Origin: Luzula sylvatica
Taxonomy: Eukaryota; Streptophyta; Magnoliopsida; Poales; Juncaceae
Assembly: GCA_946800325.1 (NCBI GenBank)
Contig: OX326956.1
Location: 38,223,082-38,287,081 of the forward strand
Length of the DNA stretch: 64,000 nt
Direction: 5' to 3'
The translations under genes and the position numbers were made by a program. The stretch's first letter is position 1; each line of letters begins with the position of its first letter. Below the pieces are notes generated by a model. That model ran no database searches and was not told the origin of the DNA. It was given only the letters and a program-made list of their open reading frames with translations. Below are positions 1 to 64,000 of the stretch, one piece after another.

Positions 1-445
1 GTCATGACGCAACATAACGTGCGTCACGACGGACTTCACAGGTCCGTCATGACGCCAGACAGTGCGTCACGACGGACCATACAAAACAATTTTGTTGTCT
101 ATTCCAGAAACTATTTCAGGTTCCTCCGTCATGACGGTTGGTTACTACCGTCACGACGGACCGTGTTCTTCCGTCATGATGCCAGACGGTGCGTCATGAC
201 GGACTGTACAAAACTATTTTGTCCAGATTTCCAGAAACTTTTTGAGGTTCTTCCGTCATGATGGTTGGTTATACCGTCACGACGGACTGTTCTGGTCCGT
301 CATGACGCCAGAGGGTGCGTCATGACGCACTGAACAAAACCATTTTGTTCAGTTTGCCAGAAACTTTTTGGACTTCTACCGTCACGACGCACCAAATGGT
401 CCGTCATGATGGTACGAATTTACACAGTGCGTCATGACGCACAAC
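1..445. repeat. 127-bp tandem repeat carrying four palindromes per unit
   Basis: Palindrome centres fall at 4.5, 26.5, 49.5, 69.5; then 131.5, 153.5, 176.5, 196.5; then 258.5, 279.5, 302.5, 322.5; then 384.5, 406.5. Each block repeats the previous one at 126-127 bp, and the order of steps inside a block is 22, 23, 20. Each palindrome is a version of CGTCATGACG or its relative CGTCACGACG. The sequence between them, including a 'CCAGAAACTTTTTG' stretch, is also shared between units, so this is a tandem array as well as a palindrome array. Confidence 0.85.
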
Positions 446-775
446 TTTTGTGCATCACGACGGACTGAGTAACGCCTCAGATCCAACTCTTGGATTTCCC
501 GTGTGCGTCATGACGCACCATATCGTGCGTCATGACGCACCAGACCTGAAATTCAGTTTTATTTTGTAATTTTAACAGATTTTAATCGTTTCAAAAACGA
601 TTAATCATGAACAATTCATGATTACTTCTAGATTCTTTTGATCATCTCATGATCAAATACTAGTAAGATTTCTATGGTCCTAATTTTACAACTACATGAT
701 TATGTCCTAAAATTCTACATGAAATTCCGAATAACACTTATTCGAAATCGATTCGACGATCGAATCGTGACGATC

Positions 776-787
776 GCTCTGATACCA
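776..787 (-). other. Primer-binding site, initiator Met-tRNA type
   Basis: Read on the minus strand this is TGGTATCAGAGC, the usual plant Copia primer-binding site complementary to the 3' end of initiator methionine tRNA. One base separates it from the LTR end at 789. It fixes the element as minus-strand and 789-1763 as its 5' LTR. Confidence 0.85.
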
Positions 788-788
788 C

Positions 789-1763
789 TGTTGGGTATCG
801 GCGTCACTACCGAGCCTCGCGCAGCGGATTGTGAGGCCCGGTCCGACCCGATCCCGAGGACCACATCAACGACCCGAAAGTACGAATCATGAAATGCATC
901 TAACCTATGAAATTAACGCTTAATTCATAGAGAATCATACCGCGTGAAATTGATCACGGAGACGGGTTGACTCTATTAGCTGCTGCTTGCTTCGCTCTTT
1001 GCTTCGATCCCGGCGACACACACGTCCCACGCCCGCGTGATTCGACACCTTGTTCTAAGCTCCTATTTGTCGTATACAACCGGAATTTATCCGATTCGTC
1101 TTCGACCTTGCTCGACTTAGCTCTCGTTAGATCACAGTCCAGAATCTCAGTTGAGATTCCTCTACTCGTATCCACCTCGAGCTCGCGTCTTTCGGTTGCG
1201 GCGAATTCCCCTAAAATTCCCGCAAGCTTGCTTAAATCTAATCTCTATTCTCCACTAACTTGTCTCACAAGTTCTCTCTATTCTCTACTAGAATTAGGTC
1301 TGGCAGCCAGAGAGAGAGAGGAAGAAGAATCCACAGATCTTATATTAATCTGAGAGTTAATGGTGTATTAATGAGTATCAGAAACTGCTAATCCAGAATT
1401 CGGATCACTGTGCGTCATGACGCACGATATGGTGCGTCATGACGCACAAGTCACATTTACTTGGATATAGCCGTTACACAGTGTACCGTCATGACGCACG
1501 ATAACGTCCGTCATGACGCACCACTCATGTGTACCGTCATGACGCAAGATAACTTGCGTCATGACGCACTACTCACAGATTGGCTTTCTCAGAATTACTC
1601 TATTGTGCGTCATGACGCACAATTTGGTGCGTCATGACGCACCATGTAATTTCTGCCAGATTTGCATAATCTTATTATGCATCCAATCGTTCCGACGAAC
1701 ACGTATGTTTGTCTACACTCATTTGTACATTCAACTAGTTGATCTGTAACTGTATTTCCTTCA
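789..1763 (-). mobile_element. 5' LTR (family 1) of the left-hand Copia-type element
   Basis: The plus-strand sequence runs from TGTTGGG to CCTTCA, so the LTR proper begins TGAAGG and ends CCCAACA. The same termini are seen in the LTRs at 37284, 41075 and 45678. A TATA-like stretch at 1336-1350 (minus strand) is followed by CT-rich DNA, as expected for the U3/R junction. Four pairs of the palindrome GTGCGTCATGACGCAC lie at 1410-1642, upstream of that box. The 128-codon reading frame at 967-1353 is inside the LTR and is not a gene. Confidence 0.8.
1410..1642. repeat. Four palindrome pairs in U3, each pair 22 bp centre to centre
   Basis: Centres are at 1417.5/1439.5, 1491.5/1513.5, 1539.5/1561.5 and 1612.5/1634.5: every pair is exactly 22 bp. 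The best copies are 16-bp perfect palindromes (GTGCGTCATGACGCAC); others differ only in the outer bases. Pairs are separated by 26 or about 52 bp. Confidence 0.9.
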
Positions 1764-1967
1764 AACGGAAGTGAAAGCTTCGCAGCGGCAAACCCTTCGT
1801 AAGCGATCAATTTCGCTAGGTACAAATATTACGTTTATTAGATTTACGTTATATTAGTTATAGGCAATTTGATAAACAAATCGTAGATGAGATCTCGGGG
1901 ATTTGTACTCCGTCGAGTTCAATAATTATCCACTGCGCGGACTCGATGGGGTGTAGATAACCCAACA
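1764..1967 (+). mobile_element. 3' fragment of a family 1 LTR, plus orientation
   Basis: It lines up with the last ~200 bp of the LTR at 37284-38295: the AACCCTTCG...GATCAATTTCG stretch, the GATCTCGGG block, the TGCGCGG block and the final CCCAACA. The front is missing; it begins exactly where the minus-strand LTR at 789-1763 ends, suggesting the minus element inserted into or recombined with this older LTR. No primer-binding site follows it. Confidence 0.6.
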
Positions 1968-1988
1968 CAGCGGGGGTGTATATTTTCA

Positions 1989-2210
1989 ATGGCGGTACCG
2001 CCGGTGAAAGTGAAAAAAATCAGCGGGGGTTATTTTTTTCAATGGCGGTACCGCCGGTAAAAGAAGTGTTGTGCAAATATTTTAGTTTTCAAGAGCGGTA
2101 CCGCCGGTGAAAGTGAAATTTTCAGTGGGGGTACCTAGTTTCAATGGCGGTACCGTCGGTGAAAGAAAGCCTTGTGTAGAGGTTTTAGCTTTCAAGGACG
2201 GTACCGCCGG
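1989..2210. repeat. Five GGCGGTACCGCC-type palindromes at 50-53 bp steps
   Basis: The core CGGTACCG is centred at 1996.5, 2049.5, 2099.5, 2151.5 and 2202.5 (steps 53, 50, 52, 51). Flanks alternate between two forms, 'TTTCAATGG' and 'TTTCAAGAG/GAC', so the true unit is about 103 bp with two palindromes. It follows the LTR fragment directly; the host element is not identified. Confidence 0.8.
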
Positions 2211-2221
2211 TAAATTCAGTT

Positions 2222-2353
2222 TCTCGAATTGACCTCATCTACTACGTGGCAGACATTGTATGCATGTTTTACACAACTTTAATGCATCCAATAGCTGCCT
2301 GCCACGTCGTGGCAGGTGAGGTCAATTCGAGGGACCAAATTCGTGGTCCCTAT
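2222..2353. repeat. Nested inverted repeats and hairpins
   Basis: CGAATTGACCTCA at 2225-2237 is answered by its complement at 2317-2329. Inside the right arm is a perfect 19-nt palindrome, CCTGCCACGTCGTGGCAGG, at 2298-2316. Just outside, AGGGACCA...TGGTCCCT forms a hairpin at 2330-2351. This resembles the end of a small non-autonomous transposon, but no target-site duplication was found. Confidence 0.65.
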
Positions 2354-3071
2354 CATTACTCTTCAAAATATAACGCACGAACCAAAATAGAAACAAAGGA
2401 AGCAACCGAAATAAAAAAATCACCTTCAAACAATAAGCTCGATTAATAGGATCCTCCTTCTTGCTCCTATGCACGCTGATAAACTCGGAAAATTTCAAAA
2501 TAGTTTTCACAAACCTGAAAATAAAAAAGTATTCCTAATTCCGAAAATTTATAAACATTCAAAATATGTATTTATGCAAAAAGATTAGAATGAAATATCA
2601 ATTATATGAAAATTAGAAAGTAGTTTAGATTTAGTGAGAAACTTAATAACATTAACGACCTTCGATTAATTTTCACTATATAAAATTGGTAATGGTCTAC
2701 ACAACACACTGACCTGGAATTGTCCAATTAGGAGTGCATAAACGTCAATTACAAAATGAAACAACAAAACAACGCAACAAAATATAAGAAAGAGAGAAAA
2801 AAGAGTATGTACTTCATGAATGAAATGAGTGGTATATCTAGTTCTATAAATAGTTTCTCTCACTCATCTCTTTATTAGAATTATATAAACACAATAAACA
2901 ATTATTTCACTATGTATAATTTTAAACAAGCTATATTTTCTCCTCCACTCCTATCTATGTATGCTTTATTGTTGTTCTCCAACAAAAAATCAACAAATCT
3001 CATCAACGAATCACTCTCACTGTATATCTCTGCATCTCTCTCTAAACCAAGAAAACCAGAAGGAAATATTT
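2354..3071. other. AT-rich intergenic DNA, no gene seen
   Basis: Low-complexity AT-rich sequence forming the 3' flank of the TBL gene. Short frames on both strands show no conserved motif. Confidence 0.6.
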
Positions 3072-4864
3072 CTATTGCATAAGGGCATTATAAAGAAGCT
3101 GATTCCAAGTATCAGGAACGCCAGGTAAGCACCAATGACTACAATCGGTTCCGTCTTTGATATGATATTTCGACGGATGCGCATCTTTCCTAAGTTGAGA
3201 AAGATAGGTAATATCCAATAAATACACCGGTTTCGAAATGGTACCGATTATATTCTTAACTATGGCCTCTTGCGGCATCGGCCCCGCTTTGTATTGTGAC
3301 GCATTCAGGATTGGTTGTGTTTGTCCCATACAATTCTCTCTTCCTTGTGCTCCCCAATCTTGGCCACTGTTTCGAAAAAGAAAAAAATATAAAGTTTTGA
3401 ATTTTGAATTGATTGAATGGGGAAGGGGAAATTTGATATTTTTGAATTTGAACTTACTGATTATGATCCGGAGACATGCTTTGATATATGACTTTAGTCT
3501 TCGAAGGATCAATAGTTTGATCGACCCATTTCGCCCATGTTTGCAATGCCTTTGTGAAAGCCGACAAGCCATCCATGCTTTTCACGATCTTGTTTCCATC
3601 ATGTACAAAATCCCACCTATATATGTAAAATTATTATTTCGATTCGAACAATTTTAGGCCCAAATGAATGCATGCTTACGAGACTCTAGACCACCAATGG
3701 CCTGTATTGAAAACGAGGACGTCGGAACCCTGCCATACTCGACCTCCACTTAACGAACCGAGTTCGAGAACGGTTTTGTTTTGTCTGTTTTTTACGATGT
3801 CGACTAAATAATGCGACGTGTAAGACTCCACAGTCACATTGTAGTCCTGTGGAAATAGTTTTAATTGGAGGTCAGATTTGCATAATTACAAAATAAATAT
3901 TTAAACGTTTTTCCCTAAGAGGTTATTGGTTGTCAGACAAAAAATTGGAAATTTCTAAGCCACTTTTATAATAATCCAGAATGGAAGCAAGAAAAAGAAT
4001 GATTATTAAAGCTAAAGACAAACAACTTTGGTTAGGTTATGGCTCCAAATACTAATATTTAGATGCTTTCTGATACTTGGCAGGATATGAAAATAATGCC
4101 AAAATTTCAATTTCGTACAGAGTGGCATCATTTTGACTAACATGTGAAAACCCTAATTTTAAATTATTTGGATCCATGGGAACATGGAGGATCTTCATTC
4201 GATAATATATGATACGAAAAACACGACAATGTTGGTCAATGGTCATTATGATACAATTAACTTATTAACCATTTGTGAAGATAGTCCCTAATTTATCAAA
4301 ATTCTCCTCTAATTCATCTAAGAGAAACCATGAAAAGAACGTACCTCGAATCGAACCCGAACAAACTGATTAGCCACGTCCGTTACAGTGGTTCGAGCAT
4401 TCGGTGCCGATGCGTGAATAAGACACAGAAGCGACTCGTACTGATTCGTGCTGAGCGAGTCTCCAACGAACGTTATTCTCTTTCCTCTAAATTTCTTCAG
4501 CAATTCCATGCCATCAAATCTTTGAATAAACAGAATTTATTTTATAAAAAACTGCGAACATTGGAAGTAAAATGATATGTATAAACTAATATCATCTATA
4601 TATCATGAATGATGATATAACAAACCTAGGGAGATCGCATGAATCAGGCTGCCATCTATATTTCAAATAGAGATCGTCAGGGCGGCCATATTTTCCGCAA
4701 TTATATTCGCCACGAACGAAAGGGCAACTCGTCGGGTCATAAAGAGGATACGACTTGTCGAAAACCCAATTTCCTCTGAAAGGGTTGCATGCACAGTTAG
4801 CTTCTCTGAAAAACAGAGCAACACAAAGAGCTAAAACGATGGTGGAAAGAATTTTGAATGCCAT
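3072..4864 (-). CDS. Trichome-birefringence-like (TBL) polysaccharide O-acetyltransferase family protein
   Basis: Five exons give 344 residues: 4864-4626, 4519-4345, 3846-3680, 3616-3458 and 3366-3072, all joined in frame at GT-AG introns. The ATG at 4864 is chosen because it opens a signal peptide/anchor ([19 protein letters not shown]). Next comes the PMR5 N-terminal domain with Cys-rich NWVFD...YPLYD...CPF, then the catalytic GDS motif ([10 protein letters not shown], about residue 100), and at the C-terminus the DxxH motif in [12 protein letters not shown]. The family acetylates cell-wall polysaccharides such as xylan in the Golgi; GDS and DxxH supply Ser, Asp and His. Length suits the family. 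Substrate and exact TBL number cannot be told from sequence. Confidence 0.9.
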
Positions 4865-4905
4865 TGGAGACACAGGAATGGTGGGAAGGTCCTATCTTTT
4901 AGGGT

Positions 4906-4914
4906 CTTATATAG
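4906..4914 (-). promoter_or_regulatory. TATA box of the TBL gene
   Basis: The minus strand reads CTATATAAG about 45 bp upstream of the ATG at 4864. Transcription would start near 4880, leaving a very short 5' leader. Inferred from motif and position. Confidence 0.55.
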
Positions 4915-5375
4915 CTTGTGTGTTAGTATAGATTTATATGCAAATTGGTGTTTCGTTTTTTTATTTTTTTATTTCTTTGATTTATTAGGTAACTCTCTAA
5001 CAATTAATTATCAATTTATCAATTAGTATTTGGCAAGACCATTTAATATGTACCATCGAAACTCTTAACTGAGTTGTGTTGAAATGAGCAAAATTAATAT
5101 GAAATTAATGCTCATTACTCATTAGTACATTTGATTCCTTAGGTTTGTACCAGTGATATTTCATCTAGGTTACTTTCTAATTATATTTATTTATGAAGAA
5201 AAAAAAAATGTGATGTAGTTTTATCGTCTCGAATTATACAAACAAAGAGAGGTATTGTTTACATAATTATTAAATATATAAATATGTATCATGACATAAA
5301 GTAATATATTTTGTTATTCAAATATATATAATGCACATTAAATATGTTACATAATACATATCATGCTCTTATAAT

Positions 5376-5413
<38 letters not shown>

Positions 5414-6034
5414 TTTTCTTCTAATTAATGATTTATTTTTCTTCTAATGTATATTGACCATGCTTCAACCAAAGTATGTTGTTATACTATGATGTCAGGA
5501 TTCATATAAAACTATGTTTAGTAGTTGGCAAAGTATCCACCGTCATGTGGTTCTAATATCTCTCTAAAACTATATTTCTAGGAAAATTATGCATGTTTCA
5601 TCTGAATTCTACAAATTATCAACATATTATTAATTAATGGTAAATCAAATAAAATAAAGATATGTTCAAAATTACATTTTTTTTATATATAAAACCGGAT
5701 CAATTTTCTCATCTACTGTCCATTTATTTAACACATATTCATTTGTTTAACCGGGTCCATTTACAATAAAATGATTATAAGTGCTTAATCCACAAATTAA
5801 ATCATTTACTCAACTTTTTTTTTTGGAAAATTACTTCAAGAAAACTTCACAAATTAATAAATGAAAAAAAGAGAGTGAAAATCAGGCAAGCCATCAACTC
5901 AAATTACACCCAAACTAGGAAAAAGAGATCATTGTACATTTGCAAGCAAGTTAATCGGATCATATCTTTTTCCACAAAATTACTCATATAAAAGAATTTA
6001 TCAATTATCCCGTGAATCACCCTCCTCTCCCCGT
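4915..6034. other. AT-rich intergenic DNA with a (TA)n microsatellite
   Basis: No gene seen. A pure TA run occupies roughly 5379-5409. The stretch holds the TBL promoter on its left and the 3' flank of the protease gene on its right. Confidence 0.7.
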
Positions 6035-6739
6035 TTAAATTATTGGGTACATAGGTTGCTTGGCAAGGCCACATAAACCATATATCGAATCCACATCCTT
6101 GGCCATCCTTACATATCCTTCCTCTCCCCAACTCGTACCCCACGAATTCTTCGCAATCCAGTATTTAGTTCCATCCGAATCGGTTCCGTATCCAACCAAC
6201 GTCACAAAGTGATTCCATTTACTCGACTTACAAGGTCCCGTAAACACGCCCTCCTGATAATACTGGAACCCAGTTGAATCAATAAGTACGGTCACGGGCT
6301 GTTGCGCAACTGCTTTCTCTATCATGCTTTCGTTATATCGTGTTACGAGAGCATAGTCGGTAATATAGGCCGCGTAATCTACAAACTTTTTCGTGTTGCA
6401 TGTGCTTTGGTAACCAATGTAGGGGTAATTGGATTCGGTCGTTATGCCTCCATTTTCAATAATGAAGGAAAATACACGGTCCACGTAGCCTCCGTCACAT
6501 CCGAATTGATCGGATGTTTCACAATCTAAGATTGCTTGCTCCGATAAAGATACGAGGTTCCCGGTTTTTATCTGGGTGATTCCTTCGATTGTTGCAATTG
6601 CCGCGAATGCCCAACAAGATCCTATTTTTATTCAGAGAAAGAAGTTAGTAAATTTATACTAAAATCAAATCAAAAGATCACTTATATGTTTCATTGTTTT
6701 GTCAACATGTGATGGAATTTAAAATTTTAAACTCCATTT

Positions 6740-6784
<45 letters not shown>

Positions 6785-7241
6785 TAAGGAAAATAAATAA
6801 ATAAATAAAATCGCATACCACATTTTCCTTGGTCCTTGACAGCGGTTACCGCGCCCTTGGTTCGCCAGTCGACGGTAGCGGGCACAGTGGATCCATTTGA
6901 AGTAACTATCTGGATACCAGGACTCGAGCTCGTGGCTGGGGATCCTTTGAGTATGGTCGTGAACTCCTTTTCGGTCCAGTCAGAAAATTGGTTAAGCCCG
7001 AGCTCTTGTATGAATACGAGCCATTTTTATTGAAATTATCTATGTATCGTAGATTTGTTTTGAAAATTTGGAACCGGAGTAATTTTTCGGTGGTATTTTG
7101 GTATGTTCTGCCGAATTTGGTGACCCAATCGTCGAACTTTTTGAGCAAGGATGGGTCAGGGTTTAAAGAAGATGCTAATGGTAAGGCAAATAAGATGGTT
7201 ATGAGGGAGAATGCAATGACAAAATGGAATTTAGAAGCCAT
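6035..7241 (-). pseudogene. Papain-like cysteine protease (C1A), single frameshift
   Basis: Two exons, 7241-6819 and 6621-6035, would give about 336 residues, normal for the family. Order: signal peptide (FHFVIAFSLITILFALPLA), I29 inhibitor prodomain with an ERFNIN-type helix (FDDWVTKFGRTY...RFQIFKTNLRYID), then the mature enzyme with oxyanion Gln and catalytic Cys (QGKCGSCWAF), catalytic His (WNHFVTLVGYG) and Asn (AKNSWGTSWG). One base is missing near 7003-7005, between the codons for SYK and GLNQF, which shifts the prodomain out of frame; everything after it is intact in the second frame. That fits either a recent pseudogene or a sequencing error. Such proteases act in vacuole or apoplast, often in senescence or defence. 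The intron contains a 43-base poly-C tract. Confidence 0.8.
6741..6783. repeat. Poly-C tract of 43 bases
   Basis: An uninterrupted run of C in the only intron of the protease gene, read as poly-G in the pre-mRNA. G runs this long can form quadruplexes and are hard to sequence, so the exact length is uncertain. Confidence 0.95.
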
Positions 7242-7294
7242 TAATTATCAATGTTTTGATAGAAATAGAATGATATTTTAGGATATTATGCTAG

Positions 7295-7306
7295 GGATTA
7301 TATAGG
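7295..7306 (-). promoter_or_regulatory. TATA box of the cysteine protease gene
   Basis: Minus strand reads CCTATATAATCC about 55 bp upstream of the ATG at 7241, a good position for a short 5' leader. Confidence 0.5.
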
Positions 7307-7844
7307 GGTTTGTGGAAAGTTCATATGTCTACATTGATTTATTCAAATGATTAAATCAGGAGTTCGTGGAGGGCATATCATTTCTAGATCGACCAAGTCT
7401 TGACTTTCTTTTTCTAAATGTCTTCTTTGTATCTAAAAATTGAGAAAATGTGTCTAAACATTTATTATTGGAATAAATCTTCAACGGAGGAACAACGTAC
7501 TTTAGTTGTCCTGATTGAAAATTTCAACATTTTATATATTTTTTATATGATACAAGAGAATATCAACGCATATTTTCTCATAAAAATATGTCTTCATTTT
7601 TTTCCTTATATTATATGCTCATGTCTCGCAATAATTACGAAACATCACACACGTCATCCCTTGAAAATAAATTATATAATGTCCATATTTCTCAATGGAT
7701 CGATTCGTTTCAATTTTCAGGTTCGGGTTACAAATCATTTAGTTTCAGATCATTCAATTTTTGAATTATTCGGATAACGGGTCATTTCAGTGTAAAATCA
7801 ACATTCGACATCCATTTCTTCAAACAAACAAAAAAAATGAGAAT
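7307..7844. other. Intergenic DNA between protease promoter and SEC13 3' end
   Basis: AT-rich; no conserved protein motif in any frame. Around 7725-7790 there are degenerate GGTCATTT/TTCAGGTTCGGG-type words like those at 13500-13680, suggesting a worn transposon relic. Confidence 0.5.
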
Positions 7845-8846
7845 CTAAGCATCAACGGTAGTAACCTGGAGCCACTCGCCATCGACGGCCTCTTTCCAAA
7901 GCGTGACATCATTTCTCCCGTCCGAAACCGCCAACACATTCCCCGTCTGCGACCAGGACAGTCTCCAGACCGGCACTTTAAAATCGTAGAGAACTCGGCC
8001 TTCCCACTGCTCCCCTTCCTTCCCCACCGTCCATATCACCACCGTCCCGTCTTGCGACGCGCTCGCCACCGTCGATTTCGCCAATCCCAGATTCGGCGCC
8101 CACGCCACGTCACGCACCCAGTCGGCATGCATTTGCAACGCGGGAAAACAATCCATCTTCCACGCACCATTGTAGAGTTTCCAGATTTTGACGGTGTTGT
8201 CGCATCCTCCAGAAGCGAGTTTCTGAACAAACTCTGACGAAGAAGCGGGGCCCACGAGGGAGCCGGGGGCGAGAGCGGGAGCCCAGGAGACGGAGGTGAC
8301 TCCGACTGGGTGAGCTTGGTCTATGTGAGCCGTGTCCCAGGAGAGGCCGTCTGGTCTGACCGTGAAGATGGAGATGTTACCGTCTGAGGAACCGGAGGCT
8401 AGACATAGACCGAGCTCGTGGGGAGCCCACGAGATCGAGTTCACGGAGGATTTGTGATCCGTGAAGACCTGTAACTGAGTCCACTCTTCAGGTTTCGCGC
8501 CTGGTTTATTCGAGAATTTGAATCAAAAGATCGAGATGATGAATTGGGTTAATTGAAGTTTGAAATTGATCGAGGAAAAGATACCTTCTTTCCAGATGAT
8601 AACTCGGCCATCGTTGCCGCAGGAGGCAAGAAGAGAAGGGCCGAATTTCGGGTGAGCCCAAGCGACCTGCCAGACCGGACCTTGATGACCCGTCAAAGTC
8701 GCCAAGTGCTGCTGTGAGGTACCGCTAACTCCGACGATCTTTATAGTCGAGTCCGACGAAGCTGTGGCTATGCGCTTCCCGTAGTAATCCATCGCCACAT
8801 CGTGTACCACATCTTGGTGCCCCGTCTCGATCTTCTGCGCCGGCAT
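7845..8846 (-). CDS. SEC13: SEC13 WD40 protein (COPII coat / nuclear pore)
   Basis: Two exons, 8846-8585 and 8500-7845, give 305 residues, close to known plant SEC13 (about 300). It starts [10 protein letters not shown] followed by [21 protein letters not shown], the first of six WD repeats; others show [48 protein letters not shown] and [16 protein letters not shown], ending with the C-terminal blade [15 protein letters not shown]13 pairs with SEC31 in the COPII outer coat for ER-to-Golgi vesicles and sits in the Nup107 nuclear pore complex. The ATG at 8846 is chosen because the in-frame codon upstream is GTG and homologues begin MPxQKIETGH. It is divergent from the gene at 9166. Confidence 0.95.
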
Positions 8847-9165
8847 CTTCCCCTTCACCGCTTCAATTACCTACTATCGCAGATAGATCTAAACAACAAT
8901 GGAGTCTCTAGCAAAATGAAAATGAAGAAATACATATATGGGCTTTATGGGCTTAGGCCTTATATTGGGCTTGTAATTATACTTATTTAGCAGGGTATAT
9001 ACGTTATTGCCAAATGTGACTTTCTTAGACAAAGGAGAAAAATAATTAGGAAAGTTTCCAGGGTTATATAGAGAGATCTTCTCTCAGAGCTTGCAAGCGG
9101 CGGCAACGGCGACGACGACGGCGACGGCGACGGCAAAGGAGGTGGCGAAGTTACGAATTAGCTTC
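8847..9165. promoter_or_regulatory. Shared divergent promoter of SEC13 and the YVH1-like gene
   Basis: Only 319 bp separates the two start codons. At 8940-8970 there are several TGGGCTT/AGGCCT words, the site II elements bound by TCP factors and typical of plant housekeeping genes. A TATA-like ATATAGAG lies near 9066 for the plus-strand gene. A GAC/GGC trinucleotide stretch at 9099-9140 would lie in the 5' leader. Confidence 0.65.
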
Positions 9166-9783
9166 ATGGATTCGGTACAGGTAAGAGCTTTAATTTCCTT
9201 CATAATACTATTTTTTTTTTCTGTATTTTGAAGTTTTCTTTTGTCATTTAATTAGGGTTTCTGAATTAAATTGGATTATAATTTATATTTAGAGGTGATT
9301 TGATTTTATATTTTCAGCAAATGGAAACAGGAGAAAATACTAAACCCGAAGAAAGTAGTAAACCTTCGGTGGTATACAGGTGCAAGAAGTGCAGAAGAAT
9401 CGTCGCGTCGCAAGAGAGTGTAATAACGCACGAACAAGGAGAGGGCGAGAAAAGTTTCGGTTGGAAGAAACGCGATTCCGAATCGAGTTCGAGGGAGAGG
9501 GAAACTGAATGCACCGCCATTTTCGTCCAACCCATGAAATGGATGCAATCAGGTATGTATAAAAAAAAAATCATAATTTAATTTTGTTAATTTTAATGTG
9601 ATTTTGAGATGTAAATTGATCGGTGTAGTGGAAGAGGGACGAGTGGGAGATAAGTTGTTGTGTTTTGGGTGCAAGGCTCGATTGGGCTCGTTTAATTGGG
9701 CGGGAACGCAATGTAGTTGCGGCACGTGGGTCAATCCGGCGTTTCAATTGATTAAGAGTAGAATCGACGAATCTACTATCTAG
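9166..9783 (+). CDS. YVH1-type zinc-binding protein (inactive dual-specificity phosphatase-like, At4g18593 type)
   Basis: Three exons, 9166-9180, 9318-9552 and 9629-9783, give 134 residues; the first exon encodes only five. The body matches the C-terminal zinc domain of YVH1/DUSP12 phosphatases: CKKCRRIV, then FVQPMKWM, then GDKLLCFGCKARLGSFNW and CSCGTWVNPAFQL. The phosphatase domain with its HCxxGxxR loop is absent, so it is a zinc-domain-only protein, as in the Arabidopsis gene annotated as an inactive dual-specificity phosphatase. In yeast and animals the YVH1 zinc domain acts in 60S ribosome maturation; whether this short form does is inference. Intron 1 contains a TTAGGGTTT (telo-box) near 9253, common in plant translation-related genes. 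Confidence 0.85.
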
Positions 9784-10716
9784 GTTTGAGTTTATTTTGA
9801 TATGTTAAGTAATGTATTTGAGATTATAATCCTTTAATCATTCTTTTGATTAAAAGAATGAACCATCAAATCAAGCAATGCCAAAAGAATACTTTGGAGA
9901 TAAAGAAATAAAAGCCTTATTCATGTTCACACAAAGAGCCCTAAAAGCACAATGTTACACATTCACATGGGCCAAGAATAGACACATACCCTATTGCTAT
10001 GGTTTTGGTCAGAGAATAAAGTTATTCCTACTTGTTTATGCACATATTCCCCTTCCTTTCCCCTCCAACTTAATAGGCCCTTGTTAAGAAATTAATCAAA
10101 GAATAAAATGATATATATATATATTGTTGTTTATTATTATTATCAGTGAGTGAGTAGTGCTCTCCACATAGCAAAAGAGCAATCCATTGCTTTTTAGTCC
10201 TGGCCTTTTCCTACAATTGCAAAAGGACAAGTAAAAAATAAAGTGGCCACAATTTGAAATCCTTAAAAACTCCCAAAGGTGTTACCTTTTCTTTTTTGCT
10301 TAGGTAAGCCTTGTGATGAAAAGAACTTAAGGATATTGAAAGAACTTTACAAAAGATGGAAATAACATTTTTTTCAATATATACATAAATTTACAAGACA
10401 TGTTAATCCTAATTAAATTGCCAAAGAACATCATGGCATGTATTTTAAATTATAATATTATATTGTAGGGGCAAATTAGGGACATAAAAGATCCTAAAAA
10501 AGGAGGGGAAAAGAAAGAAAGAAAGGATCTCTTCTTTTTCTCGGGATGGGGAAGAAGATATAAAGGGTAGAAGTAGGACAATTAGATAAGGTAAATATAA
10601 TGGATAAGGGGTCCATACCTCAATTCAGTACATCTCCTTTGGTTATGGAAACTTAGCATGTTGCATTTTTGCTCGAGTCATAAAAATACGTGCTTTTAGT
10701 TAACTTTGCTATCGTA
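9784..10716. other. Intergenic DNA, no gene seen
   Basis: AT-rich region between two converging genes. The frame at 9878-10087 lacks any recognised motif and lies in the 3' flank of the zinc-protein gene. Confidence 0.6.
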
Positions 10717-12653
10717 TTAAAGCATGATGGTGAATATACATAACAATGTCCAAGTTAATAAGCTTCCAATTGTCTTCTGCATTTCCTGTTAAATTAGATA
10801 TTAGTTGAATTAGTTTATTTTGACAGAAAAACAGTTTGGTACAATAATTAAAGAACCATGCAAACTTCTACTATGCATATCTAGAAAGAAAGAATATATG
10901 TAGGACTACAAAAAAAAATTGATTGAGACACTGTCCTTTAAGCAATGCATTTTTGCATCGCTTTCGGTTTGATTAATTATTTCGACTCCAAATTAGCATC
11001 TTAATTAAATATATTGCCACTACGACACTTTCACTACAAGTGTGGAATATACTCTTTTCATTGGTGGTTACTAATCTGATCTCCTTTTCATTTGTCAAAA
11101 GAGATGTTTGTTTAATAAAAACTAAAGAAAAATAATGCGATATATTTGTTCATACGTACCGGAGATGCTGAAGAGGTGAGTGAAATAGTAGCCGCAGAAG
11201 TAGAAGAAGTAGGAGAAGTAGAAGCACTCAATGAAGTCAACCCTACATTATAAGCCATCGTACCGTCAGGCTGGTAGAGCCCGTAATTTCTCTCGGAAGT
11301 GGGGCCCGGTTTCAGATCTTCATTAAACAGTGCAAATAGATACACCTCCAATTTTAAATTTGGTCTCAATGGCGTTCCTTCGTTGCTAAGTTGTCTCTCT
11401 AACAAGTTCTTGTTGTATATCATAGCGTTCTCGAGTGTTGCGCCGACTTCATTTGTGTCTCCTTTGGACGGCCAACCAGTTTCCGACACGTGTACTTCTA
11501 TTCCGCCATATCCTAGTCTTGCTATTGCAAACGTTACTGCATCGACCTATTCATCAAAAAAATAAAAAATAATAAACAAATAAAAAGTGTAATATAATAT
11601 ATGTTGTTGAATAAATAAATACCTGAGCATATAGCATGTTGTCATAGTGCAAATGGGTATGCGGGTCGACCATTCCGTAATTAGGATTAAACAAAACATA
11701 GTCGAGCTCAATTCGAGTTGGATCATCTTTATACGCGAAGTAAGGGTAAGCGTTGATCCAAAAAGGTGACCTGGTTTGAGCCAAAAAATTTAGAAGTTGG
11801 GAGAGTTGAGGTGCCACTTCAGATTTGAACGAGCCCATCGAGGGAGGAAATGAGGTCTCTAGCACCGCTAAAGAGGTGTCGGTGAAGACGTAAATGTATC
11901 GGTCTAACCCTAGTTCTACGAGTGCACCGTGCATGCTAATCATGGCCGGCACGAGGTTGGTTTTTAAGGTTTCGTCATCCGTTGAGTAGACCTCGTTTCC
12001 AACTGCTATGCCTGCAGTCAGAATGAATTAATACTCTACTAGAATTGAATGCTACACGTGCATATATTATTTATTTTATCGTAGTTTGTACTCGATTAAA
12101 GAAAATCGTTTTTTTAAATATATTGAACGACATATTTACCAGTAATACGTGTGGCCGGGAAGTAGGGTTTTACATTAGTAGAGATCCATTGAAGAGCCTG
12201 TGTAGGGTTCGTCATTAGAGTGACTTGATCATTCGGAACCGTCACGATGACCTCAATGTCCGAGTTCGCAAAAGAGGTGAGAACTTGGGGATTCGTATCG
12301 TAAATCCGAGTTTTCGTGACTCTAAGAGATGTTAAAAGAGTCGCCACTTGTTGGGGAGGCGGGAGGTCATTCGCTACTTGTCCGTAGTTGATTCCAAGCG
12401 AGGCACCAAATTTGAAAAATCCAAATTCTGCAAAGAAAAAAATAACGAAATTCGGAACAAAACATTAATGAAATTTAATGGAAAAATTTGATTATATTTT
12501 TATCCATTAATTAAGCCTTCAAATGGAGAGAATAATTTGTCTCCGTGTGCAATATAATATAAATGCTTAGAAAATGGAAATGCACCTGAGGAGAAAAGAA
12601 TATGAAGGAGCAAAATTAGTATCATCCGAGGTTTTAATCTTGAAGAGGAATCC

Positions 12654-12655
<2 letters not shown>
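10717..12655 (-). CDS. GH17 glucan endo-1,3-beta-glucosidase, GPI-anchored
   Basis: Five exons give 400 residues: 12655-12586, 12427-12140, 12011-11623, 11546-11160 and 10785-10717. Exon 1 encodes a signal peptide (MILILLLHILFSS). The GH17 domain starts at SLGINYGQVANDLP and has the acid/base Glu in AVGNEV (exon 3) and the nucleophile Glu in VSETGWPSKGD (exon 4). After LFNEDLKPGPTSERNYGLY comes a Ser/Thr/Ala-rich linker, then a hydrophobic tail in exon 5 (SLLTWTLLCIFTIML), a GPI-attachment signal. The last exon was found by following a good donor at 11160; reading through instead gives a poor tail. No X8/CBM43 domain. Such enzymes hydrolyse callose at the wall or plasmodesmata; the precise role is unknown. 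Confidence 0.88.

Positions 12656-12656
<1 letters not shown>

Positions 12657-12716
<60 letters not shown>
12657..12716. repeat. (GA)30 microsatellite in the GH17 5' leader
   Basis: A pure 60-bp GA run ending one base before the GH17 start codon. On the gene's strand it reads (CT)n, followed directly by the ATG. More GA-rich DNA continues to 12759. Confidence 0.9.
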
Positions 12717-12720
<4 letters not shown>

Positions 12721-12764
12721 AGAGAGGGGGAAAGGGGGAGGGAGAGAGAGGGAGAGAGTAAAGA

Positions 12765-12772
12765 TTTATATA
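12765..12772 (-). promoter_or_regulatory. TATA box of the GH17 gene
   Basis: Minus strand reads TATATAAA about 110 bp upstream of the ATG; the CT repeat would then fill most of the leader. Confidence 0.6.
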
Positions 12773-14926
12773 GAGATCAATAAGCCATCACAATTCTTTT
12801 CTTTACTTGAATGAGAGTCTGGCAGAAGAAAATAGAAGGTTTAAGAGGGAGGTTTACTTTGCCTTGAGCATTATATTAAGTTATAGAAGGGTAAGCTATA
12901 ATATAATTTCCCCCCTAAGTTTATTATTATTATTTAATGATTGTGGTGGACTTGTGCCACGGACCCACTTTTCTAGTTAGGGTTCGTTATCTTTACAACG
13001 ACGCCTTATTTTGTCCCTATTTCATCACACTTTAATTACTCTCAAACTCCCAATTAAACCCATAAGCTTTTGGATTAGGATACACAGAAAAAGGGGGCTG
13101 TGTTCCCTCCATTTTGGTTCAAATTGGAGATGTCTCGAGTCTCTTATAGTCCCATACACATGCTAATTTGTAGTGTTAGGAGACAGGAAAATAAACGTTC
13201 GTAATTAAATAAACATATTATATTATTTTCACGTTGTCATGAGTCCTGACTAGATTTGTGTTGAAATGACTAGGAGGATCCAGTGAAGACTGCTTTACTT
13301 CGTAGACAATTAAAGAGATGATTATGACTCTAAATGCATGCACATTTTTTTCTTAAAAGTATTGTTTTATCAAGAACTAGTTCCCACTTAGTGCTACATT
13401 ACCTATCACACTAATTACATTACTGAGAATTAAACCCCACAAGTCAAAAAAAATACAAAAATCATGTAAGAACCAATTATCAGTAATGCAGTTAATGAAA
13501 CGATAATCGAGTCGCCAATTCAGATCGTTTAGACCTCGAGTCGGGTGGGATTTTGAGTCATTGGTCAATTCTGATCTCGAGTTGATCAGCTCTTATGTTT
13601 TTAGATGATCATTTGGATGAGAAATTCAGCGGATCGTTCGGGTCGTTGTTCATTTCAGTTATGGAGTATTTTGGTTTGTTCAAATTTTTGAGTCGCTAGG
13701 TTTTGTGGGTCCGAAAAGATTTTAGATCGTTAACTTTTCAATATTTATGGATTGAATCAGATTGGTATTTCAATGGGACAGACAAATTTATCGATTTTCG
13801 TCAGATTTTTGCCTATTAAGGAAATGTCACTATTTGGTTTTAGATAGCACCTAGTAAAACCGTATCCATTGCTTAGTGTGATTGTGTGGAAGTGCATTAC
13901 TAAACTCCAACAAATATGGAATGTTGGAACATTATGATCTAGGAACGGGTGGGTATTCGATCTTCAAACCGGATCTAACTGAACTACATTCGAACCGAAC
14001 CGAACCGATCCGAGCCGAACCGAATAAATCCAATTCTTATCCGATTTATTTGATTGAACCGAATAAGAAACTTTATAATCTTAAAATTTAAATATACTAC
14101 TAATAAAATTCAAATTATATTTAACAAAAATATATATATTCAAATCATATAAAATATAATTATATATTTTATAATATTATAATATGAATTTTTTTTTAAA
14201 ATTAATATAATGAAAAAACATGAAAACTAATAATAATTCTATCGGTTCGGTTTAACCGGTTTCAAAAATACCAAAACCGAATAAAACCAAACAAATCGAA
14301 CAATATCAGTTTTCGAACCGAATCGAATCAAACAAACCGATTAAATCGAATTTGACCTGTTCAATTCACTTCCCAAATAAACCGAATCATTTGTTCATCT
14401 TATCTAGGATTGTTGAAAACGTGTAATATAATTATACAATTATACAAGACAAGGCGACAAAAGCATACTTCACCAAAATTATTGGAGAATTGGATTTATG
14501 ACTTGTTGGGTCTCGAAAAAATATTCCTTGTTACTATTTCCTTGGAGGCTCTCTCTGTGTACGACAAAAAGGGAGAAAATAGAGTATTTAAGTTTGGGGG
14601 TGAGGACTAACCCTAGTTGCCTCCTATCCCCGCCATCCGTCCCGGCCTCTCTCCACCACCCACACCCCCCAACCTCGCCTCGTTTGGGGGCACCAAGCTC
14701 CGTTCCGGCAGTAGATATCGGGCATCAAGAGCTCCAAGCTCCTAGTCGCCTCCACCCTCCCTCGCCTATCTCCACCACCCCCACCCATATCCCTCGCCTC
14801 TCTCACCTGTCCACGACCCACACCAAAGGCACAAAAGCTCCGATCCGACATTTGAAAGAGATCGTCACCAAGAGATATGAGCTCCGAATTAGGGGGGATA
14901 TCTTCCTCCTACTAGCTACTCAGACA
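12773..14926. other. Intergenic DNA with degenerate transposon relics
   Basis: No gene seen. At 13975-14345 there are scattered AACCGAACCG and TTCGGTTCGG words on opposite strands, typical of the ends of worn hAT-like non-autonomous elements. At 14620-14870 the DNA turns CT/CA-rich and GC-rich; its frames are low complexity (Pro/Ser/His) and I do not call them genes. Confidence 0.5.
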
Positions 14927-16239
14927 TGTTGGTTCAAATTCTATTTGATTATTTCAAAACAATACTGATATTATTAATGATTTGCTCTAAGTGTTATATT
15001 AGGAAAACACCATTGATGCTAAATGGAACACAATCGTCATCAAAAGAAGAACAAGAAGAAAAAGAAAGATAAAGATAAATCAAGATTAATCTCGGGACGA
15101 CATTATTATTATTATTATTTTATCACATGCTAAGGTAACTAAGCCCCCCTAATTCACCTCCCTCTAGGCCATCTCGGGACGACATTATTATTATTATTTT
15201 TTTCTCTTGATTTTTTCAGAAAATATAATTTTCCCTCTTTTTATTATTTATCACATGCTAAGGTAACTAAGCCCCCTAATTCAGAAAAAGACTTATTGGG
15301 TCTCGTAAATTTCTACATATTTTTTTGTTTGTTAATAAGCATGCTTCTTGCTTGTTAGAAATGATTAGTTATATTACATTTAATTTACTAATCACATAAG
15401 TAATACATTTATGTAAGTCTTAATTTGTCAAAGAAGTATGGAATCAACTTTGCCAATAAAATGAAATGGATGTTTTCCTTTCGAACAAAAGAACTTTCAT
15501 TCGAACGATTAAGTAGAATATCAAATCCTCAGATTATCATAAGCACTTCCGTTCCAATGGAGCACAATAATTTAAACTTCCGTTCGAATGGAAAAACCGT
15601 TCCGTTCAAACAGAGCCTGGCGTGTTTCATCATTTCATTACAACAAATAATTTGATTTGACGTTTCTTTCGAACAGAAAAACCGTTTCATTCAAACGGAA
15701 GCCGCCGACTTTCAAACAGAATCTCTCTAGTAATCCTAATCTATTTCCAATTTCTTAATCTCCAAACGAATCCAACTCGTGTGACCGATCGATAGTTATA
15801 TAGAAAGGAATAGTTGACAATTTATAATAGGTTAGTCGAGCAACTGTAAAGCCCTTTGATATTGATATATAGAAACATTTAAATCGATATCAGAATCGTT
15901 GTTCCATTCCAAAATGTGAATAAGAGCAAAATGTGCAAGTTGACCACAGGTCTTCCCAAAGACGTAGATACTCGTAAAAGTTGAATTGGTCATTGAGTGA
16001 GTAAAAGATAGTTAAATATGCATAGTACTTATCCACCAAACTTCGTTAACAATCTTGAACGTTTGCGATCTGGTATGTTCGGTTACTTTTCTCTTTGTGT
16101 TAGTTACTTTTACGTATTTTAAATTGATACGTTAATTAACACATCACTGATTTGCATTGAATACTGTATTCGAGAAAAATAGGTATTAAGTCATTACTAT
16201 TACACATTCACCCCTTTCTATGTTATTTAGAAAACAACA
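14927..16239 (+). mobile_element. Solo LTR, family 2 (SIRE-like ending)
   Basis: It starts TGTTGGTTCAAATTC and ends ATTCACCCCTTTCTATG...AACAACA, the 'TTCACCCC(C)TCTAG' ending common in SIRE/Maximus-type Copia LTRs. Its start matches 16288 and 59465, and the TCGTGTGACCGATC and GACGTAGATACT blocks near 15780 and 15961 match both. No primer-binding site follows and the flanks (AGACA/GTTCT) do not match, so it is a solo or rearranged LTR. Degenerate TTCGAA palindromes lie at 15480-15700. Confidence 0.65.
15091..15291 (+). repeat. Imperfect tandem duplication inside the family 2 LTR
   Basis: The stretch TCTCGGGACGACATTATT...TTATCACATGCTAAGGTAACTAAGCCCCC...TAATTCA occurs at about 15091-15153 and again at 15173-15283, the second copy longer by an AT-rich insert. 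Neither of the other two family 2 LTRs shows it. Confidence 0.75.
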
Positions 16240-16904
16240 GTTCTTTCGTATGTTTTAGGAATCAAACTGACTAAATAACGGAGAAATTGTTGGGTCAAAT
16301 TTTATTTGATTGTTTCAAAACAATACCGATACTACTAAAGATTTTCTCTAAGTGTGTTGAATTAGAAAAAATACCTTCAACGTTGAAGCACACCAAAATC
16401 AAAAGAAGACAACAATTGAATATCCAACAAGACACAAGCTTGTAGTCACCAAGAGAGAAGTGTATATTCAAGAAGAAGTCACAAACTTCATATTCTTCAA
16501 GGCAGAAGTCCATAATTGGATATTCAAGAAGAAGACACAAATTCCATACTCTTCAAGGCAGAAGTTCATATTCAAGAGGTGTATATTCAACAAGGCACAA
16601 GTCCATATTCTTCAAGCCATAATTGAATGCTCAAAAAGAATCAAGTGAAAATGCATCAAGACGTCAAGTGAATACTGTTCAAGACACAAGTGCATATTCA
16701 AGAAGAGTCGAGTGGAGATTCTGGTGATACTTAAAGACAAAGATGTCCAAGACTTTCATGAGTTGGGATAACGCGCTAACTCAAGAATACAATCCAAAGA
16801 TTATTTCAAACTTATCTTCGTTCAAATTAAAGCTCAATTTATAAAATAATAAATCATCAAAACTCAAGTTAATGCAAAGCTAGTAACTTAGAATATTACA
16901 TATC

Positions 16905-17100
16905 CGCGTTCGAAAGATCCCTCGTTTGCGTTCGAACGATATTTTGTCTAAATGGTGAAAATATTCTAAGCCACAACATGCGTCCGAATGATATTAGTTT
17001 TGTGTTTAATTGTCGGAGGAAATTTTTGTTCCATTGGCCATTGGCACCAAATATGTCAGTTATCATTCGAACGATCATCTTTTTGCGTTCGAACGCAAAA
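16905..17100. repeat. TTCGAA palindrome pairs in family 2 U3
   Basis: CGTTCGAACG-type palindromes centred at 16911.5/16933.5 and 17068.5/17090.5: both pairs exactly 22 bp. Weaker copies lie at 16985 and 17163-17190. A TATA-like ATGAATATACCCC follows near 17306, so the array is upstream of the likely promoter. Confidence 0.8.
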
Positions 17101-17752
17101 TTAACAAACACTCTTATCAAGTATTCAAACCTGGAACAAAAGGTGATAAATTGAAATTTTGCGTTCAAAAGATTCGTATAGGCGCTCGAACGATGTGTGC
17201 AGAAATGCAATGATTTATGAGCCAATAGCTAGTTTGATCAACGTGCATCGTATTTGCGTTCTTACGCTTTGTGTTGTCAAACAAGGGTTTGGGGATGTAT
17301 CCTAATTCTATGAATATACCCCTCATACCTTTCTCTCTCCAGCACAAATATTTTAGCAAAATTTTGAGAGTGAAATAGCCAATTGGTAGAACTCTAATTA
17401 TATGAAGACAATTTAGAAACCAAATCCCATTTTCTTCCAACTCTTCAAGCATCAGCTCGTGTGACCGATTCGTAGGTTAGCTCGACATGATTAGCTTTGT
17501 GTTAAGCTACCAATTCATTTTTGTGAAAACTTAATCCGGTATCGATACCGTTGTAAATTCATATTGAAAACCTTATAATTCTTCATTTGGAAAAATGAAT
17601 AGAGTGCCCAAAATACACAAGATGGCCGTAGGACATTTTCGGAGACGTAGGTACTTCTGAAAGTCGAATAAATCAACTAGCAAGTAAAGGATAGTTAAAA
17701 CGAATGCAACTATCCATCAAAATTCGTTAACAAATCTTGTGTTCACTAGATT

Positions 17753-18620
17753 TGTTGATCTCGCGCCCCGCGCAGCGGATGAGGGACGCGGTTCGTTCCC
17801 TATTCCGAGGATCCCGTCTTCGATCTGGGCGTACGAATATGGAAGAATTGACAATCATACCGCACCAAATTGATGGTGTACGAAGGGTTGAAGCATTTCT
17901 TCCGTCTTGCCCTCCACGTCTTTCTTTCCACTCCGGCAACACGTGCATCCCATTCCCACATGACTCTACACCGTTGTTTTCCACCTTCTATCTTTCTCAT
18001 GTGCGTCCAACTCGTCTCTTCTCCTTGTAAGTAAACCGAAACAATTTCGGTCAAACCCTAACTTCAGTTTGTTAACAACCCGAGAGTCACAAGTATCACT
18101 CATCTACTCGTATCCACAGTGAGTTGTGGTCTATCGGTTACAAACGTGCTTGCCTAGACGACACATGTGTAAACTTGCTTAATCTCAATTCAATATTCTC
18201 TAATGGAGGAAAACATATTTTCTCCCTTTCTCTCTTTCATGTTCACACCTATTAGGATGTGTTCCAACTCTTGGATATTACTGAATAATGACTTGGTTAG
18301 TAAAGAGAGAGAGAAATATCCTATATGTATGATATAGAATAAGGATGAGCCAAATGTTGTGTATAATTGTTATACAGATTCAGAACACCTTCCGTTTGAA
18401 CGGAATAAGTTATGTCTCTGCGTTATGTATATGCAATCATATTACAAAAGAACTCATATGCTTCCATCCGAATGGATAAAACATTCTGTTCGAACGGAAC
18501 ATCTCCTAGAATATAGTTGTGCATAATCTCATTATACACTTAATCATTCCCACGAACGCATATGTTCGTTTGTCTTTATGTGTACAATTTTACCGTTGAT
18601 CCAAAACTGTATTTCCTTCA
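17753..18620 (-). mobile_element. Family 1 LTR inserted in a family 2 LTR
   Basis: The right end (TTGATCCAAAACTGTATTTCCTTCA) and the left GCGCAGCGGATGAGGG block match the other family 1 LTRs. The host sequence resumes on the right as expected for LTR family 2. The left terminus reads TGTTGATC instead of TGTTGGG, and I could not define a clean target-site duplication. TTCGAA-core palindromes at 18469.5/18491.5 form a 22-bp pair; another at 18397.5 stands alone. Confidence 0.65.
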
Positions 18621-19336
18621 TGTTTGGTATTGATTTCTTGCGTTCATTTTTTGCATTATTTAATTTACTGAGTTAATAACACAATCCTATTAGAAATTGA
18701 ATTTGATAATACTTGAAAATATGAATGAAACCATTATTTTAATTTACATATCGTCCTCTTCTAGATCGTTTGGAAATAACAGACAATATTTGTGTTGTAT
18801 TATTTAGTTACAAATAATATTAAATTTTTTTAAAACATAAATATTAATTAGGAAAATTAATTTTATGATTTTATTAAATATTTGCTGGGTAGCAATGCAC
18901 CCGGAGCCCCGCGCAGCGGAATAGAGGGCCCCGAGTCCGGACTATCCTAGTCTCCGAGATCACGTCACCTTTCCGAAAGTACGATGCAAATAGAAGATCA
19001 AACTACGTACCACACGAAATTGATCGCGTTCGAAGGGTTGATCGCTGCTATTTGCTTATCACCGAGTTTTCCTTCACGTCTTTTACGCGCGTCCCATACC
19101 ACGCGTACTTGCGTCTTCGTTGTCGTATACAACCGAGAGTTTCAACTCCGGTTGTTTTTCCAAACGCTCTCGTTTGCTTCTCCGGTTTGACTACAATCAA
19201 GGATCAAACGTATGATCCCTCTACTCGTATTCACCATGAAATATCATCTATCGGTTACGACACACAACTGCCTAGACGATGTGTGCGTACATGTGCTTGA
19301 TTCGATTGAATTCTCGTTGTGGGAAAAATGGTTTTT

Positions 19337-19340
<4 letters not shown>

Positions 19341-19393
<53 letters not shown>
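19341..19393. repeat. (CT)n microsatellite in an LTR
   Basis: A 53-bp pure CT run in the R-like part of the LTR, at the same place where the other LTRs have short CTCTCT runs, so it looks like an expansion of a family feature. Confidence 0.9.
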
Positions 19394-19394
<1 letters not shown>

Positions 19395-19574
19395 GCATTC
19401 ACACTTAATCAACAATTGAACAAGTGTCTCACTGAATTGCATTACTTGGCATACCTAGAGGAAAGAGGAACATCATATTTATATTCAACATGATAAGGAC
19501 ATCCCAAAAGACACATATTAAACATATAAACTCGTGTATAATAATAACATGTCTAAAACAGCCTCTGACACTCT

Positions 19575-19832
19575 ACCGTCATGACGCTAGATATGGTGCG
19601 TCATGGCACATGAGTGCCAATATTAGTCTCTGGAAGAAATACGTCCACTTCCGTCATGACGCACGGATGTCAATTATTCTCTGGACAAAATACGCCTACT
19701 TCCGTCATGACGCACCATATCATGCGTCGTGACGGACTAGCGTGTTTGGCTAAATTTGGCAAAGACAATAACCCTTATTGGTTGTATACGTCTAGTTGCG
19801 TCACGACACACCATATGGTGCGTCATGACGTA
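19575..19832. repeat. TCATGA palindrome pairs in U3 of the solo LTR
   Basis: Centres at 19581.5/19603.5, 19707.5/19729.5 and 19803.5/19825.5 are each 22 bp apart, with one unpaired copy at 19656.5. Some have mutated (CGTCGTGACG, CGTCATGGCA). Confidence 0.85.
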
Positions 19833-19954
19833 CTGTATGTAAAAGCTGAATTTTGCACAATCCCATTATGCATTTATTCGTTTCCTTGAACGTGTACGTT
19901 CATGTGTCTTTATACGTACTCTTTTATGGTTGATCCAAAACTGTAATTCCTTCA

Positions 19955-21591
19955 GTATCAAGATAATTCTTTTGGTACGAATTACATTCATCATTCAAGA
20001 GTTATAAAATCAAGAGATATTTTAATGACGAATTATGAGATTGAAAAATGAAAATTAAGAGAAGTTCACGAGGAAGATAAAACTCATTATTTAATTATAA
20101 ATATCTATGATCATTTCAAGGATACGATGAAACAATATTTTCCTCTTTCTCGCCCTCTTTATTATATTTATAACGTATTCTCCCAAATATACGAAAGTAA
20201 GATTTGGTTGAGAAATCGGTATATGTGATTTAATTGATTTCGAATTGTAAGTCTCACGTTCTATGATGTGCTACTAGAGCGGATCAAATCCGAGATGTAG
20301 AACTTTGAAGATGAATAAACGACAACACATTGCATTAGAGGGCGTTATTTGTCTATAGGACAATAGTGGCATGACCATGCGACTACACCAGGTTTGTCTT
20401 TATTCATATTAGTTATTTAAATAATTATTTCATTATTTATTTTCTTTATTTATTTGGTTATTTTAAAAAAATTTCTCTCAAAGCCCGTTGGCGATTCATT
20501 CATCGTAATTGTCATACATAAGATTGAATCAGTATCACAATAATCCCTATACTACCGGTTGTAGTGATCGTGGATAAACAAATCTAGGCTATAGACAAAC
20601 ATAGACAACTCATAAACATAGGATAACAAAAAACAAACAAAGATACAAGTAGCCATGCAATTTCTTCGCTTGTAATTTGCTAAACTCCATAATCTTTGCT
20701 TTTGTTAGTCCATGAAAGTCGATACAACATTGCAAGGTTTCGATATAGGCAAGGGTCACGGAGGGCAAAAGATCCGAAAGCAAAGTAATAGCATGTCACC
20801 ATTAACGGACACCATCGTTGCCTCGAACGGAATAAACACAGGGCCATCATATATTCAAATATATCAATTTTTTCATTACCATCCATGTAACAAGGAAGAG
20901 TCGTCTCCGCGGTCCCTGGCTGGAGTACTAGCGTACATGTGCTGGTCGGAACAGCAAAACAGGTCCAGCACGTCTCCGTGTAGTGCTGGTCGGAGCAGCA
21001 AAACAAATGCAACACGTTTCCGTGTAGTGCAGGCCGGAGCAACAAAAATGATACGTTGTTTTTGCTGGTTGGAGGAAGCGACACGGTGTTGTTGTAAGAG
21101 TAAAGGCAGCAATACGACATCTTCGTTGTAGTTTCGGAGGCATATCTGAAATGTTAGGCCGGCGATGTGTCTTGCCGAGAGGACGAGGTAGATGTAAGAG
21201 AAAGAGAAGAAAACACTAGGTGGTGGAGGAAGAACCCGGGGGGGTCACCGGCGCCGCTAGATTGGACCCCTCAGATCGTTTCTTGCTAGTTTTTGTTGGT
21301 CGCCCTTTTAGGGTTTTGAAAGAGAGAGGCGGCTACATACAACATTGCAAGGTTTCGATAAAGGCGGTTATTTTAAAAGGGTGTTCGATCATACACCTTT
21401 TTTCTTTATGGTACATCTATTTTCAAGGATATTTGGAGTTATTATTAATCAATGAGTATTTAGTGTAATTTTTCAAATGTATTTATCAATGCATGGTAGG
21501 CTAAATAGAAAATCTGTATTGTTAATTAAAGAAAATTATCCATAAAAATTAGATTTTATGATACATCATTCTATATAGTAAATATCCAAAA
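19955..21591. other. Intergenic DNA with short local repeats, no gene seen
   Basis: The first kilobase is AT-rich. At 20940-21030 two ~44-bp copies beginning GCTGGTCGGA-CAGCAAAACA and ending CCGTGTAGT stand in tandem, followed by two decayed copies to about 21100. The words ACAACATTGCAAGGTTTCGATA occur at about 20724 and 21339 as a direct repeat about 615 bp apart. Overlapping frames on both strands here look like by-products of the repeat. Confidence 0.55.
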
Positions 21592-21885
21592 GGCTGATTT
21601 TTTAAACTAACCATCTTTTAAAGTTTTATTACCAAAATAACCAAGTTTTGAAGATAATTACCAAAATAGACAAAGGCGGCATCTCAAACTCCGCCAAATT
21701 AAAAATGGCGGCATCTCAAACTCCGTCAAATTTTAAACACTTAATACCTCAACTAACCTCCATCGGGAAATTAACAGAATTAAAAATTTGGCGGAATTGG
21801 TAACTCCGCCACTGTAGAAATTGGCGGCATCTCAAATTCCGCCATGTTGCAAATTGGCGGCATCTCAAACTCCGCCAATTTTGCC
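21592..21885 (+). repeat. Left terminal inverted repeat of the MULE
   Basis: The outer ~140 bp is nearly identical to the reversed right end. The inner part contains four copies of GGCGG(C)ATCTCAAACTCCGCC-like modules, themselves short inverted repeats (GGCGG...CCGCC). Confidence 0.85.
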
Positions 21886-22183
21886 GCCTATTCTGTCCAG
21901 TCTCTTCTCTCTCCCTCGCCATTCCCCCATTTTCTTCGCCTCTCTCCCGATTTCCTCTTCTCTTCCCCGGCGATTTCGAGCAAGGTACGTTATTTTCGCT
22001 ATTTTTTGTTCTAAAATTTGGTATTTTGTGTTATATAATGATTCTATGTTTCAATTTTGATCTTTTTATGACTGATTTGTGCGATTTGGAGATGATTTCG
22101 TTTGCTTTTGAAGAGATTGTCTCCAAAAAATTTGAGGTAATTTTTCTCTCAAATTAGAGTATGATTTATGATTGTTTATGATT

Positions 22184-22465
22184 TAGGGTTTCGGGTTTCG
22201 GGTTTAGGGTTTCGGGTTTCGGATTTAGGGTTTAGGATTTTAATTTAGGGTTTCGGGTTTCGGATTTAGGGTTTCGGGTTTCGGATTTAGGGTTTAGGAT
22301 TTTAAGTTTAGGGTTTCGGATTTCTGGTTTCGGGTTTAGGATTTAGGGTTTAGGGTTTTGGGTTTCGGATTTCAGGTTTCGGATTTAGGGTTTAGGATTT
22401 TGGATTTAGGGTTTCGGATTTTGGATTTAAGGTTTATGATTTCGGATTTTGGATTTAGGGGTTAA
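22184..22465 (+). repeat. Degenerate telomere-like TTTAGGG / TTTCGGG array
   Basis: About 280 bp of seven-base words TTTAGGG, TTTCGGG, TTTCGGA and TTTAGGA in head-to-tail order, just upstream of the MULE transposase relic. It is interstitial, mixed and inside a transposon, so not a telomere. It may be part of the element's promoter or leader. Confidence 0.85.
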
Positions 22466-22511
22466 TGAATTTGAAATGATTTAATTGTTGAATGCAAAAC
22501 GCAGCGATCAA

Positions 22512-23621
22512 ATGGAAGACGGGTCCTTCGTGATTTTTTGGGACGGCAATATCAATAGGGTTGCTAATAGTATATCCCGTTACGAAGGTGGTCGAAATAT
22601 GTTAATGAATTTGCCTTACGGAAGTTCATTTCAGGATTTGCTAAACCTGGTTTACAATTGCACCCAAATCAATCTTGAAATGTATGATTTGATTCTGAAA
22701 ACAAATTGGCCAATTCAAGTAGGAATTTGGGATGTTGTGGAAATAAATGGGGATTCAGGTCTCATAATGATGATGGAAACCAATACTGGAAATTATAAAC
22801 AATTGTTTATTGAGACAAGACCTAAATACAATCCATACCAAAATAATGCTCCTTTTGGATACAATTATGCGGGCCATTCTTCAGATTCGGGTTATGATTC
22901 CAGATATCATTCCGGACATATTGGATCATCGCAACAGAATGATAATGAAGAAGAACAAGAAGAATATGATGATAATGAAGAAGAAGATGAATTAGAACAA
23001 GAACAAGAAGAGGAATATAGTAGCGAACACAGTGTAGCAGAAATAGATATCGATCATGTGGTGCAAGCATCGAGTGGAAGAGGAGAATGGGTAAATTCAA
23101 TGAACATGGGGGAAGAAATGCCTGATATATTTAAAGATGATGAATGGGTAAATTTAATGATAGCTGATGATGGGGGTGAAGAAACTAATCAGAGGAATGA
23201 TTTGCCAAGTGACAAATCATGGCTTGGACTTATGTTTGAAACGAAAGAAGGGTTGCAACATGAAGTTAGGGAATGGTCCATAAAAAATTACGTGGAGTTT
23301 CGTGTGCAGAGAAGTACGAAAAATGCATACCAGATATGTTGCGTTAAAAACGATTGCCCGTGGAGGCTTCGTGCAATAATACCGAAATTGGCTACATATT
23401 GGAAAATAAGTAAATTCACAGGAGGACACCAGTGTGTTAATTCTAGTGTTGCCTCCCATAATCGCCAACTGAATGCCAAACACATTTGTAGTTTGATTCT
23501 GCCTTCTTTACGTCAAGATTTAACTCTCGATCCGATTAATATAAAAGAATCAGTTTTTTCCAAATATCATATAGAAATTACTTCCACCAGAGGATGTGCG
23601 AAGGCTACCTGGGCGTCCTAA
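22512..23621 (+). pseudogene. MuDR-type transposase, N-terminal part only
   Basis: The 369-residue frame has a PB1-like start, a long acidic stretch (Asp/Glu/Gln-rich, about residues 135-175), then the MuDR DNA-binding domain: GLMFETKEGLQHEVREWSI, followed by CCVKNDCPWRLRA and GGHQC, the zinc-chelating CxxxxxC...HxC arrangement. It ends shortly after the next conserved block (YHIEIT). The DDE catalytic core, normally several hundred residues further, is missing. From 23590 another frame has Arg/Lys-rich sequence and a CCHC knuckle (CSYC...GHT...TC) with a TGA inside it: the protein's natural C-terminus. So an internal deletion joins the two ends near 23590. Confidence 0.85.
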
Positions 23622-23754
23622 GAAAAAACGAGACCAAACCGAGATGGACCCACAAGGGAGGAAAGGCAACACGTGTAGTTATTGCAAGGCCTGAGGGCAT
23701 ACCATACGTACTTGTGTAGCACATCGTGCCGTTCAACTACCTCGAGTTGATTAG
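23602..23754 (+). pseudogene. C-terminal zinc-knuckle remnant of the MULE transposase
   Basis: Reads LPGRPKKKRDQTE, then a CX2CX4HX4C zinc knuckle interrupted by a TGA stop at the middle, ending about 23754. This is the usual C-terminus of MuDR transposases. It is out of frame with the upstream part. Confidence 0.7.
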
Positions 23755-23995
23755 TGTTGAATTATGTTTTATTTGGTTTGTATTTTTAAGACTATGTAAT
23801 TTTTATTGTGATTGTTTATTATGTATGTTATGGTTTGTATTTAGATTATGTAGTAATTTTTATTGAGATTTTTTAGACTATGTAATTTTAGACTATGTAG
23901 TTGTGATTGAGATTGTTCTATTTTTAGTTTTTATTTGTATTACCTCTTTATTCATATGAATTGTTGGACTAATTTTTGTGCAAATTTTTATTCAG

Positions 23996-25967
23996 ATGAC
24001 TAATCCTGGACCAGTGGATTCGTCACTTCTAACTGATCAGGTGAATCATGTGTCCAACGAGTCTCTCGAAAATTTGTTAGCGAAGACACATATCAGTCAG
24101 CACGGATCTAGTTGGGGCAGTTGGTTCGAGACGATGCAGCATCATGAAATCGAAGACCGACTTAGACGAGCAGGTTTTTATCTGCCTACGAGATGTGCGT
24201 ATATCCCGCTAGATCATCCTTTTCTGACGGCACTGATTCAGCGATGGCGTCCCGAGACTAACAGCTTCCATACACCGCATGGTGAGATTACGATCACCTT
24301 GCGGGACGTTGCTTTGCTTACTGGGTTTGCTATAGACGGTAACCCGGTTTATCGAGAGAAACGGAGTAGCGATGATATGCATGCCGATTTCTTGCGTTTG
24401 GTTGGGGCAGTTCCCGACAAGGGCCAGCGTTTGACCATTACATGGTTGCGTGAGACCTTCGATGCACTCCCAGTCAATCCGACAGAAGAAACTTGGGACC
24501 AATGGACGAGGGCGTATATTTTGTTCTTCATGGGTGCTATGGCATTCCCGAATGCTCAGCAGGGACGATTCTCTGCTTCTTTGGTGTATTATTTGGAGGA
24601 TTTCGATAGATGCGGGACTTATGCATGGGGAGCAGCCGTACTTGGTTACATTTATAGATCGTTGGGGACTGCATGCAAGGTCGGCGCTAATAGAGCTTAC
24701 GATTGGTATTCACTTGTGCAGGTATAATATTACATTTTTGTTGGGTCAATTTATATTCATTATTCTTATAATATTTTTACTTTGGTATTCTTATCTAATT
24801 TGACAGGTTTGGGCTTGGTTCCACTTTGGTATTGGCTCGCCTGATATGACATTTGCTGGGTCAATCAACGGGACTCCGTTGATGAATTATTATATTGGTG
24901 CGCGGACGTTCCAAAGTAGCAACAAGGGAACGGATGTGAAGTACTACATAGACCAGTTGGATCAGCTCACGAGTCAGCAGGTATGAACAATATTATTTTT
25001 TTACTTCTTAACTTAATTAGACATTAATTCTATCTATTATGTTTTTTTTTCGTAGATCGTATGGACTCCGTACACAAATGAGTTCACACGTTTCCTGCCA
25101 CAGCAGTGTTTTTTGGCTTCTCATCTCTGGCTCGCGAAGGTACCGCTCATATTTGGAGGTATCGTCGAGATGCACCTTCCCGACAGGGTCCTTATGCAGT
25201 TCGGATTCCGACAGCACATCCCTCAGAATCCTATTATGGCTCGGCGTGGAAATCTTAGTAGTTCCCAAATGGGTCCTTATTTGACTATGTGGGACACGAG
25301 AAATGAGCGTCTTGTGCGGGAGGATGACACGGTTTTGAATGACCAATTCACTAGGACGGTACGATTTATGTTTATCAATTATATTACGTAATTTTGAGAT
25401 GTTAAATTTGTGAAACTTGTGCAGGATTATATGGCTTGGTTTTGGAGAATTACGCGACGGTGGATTTTGAACTCCATTGATCCACCTAATGCGAGGTTCC
25501 GAGCTAGTGGCCCGGTCTTGCGATCCATGATCGAGGAGTTACGTTTAGACATCCGTCGAGCTAGAGAGAATTCGAATTGTACCTCGCATTGTTCTGCCGG
25601 ACACACGTTGGATCAGATGGCCAGTAGGATGACTTTGCTACTCGACACGTTGTCCTTGAATAATCCAGCTAATCCGCCTTCGCCACCCCGTCGACAGGAA
25701 CATCCATCTCAGCATGAGTCCCAACCACCTCCGCACTTTGGAACGCAACCCGAGTTCAACCCATGGAACGAGGTATTCCAGCCACCGAATCCCGATTACG
25801 TGTGCACTACTCGCCCTAATTATGGTCAGGGATCGGCTACTGAGTTGATGGATTTCATGAATACGACTTATCCATCGACTCATAATCCATATGGTGAGGG
25901 CAGTTCTTCTCGGAACCAGTATGACTTCTTCGACTCCACTCAGAATGCTCCGAGAGACGATATTTAG
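23996..25967 (+). CDS. Plant mobile domain (PMD / MAIN-like) protein encoded inside the MULE
   Basis: Four exons, 23996-24721, 24807-24980, 25056-25358 and 25425-25967, keep one open frame of 581 residues across three GT-AG introns. PMD hallmarks: ALIQRWRPETNSFHTPHGEITITLRDVALLTG, GxxxxW after it (WDQWTRAYILFFMGAMAF), then a WAWFHFG block and HLPDRVLMQFGFRQ near the third exon. The C-terminal ~150 residues are low complexity. PMD proteins include Arabidopsis MAIN and MAIL1, which act in gene silencing and genome stability; PMD genes also occur widely in plant transposons. This copy's function is unknown. The ATG follows an AG that could be a 5' leader intron acceptor. Confidence 0.85.
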
Positions 25968-26217
25968 TTTTTTTTGTTATGATTATGTTTGTTTGTTTTT
26001 TTTGTCATAATCCATATGTGTGCAAGAAATTCTGACATCCATAATTTTTGCCAAAATTTCATCTTTATCTCTACAAGAAATATACTATACATAATATATT
26101 AATTTATTCAACTACTCACATAAAATATAACTAACATAAAATATACTCAACATAAACTATTACCTTCATTTTTTTAAATATTAAAAATAACAAAAAACAA
26201 CAGGGAAAATAATGTCC

Positions 26218-26540
26218 TGAATTTTGGCGGAATTACAAACTCCGCCATATATTAAATACTAATTAAATATTAAATATAACGAAAAAACAGCAGGGAAAAT
26301 AATATTTTCAAATATGGCGGAGTTTGAGATGCCGCCATTTTTTTTTAAACGTAATTACACCAGTTTAACAGCAAATTGAGCGTAAAGTAATGGTTAAGAA
26401 ATTTGGCGGAGTTTGAGATGCCGCCATTTTTAATTTGGCGGAGTTTGAGATGCCGCCTTTGTCTATTTTGGCAATTATTTTCAAAACTTGGTTATTTTGG
26501 TAATAAAACATTAAAAGATGGTTAGTTTAAAAAATATGCC
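26218..26540 (-). repeat. Right terminal inverted repeat of the MULE
   Basis: Mirror of the left end, with GGCGGAGTTTGAGATGCCGCC modules at about 26325, 26404 and 26437. The copies differ in number and spacing from the left, so only the outer ~140 bp is a true TIR. Confidence 0.85.
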
Positions 26541-26549
26541 TATCCAAAA

Positions 26550-29464
26550 TACTCTTTTAAAAGGATGTATGATAGAACTTTCCATAACCAACAATTTGAT
26601 TGTTAATTTGGTTATTTTCTATTTTAGTACATCATAAAAACAAAAATTATCATTTAATATTTTATATAGAAAAATCCATAACTTATATTAATTAATATAT
26701 TATTTGTGAATCATCGTATTAATTAAAGGTTTTAATTAGAATACATATTATCTGTTAATTATTATAATTAAAAGGTGTTAATTAGGATACGGATGGGTGG
26801 TGGTGAAATTTGGGACGGTTAATGGCCTCCGTAGGGAGAGATGGTGCATATGTAGCATATGTAGCATACAGGAAGTGTGGCCATTCCCATTTTACCATAA
26901 ATATTGTTTGGAAAAATTGGTATTGCTGAATTAAACCCCCTATAGCCCTTCTTTTTTAATGAAATTGTCTTTTTTTCTAATTGCAGCTCAAAGATTAGAC
27001 CCATGTCAATTTTGTGGAATCCAACTCATCTTATCTGAAGTTTAAAGAAAATATAAAAATATACTGATGATCACATGCATAGCACTTATAATCATTTATA
27101 CTGTTCTTTTTTTTACTACTCTAGTGTCTAGTCTGTAATTATTAAAAAGCATGGCATGACGATTAAGGAATACTAATGCTTTTGGAAATTTCTATCAAAG
27201 AGCAAATTATTTGTTGTTGTTTGATCATAAATTTGAGATATAATGCAAGTTTCTGATATGTACGAAAAATATGCTTGTTTACAATCTGGTATTTGTTTTT
27301 CTCGTTAGCTTTTGTGACCTTGTTTTTGACATTTTTCCATGATCCTTGTTTTTGTCTTTAATATGATATGATATTGAAGATGACGAGAGCGCATTTAGTT
27401 CATATTATACTCTTGTAAGTAATCATATCTATCATCATAGAGATATTATACATAACTAAAGCTGCCTTTCATCCGTCACGAGTTAATGTTAAATATAATC
27501 ATGTTTTCTAAAGTCCAGTGACCGATCTTGACATGATTTCTTGAGGAACAAAATGAAAAACTGATTCTGAAATTATACTGCACTATTCTTTATGAGAGGG
27601 GAGGGACGAGGGAGGGGGAGGGAGGGGCAAATACTAAAATTTACACTGTTACACTGATAAAATACACTTAATCACTAGATATATACACTACTCGGCGAAA
27701 ATCTTGAAGGGATGACCGCCTACCGTGACCCCTACTAAGATCCGACCCGAACAATGTCTATTATATATTTTCATTAAACAAAATAAAATATAAGAAGAAA
27801 TAAAATACCTCCGTAATTCTGGATTTAAAATTATCCGTCGTAATAAGAGAAGGAACAGATATCGGCCACTTGTCAGCAAGATGAGCCGTGAAAGAAAAAT
27901 CAATCACCACCTTTGAGGTATTTAAGATATGCCGAGAGAAGGAAGGAAATCGAAAAGATTGTCGCCGGGATTGTCACCTTGTCCGAGAGCGGCAACCGAG
28001 AAGGCGATATCGAATGAAATTGACACCTGCTTTAATTCTTTTGTGTAAAGAAATTCTCAATGGATTTTGGTTGATAAATTTGGAAGAATGTCATCGTTTA
28101 TCCAGTTATAAATTCAATAATTTATTTATGAGTTATTAATCAAGTTCATCTTTTGTTTTTCTTACAAAATTTATCTTTTCTTGTCACCAAATTTCTCGTA
28201 GTTTTTGACTTTTGAATCTACGAGAAAGGGAAGCCCAAACGCACTACTGGGCCAAACCAATATCATCACTTTATAATCACAAAAACAGATCTTTAAAAGA
28301 TTGTAGTGCCCCCCATTCAAGATTTTATTTCCACCAAGAATAATCACAAGAAATCAGGGAAATTTATACATTTTTATGGGACCTAAAACGAATCTTATGT
28401 TGGTCCCAAATCTATATGTATATATGCTTTTTAATTCGAAATAAATAGAAGACAGATGTTGTCAGTATTATAGCCATATTTGCATGTAAATTAACAATAT
28501 TCAATCTTTTTTCATTCTTTTTTGCTTATCATCATTCTAAAAGAAGAAAATTGCACCAACTATTTAATTTGACTTTGAGAAAAGGGAAAATTATAGTGCA
28601 TAACAAAAGAAGTATGTGGAAAAGGGGACAAGGTATACGTGTATTTCTTATCCAAAACCATCTTTTATAGATTGGATAATTTGATAGGACATTTCATATG
28701 ATATATATAGGGTGCATTATAATTAAAGACCACACGTTAGAATTTGGTAAATAATGTCCAACTTTTGCAGCCAAATTTCACCTATTGCTTTAATAATTTT
28801 ACTGATGCAATTAACCAAGCAAAAGTTATGTTAGGTTGCCTTAGGTCAGGACCTGACCTGAACTTTGACCAAGTTGGCACAGGTCACAGACCTCGCAAAA
28901 ATATTAGACCTCTCATTTTCTATAACCTATGTATTAAACTAAAACTCATACGAGGAATCCTCGCGGCCTCTCTTTTCTCCATTAGGTCTCCAAACTTTTT
29001 TCGTCGTCTACAAACCTAGTCGATGATGGAGCTACGCCTGGCCTACACGGCCACCAGAGACCCGATCACCACCCCCTCCCACCAGTTCGCCCTCGCCACT
29101 GGAGATCCGTTCGTCCTCATTCAGTTGCAACCATCAATCTGAGATATGGTTTGATTCTTGTGGTGGTTCTTTTGAAATCTTTTTGATCAATCATTGTGAT
29201 TGTGATTTTGAAAGAAAATGTCTGGTTTCAGTACATGAAATCAATTTCTTCAACTTCAACTTCAACTTTTGCAAATTTCTTCTTCAATTTTGCCATTTGC
29301 TAGTCAATTTTTGATTTTTCAGCAAAATATTTCAATGTTGGGTTCAATTTCTTCATTATCGATTCAATTTCATATTATATTTCAGCAATTTCTGTCAATT
29401 ACATGTGCAATTTCATCACTTGCCAGTCAATTTCAGTCAATTTGACTCGTCATTTTCTCTCAGA
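26550..29464. other. Intergenic DNA, no gene seen
   Basis: AT-rich throughout, with a G-rich patch (GAGGGGAGGGACGAGGGAGG) near 27595. Around 27690-28030 the base composition is closer to coding, but frames are broken and show no motif I recognise. Around 28830-29130 a short GC-richer patch also lacks a recognisable product. Confidence 0.5.
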
Positions 29465-30060
29465 TCATGGCCCTCTGAGTCTTAGGTTATTACTCAGGTA
29501 CACATTATGTGAATCAAACTTCGTTTGCACAACCCATGTACCGAGAAAGTTTGGAGAAGTTGTGGCAGAAATATAGAGCTGATATCGCATTTTATGGTCA
29601 TGTGCATAGTGGCAATAGAACTTGCCATGTTTATGAGATTAATTAGAAAATTTTCTTTTAAGAACAACTAAAATACATAATTTCAAGTATTGCAAACATC
29701 CATTATCAGTTTCTTTTATTAAATAAAAAATAGATCCTAAAAGAGCACACTTTGTGCTGTAGGTTCTAACTGAAAAAAAAATTAGAAAATTTTCTATTCT
29801 TTTTCATTTCTCCAAAATAAAGTTTTTAATATGTGAGTGTGTATTTTGGACAGAATCAATGTGTGAGCACCGAGAAGTGGTACGATTTATGTAGTGGCAG
29901 GAGGTGCTGGGTCTCACTAGTCAACATTTGCGGAATTACCTCTAAGTTGGAGTATATATAGAGAGATGGATTATGATGAAGATAACCCGCATTCAACCAT
30001 TCGTCTCTCCTTTTGGAATATTAAGAAATCGAGCCATGGAAATATGTGATGCCTAATTCT
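29465..30060 (+). pseudogene. Purple acid phosphatase relic
   Basis: A decayed C-terminal part of a plant metallophosphoesterase. From about 29488 the frame reads LGYYS, then RESLEKLWQKYRADIAFYGHVH, the conserved block containing the metal-binding GHVH, then RTC. After a gap, 29858-30030 has NQCVSTEK, a frame-shifted TIYVVAGGAGSH, and SWSIYRDMDYD-like words in order. Purple acid phosphatases release phosphate from organic esters, usually in the apoplast or vacuole. The N-terminal metal ligands are not found, and stops and shifts are frequent; it is a fragment. Confidence 0.75.
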
Positions 30061-33000
30061 TGGCAAATTAGCAAATTCAAATTTTTCAAGAAAATTTCGA
30101 TAATTACATAAGAGTATTTATGTATATAATTTTTAACTAATTTGAACATTTTTTTTGTAATAGAAGTGCGGTTTTTTTATTTCATGGCCTCGTGACAACA
30201 TCCGTCATAGGCCTCCGAAATCTCAGGAACGGCCATGTCTGTGGTATTAAAGTATCTCTGTATATAGGTCGAAAACTTTTTTTTTTCTTTTTCATTTTTT
30301 GATGAAATTATGAGATTCTACACATAATGAAGTTGTATTGTATTTAAAAGCAAAATGTTTATACTACATACATAATCGAGTTAGGTACAAATTCGGCAAA
30401 ATTGACTAAAAGAGGGAGCGCTCTCTCTCTCTCTCTCTCATCCAAAATCAAAATCAAAAGCAAATAGTTTTGCTCTTTAGAACTTTCTCAAATTAAAGCA
30501 TGCATGCAATAAGCAAAAGCTACACGGATCCTGCTTATCATGCATGTGTTTTTACGTTCGAATAGATTGGGGACCCAAAGTCGGCTTTCTCATATGCCGA
30601 CTAATATATGTAGGTATAATATGATTATATAAATTTACTAATTTAGGCAACACAATTAGAATCCATATGGGCTTAAAAGAGCCTTAAAATTGGCTAAAAT
30701 AAGTTGGCCCAAGAAAACCTAAAAGTGAAGAGAAAATTCTTAGTCCAACTTAAAGTTAAGTTTGTAAGATCAGAGATAGATTAATTACCTCTATAGATTA
30801 ATTATTAGTGGTATCATAATTTGATTTATATAGGTTTCACTCAAATCGATAAATAGAGTGAAGAACACAACACCCATTCTTGAACAGTCAATTACTTTGT
30901 TTTGAAGACAATCTAATCAATTCTCTCCAATTATTATTTCAGTCTTTCTACGAGGTGATCACGAATCTACACACAAAGAAAAGTGCAATTAATCATTGAC
31001 ATGGTATTATGTGGATTACACAATTGTTTTTGAAGCTTTTACGCGAAGCAACCATTTATTTCCCATGTTCGTGAATTGAATTCGAGATCGACATGAATGC
31101 TTCGCGTTCCGTGCTTGATTAGGGTTGCAAAATTAACATTTTTATGTATAATCTAACCGTAGCTAGATTGGTACACAAAGAAGCATGTTGATTGTTGAAC
31201 AAGATATATACGTAATGAATTATTGTGGCTCTAGGCATTATGTTCTTGCCAAGCCAAAAAAAAAAAAATAGATGAAAATCTGAAACAAATTGGTTAGTAT
31301 ATGAACTTACAAACTACACTTATTCTGTGAGATCTACCTCACAATAAGTATGCTTAATTTGAAAACTTGAATTAAATTATTTAACTAGGAATGTATATGC
31401 ATTTTCTTATAGATGTAATGTTCATATGTACCCCTTCAAGAGCAAAGACTATCACAAATACTCCCTCCAAAACGGTGATATATCACGAATATTCCTACAA
31501 AATATAGTAAATACCATGTATACCCCTCATAACCATTCGAAATTATCCTAAACTATCCTTGTTCTATTATCTTTCATTTATATTTCATTCATGGATAATT
31601 CAGAAAGACGTGTAATTTTAGTAATTTCTGGGAAAAAGTAGTAAACGAGTGGTATTAATGACATTTTCTCATATTTGTAGTGATATTTTTATGATATTTC
31701 ATAATTTAGGAGGGTACATATGAAATTACTCACATATAGATGTTGTTGGCCCACAGTGTCCTGACGTATGACACTTATCAATTGAGCACTAAATAAAACC
31801 TTAATAGTGGTCAAAATATGAATTTGTAAGGGCCCAAGTAGAATAGACGTTTAGTGCTAAAACAACTCGAAAATTTGTGAGTGAGTGGTAATAAGCAAAC
31901 AAAAACCTGATCAAAACTGAGAGAATGAGAGAATATACTAAAGCAAAACTTTGTCTTCTTATAGTAGAATTCATGGGGGGGCCTAGAATATAAATTTCAA
32001 AGAGGGGTGATTTAGAAAATGCCAATTCTCATTTAGAACACGAGCACAGAATTGGAGGCGAAGAAGCTGGCTTGCCACACTCACCAATCGAATTTGGTTC
32101 TTCTGTGATTAACTCTTTTGTATTTGCAAGCGTGATTTGACACGAATTACATTATTAAATACATGAAAGGATAAAGAAGGGTGGCAAGTCCGTGATTGAC
32201 CAGGCGGTGGGTGTGCGGCATTGGGATGTGCACGAGTGGGGCGGGGAGATTGCGTGGGAATCCATTCGTTCGTTCGTTCCTTCATTCATTCAACAATATA
32301 CAATGTATATCAATATCAATAGTACCGTGTAATAGGAATATTATAAGTGCATAGTATCGTGTGTGCCCTTGTTAAACATTATAATATAAACATTAGCCCT
32401 TATTAATTATAAATTTATGATCAAGTGGAGTATTGTTTTTAATTCATTTTTTTAAAATGGATGAAATTACTAAGACCCGGATCTGAGATTTGGGGTCTTT
32501 GAGATGATAAATACATGCACACAGTGTAGACTAATACATTATGAGTGCGACGTTTTTTAAATATTAATTGAGCAAGTAAATCTGTGGGTAGATACGTCGG
32601 ACATACAAGGACGCAAAACTGACCAAGTTGGATATGACGATTTCCGAATGCTTTTTCATTATGTTTGTAAAGATATGACTTAAAAATCTTATATTGTGAG
32701 AGATTGTGGGTTTGAATCTCATTGACATCAATAGATGGAGGACCACCGAGCCTTCTCCATTAACTCGTTTTTTTTAAAAGATATGACGCAAAATTAGTTT
32801 GACATTTTTTTAAGTAAATAAAAAAAATATCAAACATTTAGTTTAGAGCAGTGATGTGTATCCCTTCGAACGCTCCTCCACAAGACTTAATGACGTAATA
32901 TGTTTTAGATCTTAATTTTAATATCCCTAAAACCATAATTTATGATTTGTCAATCAATTAATATGCCACATCATGAATTAAGATATTAAAAGATAAGATG

Positions 33001-34100
33001 TTAAGTGATAGCCACTTCCTCATATCTTGTGAAGAAAAGTTGAAGGGACAAACCAACATTTTAATTAGTCTTTTAGTTTATCCAAATCACTAGACAATTG
33101 TAAAATTATAAAAGAGTAGATCAAATTTTTTAGGGATAAATTATGCAGATTTTTTTAATAATATATGAAATTTATGTCATAATCATAATATATGAAATTT
33201 ATATCTCAATCATAATATATGAAAAGTTTCAATGAACTAATCAAATCTAGTCATTACAAAAAAATGGTTTTTATTATTATATGAAAATTTCGGTGTCGAA
33301 ACTGTCACAATAAACATTTTTTTAGCCACAAAGATTTCGGTGAGTAGGCACCCCTTTATTTAATGGTTTTAGGTCTAATAGTAACCGATTTACACCGTCA
33401 CTGAAATTTTGTTCTAGTAGTGACTGTAAAGCATAATTTTTGAAAATATTTCATATACATGATATATATACACACTTGATTTATGACAATAGTTTTCTAA
33501 CATTGTAGGGTTATATATGCACTTATGCTTAATATTTTTAGATTTTGTAATTTTGTTGGGATTCACATGAAATTGCTTCATAGTTCATACTAGTTTGAAC
33601 AAAAAGGGCCCACCCTGGAACCGAAGGAGCGGAGTTCATGCATGTATGATGTATCCATGCACGTGTACGGTGCACCCTTCATCCAATTTGTAATCCTATA
33701 TTAATCATCTCATGAAAGCTCAATCAAAACAAATATTTACAAAACTAAATAAATTGTGTTTTTTTAAGAAAAATAATGCTTCAAAATGAAAAAGATAATT
33801 AGTCTAACAGCACCATGTGGGCAGAATTGACATTTCACCAATGAAGCTCCATTAATTTCTCGGGAGACCTAAAATATACTGAATATGAGAAGAACAAATA
33901 AAGTATTGTAATCAAATAAAATAATGCAATTCTCAAGGAATAGAAGGGGAATTATTTTTTTTTGAAGAAAAGAAGGGGAATTATTAGAAGAATAGAAGGG
34001 GAATATTAGATTAGAATAGATCTGGCATGGAGATCTGAGTATGAGGAATAATAATGTAACTATTCAGGTTTTACTTTTTATTATTCCCATAATTCTCTTA
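30061..34100. other. Intergenic DNA upstream of the NAC gene
   Basis: AT-rich with no gene seen. Around 32160-32280 there is an isolated GC-rich patch followed by a short (TTCG/TTCA)n run, and near 32660-32760 a small stretch with a tRNA box B-like GGGTTTGAATCTC. The far right forms the NAC promoter. Confidence 0.5.
33252..33422. mobile_element. Possible small CACTA-type element
   Basis: The right end reads GTTCTAGTAGTG, the reverse of CACTACTAGAAC, typical of CACTA transposon ends. The left end CATTACAAAAAAATGG is a one-base variant of the usual CACTACAAAAAA. The interior has repeated 'TTTCGGTG' words in inverted positions. The three-base flanks do not match, so this is tentative. Confidence 0.35.
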
Positions 34101-34148
34101 TCCCAAATTTTTAACATTTCATTCTCAGAGAGAGACACTTCTTTGCCC

Positions 34149-34828
34149 TTTATAAGGCGATTTTAGGGCAGGTCTCCTAATTTACAGACAAGTCCCTCGC
34201 CTAGCTTACATTTTTCACTATGGTCCAAAACCCTTGTAGCCTTGACTGTGAACCAAGACTTTGCACCTTTGCTTATTTACTGCCAGACCCATATGGCTAT
34301 TATTTTATGTTCTAGGATTTTTATATTCAGTTGAATTGTGATTTTAATATCTTTAATCAACCAATTCTCTTTCGTTATAACCCTTCTTCTTCTTCTTCAA
34401 GTCAGTAGCTTTTGGCTTTCTTGCTTGTCTTGTTCTTCTTGATTCTTAGAGAGATAAAAAGACTGCTTTGCTTTGCTTCTATTTTCAAGGTCTGAGTTTC
34501 TTATCTCTTCTATATACATGCATCATAAGCGTTATTCATGCCCTTTAAGCCATATAAATATATAACCATTTCATGATTTGAACATTCTTCCAAGTCTATT
34601 TCAAAACCATCATGATGTATTTTTTCAATCTAAATTCCTTTATTTTCTCCAATGACACTTCTAAACTACTTGTGCATCTTCACAAGTTTTTTATATGTAT
34701 GTTCAAGCCCTTATATTTAAGAAAACACTAAAGCATATAATAACCATTTCAACAATGATTTGTAACCATATTCTTTTAACCATTGTAAGCATATAATAAC
34801 CACTTCTTGAATATTAGGTTAAGAAAAT
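34149..34828 (+). promoter_or_regulatory. NAC gene promoter end and 5' leader, possible leader intron
   Basis: A TATA-like CTTTATAAGG lies near 34150. A CTTCTTCTT-rich leader begins near 34385. A plausible donor (TTCAAG/GTCTGAG, near 34490) and acceptor (AATATTAG, near 34817) would remove a ~330-bp leader intron before the ATG. Inferred from motifs only. Confidence 0.35.
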
Positions 34829-36078
34829 ATGTTACAAAGTAATGCACCAATCTCGGTTCCACCTGGCTTCCGGTTCCACCCGACCGACGAAGAGTTGCTC
34901 TACTATTACTTGAGGAAGAAGGTGGCTTATGAGGCCATAGATCTTGATGTTATAAGGGAGATCGACCTCAATAAACTTGAACCATGGGATCTCAAAGGTT
35001 AGATATATACCAACCCTTCATATCTTTTAGCTAGGGTTTGTTATCTTAAACAATTTACATTATTTCTTTGCAGAAAAGTGTAGAATTGGATCAGGTCCTC
35101 AAAATGAGTGGTACTTCTTTAGTCACAAGGACAAGAAATACCCGACTGGAACACGGACGAACCGAGCAACCTGTGCTGGTTTTTGGAAGGCGACTGGAAG
35201 AGACAAGGCTATTTATCTTACTAATTCTAAGAGAATAGGAATGAGAAAAACCCTAGTTTTTTACACCGGTAGAGCCCCTCATGGGAAAAAGACTGACTGG
35301 ATCATGCACGAATACCGCCTCGACGAAGAAAGCTCTGACATCCAGGTAACCTAGTCACCAGTCAATTCTTTCTTCTGCTAAAATGATTAATCATGAAACT
35401 TTTTGAAGTAAAATTCTAAGTCGATAATGCATCATAAGTTCTCTTTATTATTCACTCATAAATCTGAACAAATGCTCATGCGTATATCTATGCGTAACAA
35501 GCTTAATGGTGCATGAAATGCAGGAAGAAGGATGGGTCGTTTGCCGAGTTTTCAAAAAGAAGAACTTTCAAAGAGGCATCGATCAAATGCTTCCTGAAGC
35601 AGCCCTAGGGGAAGATGAAGATCTGAACTCCTTCAGACAAATGGGGCCCACATTATCGAACCAAAAACTAACTCATTACCCCAATATGCAATGCAACAGC
35701 TTATTTTTCGAACCTTCTATGCAACTCCCTCAATTGCTAAGTGCAGAACAAACCACTCCTTCGATGAATTCTTTTGTAACCCATCACGCTCAAATGAACA
35801 CCATTGATATCGAGTGCTCTCAAAACCTCATGAAACTCACGTCCGGTACCGGCACGTTTAATGACGTCATGTATTCGCAAGAAAAATTCGCAACTGACTG
35901 GTCAATTTTGGATAAGTTACTGGCTTCGCACCAAAATTTGGACCAGTTGTTTCAAGGAAAGATGGCTAATGTTCCTCAATCTCAAGTTGTGGATTGTGCC
36001 GGTTCTTCTGTTTCGAGGTATCCCCCCTTCCAGTACCTTGGTTGCGATGCTAATGAGCTACTTAAGTTTACCAAATGA
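34829..36078 (+). CDS. NAC transcription factor, SOMBRERO/BEARSKIN type
   Basis: Three exons, 34829-34997, 35074-35345 and 35524-36078, give 331 residues, the standard NAC exon layout. Subdomains in order: [64 protein letters not shown] and [30 protein letters not shown] and [22 protein letters not shown]. The wording of B and D is that of the root-cap regulators SMB and BRN1/2, and the C-terminal [11 protein letters not shown]...LDQLF motif fits them. Those proteins drive root-cap maturation and wall changes in Arabidopsis; the same role here is inference. Splice sites and frame are clean. Confidence 0.92.
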
Positions 36079-36821
36079 AGATTAGGGTATTTTTTGAAAT
36101 TTATCTCTATCTAAAGGGTTTATGGGCTTTAATGTATATAAGTTCATTATGTGCAACATATTTGTGACGTTTTAGGGGTTTTGGCTAGCAAAAGACTAGA
36201 GAGTACTCTATTGTTTGGATTTTGGTATCAAGTAGCCGGTAGTATCAGCATTTTATTTGAACTAAGTTTATGTGAAATGGATTTTAATCTAATCTTTCTC
36301 TTGTGATTATTTGAACTTGGTTTGTTAGGACGGTACGGTACAGTATCAGCAAAAACTAGAGCTGTAACTGTAACTGAATCGAATTCGAACGAGTTATATC
36401 TAGCTCAAATTTGGTTCAAAACTTGACTCGAGCTGGCTCGGCAGGTTTAACTTTTAAAGTTCGAATTAAGAAAACTAAAACTTAACATGCTCATCATGAA
36501 AAGATCTAGTTCAGCTTGACACGATAATAACTCGATTGGCAAAATAATTTCAATTAAGTTGAAAAGTTATAATATTTTTTTGAGAAAATAGAACGGGCTC
36601 AAAGTACCATATCTGTGCGTTTATATTGATTGAAATATACAAAAAAAAATTGTATGATCGGCAAGCACGATTTGTACTCGGTCCGTTCTTATATTAAACA
36701 AAGGAAAAAATGTACATCAGATCATTAATCAAATTTTTTTTTACATCAGATCATTTAACAAAATTAGAACTAAAAAAAAAATACAATGAGATAATCCTCT
36801 CCTTACGAATAACTATACATA
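36079..36821. other. NAC 3' flank and LINE 3' end
   Basis: No gene. The right part, with T-rich runs at 36660-36790, is probably the 3' tail of the minus-strand LINE fragment that follows. Confidence 0.5.
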
Positions 36822-37283
36822 CTAGCAATATTTCAACAATTTAGCCGCCAAGTCTTTTGGCATTATTTCTAATAACATTTGCATTCTTGTCTTTTTGTTG
36901 AAAATTCTCGCATCCCTCTCCCTCCATATGGTCCGAATAGTTGCTAGCCACAAGGTATCCCAAGACCTAATCTCCGAATCATTTAAATGTAACCGATTTT
37001 GTAACCAAAATTCTTTTATGTTAGATGATTGAAAATGAATTCTATTACTAACTGCGATCAAAAACCTCCTCGTGAAATTGCATTCATATAACAAATGGTT
37101 GACCTTTTCGTGTTGTCTCGAGCATAAGGGACAATGAGATTCTCGAGGCCAATTCCTTTTCTCCAAATTGTCGGCGGCAATATCTTATTATTTAAAGACA
37201 ACCAACCAAATAATTTAATATTGAGAGGAGCTTTGATAGAGAGTAGTTCCATCGTCCAATGACATAACATACCTGGATTAGAT
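36822..37283 (-). pseudogene. LINE ORF2 relic, C-terminal zinc-binding part
   Basis: Minus-strand frames, shifted once near 37150, read the reverse-transcriptase zinc-binding domain of plant L1-type LINEs: APLNIKLFGWLSLNNKI, then CPLCSRQHEKVNHLLYEC. It is cut at 37283 by the Copia element and resumes at 46664 on the other side. Confidence 0.8.
37279..37283. repeat. Target-site duplication TAGAT, left copy
   Basis: TAGAT immediately before the left LTR is repeated at 46664-46668 immediately after the right LTR: the 5-bp duplication expected of a Copia insertion. Confidence 0.93.
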
Positions 37284-38295
37284 TGAAGGAAATACAGTTT
37301 CAGGATCAACCGTAAAAGTGTACACAAGGATAAACGAATGTAAGCGTACATTCGTGGTCATATCTTTCAGTAGGAAAATCCAATTTGAATGGTTCAAATT
37401 GGGTTAGATAGATAATAAGATTATCTACAACCTTCATATAGAAATATATTTCATATGAACGAAGTATTAGTGTCGTTTATATGAAATACCGAAAGGGTGC
37501 AACAGTTTGACATACAGTTAGTAAAACAGTCATAACGTTTGCATACGAACTCCAATTGGGACGGGCCAAATTGGGTCGTGTAGATAATAAGATTATATAC
37601 AACTTTCGTGTTGGTTGATGTTCTGTCAGAGGAAATTACCAATTTCGTATGGACAGAATACTGGACAGATACATGCAACTTTCTGTGTGAAAGAGTGTAT
37701 ATTGGATATACATGTCTTTTGGCCCATCCTAATCCTATGTGATATAAATAGGATAATTCTCTCTCATCTCAATGGTTCATTTCAGTTAATTAATTCAGAA
37801 TATTCCAGAGAATTGTAAGACAACTTTCTAGAGAGAGAAAGGATGTAAAGAGAGAGAAACCGTGAAAATGTGTTTTCTGGTATAGAGAATCAAACAATCA
37901 AGCAAGTTCGCCGGTGCATCGTCTAGGCAGTTGCACCCATGACCGACATCTTACGAGTCAAGGTGGATACACGTTGAGGAGTCACGATTGGGGCTCTTTC
38001 GGTTGTGATCGATTCGAACGAGTAATTTCTGTCGGAGATGAAATCGAGTGAATCGGCGACGTTAACGAACGGTGAAAGACGCGTGGTGTGGGACGCGCGG
38101 ATTGTCACCAACGTGACACGAAAAAGAAGAATAGCAATCAACCCTTCGTGTGCAATCAATTTTGCACTGGTATGAATCTAATCTTCTTATTTGCATCGTA
38201 CCCGTCGAAGTCATGGCGTGATCTCGGGAATCGGGGAACCGGACCGGGCCTAAATATCCGCTGCGCGGGCCCGGGGCCGGGTAGAATCCCCAACA
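37284..38295 (+). mobile_element. 5' LTR of the Copia-type element
   Basis: 1012 bp, TGAAGG to CCAACA. A TATA box (GATATAAATAGG, about 37741) precedes a CT-rich start region. It differs from the 3' LTR by about 14 substitutions by my count, plus one 26-bp indel. Confidence 0.93.
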
Positions 38296-38296
38296 G

Positions 38297-38308
38297 TGGT
38301 ATCAGAGC
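38297..38308 (+). other. Primer-binding site of the Copia-type element
   Basis: TGGTATCAGAGC, one base after the LTR end; complementary to initiator methionine tRNA. Confidence 0.92.
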
Positions 38309-41074
38309 GATCGCCATCGATTCGAGGGTCGAATCATAGTCGTATATTAGATATACGCACGGGTTATCAAAGTTCGTACCCGTTTGCATGATGTTACATA
38401 TAGAGAAAGTCAAATTCCGTTAAAATCACAAGTGAAATTCGTTAGAGATCGATCAAAAGTTGATTGAGAGTATCTAGGAATGATCATGAAAAAGTTTCAT
38501 GATTTATCGTTTTGGAAACGAGCGAAAACGGACGAAACGGCAAAATCTGCAGAAAATTAGAATACGAAACAGTGAGTAAAACTAAGATAATTTTCAGTGG
38601 GAAACTCCACATTGATTGGATCAAATTGGCGTAGTTAGATAATGAGATTATCTATGACTTTGATACATAAAGTTTTTTCATTTGAACGAATTATCAGTGT
38701 CGTTTTTATGGAATACTGAAAGGGTGCGACTGTTTGACATACAGAGACTAAAACGTCCGTATATGTCGTATCGAAACTCCAATTGAGTCCAATCCAATTG
38801 GGTTAGTTAGATAATAAGATTATATAGAACTTTATTTCACGTTCAAAGTCGGTTGGAACAATTTAATATTTTTGTTTCAACAGAATACTGAAAAGGTGTC
38901 TGTAGTTTTCAGGTTGAAAAGGTGTGTATTGGATATACTTACCTTTTCGTTTGTTCGTATTTTACTAAAACTGGTATAACTTTCAGTAGGAAATTCCGAT
39001 TTGAATGGTTCAAATTGTGTTAGTTAGATAATGAGATTATCTAGAACTTTCATGTTGTAATATATTTCATTTGAGTGGAGTATTAGTTTCGTTCTAATGA
39101 AATATCGAAAGGGTGCAGAAAAACAGTTTTTCTGCCGCCCCGGAGGCAGTTTTTGGCGCCCCGGGCGAGGTTTTCTCAACGGATGGGGCAGTCCATTATA
39201 ACGGATCCCCTTCTTGATGCTGATTTTGTTTTCGCGATAACTTTGGCTACGAAGCTCGGAATTTTGAGTTCTTTATATCGATACGACCGGAATCAATCAT
39301 TCTAGCATGTTAGATAATTCATTGTTTAGAATAATTAGTCTCCCTAATTAAATCATATGCATTAAAAATCTTGTGATAGTGATATAATATGATTATGTCA
39401 CGAATAAAGAAACATGAATGTCATGATCCCTCATAATATTTAAATCATGGAAATACCTTCCATATTCACAACCACTATGTTCGGTACTACGTCTCACATG
39501 GGTTAAGGCCAAAGCCGACATGGGTTATTGTAGTCATCGACGGGGTGGAAAGCGTTAAATAGGGACTGATAAGGGTTAAGACCAAAGCCGACTTATTAGT
39601 AGTTTATTTGAACGATACGTTGAGTATGGTTGTGACTTAACCGTTCAAGCCAGTAAGGGTTAAGGCCAAAGCCGACTTGATTGGATGTTCGGGGCATAGA
39701 TAGGATGCACACACGGAAATGAGATTGTATATGATATGATCCATCACCGAAATCCTATAAAGGTTCAAGAGTCGCATATGATGCGATTGGATATAATCCT
39801 ACCTAAATAGCGAGATCCCACCCGTCTGCCAAAGCAACTTGTGGGAGGATCGTGAAATATGGGTCTTGAGTGTTATGGACTTGGAGTCCCGTATCGGTAT
39901 GAGGTTTATCGATTCGATAAAATAATACTATCATATAATTATCATATAAGCATATAGATTAAGTACGCACGGTTAGGAGTTTAATCTTCATCATCCGTTT
40001 AGAATTATGTTTTCAAGCAAAACCAAATATATCGATGAGATCGATATTATAGATGGCTTTTGGGCCGGAATTACCATGATTAACCTTGATAGTCAAAGAA
40101 TAGTTCTTAGACTTAAAGGAACGTGTTGGACACGGAAAATGGTAGATTTGGGGCTCGAGGCTTTGGCTTTAGAGAAAGCCGGGTTCGATACACTTTAAGA
40201 AGGAATCGAACAATATTACGTGCCTTACGGTGGCATGTATAGACGCGAATTTCTCAAAATTATTTTGAGAATTTGGGTGTATATGAAAATAAAACACAAT
40301 GCTCATGAAATAGTTTCAAGAGCTAGAGCGCGTTGAATGGTTCAATGCGGCTCAAAGAGTAGGTTAATTTTGAGACGCCTTATGGGTCTTTGATTAACAC
40401 TCGTGTGTTGATGGTACGAGATTTGATCTTCGTGACCGAATATCATATGCATTCGATAGATAAGTCGATCCCGAAATTGCATGTGATGCGATGTAAATTT
40501 GAATAGGAGATGCTTAGAGTGTCCGGGGAATCCAAAGCATAGAGATGCGTGGATGTCCTTGTAATTCAAGGATGGGATCGAAAGAAATAAATGTCTAAGG
40601 GTATTTTGGGAAAATATTTTCCAAACAGAAAGTTCGGACAAGGAGTTGTCCAAACAAATGACTCAAAGAACGGTGAAATCCGAGGAGGATTAAACCTAGA
40701 AGTTGATTGCTTCTTTTGGCGTTGCCGTCTTGGCCATATAAACGAGATACGTGTATCTAGATTCCATATGATAGATTGCTAGAATCATTCGAATTAGATT
40801 CGATTGATTAATGCGATACTTATTTATTAGGCAAGATGACAAAAGGCATCATTCTCCAAAGGTTGGAGAAAGATTCAACGAATTATTCGAAATTACATTA
40901 AGATGTAAAAGATCCGATAAATTCCGAGGCAAGAGGAGGCTATCAGTATTTTGTTACGTTTACGGACGATTAAAGTAGATATGATAATATCTATTTAATG
41001 CGTGCCGCGACGGAGATTTTTTGAAAGGTTCAAAGAGTTTCAAAAACAAAATACAAAATCGACTTAGCAAGAAA

Positions 41075-42136
41075 TGTTGGGAATTCACCCATCCCCGGGC
41101 CCGCGCAGCGGATATGAAGGCCAGGTCCGGTTCCCTAAATCCAAGATCACGCCATGACTTCGAGGGTACGATGCAAAGTAGGATAGACGATTACCAGCGT
41201 GAAATTGATCACGCACGACGGGTTGATCGCTCGCATCCTTCTTTTCCTTCGGTGTCACGTTGGTGACTAGCCCGTACGTCCCATACCGCACGTCTCCCAC
41301 CGTCTTGACACGCCTCGGGTTGTCTTCGTGCGTTCCATGCCCACATGCTTCCACAGCCCGTTACTCGATTCGCTCGTATCCGTCTACGGCAGATTTCGTT
41401 CCTCCGAATCGATCACAACCGAAAGAGCCCCAGATGTTGCTCCTCTACTTGTATCCACCTTGACTCGTAAGACGTCGGTCGCGGGTGCAACTGCCTAGAC
41501 GATGCACCGGCGAACTTGCTCGATTGATTGATTCTCAATACCGGAAAACACCTTTTCACGGTTTCTCTCTCTTTACATCATTTCTCTCTCTAGAAAGTTG
41601 TCTCACAATTCTCTGGAATATTCTGAATTAATTAACTGAATGAACCACACCAGATGAGAGAGAAAAATCCTATTTATATCATATAGAATTAGGATTGGCC
41701 AAAAGACATGTATATCCAATATACACTCTTTCACACAGAAAGTTGCATGTATCTGTCCAGTATTCTGTCCATACGAAATTGGTAAATTCCTCTGACAGAA
41801 AATCACCCAACACGAAAGTTGTAGATAATCTTATTATCTACTCGGCCCAATTTGTCCTGGCCCAATTGGAGTTCGTATGCAAAACTTATGACTGTTTTAC
41901 TAACTGTATGTCATACTGTTGCAGCCTTTCGGTATTTCATAGAAACGACACTGATACTTCGTTCATATGAAATATATTTCTATATGAAGGTTGTAGATAA
42001 TCTTATTATCTATCTAACCCAATTTGAACCATTCAAATTGGATTTTCCTACTGAAAGATATGACCACGAATGTACGATTACATTCGTTTATCCTTGTGTA
42101 CACTTTTACTGTTGATCCTGAAACTGTATTTCCTTC
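41075..42136 (-). mobile_element. Solo LTR of family 1, nested and reversed
   Basis: 1062 bp from TGTTGGG to CCTTCA on the plus strand, flanked by identical AGAAA (41070-41074 and 42137-42141). Its reverse complement is close to the LTRs at both ends of the host element over almost the full length. A full copy must have inserted and lost its interior by LTR-LTR recombination. Confidence 0.93.
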
Positions 42137-45100
42137 AAGAAAATCAAAGTCCTTTGATAGGATCGAGGAGGCAAGTATTTGAGCTACGCAATTCGATAGG
42201 ATCGAAGAGACGATATTTGAGTTATAAATATTGATTATCATTCATGATTGTGAAATCGTTTCACGATTATTTTCATTTCGGAACATTGAGATGTGTCCGA
42301 AAAGAGGAATTGAACGCATGTTGGACATGTTTCGATAAATGATAAGTCAAACGGATCTCCCAAAAATGTTTTGGGGATACGCCCTTGAGACAGCGGCACT
42401 AATGAATGGTTGCATATATGATATGGACCATAAACCTTCTAATCGGTACAAAAGACGTCATATGAGATATGGATCGGAATGGTTCCGAAGTTGTCATTTA
42501 TACAGATTTGAGGATGTGAGTATATTTCGAAATTTGTTTCGATTAAACTCAATCCCAAATCTGAAAATTGTTCGTTTATCCTTAAGGAAACTAAAGGGTA
42601 TTAGTTCTAACGTCCCGACGAAAATAATATTTTCGTGGCTCGAAGAGATCCCTTCTTGGAGGAGGACATAATGCGCACAAGTTTGGAACTTGATGTCATT
42701 TATCTCTACGCGGGCTAGTGGGAGTAGAATAAATCTTGAAAGAGTTCGAGATCTGAAAAAATGAACATTGAGCCGATGAAAGTTGACACGACTTCATCAA
42801 GAGTTGATGAATACGAGTCGAACACACAAAGGACTTTTTTGTAGATCAAGTAGGCTATATCATAAGCCGATAAATACGGATTTGTCGTGGCTAATGATGA
42901 TAGATCGAAATCATATGATGATTAGATATTCTACAATGATGCTATGAAAAATAAAGATTCCATAAGGCAAGATGCCATGAAATCTGAGATTCGATCCGTG
43001 TAAATTATCAAATTTAGAACTTGATTTCATTACTTTCCGGGTTAGACCCGTGAAATGTCAATGGGTTTTCAAGATGAGAACCGACACGGATAGGAATACG
43101 CATATATGTAAAGCGAGGCTTGTAGCGAAGAGTTTCATGCAATTCATAGTGAGACTATGAAGAAACGTTTTCGCATGTTGCCATGCTTTCACATTCTCGA
43201 AATTCTGCTTACCATGGTCGCATATTATGACTATGTGATGTGGCAAAATGGATGTCAAAACCGAATTTCTTGACAGAAATTTTATGAAAGGGTGTGTACT
43301 TGACACAACCTTACGGTTTTTTCGATTCATAAGAATCGGGGATAGGATATGCACGCTTTAACGATCCATATGATGGATTAGAAAAAGCTTCTCGGAATTG
43401 GAATATTCGTTTTGACGAAGTTATAAACTGTTATAACATTGTCGAAACGAAGGTAAAACTTTGTGTACACATGAAGGTTAGTGGGAGTCACGTTATATTT
43501 CTTGTAACGACACAAAATTTAGGCGAGACCGCTTATGAATTAAGCGTGAAGATATATATGATAGATCTAAGAAGTTCCTCGTTCTATATTATAGCATGTA
43601 TATCGACATATTGTTGAAAATGGTTTTCCACATATAACTCCTTGGCGGAGTTAAATCGAAATGTCGAACGACAGAAATTTTCTACGGCTCGATGTGAGAC
43701 ATCAAGTAGGGCGGAAAATAATAATATGATGCTTTACATTTGATGTGAGGATCTATTATATCTGTCATGACATGTATGTGGCTATACGTCGTACACATAA
43801 AGCGTCTAATTCATCGTCATTAAAATCCAAGGGAATCACACGAGTTTGAATGTAATGCGATTACATGAGACTAACTCTTGTGAATGTATAATGGTTATAC
43901 ATATATATCCATAATGGTTATGTATATTTAAACCCATCGGGATTTGTATTAATAGCGGTGAAGTTTATCCTTGAATACTTTATGAAAGAATTCAGGATTT
44001 TATTTTATCTATAATGGTGTGAATGACGTGTTGATTCTAAAGAGTTATAACAACAACTGTTTCCAAATATGGCACGTCCAAATATGTAGCACGACTTTTG
44101 ATCACAAAGTGTGTACATGATTTGCTTAAACGAAAACATGGTTATGGGGAAAGGTTCCACATGACCAATAATTAATGATTCTATTTACGGAGGCGAGTAT
44201 ATTGTGGTTAGGAATCACAAAAGGAAGCGGTATGGATCAAGGATACATGACCAAACTCGAGTAGTCACGAGTTATCGGATTTATGGTTGTGGATTGCGTG
44301 AGACGCAATAGTACAAGTCAAAAAATGCCGAGGTCACAACCACTTCTAGCCAATACTCAGAAAATTTTATTTGATCCGTGAAATTTTGTGAAAAGATGTG
44401 ATCATAGGTATATGGAAATGTTCCAAACCTTAAGAAGATTAACACTAGCAGCAACGTGCGGAACCGTTTACAAAACCGCTCTCTCTAGTCGCGCGTGAAT
44501 GTCATGCGATGACTATGGGTATGAGATACCTAGAGGAGGAAGAAGAGAGTAGAGTGTAGTTATCTAATACGATAGTCCTCGCAGGTTGTGGGTATGGAGA
44601 TACCCATAGGTAAACGTTGCATCGCCCCAATACTTAATCCATATGAGTGCATTTTAAAAAATTTGTTTACTTAAATTTTTATGCATTCACCTTATATGAA
44701 AACTGTGTGCGGGTTGTGTAATTTGATTACATGAACCCTGATTTGAACTTGTGTGGACGTCGACATAGTTGAGGACTATGTGCAGCGAAACCGTCACACT
44801 TAAAGTTTCATTTCTAAACATCCCTAGTCATGATTCAGTTTGCTTAAGAGTGAAGCATTTACATTATCAGATAATAGACTGAACATGTACACTAGTACGT
44901 TAGCCGAGGAGATGATTATGTTTTGCTAATCATAGGACAAAGGTGTTTGTCGAATCGGGAACGTAGATATATGCTAGGTGACATATATTGGATGGACTTG
45001 CGACGAGTAGGGTATTAGGTTCTTCATACTTGAGGGGACCATTGATTGCGTTACGTGCGTAACACAATGCTTTGATATGATCTTACGCTCACCGTAACAG

Positions 45101-45665
45101 GGAGCTAAAACGGTCATCATTGGGTATTGTCCGAAACACGGAATTCAATGTGAGTCTCCAAGATAGGAATTGTTTATTCCGAAAGGAAGAGATATCTCTT
45201 AGGCCACTCGATGAATTGATTAACGAAAACCAAGGCCTTGGTCAATGATATTAACGGTTAATATCGATTGAATTTGTTAAATCAGTTCGGAAACGAGGAA
45301 TAAGTATAGTTAATCAAAATATAAGGATGACTACCACCATGCCTTTTAATTAACGGATATCGATAACAAGAGAACTAATGACCGCTATTCGAGATAGGTA
45401 CAATGATCACAATCATTCTTCGTGTTAATATGGGTAGCCATGATGGAGTAACTAGATCCCGCTCATGGGCTTGTAGTGCTATGGAAACAGCCTACTGCCA
45501 TCGTTAACCGAACCTACTTGGTCACACAACGAGTCGTACTAAGTCGGGCTTGATTATAAAGTTGGCACATAAGATGTGCGTAGCTTGGTATATGATACGC
45601 GAGCTATATTCTCTAAAATCGTGCATATTGGATATGCACGAGTACCTTTTAGGTAGATCTGAAAT

Positions 45666-45676
45666 TGAGTGGGAGA
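45666..45676 (+). other. Polypurine tract
   Basis: GAGTGGGAGA just before the 3' LTR start at 45678, the usual site for plus-strand priming in Copia elements. Confidence 0.75.
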
Positions 45677-45677
45677 C

Positions 45678-46663
45678 TGAAGGAAATACAGTTTCAGGAT
45701 CAACCGTAAAAGTGTACACAAGGATAAACGAATGTAAGCGTACATTCGTGGTCATATCTTTCAGTAGAAAAATTCAATTTGAATGGTTCAAATTGGGTTA
45801 GATAGATAATAAGATTATCTACAACCTTCATATAGAAATATATTTCATATGAAATACCGAAAGGGTGCAACAGTTTGACATACAGTTAGTAAAACAGTCA
45901 TAACTTTTGCATACGAACTCCAATTGGAACGGGCCAAATTGGGTCGTGTAGATAATACGATTATATACAACTTTCGTGTTGGTTGATTTTCTGTCAGAGG
46001 AATTTACCAATTTCGTATGGACAGAATACTGGACAGATACATGCAACTTTCTGTGTGAAAGAGTGTATATTGGATATACATGTCTTTTGGCCCATCCTAA
46101 TCCTATGTGATATAAATAGGATAATTCTCTCTCATCTCAATGGTTCATTTCAGTTAATTAATTCAGAATATTCCAGAGAATTGTAAGACAACTTTCTAGA
46201 GAGAGAAAGGGTGTAAAGAGAGAGAAACCGTGAAAAGGTGTTTTCTGGTATAGAGAATCAAACAATCAAGCAAGTTCGCCGGTGCATCGTCTAGGCAGTT
46301 GCACCCATGACCGACATCTTACGAGTCAAGGTGGATACACGTAGAGGAGTCACGATTGGGGCTCTTTCGGTTGTGATCGATTCGAACGAGTAATTTCTGT
46401 CGGGGACGAAATCGAGTGAATCGGCGACGTTAACGAACGGTGAAAGACGCGTGGTGTGGGACGCGCGGATTGTCACCAACGTGACACGGAAAAGAAGAAT
46501 AGCAATAAACCCTTCGTGTGCAATCAATTTTGCACTGGTATGAATCTAATGTTCTTATTTGCATCGTACCCGTCGAAGTCATGGCGTGATCTCGGGAATC
46601 GGGGAACCGGACCGGGCCTAAATATCCGCTGCGCGGGCCCGGGGCCGGGTAGAATCCCCAACA
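45678..46663 (+). mobile_element. 3' LTR of the Copia-type element
   Basis: 986 bp. It lacks about 26 bp present in the 5' LTR: the missing stretch lies between two ATATGAA words near 45850, so the deletion probably arose by slippage at that short repeat. Confidence 0.93.
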
Positions 46664-47120
46664 TAGATATAAATTGATAACCGCGGAAGTTATATATCTC
46701 ATTTTCGGGTGCCGTATGTTAAGGAAGGATCGTGTCTCTTGATCTCGCATACATAAACAATTATAAATTGCGATTAAATTTTCTAGATCTTTGATGAAGA
46801 AAGAAGAGATGATCCTTGGAGCTCTTTGTAAATCCGAAGAGTTATGTATTCCGTACAATTGAACAAGGATCGTTGCCCGAAGTGAGTCTCCATCGAAAAT
46901 CTAATTTATAAACCCACTTTAGCACCAATACCTTATTTTGATTTTGTAAGTTCATTATTCCCAAACCAACATGCTTTTTAGGGAGACAAATACATCCCAT
47001 CTTACCAAACAACGACCTCCTAGGGATCGACGAGAGAACCTATTTCAATAAGGTGCTTCGGCCACCTATGGACAAAAAAATATTTTGTAAGAGGTCTATC
47101 TTCTTCCACGTGATCTGGAA
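46664..47120 (-). pseudogene. LINE ORF2 relic, upstream part
   Basis: Continuation of the LINE broken by the Copia element. The minus strand reads GKMGCICLPKKHVGLGIMNL, then NKVLVLKWVYKL, the conserved region just downstream of LINE reverse transcriptase catalytic motifs. The order on the minus strand (this part, then the zinc-binding part at 36822-37283) is correct for one ORF2. Confidence 0.8.
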
Positions 47121-47129
47121 ATTGAATAA

Positions 47130-48440
47130 AAAAACTTCAAAATACTCAATTTTCTTGTTTTCCTAAAAATACTTCGTAATTGAAGACGAACACAAGCAAA
47201 AAAAAAAATTTCAACAATTATGCAAAAATTTTAAAGCTAAAGTCTAACACCTTTAAAAAATAAATTATCCTATTTTAAGAAAAACGCAAAAAAATAAAGT
47301 CTAACATTAGAAAAATACTCAATTTTAATGTTTTCCTAAAAAACTCTGTAATTGGTGACTAACATAACCAAATTTCTCTCTTTTTTTTAAAAAAGATGTC
47401 GCAAAAATATTAAAAGTGAAGTCAACAAAAATAAACATTATCGTATTTTTCAAAAAAAATCCAAATGAAAGTCTAACATGAACAAAATGCCCAATTTTCA
47501 TGTTTTTTTTCTCAAGAAACTATGTAATAGAAGACTAACAAATGCAAATTTCAATTTTTTTAAAACAATTCTCATAAAGTGAAGTCTAAAAAAAAAATTG
47601 TCATATTTTTTTCAAAAATAAAATGCCAAGATTGAAGTCTAAAACGAGCAGAATACTTAATTTTCATGTTTTCCTCAAAAAATTCCGCAATTGAAGACTA
47701 ACATAAAGCAAATTTCTATTTTTTTCATTTTTTTTTTTGGAAAATTGTAAAAAGTAAAGTCTCACACCGTGATGGAAATCAATTATATTATTTTTCTCAA
47801 AAAAATGCTAAAATAAAAGTCTAAAACAAACAAAATACTCAGTTTTCATATTTTTCTAAAAAAATGTTATTGAAGACTAACAAAAGAAAATTTATATTTT
47901 TCTTCAAAAGTTCCGCAAAAATGCTAAAAAGGAAAATCTAACAGCTGCAAGAAAAATCAATTATCATATTTATCTAATATTTTTTTTCCAAAATTGATGC
48001 GTAAAACGACAAAAATACTAAATTTTTAGGTTTTTCCTAAAACAAATTCCGTAATTGAAGACTAAGACAAACAATTGTTTTTTAAATTTTTTGCAAAAAT
48101 GCAAAAATTAGTCTCTAACACCAACAAAAAATATCGATTGTCATAGTTTTAAAAAAATGCCAAAATTAAAGTCAACCATGAAAAAATAATCAATTGTCAT
48201 GTTTTTCTTAAAAACTTCGTAATTGAAGACTAACATGAGCAAATTTCAATTTGTTTGTCAAAAAATTCGTAAAATAAAAAATTTGAAGTATAACACTTCA
48301 AAAAAAATCAATTATCATATTTTTAAAAAATTGCCAAAATTGAAGTCTAACATGTGGTAAATACTTAATTTTCATGTTTTTCTCGAAAAACTTTGTAATT
48401 GAAGACTAACACAAGAAAATTTATGTATTTTTTTTTTATA
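47130..48440. repeat. AT-rich satellite-like array, about eight units of ~172 bp
   Basis: The marker CAATTTTCATGTTTT followed by GTAATTGAAGACTAAC recurs at about 47155, 47317, 47491, 47655, 47840, 48015, 48190 and 48365, steps of 162-184 bp. Each unit has a second half with CAATTATCATATTTTT and AAAATTGAAGTCTAAC, a diverged copy of the first half, so the array is built from dimers of ~86-bp monomers. Confidence 0.85.
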
Positions 48441-48586
48441 AAATTAATAATATCAATTCAAATAACTCTTAAATTCTCTTATTTTTATTTGTTTTTGCAT
48501 GACCGGATTTCATACATAATAACCTAGAAAATAAATTATCTAGAATATCTTCAATTATTTCTTTTTCTGCCAAATATTCATTCATA

Positions 48587-50111
48587 TCAAGTCTTTAATA
48601 TTTGATAAATATATTATATATTTTATACTCTTTAACTCCATGTCCTTTCAATAAAACTAGCCAATTAATGACACATATTTTCATTTGAATCCCTCAAATT
48701 TACCCACCCCCTTATTTTTTACTTATTTTTGAGTCTCCTCATGAAACCACATCATCATGTTTATCATGATTATTAACCATTAGATTGTGTGATGTGGATT
48801 CATCACATACATTAATATTATATTTGATCATTTAAGACATGCATTTTGTATGAATATTTTTAAGTATTAATTTGAACCATTAGATGTAGTGATGTGCTTT
48901 AGTCTCAATCATTAATTTTTTTGTTAGATTTTTTGAAGATCATATTTTGTGTAGTCATTTATGTGTCATTATTTTTCACCCTGTTTTAAACATTCTTAGA
49001 AATCCATATCATCCTACATTAATGATGTGACATATTATTATTGGTTAGAATCACATTAGACCAAGTCTAATCAATTGTTTAACATTTCACATAAGATTAC
49101 ATGATCAAATGTGAATGTAATGAAATATGAAAAGTTCATATATGAAATACTAATAATTTAATATGTAATATCATAAACATACAACATATGTTAGTATTAT
49201 TTTAGGAAATTTAGTTTTATGAACCCATCAAATATATTCATATCAATTTTCGCTTTATTTTGATATCCATATTAGGATAGTTCATACACACCGTTTTTCA
49301 TAATTTCAATTTTTAAAGATATTATGAATGAAAATAAAATGCCAAAAAAATACATATTTACATAATATATTTTCAAGAATTTTATTTTCATAATAGAATT
49401 TTTAAGTATTGTTATTTATTTTCTAAAAGTTATAACTATAAGAATCTCATATAATACTAAGTACATTATCTTTGTGTTTTTGAGCAAACAAATTTTTTTC
49501 AAAATATAATAGAATTAAAAAATATTGTATCCGTCTAAATAACTTTTTAAACTTATAAACACCTATCAAATTCTATTGTTATTTTACGAAATATAAAATA
49601 AATATAAAATCATATGATATAAAATAATTTGTATTTATGTTTATTATAAATTAAATTTTGATATTATTTATTAAATTACTTGAACTATTAAGTTTTGTAT
49701 TATTTTATATTTTTTCATTCCATTTTGAATCAATAAAAAATATTACTACTATATAATTAATAATGTGTTACTAGATATGTTGTATGATTCATTATTTTGA
49801 ATATTTGATATTGTATGAAATATTGTGAACAACGATATAATATTTGTTGTTATGTTTTTTAGTTAAATTGTACTATATCTTATTCTTATATATTATTATA
49901 TAATGACACTAATATAAATATTATTGTTTGATTAAAAAAAATGAGATTTATTGTTATCATAATGTTAAATATATGAATAATCATAGAAAAATTAATTCAA
50001 ATAATTTTATTTTAAGATAATATCATTAATATTATCATACAAATATGTAATTTGTATTACAATAAAAAACATAATTTACATTCTCGCCGTGTAGCGCGAG
50101 TATTCTCCTAG
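48587..50111 (+). mobile_element. Probable non-autonomous Helitron
   Basis: The right end has the Helitron signature: a short hairpin (CTCGC...GCGAG at 50083-50100), then CTAG at 50108-50111 followed by host T. The left end is less sure; TCAAGTCTTTAATATT at 48587 follows an A and begins AT-rich DNA of the kind seen at AtREP-type Helitron starts (with CTAGCCAATTAATGACAC downstream). No Rep/helicase is encoded. Confidence 0.55.
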
Positions 50112-51193
50112 TTTATATTGAAACTTGAGACTTCAATAATATCAAATTTAAAACTCTATGAAGATCAATAAACTGGATTACAACCAACGGTCATATATAA
50201 ATAAAATTAATGTGTAAAAAAATAATGCACGTAAAGTAAATGTGCATAAAATAAAGACAAATATATTTGCTACTTCTGGTGCTTACTTGAAACGTGCAAC
50301 TTCTGGTTGCAAAAAATAAATAAATATTAAACAAGTGAATCAACAAAAATGATTATATAACTCCAAATGCTTTCAATGAGAATAATATTACGACTATAAA
50401 TATTTTAAACACAAATAATCGTATGGATCAACAAAAAGAATCTAGCAACTTCAAAGTGCATCAAAGAATATAGTTGAAACTTCAAGTGCATCAATAAAAA
50501 CAAATTTTGAATTTCATAAGTATCAATAAATTTGCAAAGAAAAATAAACTTGAAGTTTGTGGTACATCAATAAACTCGCATGCAATTTTTGATGCATTAA
50601 TAAAATAAATTGTACAGTTTATGGTGCATGAATGAAAATAATAAAGACTATCAAAACAAAAGATATTACTATTAGATCTCATAAATTTAAATAATACAAA
50701 ACCCGAATTCAAATAAGGAAAAAATCGCCACAGAAAAATAATAAAAATAAATAATATAATGTTCCTTTAAATCAGATCCAAGGTTAATAATTACTGTAAA
50801 TCATTGTGTTTTCGATTTGATTTCCAAACAATAGAGTAATTTGTGCCGATAACGTGTTAAAAAAATGAAAGAGAGAAATAGTTAGAGAGAAAGAGGAGAG
50901 ATAAATATTTTTTATTATTTCATACAAATGATTATAATACATTATAATCTCTTATACAGGGGAAACAAAATTGACCAAAAAACTCTAAAATATAATAAAT
51001 ATTAATATATATATTTTTTTTGTCCGAATCACTACTCGAGAAAACGAGATATGACAAAAAAGAAAACAGTAGAAATATAGGCTCATAATTTAAGGACCAA
51101 GAGGGTCATTTATACATATTTCTTTTTTCTTTCTACGGAAATCTTAAAATTTCTAAATTTATTTTGGTGATCAATAAACTTATGTGCTATGAA
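50112..51193. other. AT-rich DNA, possibly the leader and LTR start of a minus-strand Copia relic
   Basis: Read on the minus strand, AACACGTTATCGGCAC (50841-50856) resembles a primer-binding site used by some Copia elements, next to a TGTTAAAA that could be an LTR terminus at 50855. The left side has repeated GTGCATCAATAAA words. No coding remnant is visible. Confidence 0.3.
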
Positions 51194-51320
51194 CTATGTT
51201 GCACCGAATACCGATATCGTTGCGAGTAGCGTATCCGATACGTATCGAATACGATTTTACGGTATTTTTACATAAAATTTAGAGTACGATACGAATTCGA
51301 CGATCTGAATATGACCGGTT
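51194..51320 (+). mobile_element. Half copy of a GATACGG-type hAT element
   Basis: CTATGTTGCACCGAATACC followed by GTATCCGATACGTATCG words matches the end of the element at 58179-58737. The other terminus is absent. Confidence 0.5.
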
Positions 51321-52939
51321 TTTGAAATGCCCTAAACAGGCTAAACTGCCTATACGGGGCAGGCTGTGGAAACATACAACGGAATTTTGTTAATTGGGTT
51401 AAGTTGGGTCAACATTCTTGGGAATATCTATAGTTGGCCCAACTGCTAAATGGATTTCTGACGTGAAATATATAAACAGGTTCATATCCACTAATATAGG
51501 GCCGATCAAAACAGCACTTCAATAAAAAAAGGTAGTTTTATTTGTTTTTATTAACATGTAATATTGTCAGCAGTATATCTTCCTTCCGCGGAGTTCTACA
51601 GTAACTCATTTTTTTTTTTATGGTAGTATCTTAAGAGAGTATTATGGATGTTTGTCAATTATTAATTAGTTAAGAGAAATTTTCGAAAAGCTCTAAATTT
51701 TTTGAATATTCTAAAAAACTCCCTCACATTTTTGATATTTCAAAAAATCCTATAAAATCAAATTTTTGTTTCAAAAAAATTCCTATAGGGGTTAAATTTA
51801 ATTTTGGATGATGTTAAATATTTTTTGGATCAAAATACCCTTATATTTTTCATGTTTGATAATTAAATAAAGTATTTTTCGTTATTTTTTTATTAATATA
51901 AAAAAAATCATAAATATTTTAATACATAATAATTTCAAAAAATTATTATATGTTATATTTATATAATTTTAATATTTATTTATTATTTTTCATGAAAAAC
52001 TAACATAAAAAATAATAAAAGAAACACCTTGAAATTATATTAATAGAAAAATACTTTTTTTAACATCTAGTTTTTATTTTCATTCTCTTTAGATGTATTT
52101 TATAATAGTTTCATGATCTTTTATTTTTTAAATATTTTCAGGTGTTTCTAATATTGTTATTTATTTTATTATTAATTGATGTTAATTTTTCATGAAAAAC
52201 AATATATAAATATTAATATTATATAAACTGTAAACATAATGTATAATAATTAATTTTTTAAAATTATTATATGTTAATTTGTTTATAAGAAATTTATAAA
52301 ATTATTGAAAAAATAACGAAAAATACTTTTTTTGAAATATCAAATATAAAAATTGAAGAGAATTTTGGTCCAATAAATATTCAACATCATCAAAAGTGAG
52401 ATTTAATCCCCGTAGAGTGTATTTGAAAATAAAAATTCTGTTAAAGATGTTTTTTTAGTATCCAAAAAGTGAGATTTTTTCAAAATATAAAAAATAATTA
52501 GAGTTTTTATTTTTTTGAAAAAATCCCAATATTCAACAGTAAGATTCGAATATATTTTTCTTAATTAATGCTGAGGAAAAAAAATTGTATCATACATATA
52601 AAAAGAAAATTTAATTAATAGAAAATATCAAAATTAATTTTTTTGAAAAACCTACCATAGAATCCCCTTTCGGTACTTATCTTTCGAACCAAATAAAATG
52701 TGTACAAGTAGAAAATTATGTTATTCTTAATCAGTGCGGTTCTCACAGGAAGAATCAAAACTCAAAAGTTAAAAAAGTAATAATTTTCAACCAAGCAGCA
52801 CAAATGGATAAGTCAACAGTTGACTTTACACAGTTCACACTGCTTCCATGATTCCAGTCAATTTATCACACTATATAATCGTCAAATTATATATCAGAAT
52901 TCAGGAGAAAAACAAATCCTAATTGATTCTAATATTTTC
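51321..52939. other. AT-rich intergenic DNA upstream of the bHLH gene
   Basis: Apart from the long-inverted-repeat element, no gene or strong signal is seen. The last 150 bp forms the bHLH promoter, with TATATAA at 52872-52878 just upstream of the ATG at 52940. Confidence 0.5.
51674..52527. mobile_element. Long-inverted-repeat element without genes (MITE/MULE type)
   Basis: The left ~220 bp and the reversed right ~215 bp share, in order, AAAACTC/AAGCTC, GGGG(A/T)TTAAAT, GATGATGTT(A/G)AATATTT, TTGGA(C/T)CAAAAT and AAGTATTTTTCGTTATTTT. Inverted repeats this long suggest a Mutator-related element. The nine-base flanks I tried do not match. Confidence 0.6.
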
Positions 52940-53524
52940 ATGGCAACTCCTCAGGAGTCTTCTTCAAAGAGACCGCTCGATCGAAAAACAAAAGAGAAGA
53001 ACAGAAGAGATCTAATGAAATCACTTTACTCCGAGCTCGATGCTCTCATCATAAGCTCATCTGCATCTTTATCATCATCTGTAAGCATAAAATTTTTCTA
53101 TGCGTCGCGTAATCTTTTTTTCTTACTATTTTACTTTCCTTTCAAATGTATGCACTATAATTTTCTATTTTTTAAGGAGGGAGGAATGAAACAACTTCAA
53201 GACCGACTAGACGAGGCGACAAACTACATAAAGACGGCGCAAGAGAGATTGGAAAAGTTAAAGCAGAAAAAAAATCAACTAATAATTTCTTCAAAATGTA
53301 CGGAAGATATTAGTATCGAAAGAAAATTGCCTCAATTAGATATTCAAGAACTAGCTGGTTCAGGTCTAAATTCGGTGTTAATCACTAGTTCTGGTCCTGG
53401 TAGAGTTATTTTCTACGAGTCGGTTCGAATGTCACTAGAACGAGGCGAAGAGGTTTTGAATGCGCATTTCTCAATTATTGGTGAAAAAACATTTATGTCC
53501 CTAGCTACACGTATTTGTCAGTAA
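52940..53524 (+). CDS. Small bHLH transcription factor, bHLH162-like
   Basis: Two exons, 52940-53080 and 53177-53524, give 162 residues. The basic region and first helix read RKTKEKNRRDLMKSLYSELDALI: the E-box-contacting Glu and following RR are present, but Arg replaces the usual His four residues before the Glu. After a Ser-rich loop, helix 2 and its coiled-coil extension read DRLDEATNYIKTAQERLEKLKQKK. The rest is an ACT-like C-terminal part. The wording matches the small bHLH118/120/162 group. The intron (96 bp) happens to be open in frame, so a read-through form of 194 residues is possible; splicing is favoured by the clean GTAAGC donor. Confidence 0.85.
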   Translation: MATPQESSSKRPLDRKTKEKNRRDLMKSLYSELDALIISSSASLSSSVSIKFFYASRNLFFLLFYFPFKCMHYNFLFFKEGGMKQLQDRLDEATNYIKTAQERLEKLKQKKNQLIISSKCTEDISIERKLPQLDIQELAGSGLNSVLITSSGPGRVIFYESVRMSLERGEEVLNAHFSIIGEKTFMSLATRICQ

Positions 53525-54412
53525 ATAAATTATTAATTATAAAGGGTATTTTAAAAAATGTTCATTGGAAGATGAAGGCTTGAATGCGCATTTCTCAGTT
53601 ATTTAATCTGGAGTTCGACTCAGGCCCGGTCCTGTATAATTGGAGGCCTATGGCATAATGTTATGATGTTTCGAAAATAGAAAATTATATTATCTCATAA
53701 TAGAATGCAAAATTATCTTAAATTTATAACTCCAATTTTAAAAAAAAAGAAGTTCAAAATATGTTTTGAATTATGATGAGAACGAGGAGTTCAATTTTTG
53801 AATTAGCAAAAATAAAACAAATTAAAGTGTAACCTTTTTCTTATATATCTTGGTACCCTACAATAAAAATTAGTTAAATTTACATTTTAAACCCTCAATT
53901 CAAACTAATCATGTTAAATAGAGAAATAATTAAGAAAAATGATTGATTTTGGGCTAAATTAGGGCTTAATCGAATACTTGATGAGGTTTTCTGTAAATCA
54001 TAGCTCATACTTGGTTACACATTTACGCCTGCAATTTTGTCGTTTACTGATATTTCAAAAGAACTATCAATTTTGTTATTTTGACCTCAATCGATTAAAA
54101 AATTAAAAATTAATGTTCATGAGTTATAAGTTATGACTCAATGTGGTAAATATACAATACAGTCTGTTATCAGTCTGTTGTCAAATAAAAAATATGATGA
54201 ATAATGTTAGTAAGCATTTAAATACATATAATTAAGGATTCATTTAACTCAACTGAAAGTTATTTTGCAGCAAAATCTCAGTTGAGTTAAATTTAGATCC
54301 CAATTGGACATAATTGCTTCAATTTTGTTTATAGTCTCAATTGTGCTGAGAAAATTAATGCATTAGAGTAAAAATTTAAACCCCAATTAGTTGAGAACGA
54401 GTAGAACAAACT
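53525..54412. other. AT-rich intergenic DNA, no gene seen
   Basis: Contains a short echo of the bHLH 3' end (TGAATGCGCATTTCTCAGTTATT at about 53582 repeats 53459-53480), a small local duplication. Confidence 0.6.
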
Positions 54413-55065
54413 AATTAATCCTACTAAAATATTTTATAAACATTTTTCTCAAATATTACGTTGCCACGTCATCTTTTCTACCCAAAATCATGTTATACCG
54501 GATATCAAATAGTAATCCTACTAAAATATTTTATAAACACTTTTCTCAAATATTACATTGTCACGTCATCTTTTCTACCAAATCATTTTATACCGGATAT
54601 CAAATAGCAATCCTACTAAAATATTTTATAAACACTTTTCTCAAATATTACATTGTCACGTCATCTTTTCTACCCAATCATTTTATACCGGATATCAAAT
54701 AGCAATCCTACTAAAATATTTTACAAACACTTTTCTCAAATATTACATTGTCACGTCATCTTTTCTACCCAATCATTTTATACCGGATATCAAATAGCAA
54801 TCCTACTAAAATATTTTATAAACACTTTTCTCAAATATTACATTGTCACGTCATCTTTTCTACCCAATCATTTTATACCGGATATCAAATAGTAATCCTA
54901 CTAAAATATTTTATAAACACTGCCACTTCATCTTTTCTACCCAACCATGTTATACCGGATATCAAATAGTAATCCTACTAAAATATTTTATAAACATTTT
55001 TCTCAAATATTACGTTGCCACGTCATCTTTTCTACCCTAACATGTTATACCGGATATATCAAATA
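54413..55065. repeat. 95-bp tandem repeat, about seven units
   Basis: Units run TCCTACTAAAATATTTTATAAACAC... to ...TTATACCGGATATCAAATAG. Steps are 95 bp for units starting near 54511, 54606, 54701, 54796 and 54891; the sixth is shortened by about 19 bp, and the outermost units are the most diverged (GTTGCCACG instead of TTGTCACG). Overlapping frames here are products of the repeat. Confidence 0.93.
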
Positions 55066-55408
55066 GTCGCTAAATTATAATTAAATCTCTCTAGCCCAAG
55101 GACCCTTTTGCAAAAAAAATAAATAATTAAATCTCTCCCGTCTCTTTCATTATGTCCCAATTGTCCCATCTCCTTCAATTTCAGTACATCTCCTAAATAA
55201 TAAGGTTATTCTTCACGCCTCTCACTGAAGAAGTCTCTCTTTATCGCCATTTCTTCTTTCTGCCTTCTCTGTCGGTGATTCCCTTCTTTGCTTTTTTATT
55301 TGCGATTATTTGCTACTTTTTTTTTCCGATTCTTCAGAGTAAAGTTCCAGCTGGGCTGTTTTCTTCTTATTCCTTGTCATCTGAAAAGAGGATAGTCTAC
55401 TCTTTAAG

Positions 55409-56951
55409 ATGAGATCCGTGTGTGTTCAAACAACTTCGTTCAAGGTATATTTTTTCCTCATTTTTTTCGATCCTCTTAGTTTATCAATTTCGAAATTTAC
55501 TTAGAATCAATTACCCCTCTCTCCAATACTTGAAATTTAATGTATTATTGATCAAATAATAATAATTGCAATTTAATAAGGTGTAATGGAATGTTTTTTC
55601 CAATTTCAGAAATTGGAAGTCATAACTTTAAAGGCAAAAGCCCGTGATGATAAGGTGATCGATGAAATTACTCTTAAGAAATTTCTTCGTATTTCAAGAT
55701 CCAAATACCAAACTCATTTCATAGGTATTAACCATATCTCATCTATTTCTTTTCTATTCACGTTTATCCTTTTTTTTATCAATGTATACATTTTTTGAAT
55801 TTTTTAAAACCTCTTAGTGGAGCAATTTTTAGATTGCGTTGATATTTATTTGAAAGCATTTATATTTAATGGATATTATTGATCAAGGAATAATAAATGG
55901 TACTGCGTAAAGTCTCATAAATATTTTTTCCAATTTCAGAAATAGGCTAAATTTTCATCAGACTTACTTCACTGCGGCCTTCTTACCTGTCAATTTAAAA
56001 TCCCCCCAACTCAGAAATGAAGCCATTGCAATACAGGTAACGAAAACTGATTTTATCTATACTGGTGTCATGATCATTGGGAAATTATACGTATTCGTGC
56101 ATATATGTTAAATTTTGTACGTTCGATAGTTTTTCAGTATAGAGTTTTTTATGGAATTAAGAAATTTATAATTTGTAATATTCTTCAGGAAAATATACTT
56201 TGTTTCTTGAAAAAAATATTCTTTTTAGTTTTAATTTAGTATCGAGGCTCATTCTCTCTCGAAGGGCGTAAGTATTTATATTCTTCACTTTTTAACATCG
56301 AGTAGTATTTCTGCTACTTCTTAACATTGTTTTCAGCAGATACTGTTTCTGCTGATTATTTAATTATTTCGCCTAATTATCCTTTTTATTTCTTGAATTA
56401 AATTTTACCTCAATGCATTAATTGTTTATGACATGCTTTTTTCCAGGTGAATCATTACTGTTTGAGATGGTTATACAGACATGAAATCAAATTTGCTCAA
56501 GTGGATTGCAATTTATCAGGTATTAATGCTTCTTTTTAACGACAAATGATGATGTCATGGATGGCAGATTGGAGATAATATCGTAATTTATTCCTCTCCT
56601 GTTCAGATTTTTCATTAAGATTTATAACCGTTTGAACAAAATGAGTAATTATTCCTCTTCAGGAACATATAGTTTTTTAGTTGTTAGGAGATTTAAATTT
56701 TTTTACGCTTTGATGCGTTGTGTTATGATAGTGATAGTACAGTTTGTCGAACCATTACGATTTTATGTTAAAATTTAATTTCCTTGAGGATATTTACGGA
56801 CAAACCACAATTTCTAAAAAAAATGACTGTATATAACACTTATTTCATTTATCTTGTGAATTTATATGACAAGATCTTTATTTTGATCAATGCAGGATGT
56901 TTAGCAAGATTGAAAAACAATGAGAAGAAATTACTCTTAGAAGTTTCTTAA
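55409..56951 (+). other. Unrecognised spliced unit, possible noncoding RNA or broken gene
   Basis: Five exon-like blocks with good splice signals: 55409-55444, 55610-55724, 55940-56036, 56447-56519 and 56896-56951. Exons 1-2 share one frame (MRSVCVQTTSFK, then a Lys-rich stretch). Exons 3-5 share a frame (FHQTYFTAAFLPVNL..., HYCLRWLYRHEIKFAQ, ending at TAA 56949-56951). The junction of exons 2 and 3 is out of phase, so the whole is not one ORF. Exon 5 and its flank repeat exon 2 (GAAATTACTCTTA...CCAAACTCATTTCA), a decayed duplication. No known family is recognised. Confidence 0.3.
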
Positions 56952-58178
56952 TATTTTGACGTTCGAAGACCAAACTCATTTCAAAAGTATTCAATCATAT
57001 ATGTTTTTTATTTTTGATGAATGTTTGTTTCTTCAAGGAGTTTCAGTTTCTATGTATGATTTGTTTTAAAAACGGAATTTCATTATGTATGATTTGTTTT
57101 AAAAAATTCTGAAAATGGAAGCTGTACCAAAATATGAAAAAGTGCAAGGATATATATACACATGGCAGCCAATAGTAATATGAAATCCAGGGGTTTAATT
57201 GAAACAATGCATCTGAAAAAATGTTGTCAAATAAGATGGTCTATTTCGAGGTTTTGACCAAAAGAATATAAGCAACAGTAAATGTAATATTGGATTATTA
57301 TGTGTACATACTAATTCAATGCTAATTGTTTTTTGTTTGTGAAGAATAATATATTTGAATGATATTATAGAATTGTTTGTTTATTTAATTGCACATTTTT
57401 GAACTTTAGATTTCTAATTTGACAATATCTCGAACTGTTATTGAGTTCTTTGATGGGTCTGCATTGTTTATCATTAATTGTTATTGATTTGTTAATTAAT
57501 TGATTTGACAAAAAAGTGCAGGGATATATATACACGTATGCACGTAAAAATTTATAAGTTTATTGCTCCCATATACGGCGTAAATTTTGGGTATATCTTA
57601 TTTAATCTCATGTTGTTTCTGTTAAAAAATTCACTAATTGTTCCTGTCTAACTAGCTTAAAACTGAAAAAGTAGGGAATAAATAAAAATAAATGGTAGGC
57701 TTTATGCATAAGTTTCTGTTTTGATTCAAATAAAGATAGGTGAAACTGGTTGAGACACTAATTGGAAGAAAGGCGGGGTCAGCAAGTTGGTCTTTGCATC
57801 TAAGACTTAATCTTGGTTGTGCTTATTTTATCTATCTAAGAACGGTTATTACTATTATTCCTTTGTTGTTATCCATCTATTATGAGAAATGTTTTTTTGT
57901 TGATATAATAAGATGCAAAAATGCTTCACCAGATGAAGTCCGATACTGAAATTTGTATATGCATTGCAAATTGGGTCCCACCTGTATTTATTATTTTTTG
58001 TATATAAAATATTATTTCGGGGGTAATTATGTGGATGAATTCGGCGATTCTAACATTCCCCTAATAAAATGAGTATTGTAATATCTAAAAAGCCCAAAAT
58101 TTGATCATTCTAATCATGATAGTACCTTGAACCTGATAGCTACAATTTTTTAATTATCATGTGACTTCAATTTATAAT
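56952..58178. other. AT-rich intergenic DNA, no gene seen
   Basis: A 69-codon frame at 57740-57949 has a hydrophobic middle but no recognised motif. Nothing else stands out. Confidence 0.55.
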
Positions 58179-58737
58179 CTATGTTACGCGGATACTTCAA
58201 AAATGCAGAAGTATCCTGAGGATACGGGTATCCGATACGGATACGGATACGATACGGCTTGGATACGTATCGGATACGCCACGTGGCGTGTCCGATTATT
58301 TTAATATTTATTTTTTTCGGATACGGCGGGGATACGACATGATACGGCAGGATACGGCTGGGATACGTTCAGGATACGGCTGGGATACTCCATTTAGGAT
58401 ACTTCGGCCCAATATATGTTTTGGCCCATAATATTTTTAAATAATTTGTATAAGATACTTCTATGATACTTCTAGGATACTTCTAAAACTAGTTTTACGA
58501 TACTTCTAAAATAAATTTAAGATACTTTTATGATACTTGTATTGTTATGTTGATTTTTTTTATTGTCATGATATTTAATTTAAAAATATTATTTATTTAT
58601 TTATTATATATAATATAAATATATTAAAATTATAACTATATAGCCGTATCCGTATCCGTGGTTTTTCAAAAATTACCGTATCGCCGTATCCGTATCGTAT
58701 CGGATACGATATCCGTATCCGTATCCGTGCAACATAG
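58179..58737. mobile_element. Non-autonomous hAT-type element rich in GATACGG
   Basis: Ends are inverted (CTATGTTACGCGGATAC and CTATGTTGCACGGATAC) and flanked by identical 8-bp TTTATAAT at 58171-58178 and 58738-58745, the duplication size of hAT elements. Both halves are filled with GATACGG / CCGTATC words in inverted order, plus a perfect CGCCACGTGGCG palindrome near 58277. No coding capacity. Confidence 0.9.
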
Positions 58738-59464
58738 TTTATAATCTCTATTAGATACGGATCGCTGCTAAATTTTTATGAAGGAATTATTGTTTCATTG
58801 TTGATAGGAAGTGTTCAGGAATAGATACAAACCCGCACACTTGTCACCATTTTCATTTTAACAAATTGATTCTTTTTTGTTTGTTTGACAATTATGAATT
58901 GAAATCGGTGATCATTGGAGATGGAAAGAGCCACCAAAAAGGGCGATTTCTACCAAAAGAGAGGAAAAATGAAAAAAAGTTGATACCGGGGACGGATGGT
59001 GGCAGATTAAACGGGTTCAAAACGAAAACCCGCGACCCTACATCCCATACAACAAACAGAGGCGACACAACCATTACTACCCCCCAGAACAAACACTTCA
59101 CAGGCCACCACAAAACAACAATGCAAGCTCGCTTAGGCAACCAGTACCACAAGCGCCAAAGCAGGGAGAGAGGTAGAGCCATGGCTGCTGGACAGTACCC
59201 TCGGAACCATGGTTCTGAAACTCGGACTCGGACTCGGACTCGGTTGGCTCCGGAGACTCGGAACTCGGACGACTCGGACAAGACTCGGACGAGTAAAAAA
59301 AAAAACTCGGACGCATAGTAAAAAAATCGGAAAAAATAGAAAAAAAAATAATTTTTTTTTAAAAAAAAAAAGATAACCATTCATAAACATGATACACACA
59401 AATTCAACTAATAAAACCTAAATTACTACATTAAAAAAATTACATTACATAACAAAATTAGTAT

Positions 59465-60978
59465 TGTTGATTCAAATTTTCGGTTGTTTGATTATCTCAA
59501 AAATAATGTCGATATTACTAACAAAATCTATCGAGAATGGTGTATAGGATACATAGGTACAAAATGCAATAAGAAGAACAAGACGTCGAAGAATCGCAAA
59601 GAAGATCAAGACGTCGAAGAATCGCAAAGAAGATCAAGACGTAGAAGAATCACGGAATCAAGACATCGAAGATTCCGTAAGTTGGGATATCAATCTAATC
59701 ACCAAAACACAATATATGTATCCCTAAACTTGTTTATGTATGATTAAGCTCAAAATAAAAGTCAAATAAATATATTCGAAATCCTGAATTAATATAAAAG
59801 GCTGAAATGAGGATGTCCGTTACAACGGAACCCAGTGTCCGTTATAACGGACATGCTCGTCCTATTTAAGAATGAAAACACAGTATAGTCCGTTACAACG
59901 GATTAACCAATCCGTTATAACGGACTTCAATAAAGTGTTGTAACGGAGTAATGTCCGTTACAACGCTAATTAAATTCAAACTTGAAGGATGTCACAGAAG
60001 TATGTCCGTTGTAACGGACATATATGTCCGTTCTAACGGACATTGAACTCACTTCAGTACAATACAATTCTCTTTATGTCCGTTGTAACGGATTAACCAA
60101 TCCGTTATAACGGAATGTCTTATAGCGTTGTAACGGAGTATTCTCCGTTATAACGAGAATTAAATTCAAACTGAAGTGAGGTTTCAGTATGATGTCCGTT
60201 GTAACGGACATGATAGTCCGTTGCAACGGACTTCATAACACAGACTTCCGTTATAACGGACATGTATTCCGTTGTTACGGAATTTGTAACAATTCGAATA
60301 TAACAACCGTAACGGCTAGTTTTGACTTACAGTCCGTTATAACGGACGTGCAGTCCGTTATAACGGACTATGCAGAAAATGCAAGTTTGGAAAGGGTCTA
60401 TATGTTCTATAAATAGAACCCTTCCCTCATTCTCTCTCACTACTTCATCTATCCAAATTATACATTCAAAAGAGAGAATTCTTGCAAAACCCATTGAGCC
60501 CTTAATCTTTTAAAACAATCTTAGAGATTAATCTTTCCTTTTTCCCCCTCCAAATACGATTCCCAACTTGCGTGACCGATCACGTTTTAGTTCGTATTTA
60601 GAAATTGTAATAGGCTAGTACTCAGAGTGTAAAGCCCGCCATAGATCGATAGAAAACGTGTAAATCGATCTAGGCAAAACCTTGTACGAGTGAGTTGGAA
60701 TTCAATCGAACGCCGAAAAGGCACAAGGCATTCCCGGAGACGTAGGTACTTGCCACTAATCGAATCGGTCGATTAAGCAAGTAAAGGGTGAGTTAAAGCT
60801 ACAAAGCAACCACCTACCGAACTCCGTAATAAACATCGCGTGTTCATCGTGTTCGGTATTTGCATTATTTTAGTTAAATTATTTTAAGCTTCCGCGTAAA
60901 TTAGAATTGGTATACCTTAGTCGAAAATTGTACGTTAGGATTACCTATTCACCCCCTCTAGGTTGGAATTAACCAACA
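59465..60978 (+). mobile_element. Solo LTR, family 2, with TTATAA palindromes
   Basis: 1514 bp from TGTTGATTCAAATTTT to ATTCACCCCCTCTAGG...ACCAACA; start, TGCGTGACCGATCACG and GACGTAGGTACTT blocks match the family 2 LTRs at 14927 and 16288. Flanks AGTAT and AGTAC differ by one base, so a slightly decayed 5-bp duplication. A TATA box (CTATAAATAG, about 60407) follows the palindrome array directly. Confidence 0.85.
59815..60372. repeat. Eighteen CCGTTATAACGG-type palindromes in nine pairs
   Basis: Pair centres: 59822.5/59844.5, 59895.5/59917.5, 59940.5/59960.5, 60011.5/60033.5, 60085.5/60107.5, 60130.5/60150.5, 60201.5/60223.5, 60253.5/60274.5 and 60339.5/60360.5: spacings 22, 22, 20, 22, 22, 20, 22, 21, 21. 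The four at 59895-59960 and the four at 60085-60150 both step 22, 23, 20. The array ends some 45 bp before the TATA box. Confidence 0.92.
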
Positions 60979-61165
60979 AGTACATTAAAGATAGATACCA
61001 CTAATGTGTGCCAAATGTTCCTTTCCGCGATTCACTCCTCCATACATTGATTTATTACACCAATTACATTTGACCTTTCCTTTTGGTTTGTCACTCCATT
61101 GTAAATGGTTCCATCCTAAATCCTTTTCTTTGGTAATGTCTGTGGAAGATGAGGAAGAGTTTGTG
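60979..61165 (-). pseudogene. BED-type zinc finger of a hAT transposase
   Basis: Minus strand reads LGWNHLQW, KGKVKCNWCNKSMYGGVNRGKEHLAH: the CxxC...HxxxxH-type BED finger found at the N-terminus of plant hAT transposases. The reading stops at 60979, where the solo LTR is inserted. Confidence 0.8.
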
Positions 61166-61404
61166 AAAGAGTAAAATATAGTGTGTGAGATAAGGAAGAG
61201 AGTGAGAATGAGAAGGTATGAAAGAGTGATGAAGTTAATTGAAGAGAGTGAGAATGAGAAGTTATTTTATAGACTCATTCTCTGTAAGCTAGTATGCATG
61301 TTTTAAACTTTAAAGTTGATAGGCTAGTGTAGAATTGATAGGCTAGTATGCATGTTTTAAACTTTAAAGTCGAAACTTGAAACTTGAAATGAAGACTTGT
61401 ATGT

Positions 61405-61730
61405 ATTGTAAACTTGAAACTTTAATTTGGATGTGTCCCCATAATGAGTGGCTAGTATGGCTAAAAAAATAAAATTTGTATTTTAACTTGAAACTTTAAA
61501 TTTGGATGTGTCCCCGTAGTGAGTGGCTAGTATGGCTAAAAAAATAAAGTTTGTATTTTAACTTGAAACTTTAAATTTGGATGTGTCCCCATAGTGAGTG
61601 GCTAGTATGGCTAAAAAAATAAAGTTTGTATTTTATCTTTATGCATTGTAAACTTGGATGTGTCCCCATAGTGAGTGGGCTAGCATGGCAACAAAAATTA
61701 AGTTTGTATTTTATCTTTATGCACCGTAAA
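61405..61730. repeat. 75-bp tandem repeat in the hAT element, about four units
   Basis: Units contain TTTGGATGTGTCCCCATAG, GAGTGGCTAGTATGGC and AAATAAAGTTTGTATTTT at steps of about 75 bp; the last is most diverged. Confidence 0.85.
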
Positions 61731-61800
61731 AATGAAATTGAAGGATGTGTAAAATAAAGCTAATTTTTATACAAATACAATCCATTTTGATATAACAATC

Positions 61801-61834
<34 letters not shown>

Positions 61835-63451
61835 GGATCCGATTTATCCGGGCCATACTCGGGTCGGGTGTGGCCGAGTCCTAGTCAACTCGGCCGAGTT
61901 TTTTTTTGACTCGGCCGAGTCTCAGAACCATGCTCGGAACAACAACACAATCCGAGTATGGCAGAGGGTCCCGCAGAAGATGGCACTGTCAGCCCACTCA
62001 TCGTCTAACACTCCAATCCCGCACCCGCAGGAAAACGAGCAGCAACAGAGCAAGAAACCCCTCTCTCCCGGACAGCCACCACAAGACACGACCTTTACCC
62101 CACTCCCGTACCCACCGGACCCGAACAATCCGGCATGGATAGGTTGGTGCCTCGAATGCGCGTCATATGACGACTTAACGCAGGACTGTCGCCGCACTAG
62201 AGTGTGCTGCCACTGCTGACAACCGGGGCACCTCTACAAGTTGTGCAGGAAGAGACTTGACGACATGGCGAAAGGCCTCCTCTTCAACCCCACTAACAAG
62301 CCCTTGGAGAAACTACCCCCCCCCCCCCCCCCCCCCCACACACACACGCACAGCCCCTTCACCGACGTGTTTCATTAGAGCAACTCCGGAGCACGCGAAC
62401 GAGCTAAAAGAATTCCAAAATGCCATCGTCCTCGATACGAGGTTGAAACCGAGAGTCACGATCTGACCACACTGAATCAGCTAGTGCTGAAAACGGGACA
62501 GTGGAACCAGGATTTTGAGCTAGTGTACTGGGGTGATAATAAGTTTCTGCTCAAACCCCCGGTAGACATTAACTCGGATCAGTATCTCGCAGAAAATGCC
62601 ACAGAACTGGAGATGAAAGGAGTCGTCCCGTACCCGTGGACACCATCCATTGGTGCGAAGGTGGTGCACTACAATTTCAAGCTCGAGCTCGATCTCGTGG
62701 ACCTACCACTGATTGCATATTGTGAGCTCGAGCTCGACAATATATGTGCATCAATCGGAGAGATAATCCACCACGGTCCCTTAATGCAACTAAATACGCT
62801 GCAAAAATTGAGACTGACAATTGCGACCACGACTTTAAACGAGTTACCACCCTATGTCAACTGTCTTTCAGATAGACATATGAGAAAGGTATATCTAAAA
62901 GGGATAAGAGCAATTAAAGAATCAGCTTTCTTTTTCAGTCAAATCGACCCCACCCCGCCATTAAGGCATTTCGTCCAGATCAACCAGCTAATCAGGCGAC
63001 CACCCCCTCCAGTTCAGAAGTCGGCTTCAGAGTACTCTCCCTTACTTTCGAGAAGGGAAGCCCTCAACGACAGAAGACTGGGGAAACAATGGGGTCGGCA
63101 CAACTCAGAATTTTGGAGAAGAGCATGATGCACACGAACCAGAATGATACACTCCTCAAGCTATGGAAGCTTGCTCCGCCATCCAAAGAAAAAGACGACC
63201 TCGCTCACCTAGTTTTCGGGGAAGCAAAGAAAGACGCACCGGGATCGTCGGCGAAAAAACAGAGGATGCAAACTGACCCCGCGGGCCACCAGAAACCGGT
63301 CCACAATCAACTCGTACACCACCAGAACCCGGTCCAGCAGAACAAAACATTTAGGCAGGGCATTTTCAGTAAGAACCGTACTGCTCCCATTAATGCACAC
63401 GCTCAGACTCGCCTCCTAGGAAGTACGGCAACCGGGGTTGTGATGGGATAG

Positions 63452-64000
63452 CCTGACGACCAACCTAATCCACCAGGCTTTGCATTAATAACAATCGAAG
63501 AAAGGACGGTACTGGAAGGACATCAGAGCAACTTGGTGATTACTGATAACACGTAAAAAGGGTCGTTAAAATGTGGTAATTCACTTTCATGAGTTAATCA
63601 AAACAATTTATAACAAATACTAATCATAGTGATAAGCATAGGTTCGATCCAAGGAAATTTTGCGTATAATCGAAATTGTAATTCAAGAACTATTTATATT
63701 GGTCCAGAGGCTACAATATTTTGTCACAATCAATGTTTAGGCTTCACAAATCTCTGGTCAAATTATCAGTTTCATACACACAAGTTTCGAATTTATAAAG
63801 ATGATTGATCACAAGGCTATTTTAGGCATTAAATGTTTCTCAAAAAAATATACATCACGAAATAAAATCTCAAATTTGGTACAAAGATTCACAATTGAAT
63901 ACTGAGATGAAGGACAAAAGAATTTCACAGTTTTGAGCTTTCAGTAAAAAGTAATGATCTAATTACAAATAGGCCCCTGAAAAATCACGAAAAGGTCCAG
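63452..64000. other. Retroelement flank, no gene seen
   Basis: A short in-frame tail of the broken ORF may run to about 63555. Beyond it the DNA is AT-rich; GATAAGCATAGGTTCGATCCAAGG near 63631-63656 resembles a phrase frequent in noncoding parts of plant retroelements. Confidence 0.4.

Follow-up and report, generated by a model that had tools for sequence, protein, structure and literature searches.

Palindromic dyads of the form CGTY-NN-RACG, arranged as pairs with a spacing of about 22 bp, occur in the U3 of two retrotransposon families and in the leader of one element within a single 64,000-nt stretch of Luzula sylvatica contig OX326956.1 (hereafter the window). With moderate confidence, and from the sequence alone, we take these paired-dyad arrays to be enhancers through which a host dimeric transcription factor would switch on the LTR promoter. 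Nine LTR copies with a readable U3 were present, six of which carried an array.

Sites and pairs in the window

Window counts were compared with a first-order Markov simulation of the entire window (30 runs). CGTN4ACG occurred 54 times (simulated mean 5.6, maximum 11), and with a self-complementary N4 30 times (simulated mean 0.43, maximum 2), concentrated at the positions that an earlier note on this DNA had named. Exact CGTYNNRACG was found 46 times in the 2,616 array positions scanned, one of these sites (1688) lying slightly beyond the array limit, and twice in the 61,304 positions outside. Sites scoring at least 7 of the 8 fixed positions were termed near-consensus. They formed 32 pairs 20-23 bp apart (simulated mean 0.27, maximum 1), 17 of them exactly 22 bp apart, and all 32 fell inside arrays. 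A 22-bp pair was present in all seven arrays, one partner in array b scoring only 6. Transitions at CpG made up 27 of the 64 departures from the site consensus, with 11 of 15 in copy d and 4 of 5 in copy b; these numbers hint at past methylation and are too small to build on.

Family A

The first part of the window contained element a and two further family-A LTR copies:

1..540, minus strand: leader array of family-A element a, behind the primer-binding site (PBS); core TCATGA; 17 sites scoring at least 7
776..788, minus strand: PBS region of element a, GTGG + TATCAGAGC, abutting the LTR end
789..1763, minus strand: LTR of family-A element a, TGAAGG...CCCAACA, 975 bp
1410..1644, minus strand: U3 array of element a; 8 perfect CGTCATGACG, four 22-bp pairs
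17753..18620, minus strand: family-A LTR copy b, nested within copy e
18393..18496, minus strand: array of copy b; core TTCGAA; 3 sites scoring at least 6, one 22-bp pair
18883..19954, minus strand: family-A LTR copy c
19577..19830, minus strand: U3 array of copy c; core TCATGA; three 22-bp pairs, one through a score-6 site

The stretch 1-540, previously assigned to an LTR, is instead the 5' leader of element a, because on the minus strand the PBS (776-788) follows the LTR (789-1763) and is followed in turn by 1-540. The leader array is built of tandem units of about 127 bp. Similarity of U3 within family A was high for a and c (z 19.0) and at background for b against c (0.0) and b against i (1.0).

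Element i and a related solo LTR were also assigned to family A:

37284..46663, plus strand: full-length, decayed family-A element i; 5-bp target-site duplication TAGAT
37284-38295 and 45678-46663, plus strand: LTRs of element i
37355..37720, plus strand: repeat block in the U3 of element i, without full palindromes; a decayed 22-bp pair at 37452/37474
38577..39203, plus strand: leader of element i; block 38577-39117 matches its own U3 block
41075..42137, minus strand: solo family-A LTR of the element i subfamily; target-site duplication TTTCT, a weak 22-bp pair

The window scan found no CGTN4ACG in the three LTRs at 37284-38295, 45678-46663 and 41075-42137, of which two keep a decayed 22-bp pair. 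The sites are placed in LTRs, as the earlier note had it, for the six U3 arrays and not for the leader or these three copies. Its spacing of nearly always 20-22 bp in every copy stands as a 22-bp pair in each array, with longer gaps occurring as well and these three LTRs lacking full palindromes. Three weak 22-bp pairs were seen in the leader of element i (38679, 38851, 39172). Outside the arrays, eight weak pairs were exactly 22 bp apart, and element i together with the 41-42 kb solo LTR accounted for five of them. The pairs in element i were sought post hoc, and one repeat, through its copies, supplies three of the five.

The 5-bp target-site duplications and the Met-type PBS of family A agree with Ty1/copia. 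The reverse-transcriptase (RVT_2) trace is weak, namely a 59-aa piece of element i at 42981-43157 (E=0.0013; 18.9 bits, under the 31.6 cut-off). Of 54 open stretches listed for element i, the scan covered five and yielded only this match and a sub-threshold, likely chance, PGM1_C match.

Family B and its separation from family A

Three copies, all on the plus strand, formed family B:

14927..16249, plus strand: family-B LTR copy d, rearranged, limits approximate
15478..15718, plus strand: array of copy d; decayed TTCGAA core, pairs 20-22 bp apart
16288..17752, plus strand: first part of family-B LTR copy e, followed by the inserted family-A LTR b
16907..17266, plus strand: array of copy e; core TTCGAA; two 22-bp pairs and one of 21 bp
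59465..60978, plus strand: family-B solo LTR copy f; flanks AGTAT/AGTAC; end CACCCCCTCTAGG...ACCAACA
59818..60365, plus strand: U3 array of copy f; 18 sites scoring at least 7, TTATAA-type core

In copy d one 22-bp pair had both sites scoring at least 7, the other pairs using score-6 sites. The array of copy f contained tandem units of about 190 bp and was followed on its 3' side by the TATA box TCTATAAATAG, near 60408.

Comparisons of the 3' LTR parts gave z 14.4 to 30.8 within families (7 pairs) and -0.8 to 3.4 between them (5 pairs). Copy f grouped with d and e on these scores, despite the lack of a BLAST match of at least 60 bp at 1e-8. Families A and B likewise shared no match of at least 60 bp at E<=1e-8. 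The weak A-B similarity of the 3' LTR parts was with f (z 2.6 to 3.4) and may reflect a remote common origin. Spacers compared between the families with the sites masked showed no similarity in 11 of 12 comparisons (a against f, p=0.013 uncorrected), in a test of low power in which even a and c, both family A, reached only p=0.07. With a 22-bp pair in both families and no spacer similarity in those 11 comparisons, the proposal that spacing is conserved while sequence differs was supported.

Half-sites and inner bases

The three cores described previously do differ between copies; underlying them are just two half-sites, CGTC..GACG and CGTT..AACG, whose two inner bases are loosely constrained. 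The TCATGA copies have the half-site CGTC/GACG, and CGTT/AACG is common to the TTCGAA and TTATAA copies, so that a complete change of core was an overstatement. Uniformity of the core within a copy was true of one array in seven (U3 of a, 8 of 8 sites); inner bases varied in the other six. In the leader array of a they were AT 11 and AC 6, and in copy f AT 7, GT 6, AC 3, CT 1 and GC 1, the core of f being self-complementary in 8 of 18 sites. This variation within arrays is partly due to decay. Family-specific cores were ruled out: the core does not track family, because TTCGAA is found in b (family A) and in d and e (family B).

Helical register of the gaps

The longer gaps clustered near multiples of 10.4-11 bp. 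The 57 adjacent spacings, which are not independent within one array, gave a resultant of 0.73 at 10.3-10.4 bp, reached by none of 2,000 random placements (a null that omits the two-site array b). For the 24 gaps of at least 28 bp, none of 20,000 jittered sets was as high, the peak lying at 11.0 and not 10.5. Collapsing similar spacers at 60% identity, a level of our choosing that merges some cross-family spacers and makes the test conservative, left nine gap classes (p=0.0028 at a fixed 10.5 bp; p=0.042 when periods were scanned). Gaps of 26 and 28 bp were out of register. Helical register of the longer gaps is supported, more weakly than the pairing itself.

Agreement of U3 and leader

Each U3 block matched the leader block of its own element (z 40.6 in a, 95.9 in i), while the four cross comparisons of U3 and leader blocks between elements a and i gave z -1.0 to 0.2. 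Ahead of the repeat block the leaders of the two elements were homologous (z 12.4). Turnover in concert, as first suggested, is supported in a new form: in a and i, the two elements of family A whose leader lies in view, U3 and leader blocks agree within each element and differ between them.

Relation to known systems

Palindrome arrays in LTRs are not in themselves new, the Sirevirus case having been published in 2010. The repeated motifs (RMs) of Sireviruses, palindrome arrays that differ by family and precede the TATA box, were described then without proven function (Bousios 2010; PMC2829016, available in part). Like the arrays here, RMs are high-copy palindromes with an element-specific centre, located in the upper half of the LTR 5' of the TATA, with extra internal copies (PMC2829016). 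They differ in carrying CGG-CCG (12 of 13), where all seven arrays here have CGTY..RACG, and in the position of the extra copies, which lie before ENV in Sireviruses and in the leader behind the PBS here; the available part of that account states no spacing rule (PMC2829016). A CGGTACCG array was also seen at 1991-2210, outside the studied LTRs.

RMs were reported, in the part of the source available, as restricted to Sireviruses (PMC2829016); family A lacks three Sirevirus marks. The junction CA-A(T/G)TGG-TATCAGAGC is replaced in a and i by AACA-GTGG-TATCAGAGC, the first intervening base missing. The PPT octamer AGGGGGAG was absent beside the 3' LTR of element i, where GAGTGGGAGAC precedes 45678, and occurred in the window only at 12733 and 27613. 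Inspection by eye of the terminal 34 bp at the six family-A LTR ends revealed no polyC-rich integrase signal, a mark that lies some 21 bp from the end of Sirevirus LTRs. Family B does show this signal, judged by eye against its published description, with f ending in CACCCCCTCTAGG + 16 bp; d has a similar CACCCCTTTCTATG. Counted as U3 sites scoring at least 7, the Sirevirus copy-number mark of at least 8 per element was reached by three of the six copies: f has 18, and a and e have 8 each, with 17 more in the leader of a. The other three fall short, with 6 in c, 5 in d and 2 in b.

The palindromes of maize Sirevirus LTRs are likewise fast-evolving arrays in the cis-region with strong predicted structure; their consensus, CACCGGACNNNGTCCGGTG, differs from CGTY..RACG, and the portions of these accounts available describe no paired 22-bp layout (PMC10760457, PMC5311732). 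In Tnt1, Retrolyc1 and Retrosol the U3 regulatory sequence varies by subfamily over a conserved coding region, comparable to the U3 turnover here, and the available part of that account mentions no matched turnover of the leader (PMC1838419). An array of binding sites in the 5' leader, as in element a, is known from the activator of Drosophila copia, an animal element (PMC2829016, in part).

Paired-site scans of sequence collections returned stretches that were, by title, viral (3, 1 and 3) or bacterial (19), with GC 0.41-0.75. Most held a single pair and a few strays, some held short tandem runs, and from composition alone all were taken as chance or unrelated. No plant relative of the arrays was obtained in these scans. 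Another animal element, gypsy, presumably offers a parallel to element a in the Su(Hw) binding sites of its 5' leader, behind the LTR.

Alternative readings of the pairs

An unlikely but serious alternative is that the two palindromes of a pair anneal to each other as RNA or single-strand DNA hairpins over a short loop, kept as structure or seen by small-RNA silencing, an idea already put forward for the palindromes of maize Sireviruses. Three of the four palindrome arrays folded gave strong predicted hairpins against shuffles (z -10.0 for U3 of a, -8.1 for c, -13.2 for 59810-60110, about half of f), so the spacing rule could act on RNA; even 37360-37640, the U3 of element i without full palindromes, reached z -4.7. 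Small RNAs of maize map to Sirevirus palindromes (PMC10760457, PMC5311732; available in part). Against this, copy e keeps its 22-bp pairs while 16890-17190 folds at chance level (z -1.1), perhaps through decay, and a hairpin requires neither a self-palindromic site, nor exact spacing, nor register between pairs. Folding scores also fail to discriminate, since every palindrome array folds well. Pairing of flanking bases between partners (inner arms 0.56, outer 0.51; 37 pairs) slightly exceeded non-adjacent controls (0.47), an excess too small to decide between hairpin and dimer; pairing within sites was 0.51 (64 sites).

Somewhat less probable still is tandem duplication or common descent, in which a pair was copied together with its spacer and the spacing needs no function. 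The tandem units of leader a and copy f are plain, many gaps share one spacer class, and the weak similarity to f would fit remote descent. This reading has to face a 22-bp pair in two families without a long match and with largely unlike spacers, and it does not explain nine gap classes near whole turns, modest as those p values are.

Very improbable is the idea that the arrays serve self-recognition or anti-silencing through a protein of the element's own, like VANC of VANDAL elements. It would fit the short dispersed motifs in an element's own non-coding DNA and their turnover among relatives. The window does contain a Mutator-type element that carries a plant-mobile-domain protein, and one of ten pieces scanned, 23978-24724 in this element, gave a DUF1985 match under the cut-off (E=0.0027). 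The Mutator-type element stands apart, however, with its terminal repeats at 21591-21733 and 26399-26541. No DUF1985-type protein was found in the five scanned stretches of element i, and of b, c, d, e and f the window shows LTR sequence and no interior.

The proposed enhancer reading

The host enhancer code, also raised in the earlier note, is preferred over the VANC-like idea because TATA-like sequence follows the five mapped U3 arrays, as in Sireviruses (PMC2829016, in part). It lies 3' of arrays a, b, c, e and f under a loose pattern that is common, with 18 matches in copy f alone. The rest of that proposal we infer, namely that a protein reads the arrays, that it is host-encoded and activating, and that selection has kept the spacing. 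A host dimeric factor would gather along one face of the double helix and turn on the element promoter, and the need for contact between two dimers two turns apart would hold the spacing at 22 bp. Turnover may proceed by repeated duplication within arrays and by copying between leader and U3 through reverse transcription or recombination.

Candidate factors are MYB, TGA bZIP, NAC and LBD proteins. The TGACG of the TCATGA copies resembles TGA-type bZIP sites; NAC and LBD proteins are listed as further possibilities. TAACGG, which occurs in copy f, is a reported MYB2 site (PMC11995187, available in part).

More tentatively, two Copia families, of which just one would be a Sirevirus, may share an enhancer grammar read by the host. 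Its geometry would be fixed, dyads lying two turns apart and others following at whole turns, and turnover would be confined to half-site, inner bases and spacers; in family A the changes would be written jointly into U3 and leader, giving one matched code at both ends of the promoter. The match of U3 and leader, if general, would suggest that both blocks have one reader and are renewed jointly. A spacing rule held by two families with differing cores and spacers turns palindromes of unproven function into a testable claim, that geometry is selected and sequence follows the partner.

Two LTR families and their copies

Self-comparison and alignment told apart two LTR families, A (ends TGAAGG...CAACA; CAGCA at the 3' end of copy c) and B (ends TGTTG...CAACA). 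The annotated features were:

1-540, minus strand: leader array of family-A element a, behind its LTR end and primer-binding site (PBS)
776-788, minus strand: PBS of element a
789-1763: family-A LTR copy a
7845-8441: SEC13-like host gene piece
about 14927-16249: family-B copy d, rearranged
16288-17752 and beyond: family-B copy e, split by copy b
17753-18620: family-A LTR copy b, interrupting copy e
18883-19954: family-A LTR copy c
21591-26541: Mutator-type element, 143-bp terminal repeats, 95.8% identical
37284-46663: full-length family-A element i, two LTRs, target-site duplication TAGAT
41075-42137: family-A solo LTR, target-site duplication TTTCT
59465-60978: family-B copy f, flanks AGTAT/AGTAC

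The 3' LTR parts gave z of 14.4 to 30.8 within families (7 pairs) and -0.8 to 3.4 between A and B (5 pairs), hardly any match. Self-comparison found no match of at least 60 bp at E<=1e-8 between A and B, nor between f and d or e. The stretch 1-540, listed in the earlier note under the LTR families, is no LTR; because it lies behind the LTR end and PBS, it was reassigned as a leader array. Judged by eye, 1764-1968 belongs to a further, oppositely oriented family-A LTR, of which it forms the 3' end; element a seems to have inserted into this LTR.

Among the 120 listed of 1,256 matches to the SEC13-like piece, the best was a Juncus effusus hypothetical protein (88% identity), which makes a relative of the rushes the likely host. 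In the Mutator-type element, one ORF encoded a MuDR DNA-binding domain and another a plant mobile domain; the latter also matched DUF1985, below threshold. Telomere-like GTTTAGG repeats lay within the element at 22174-22464. Other repeats were a diverged tandem array (47138-48456, unit near 170 bp), a stretch matching its own reverse complement (51686-52508, 71% over 866 columns), and a satellite-like array (54417-55067, 95-bp unit).

Palindrome sites and their geometry

The palindrome arrays are real and far above chance expectation. CGTN4ACG occurred 54 times, 30 with a self-complementary core, compared with means of 5.6 and 0.43 in 30 simulated windows. Of the exact CGTYNNRACG sites, 46 fell among the 2,616 positions assigned to arrays, against 2 among the remaining 61,304. 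Among sites matching at least seven of the eight fixed positions, Y was always C in the U3 arrays of a and c and in the leader of a (31/31), whereas in d, e, b and f it was nearly always T (32/33). The inner dinucleotide varied in six of the seven arrays, and just 8 of 18 sites in copy f had a self-complementary core. The cores do differ between copies; given the C/T split and variable inner bases, however, the three cores proposed earlier (TCATGA, TTCGAA, TTATAA) collapse to two half-sites with a loose center. The TTCGAA core was common to family A (b) and family B (d, e).

The proposed near-constant pair spacing held in both families. Pairs 20-23 bp apart numbered 32, with 17 at exactly 22 bp (simulated mean 0.27, maximum 1), and a 22-bp pair was found in all seven arrays, array b qualifying only with one score-6 site admitted. 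The resultant for 57 adjacent spacings peaked at 0.73 at 10.3-10.4 bp (a value that none of 2,000 random placements reached), and that for 24 gaps of at least 28 bp at 0.82 at 11.0 bp (0 of 20,000 jittered sets), the spacings and gaps being mutually non-independent. Retesting with similar spacers collapsed to nine classes gave p=0.0028 at 10.5 bp and p=0.042 with the period scanned. With sites masked, 11 of 12 A-B spacer comparisons lacked similarity, a low-power test since a-c, both family A, reached just p=0.07; the twelfth comparison, a-f, gave an uncorrected p=0.013.

Family-A copies with a different repeat

The U3 of element i and of the solo LTR carried a different repeat, and the LTRs of both contained zero CGTN4ACG. 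Weak sites (score at least 6), sought after the fact, still formed 22-bp pairs there: five of the eight weak pairs outside arrays (37452, 38679, 38851, 39172, 41938), three of which (37452, 38679, 41938) resemble one another as if copied from a single repeat. The 22-bp pair was lost from the 3' LTR of element i. In the leader of element i, one CATTATAACG (39194-39203), a single base off the family-B TTATAA site, lay 22 bp downstream of a weak site.

Ahead of the repeat blocks, the leaders of a and i were homologous (z 12.4); the blocks themselves were unrelated (z -1.0). Each block matched its own U3 (z 40.6 in a, where palindromes raise the score, and 95.9 in i) and not the other element's (z -0.5 and 0.2), an agreement based on two elements.

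Putative function and relation to Sirevirus motifs

The dyad form of the sites, their fixed geometry, the differences among spacers and a TATA-like sequence following the arrays would fit a transcription-factor array. The chief rival, RNA structure, draws on predicted folding of stretches of U3 a (z -10.0), f (-13.2), c (-8.1) and i (-4.7), yet the stretch of copy e folds at z -1.1 although its pairs persist; the folding covered these five stretches. Flanking-arm pairing between partners (inner 0.56, outer 0.51) was just slightly above that within sites (0.51) or in controls (0.47).

Bousios et al. (2010, PMC2829016) describe palindromic repeated motifs upstream of the TATA box in 13 Sireviruses, also ahead of ENV where present, with a CGG-CCG signature in all except one and element-specific centers; classic Ty1/copia elements are reported there without them. 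Later studies link the maize palindromes to small RNAs (PMC10760457, PMC5311732), and modular turnover of U3 regions is described for Tnt1 (PMC1838419). Family B resembles Sireviruses by integrase signal, whereas family A is unlike them in junction, PPT and integrase signal.

Just beyond a family-A LTR, 1991-2210 held five CGGTACCG palindromes (1993, 2046, 2096, 2148, 2199; spaced 50-53 bp) of the GGCGGTACCGCC type, with the Sirevirus CGG-CCG signature. Four CGTTCGAACG palindromes at 21-22 bp spacing were seen in viral contig L006 (59% GC) at 418-491.

Titles and abstract openings of the papers listed yielded neither a 22-bp or helical spacing rule nor U3/leader matching for such arrays, an absence that they leave unproven. 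The arrays are of the Sirevirus motif kind but in a new form, and their function is putative; what deserves follow-up is the rule of geometry and the agreement between U3 and leader.
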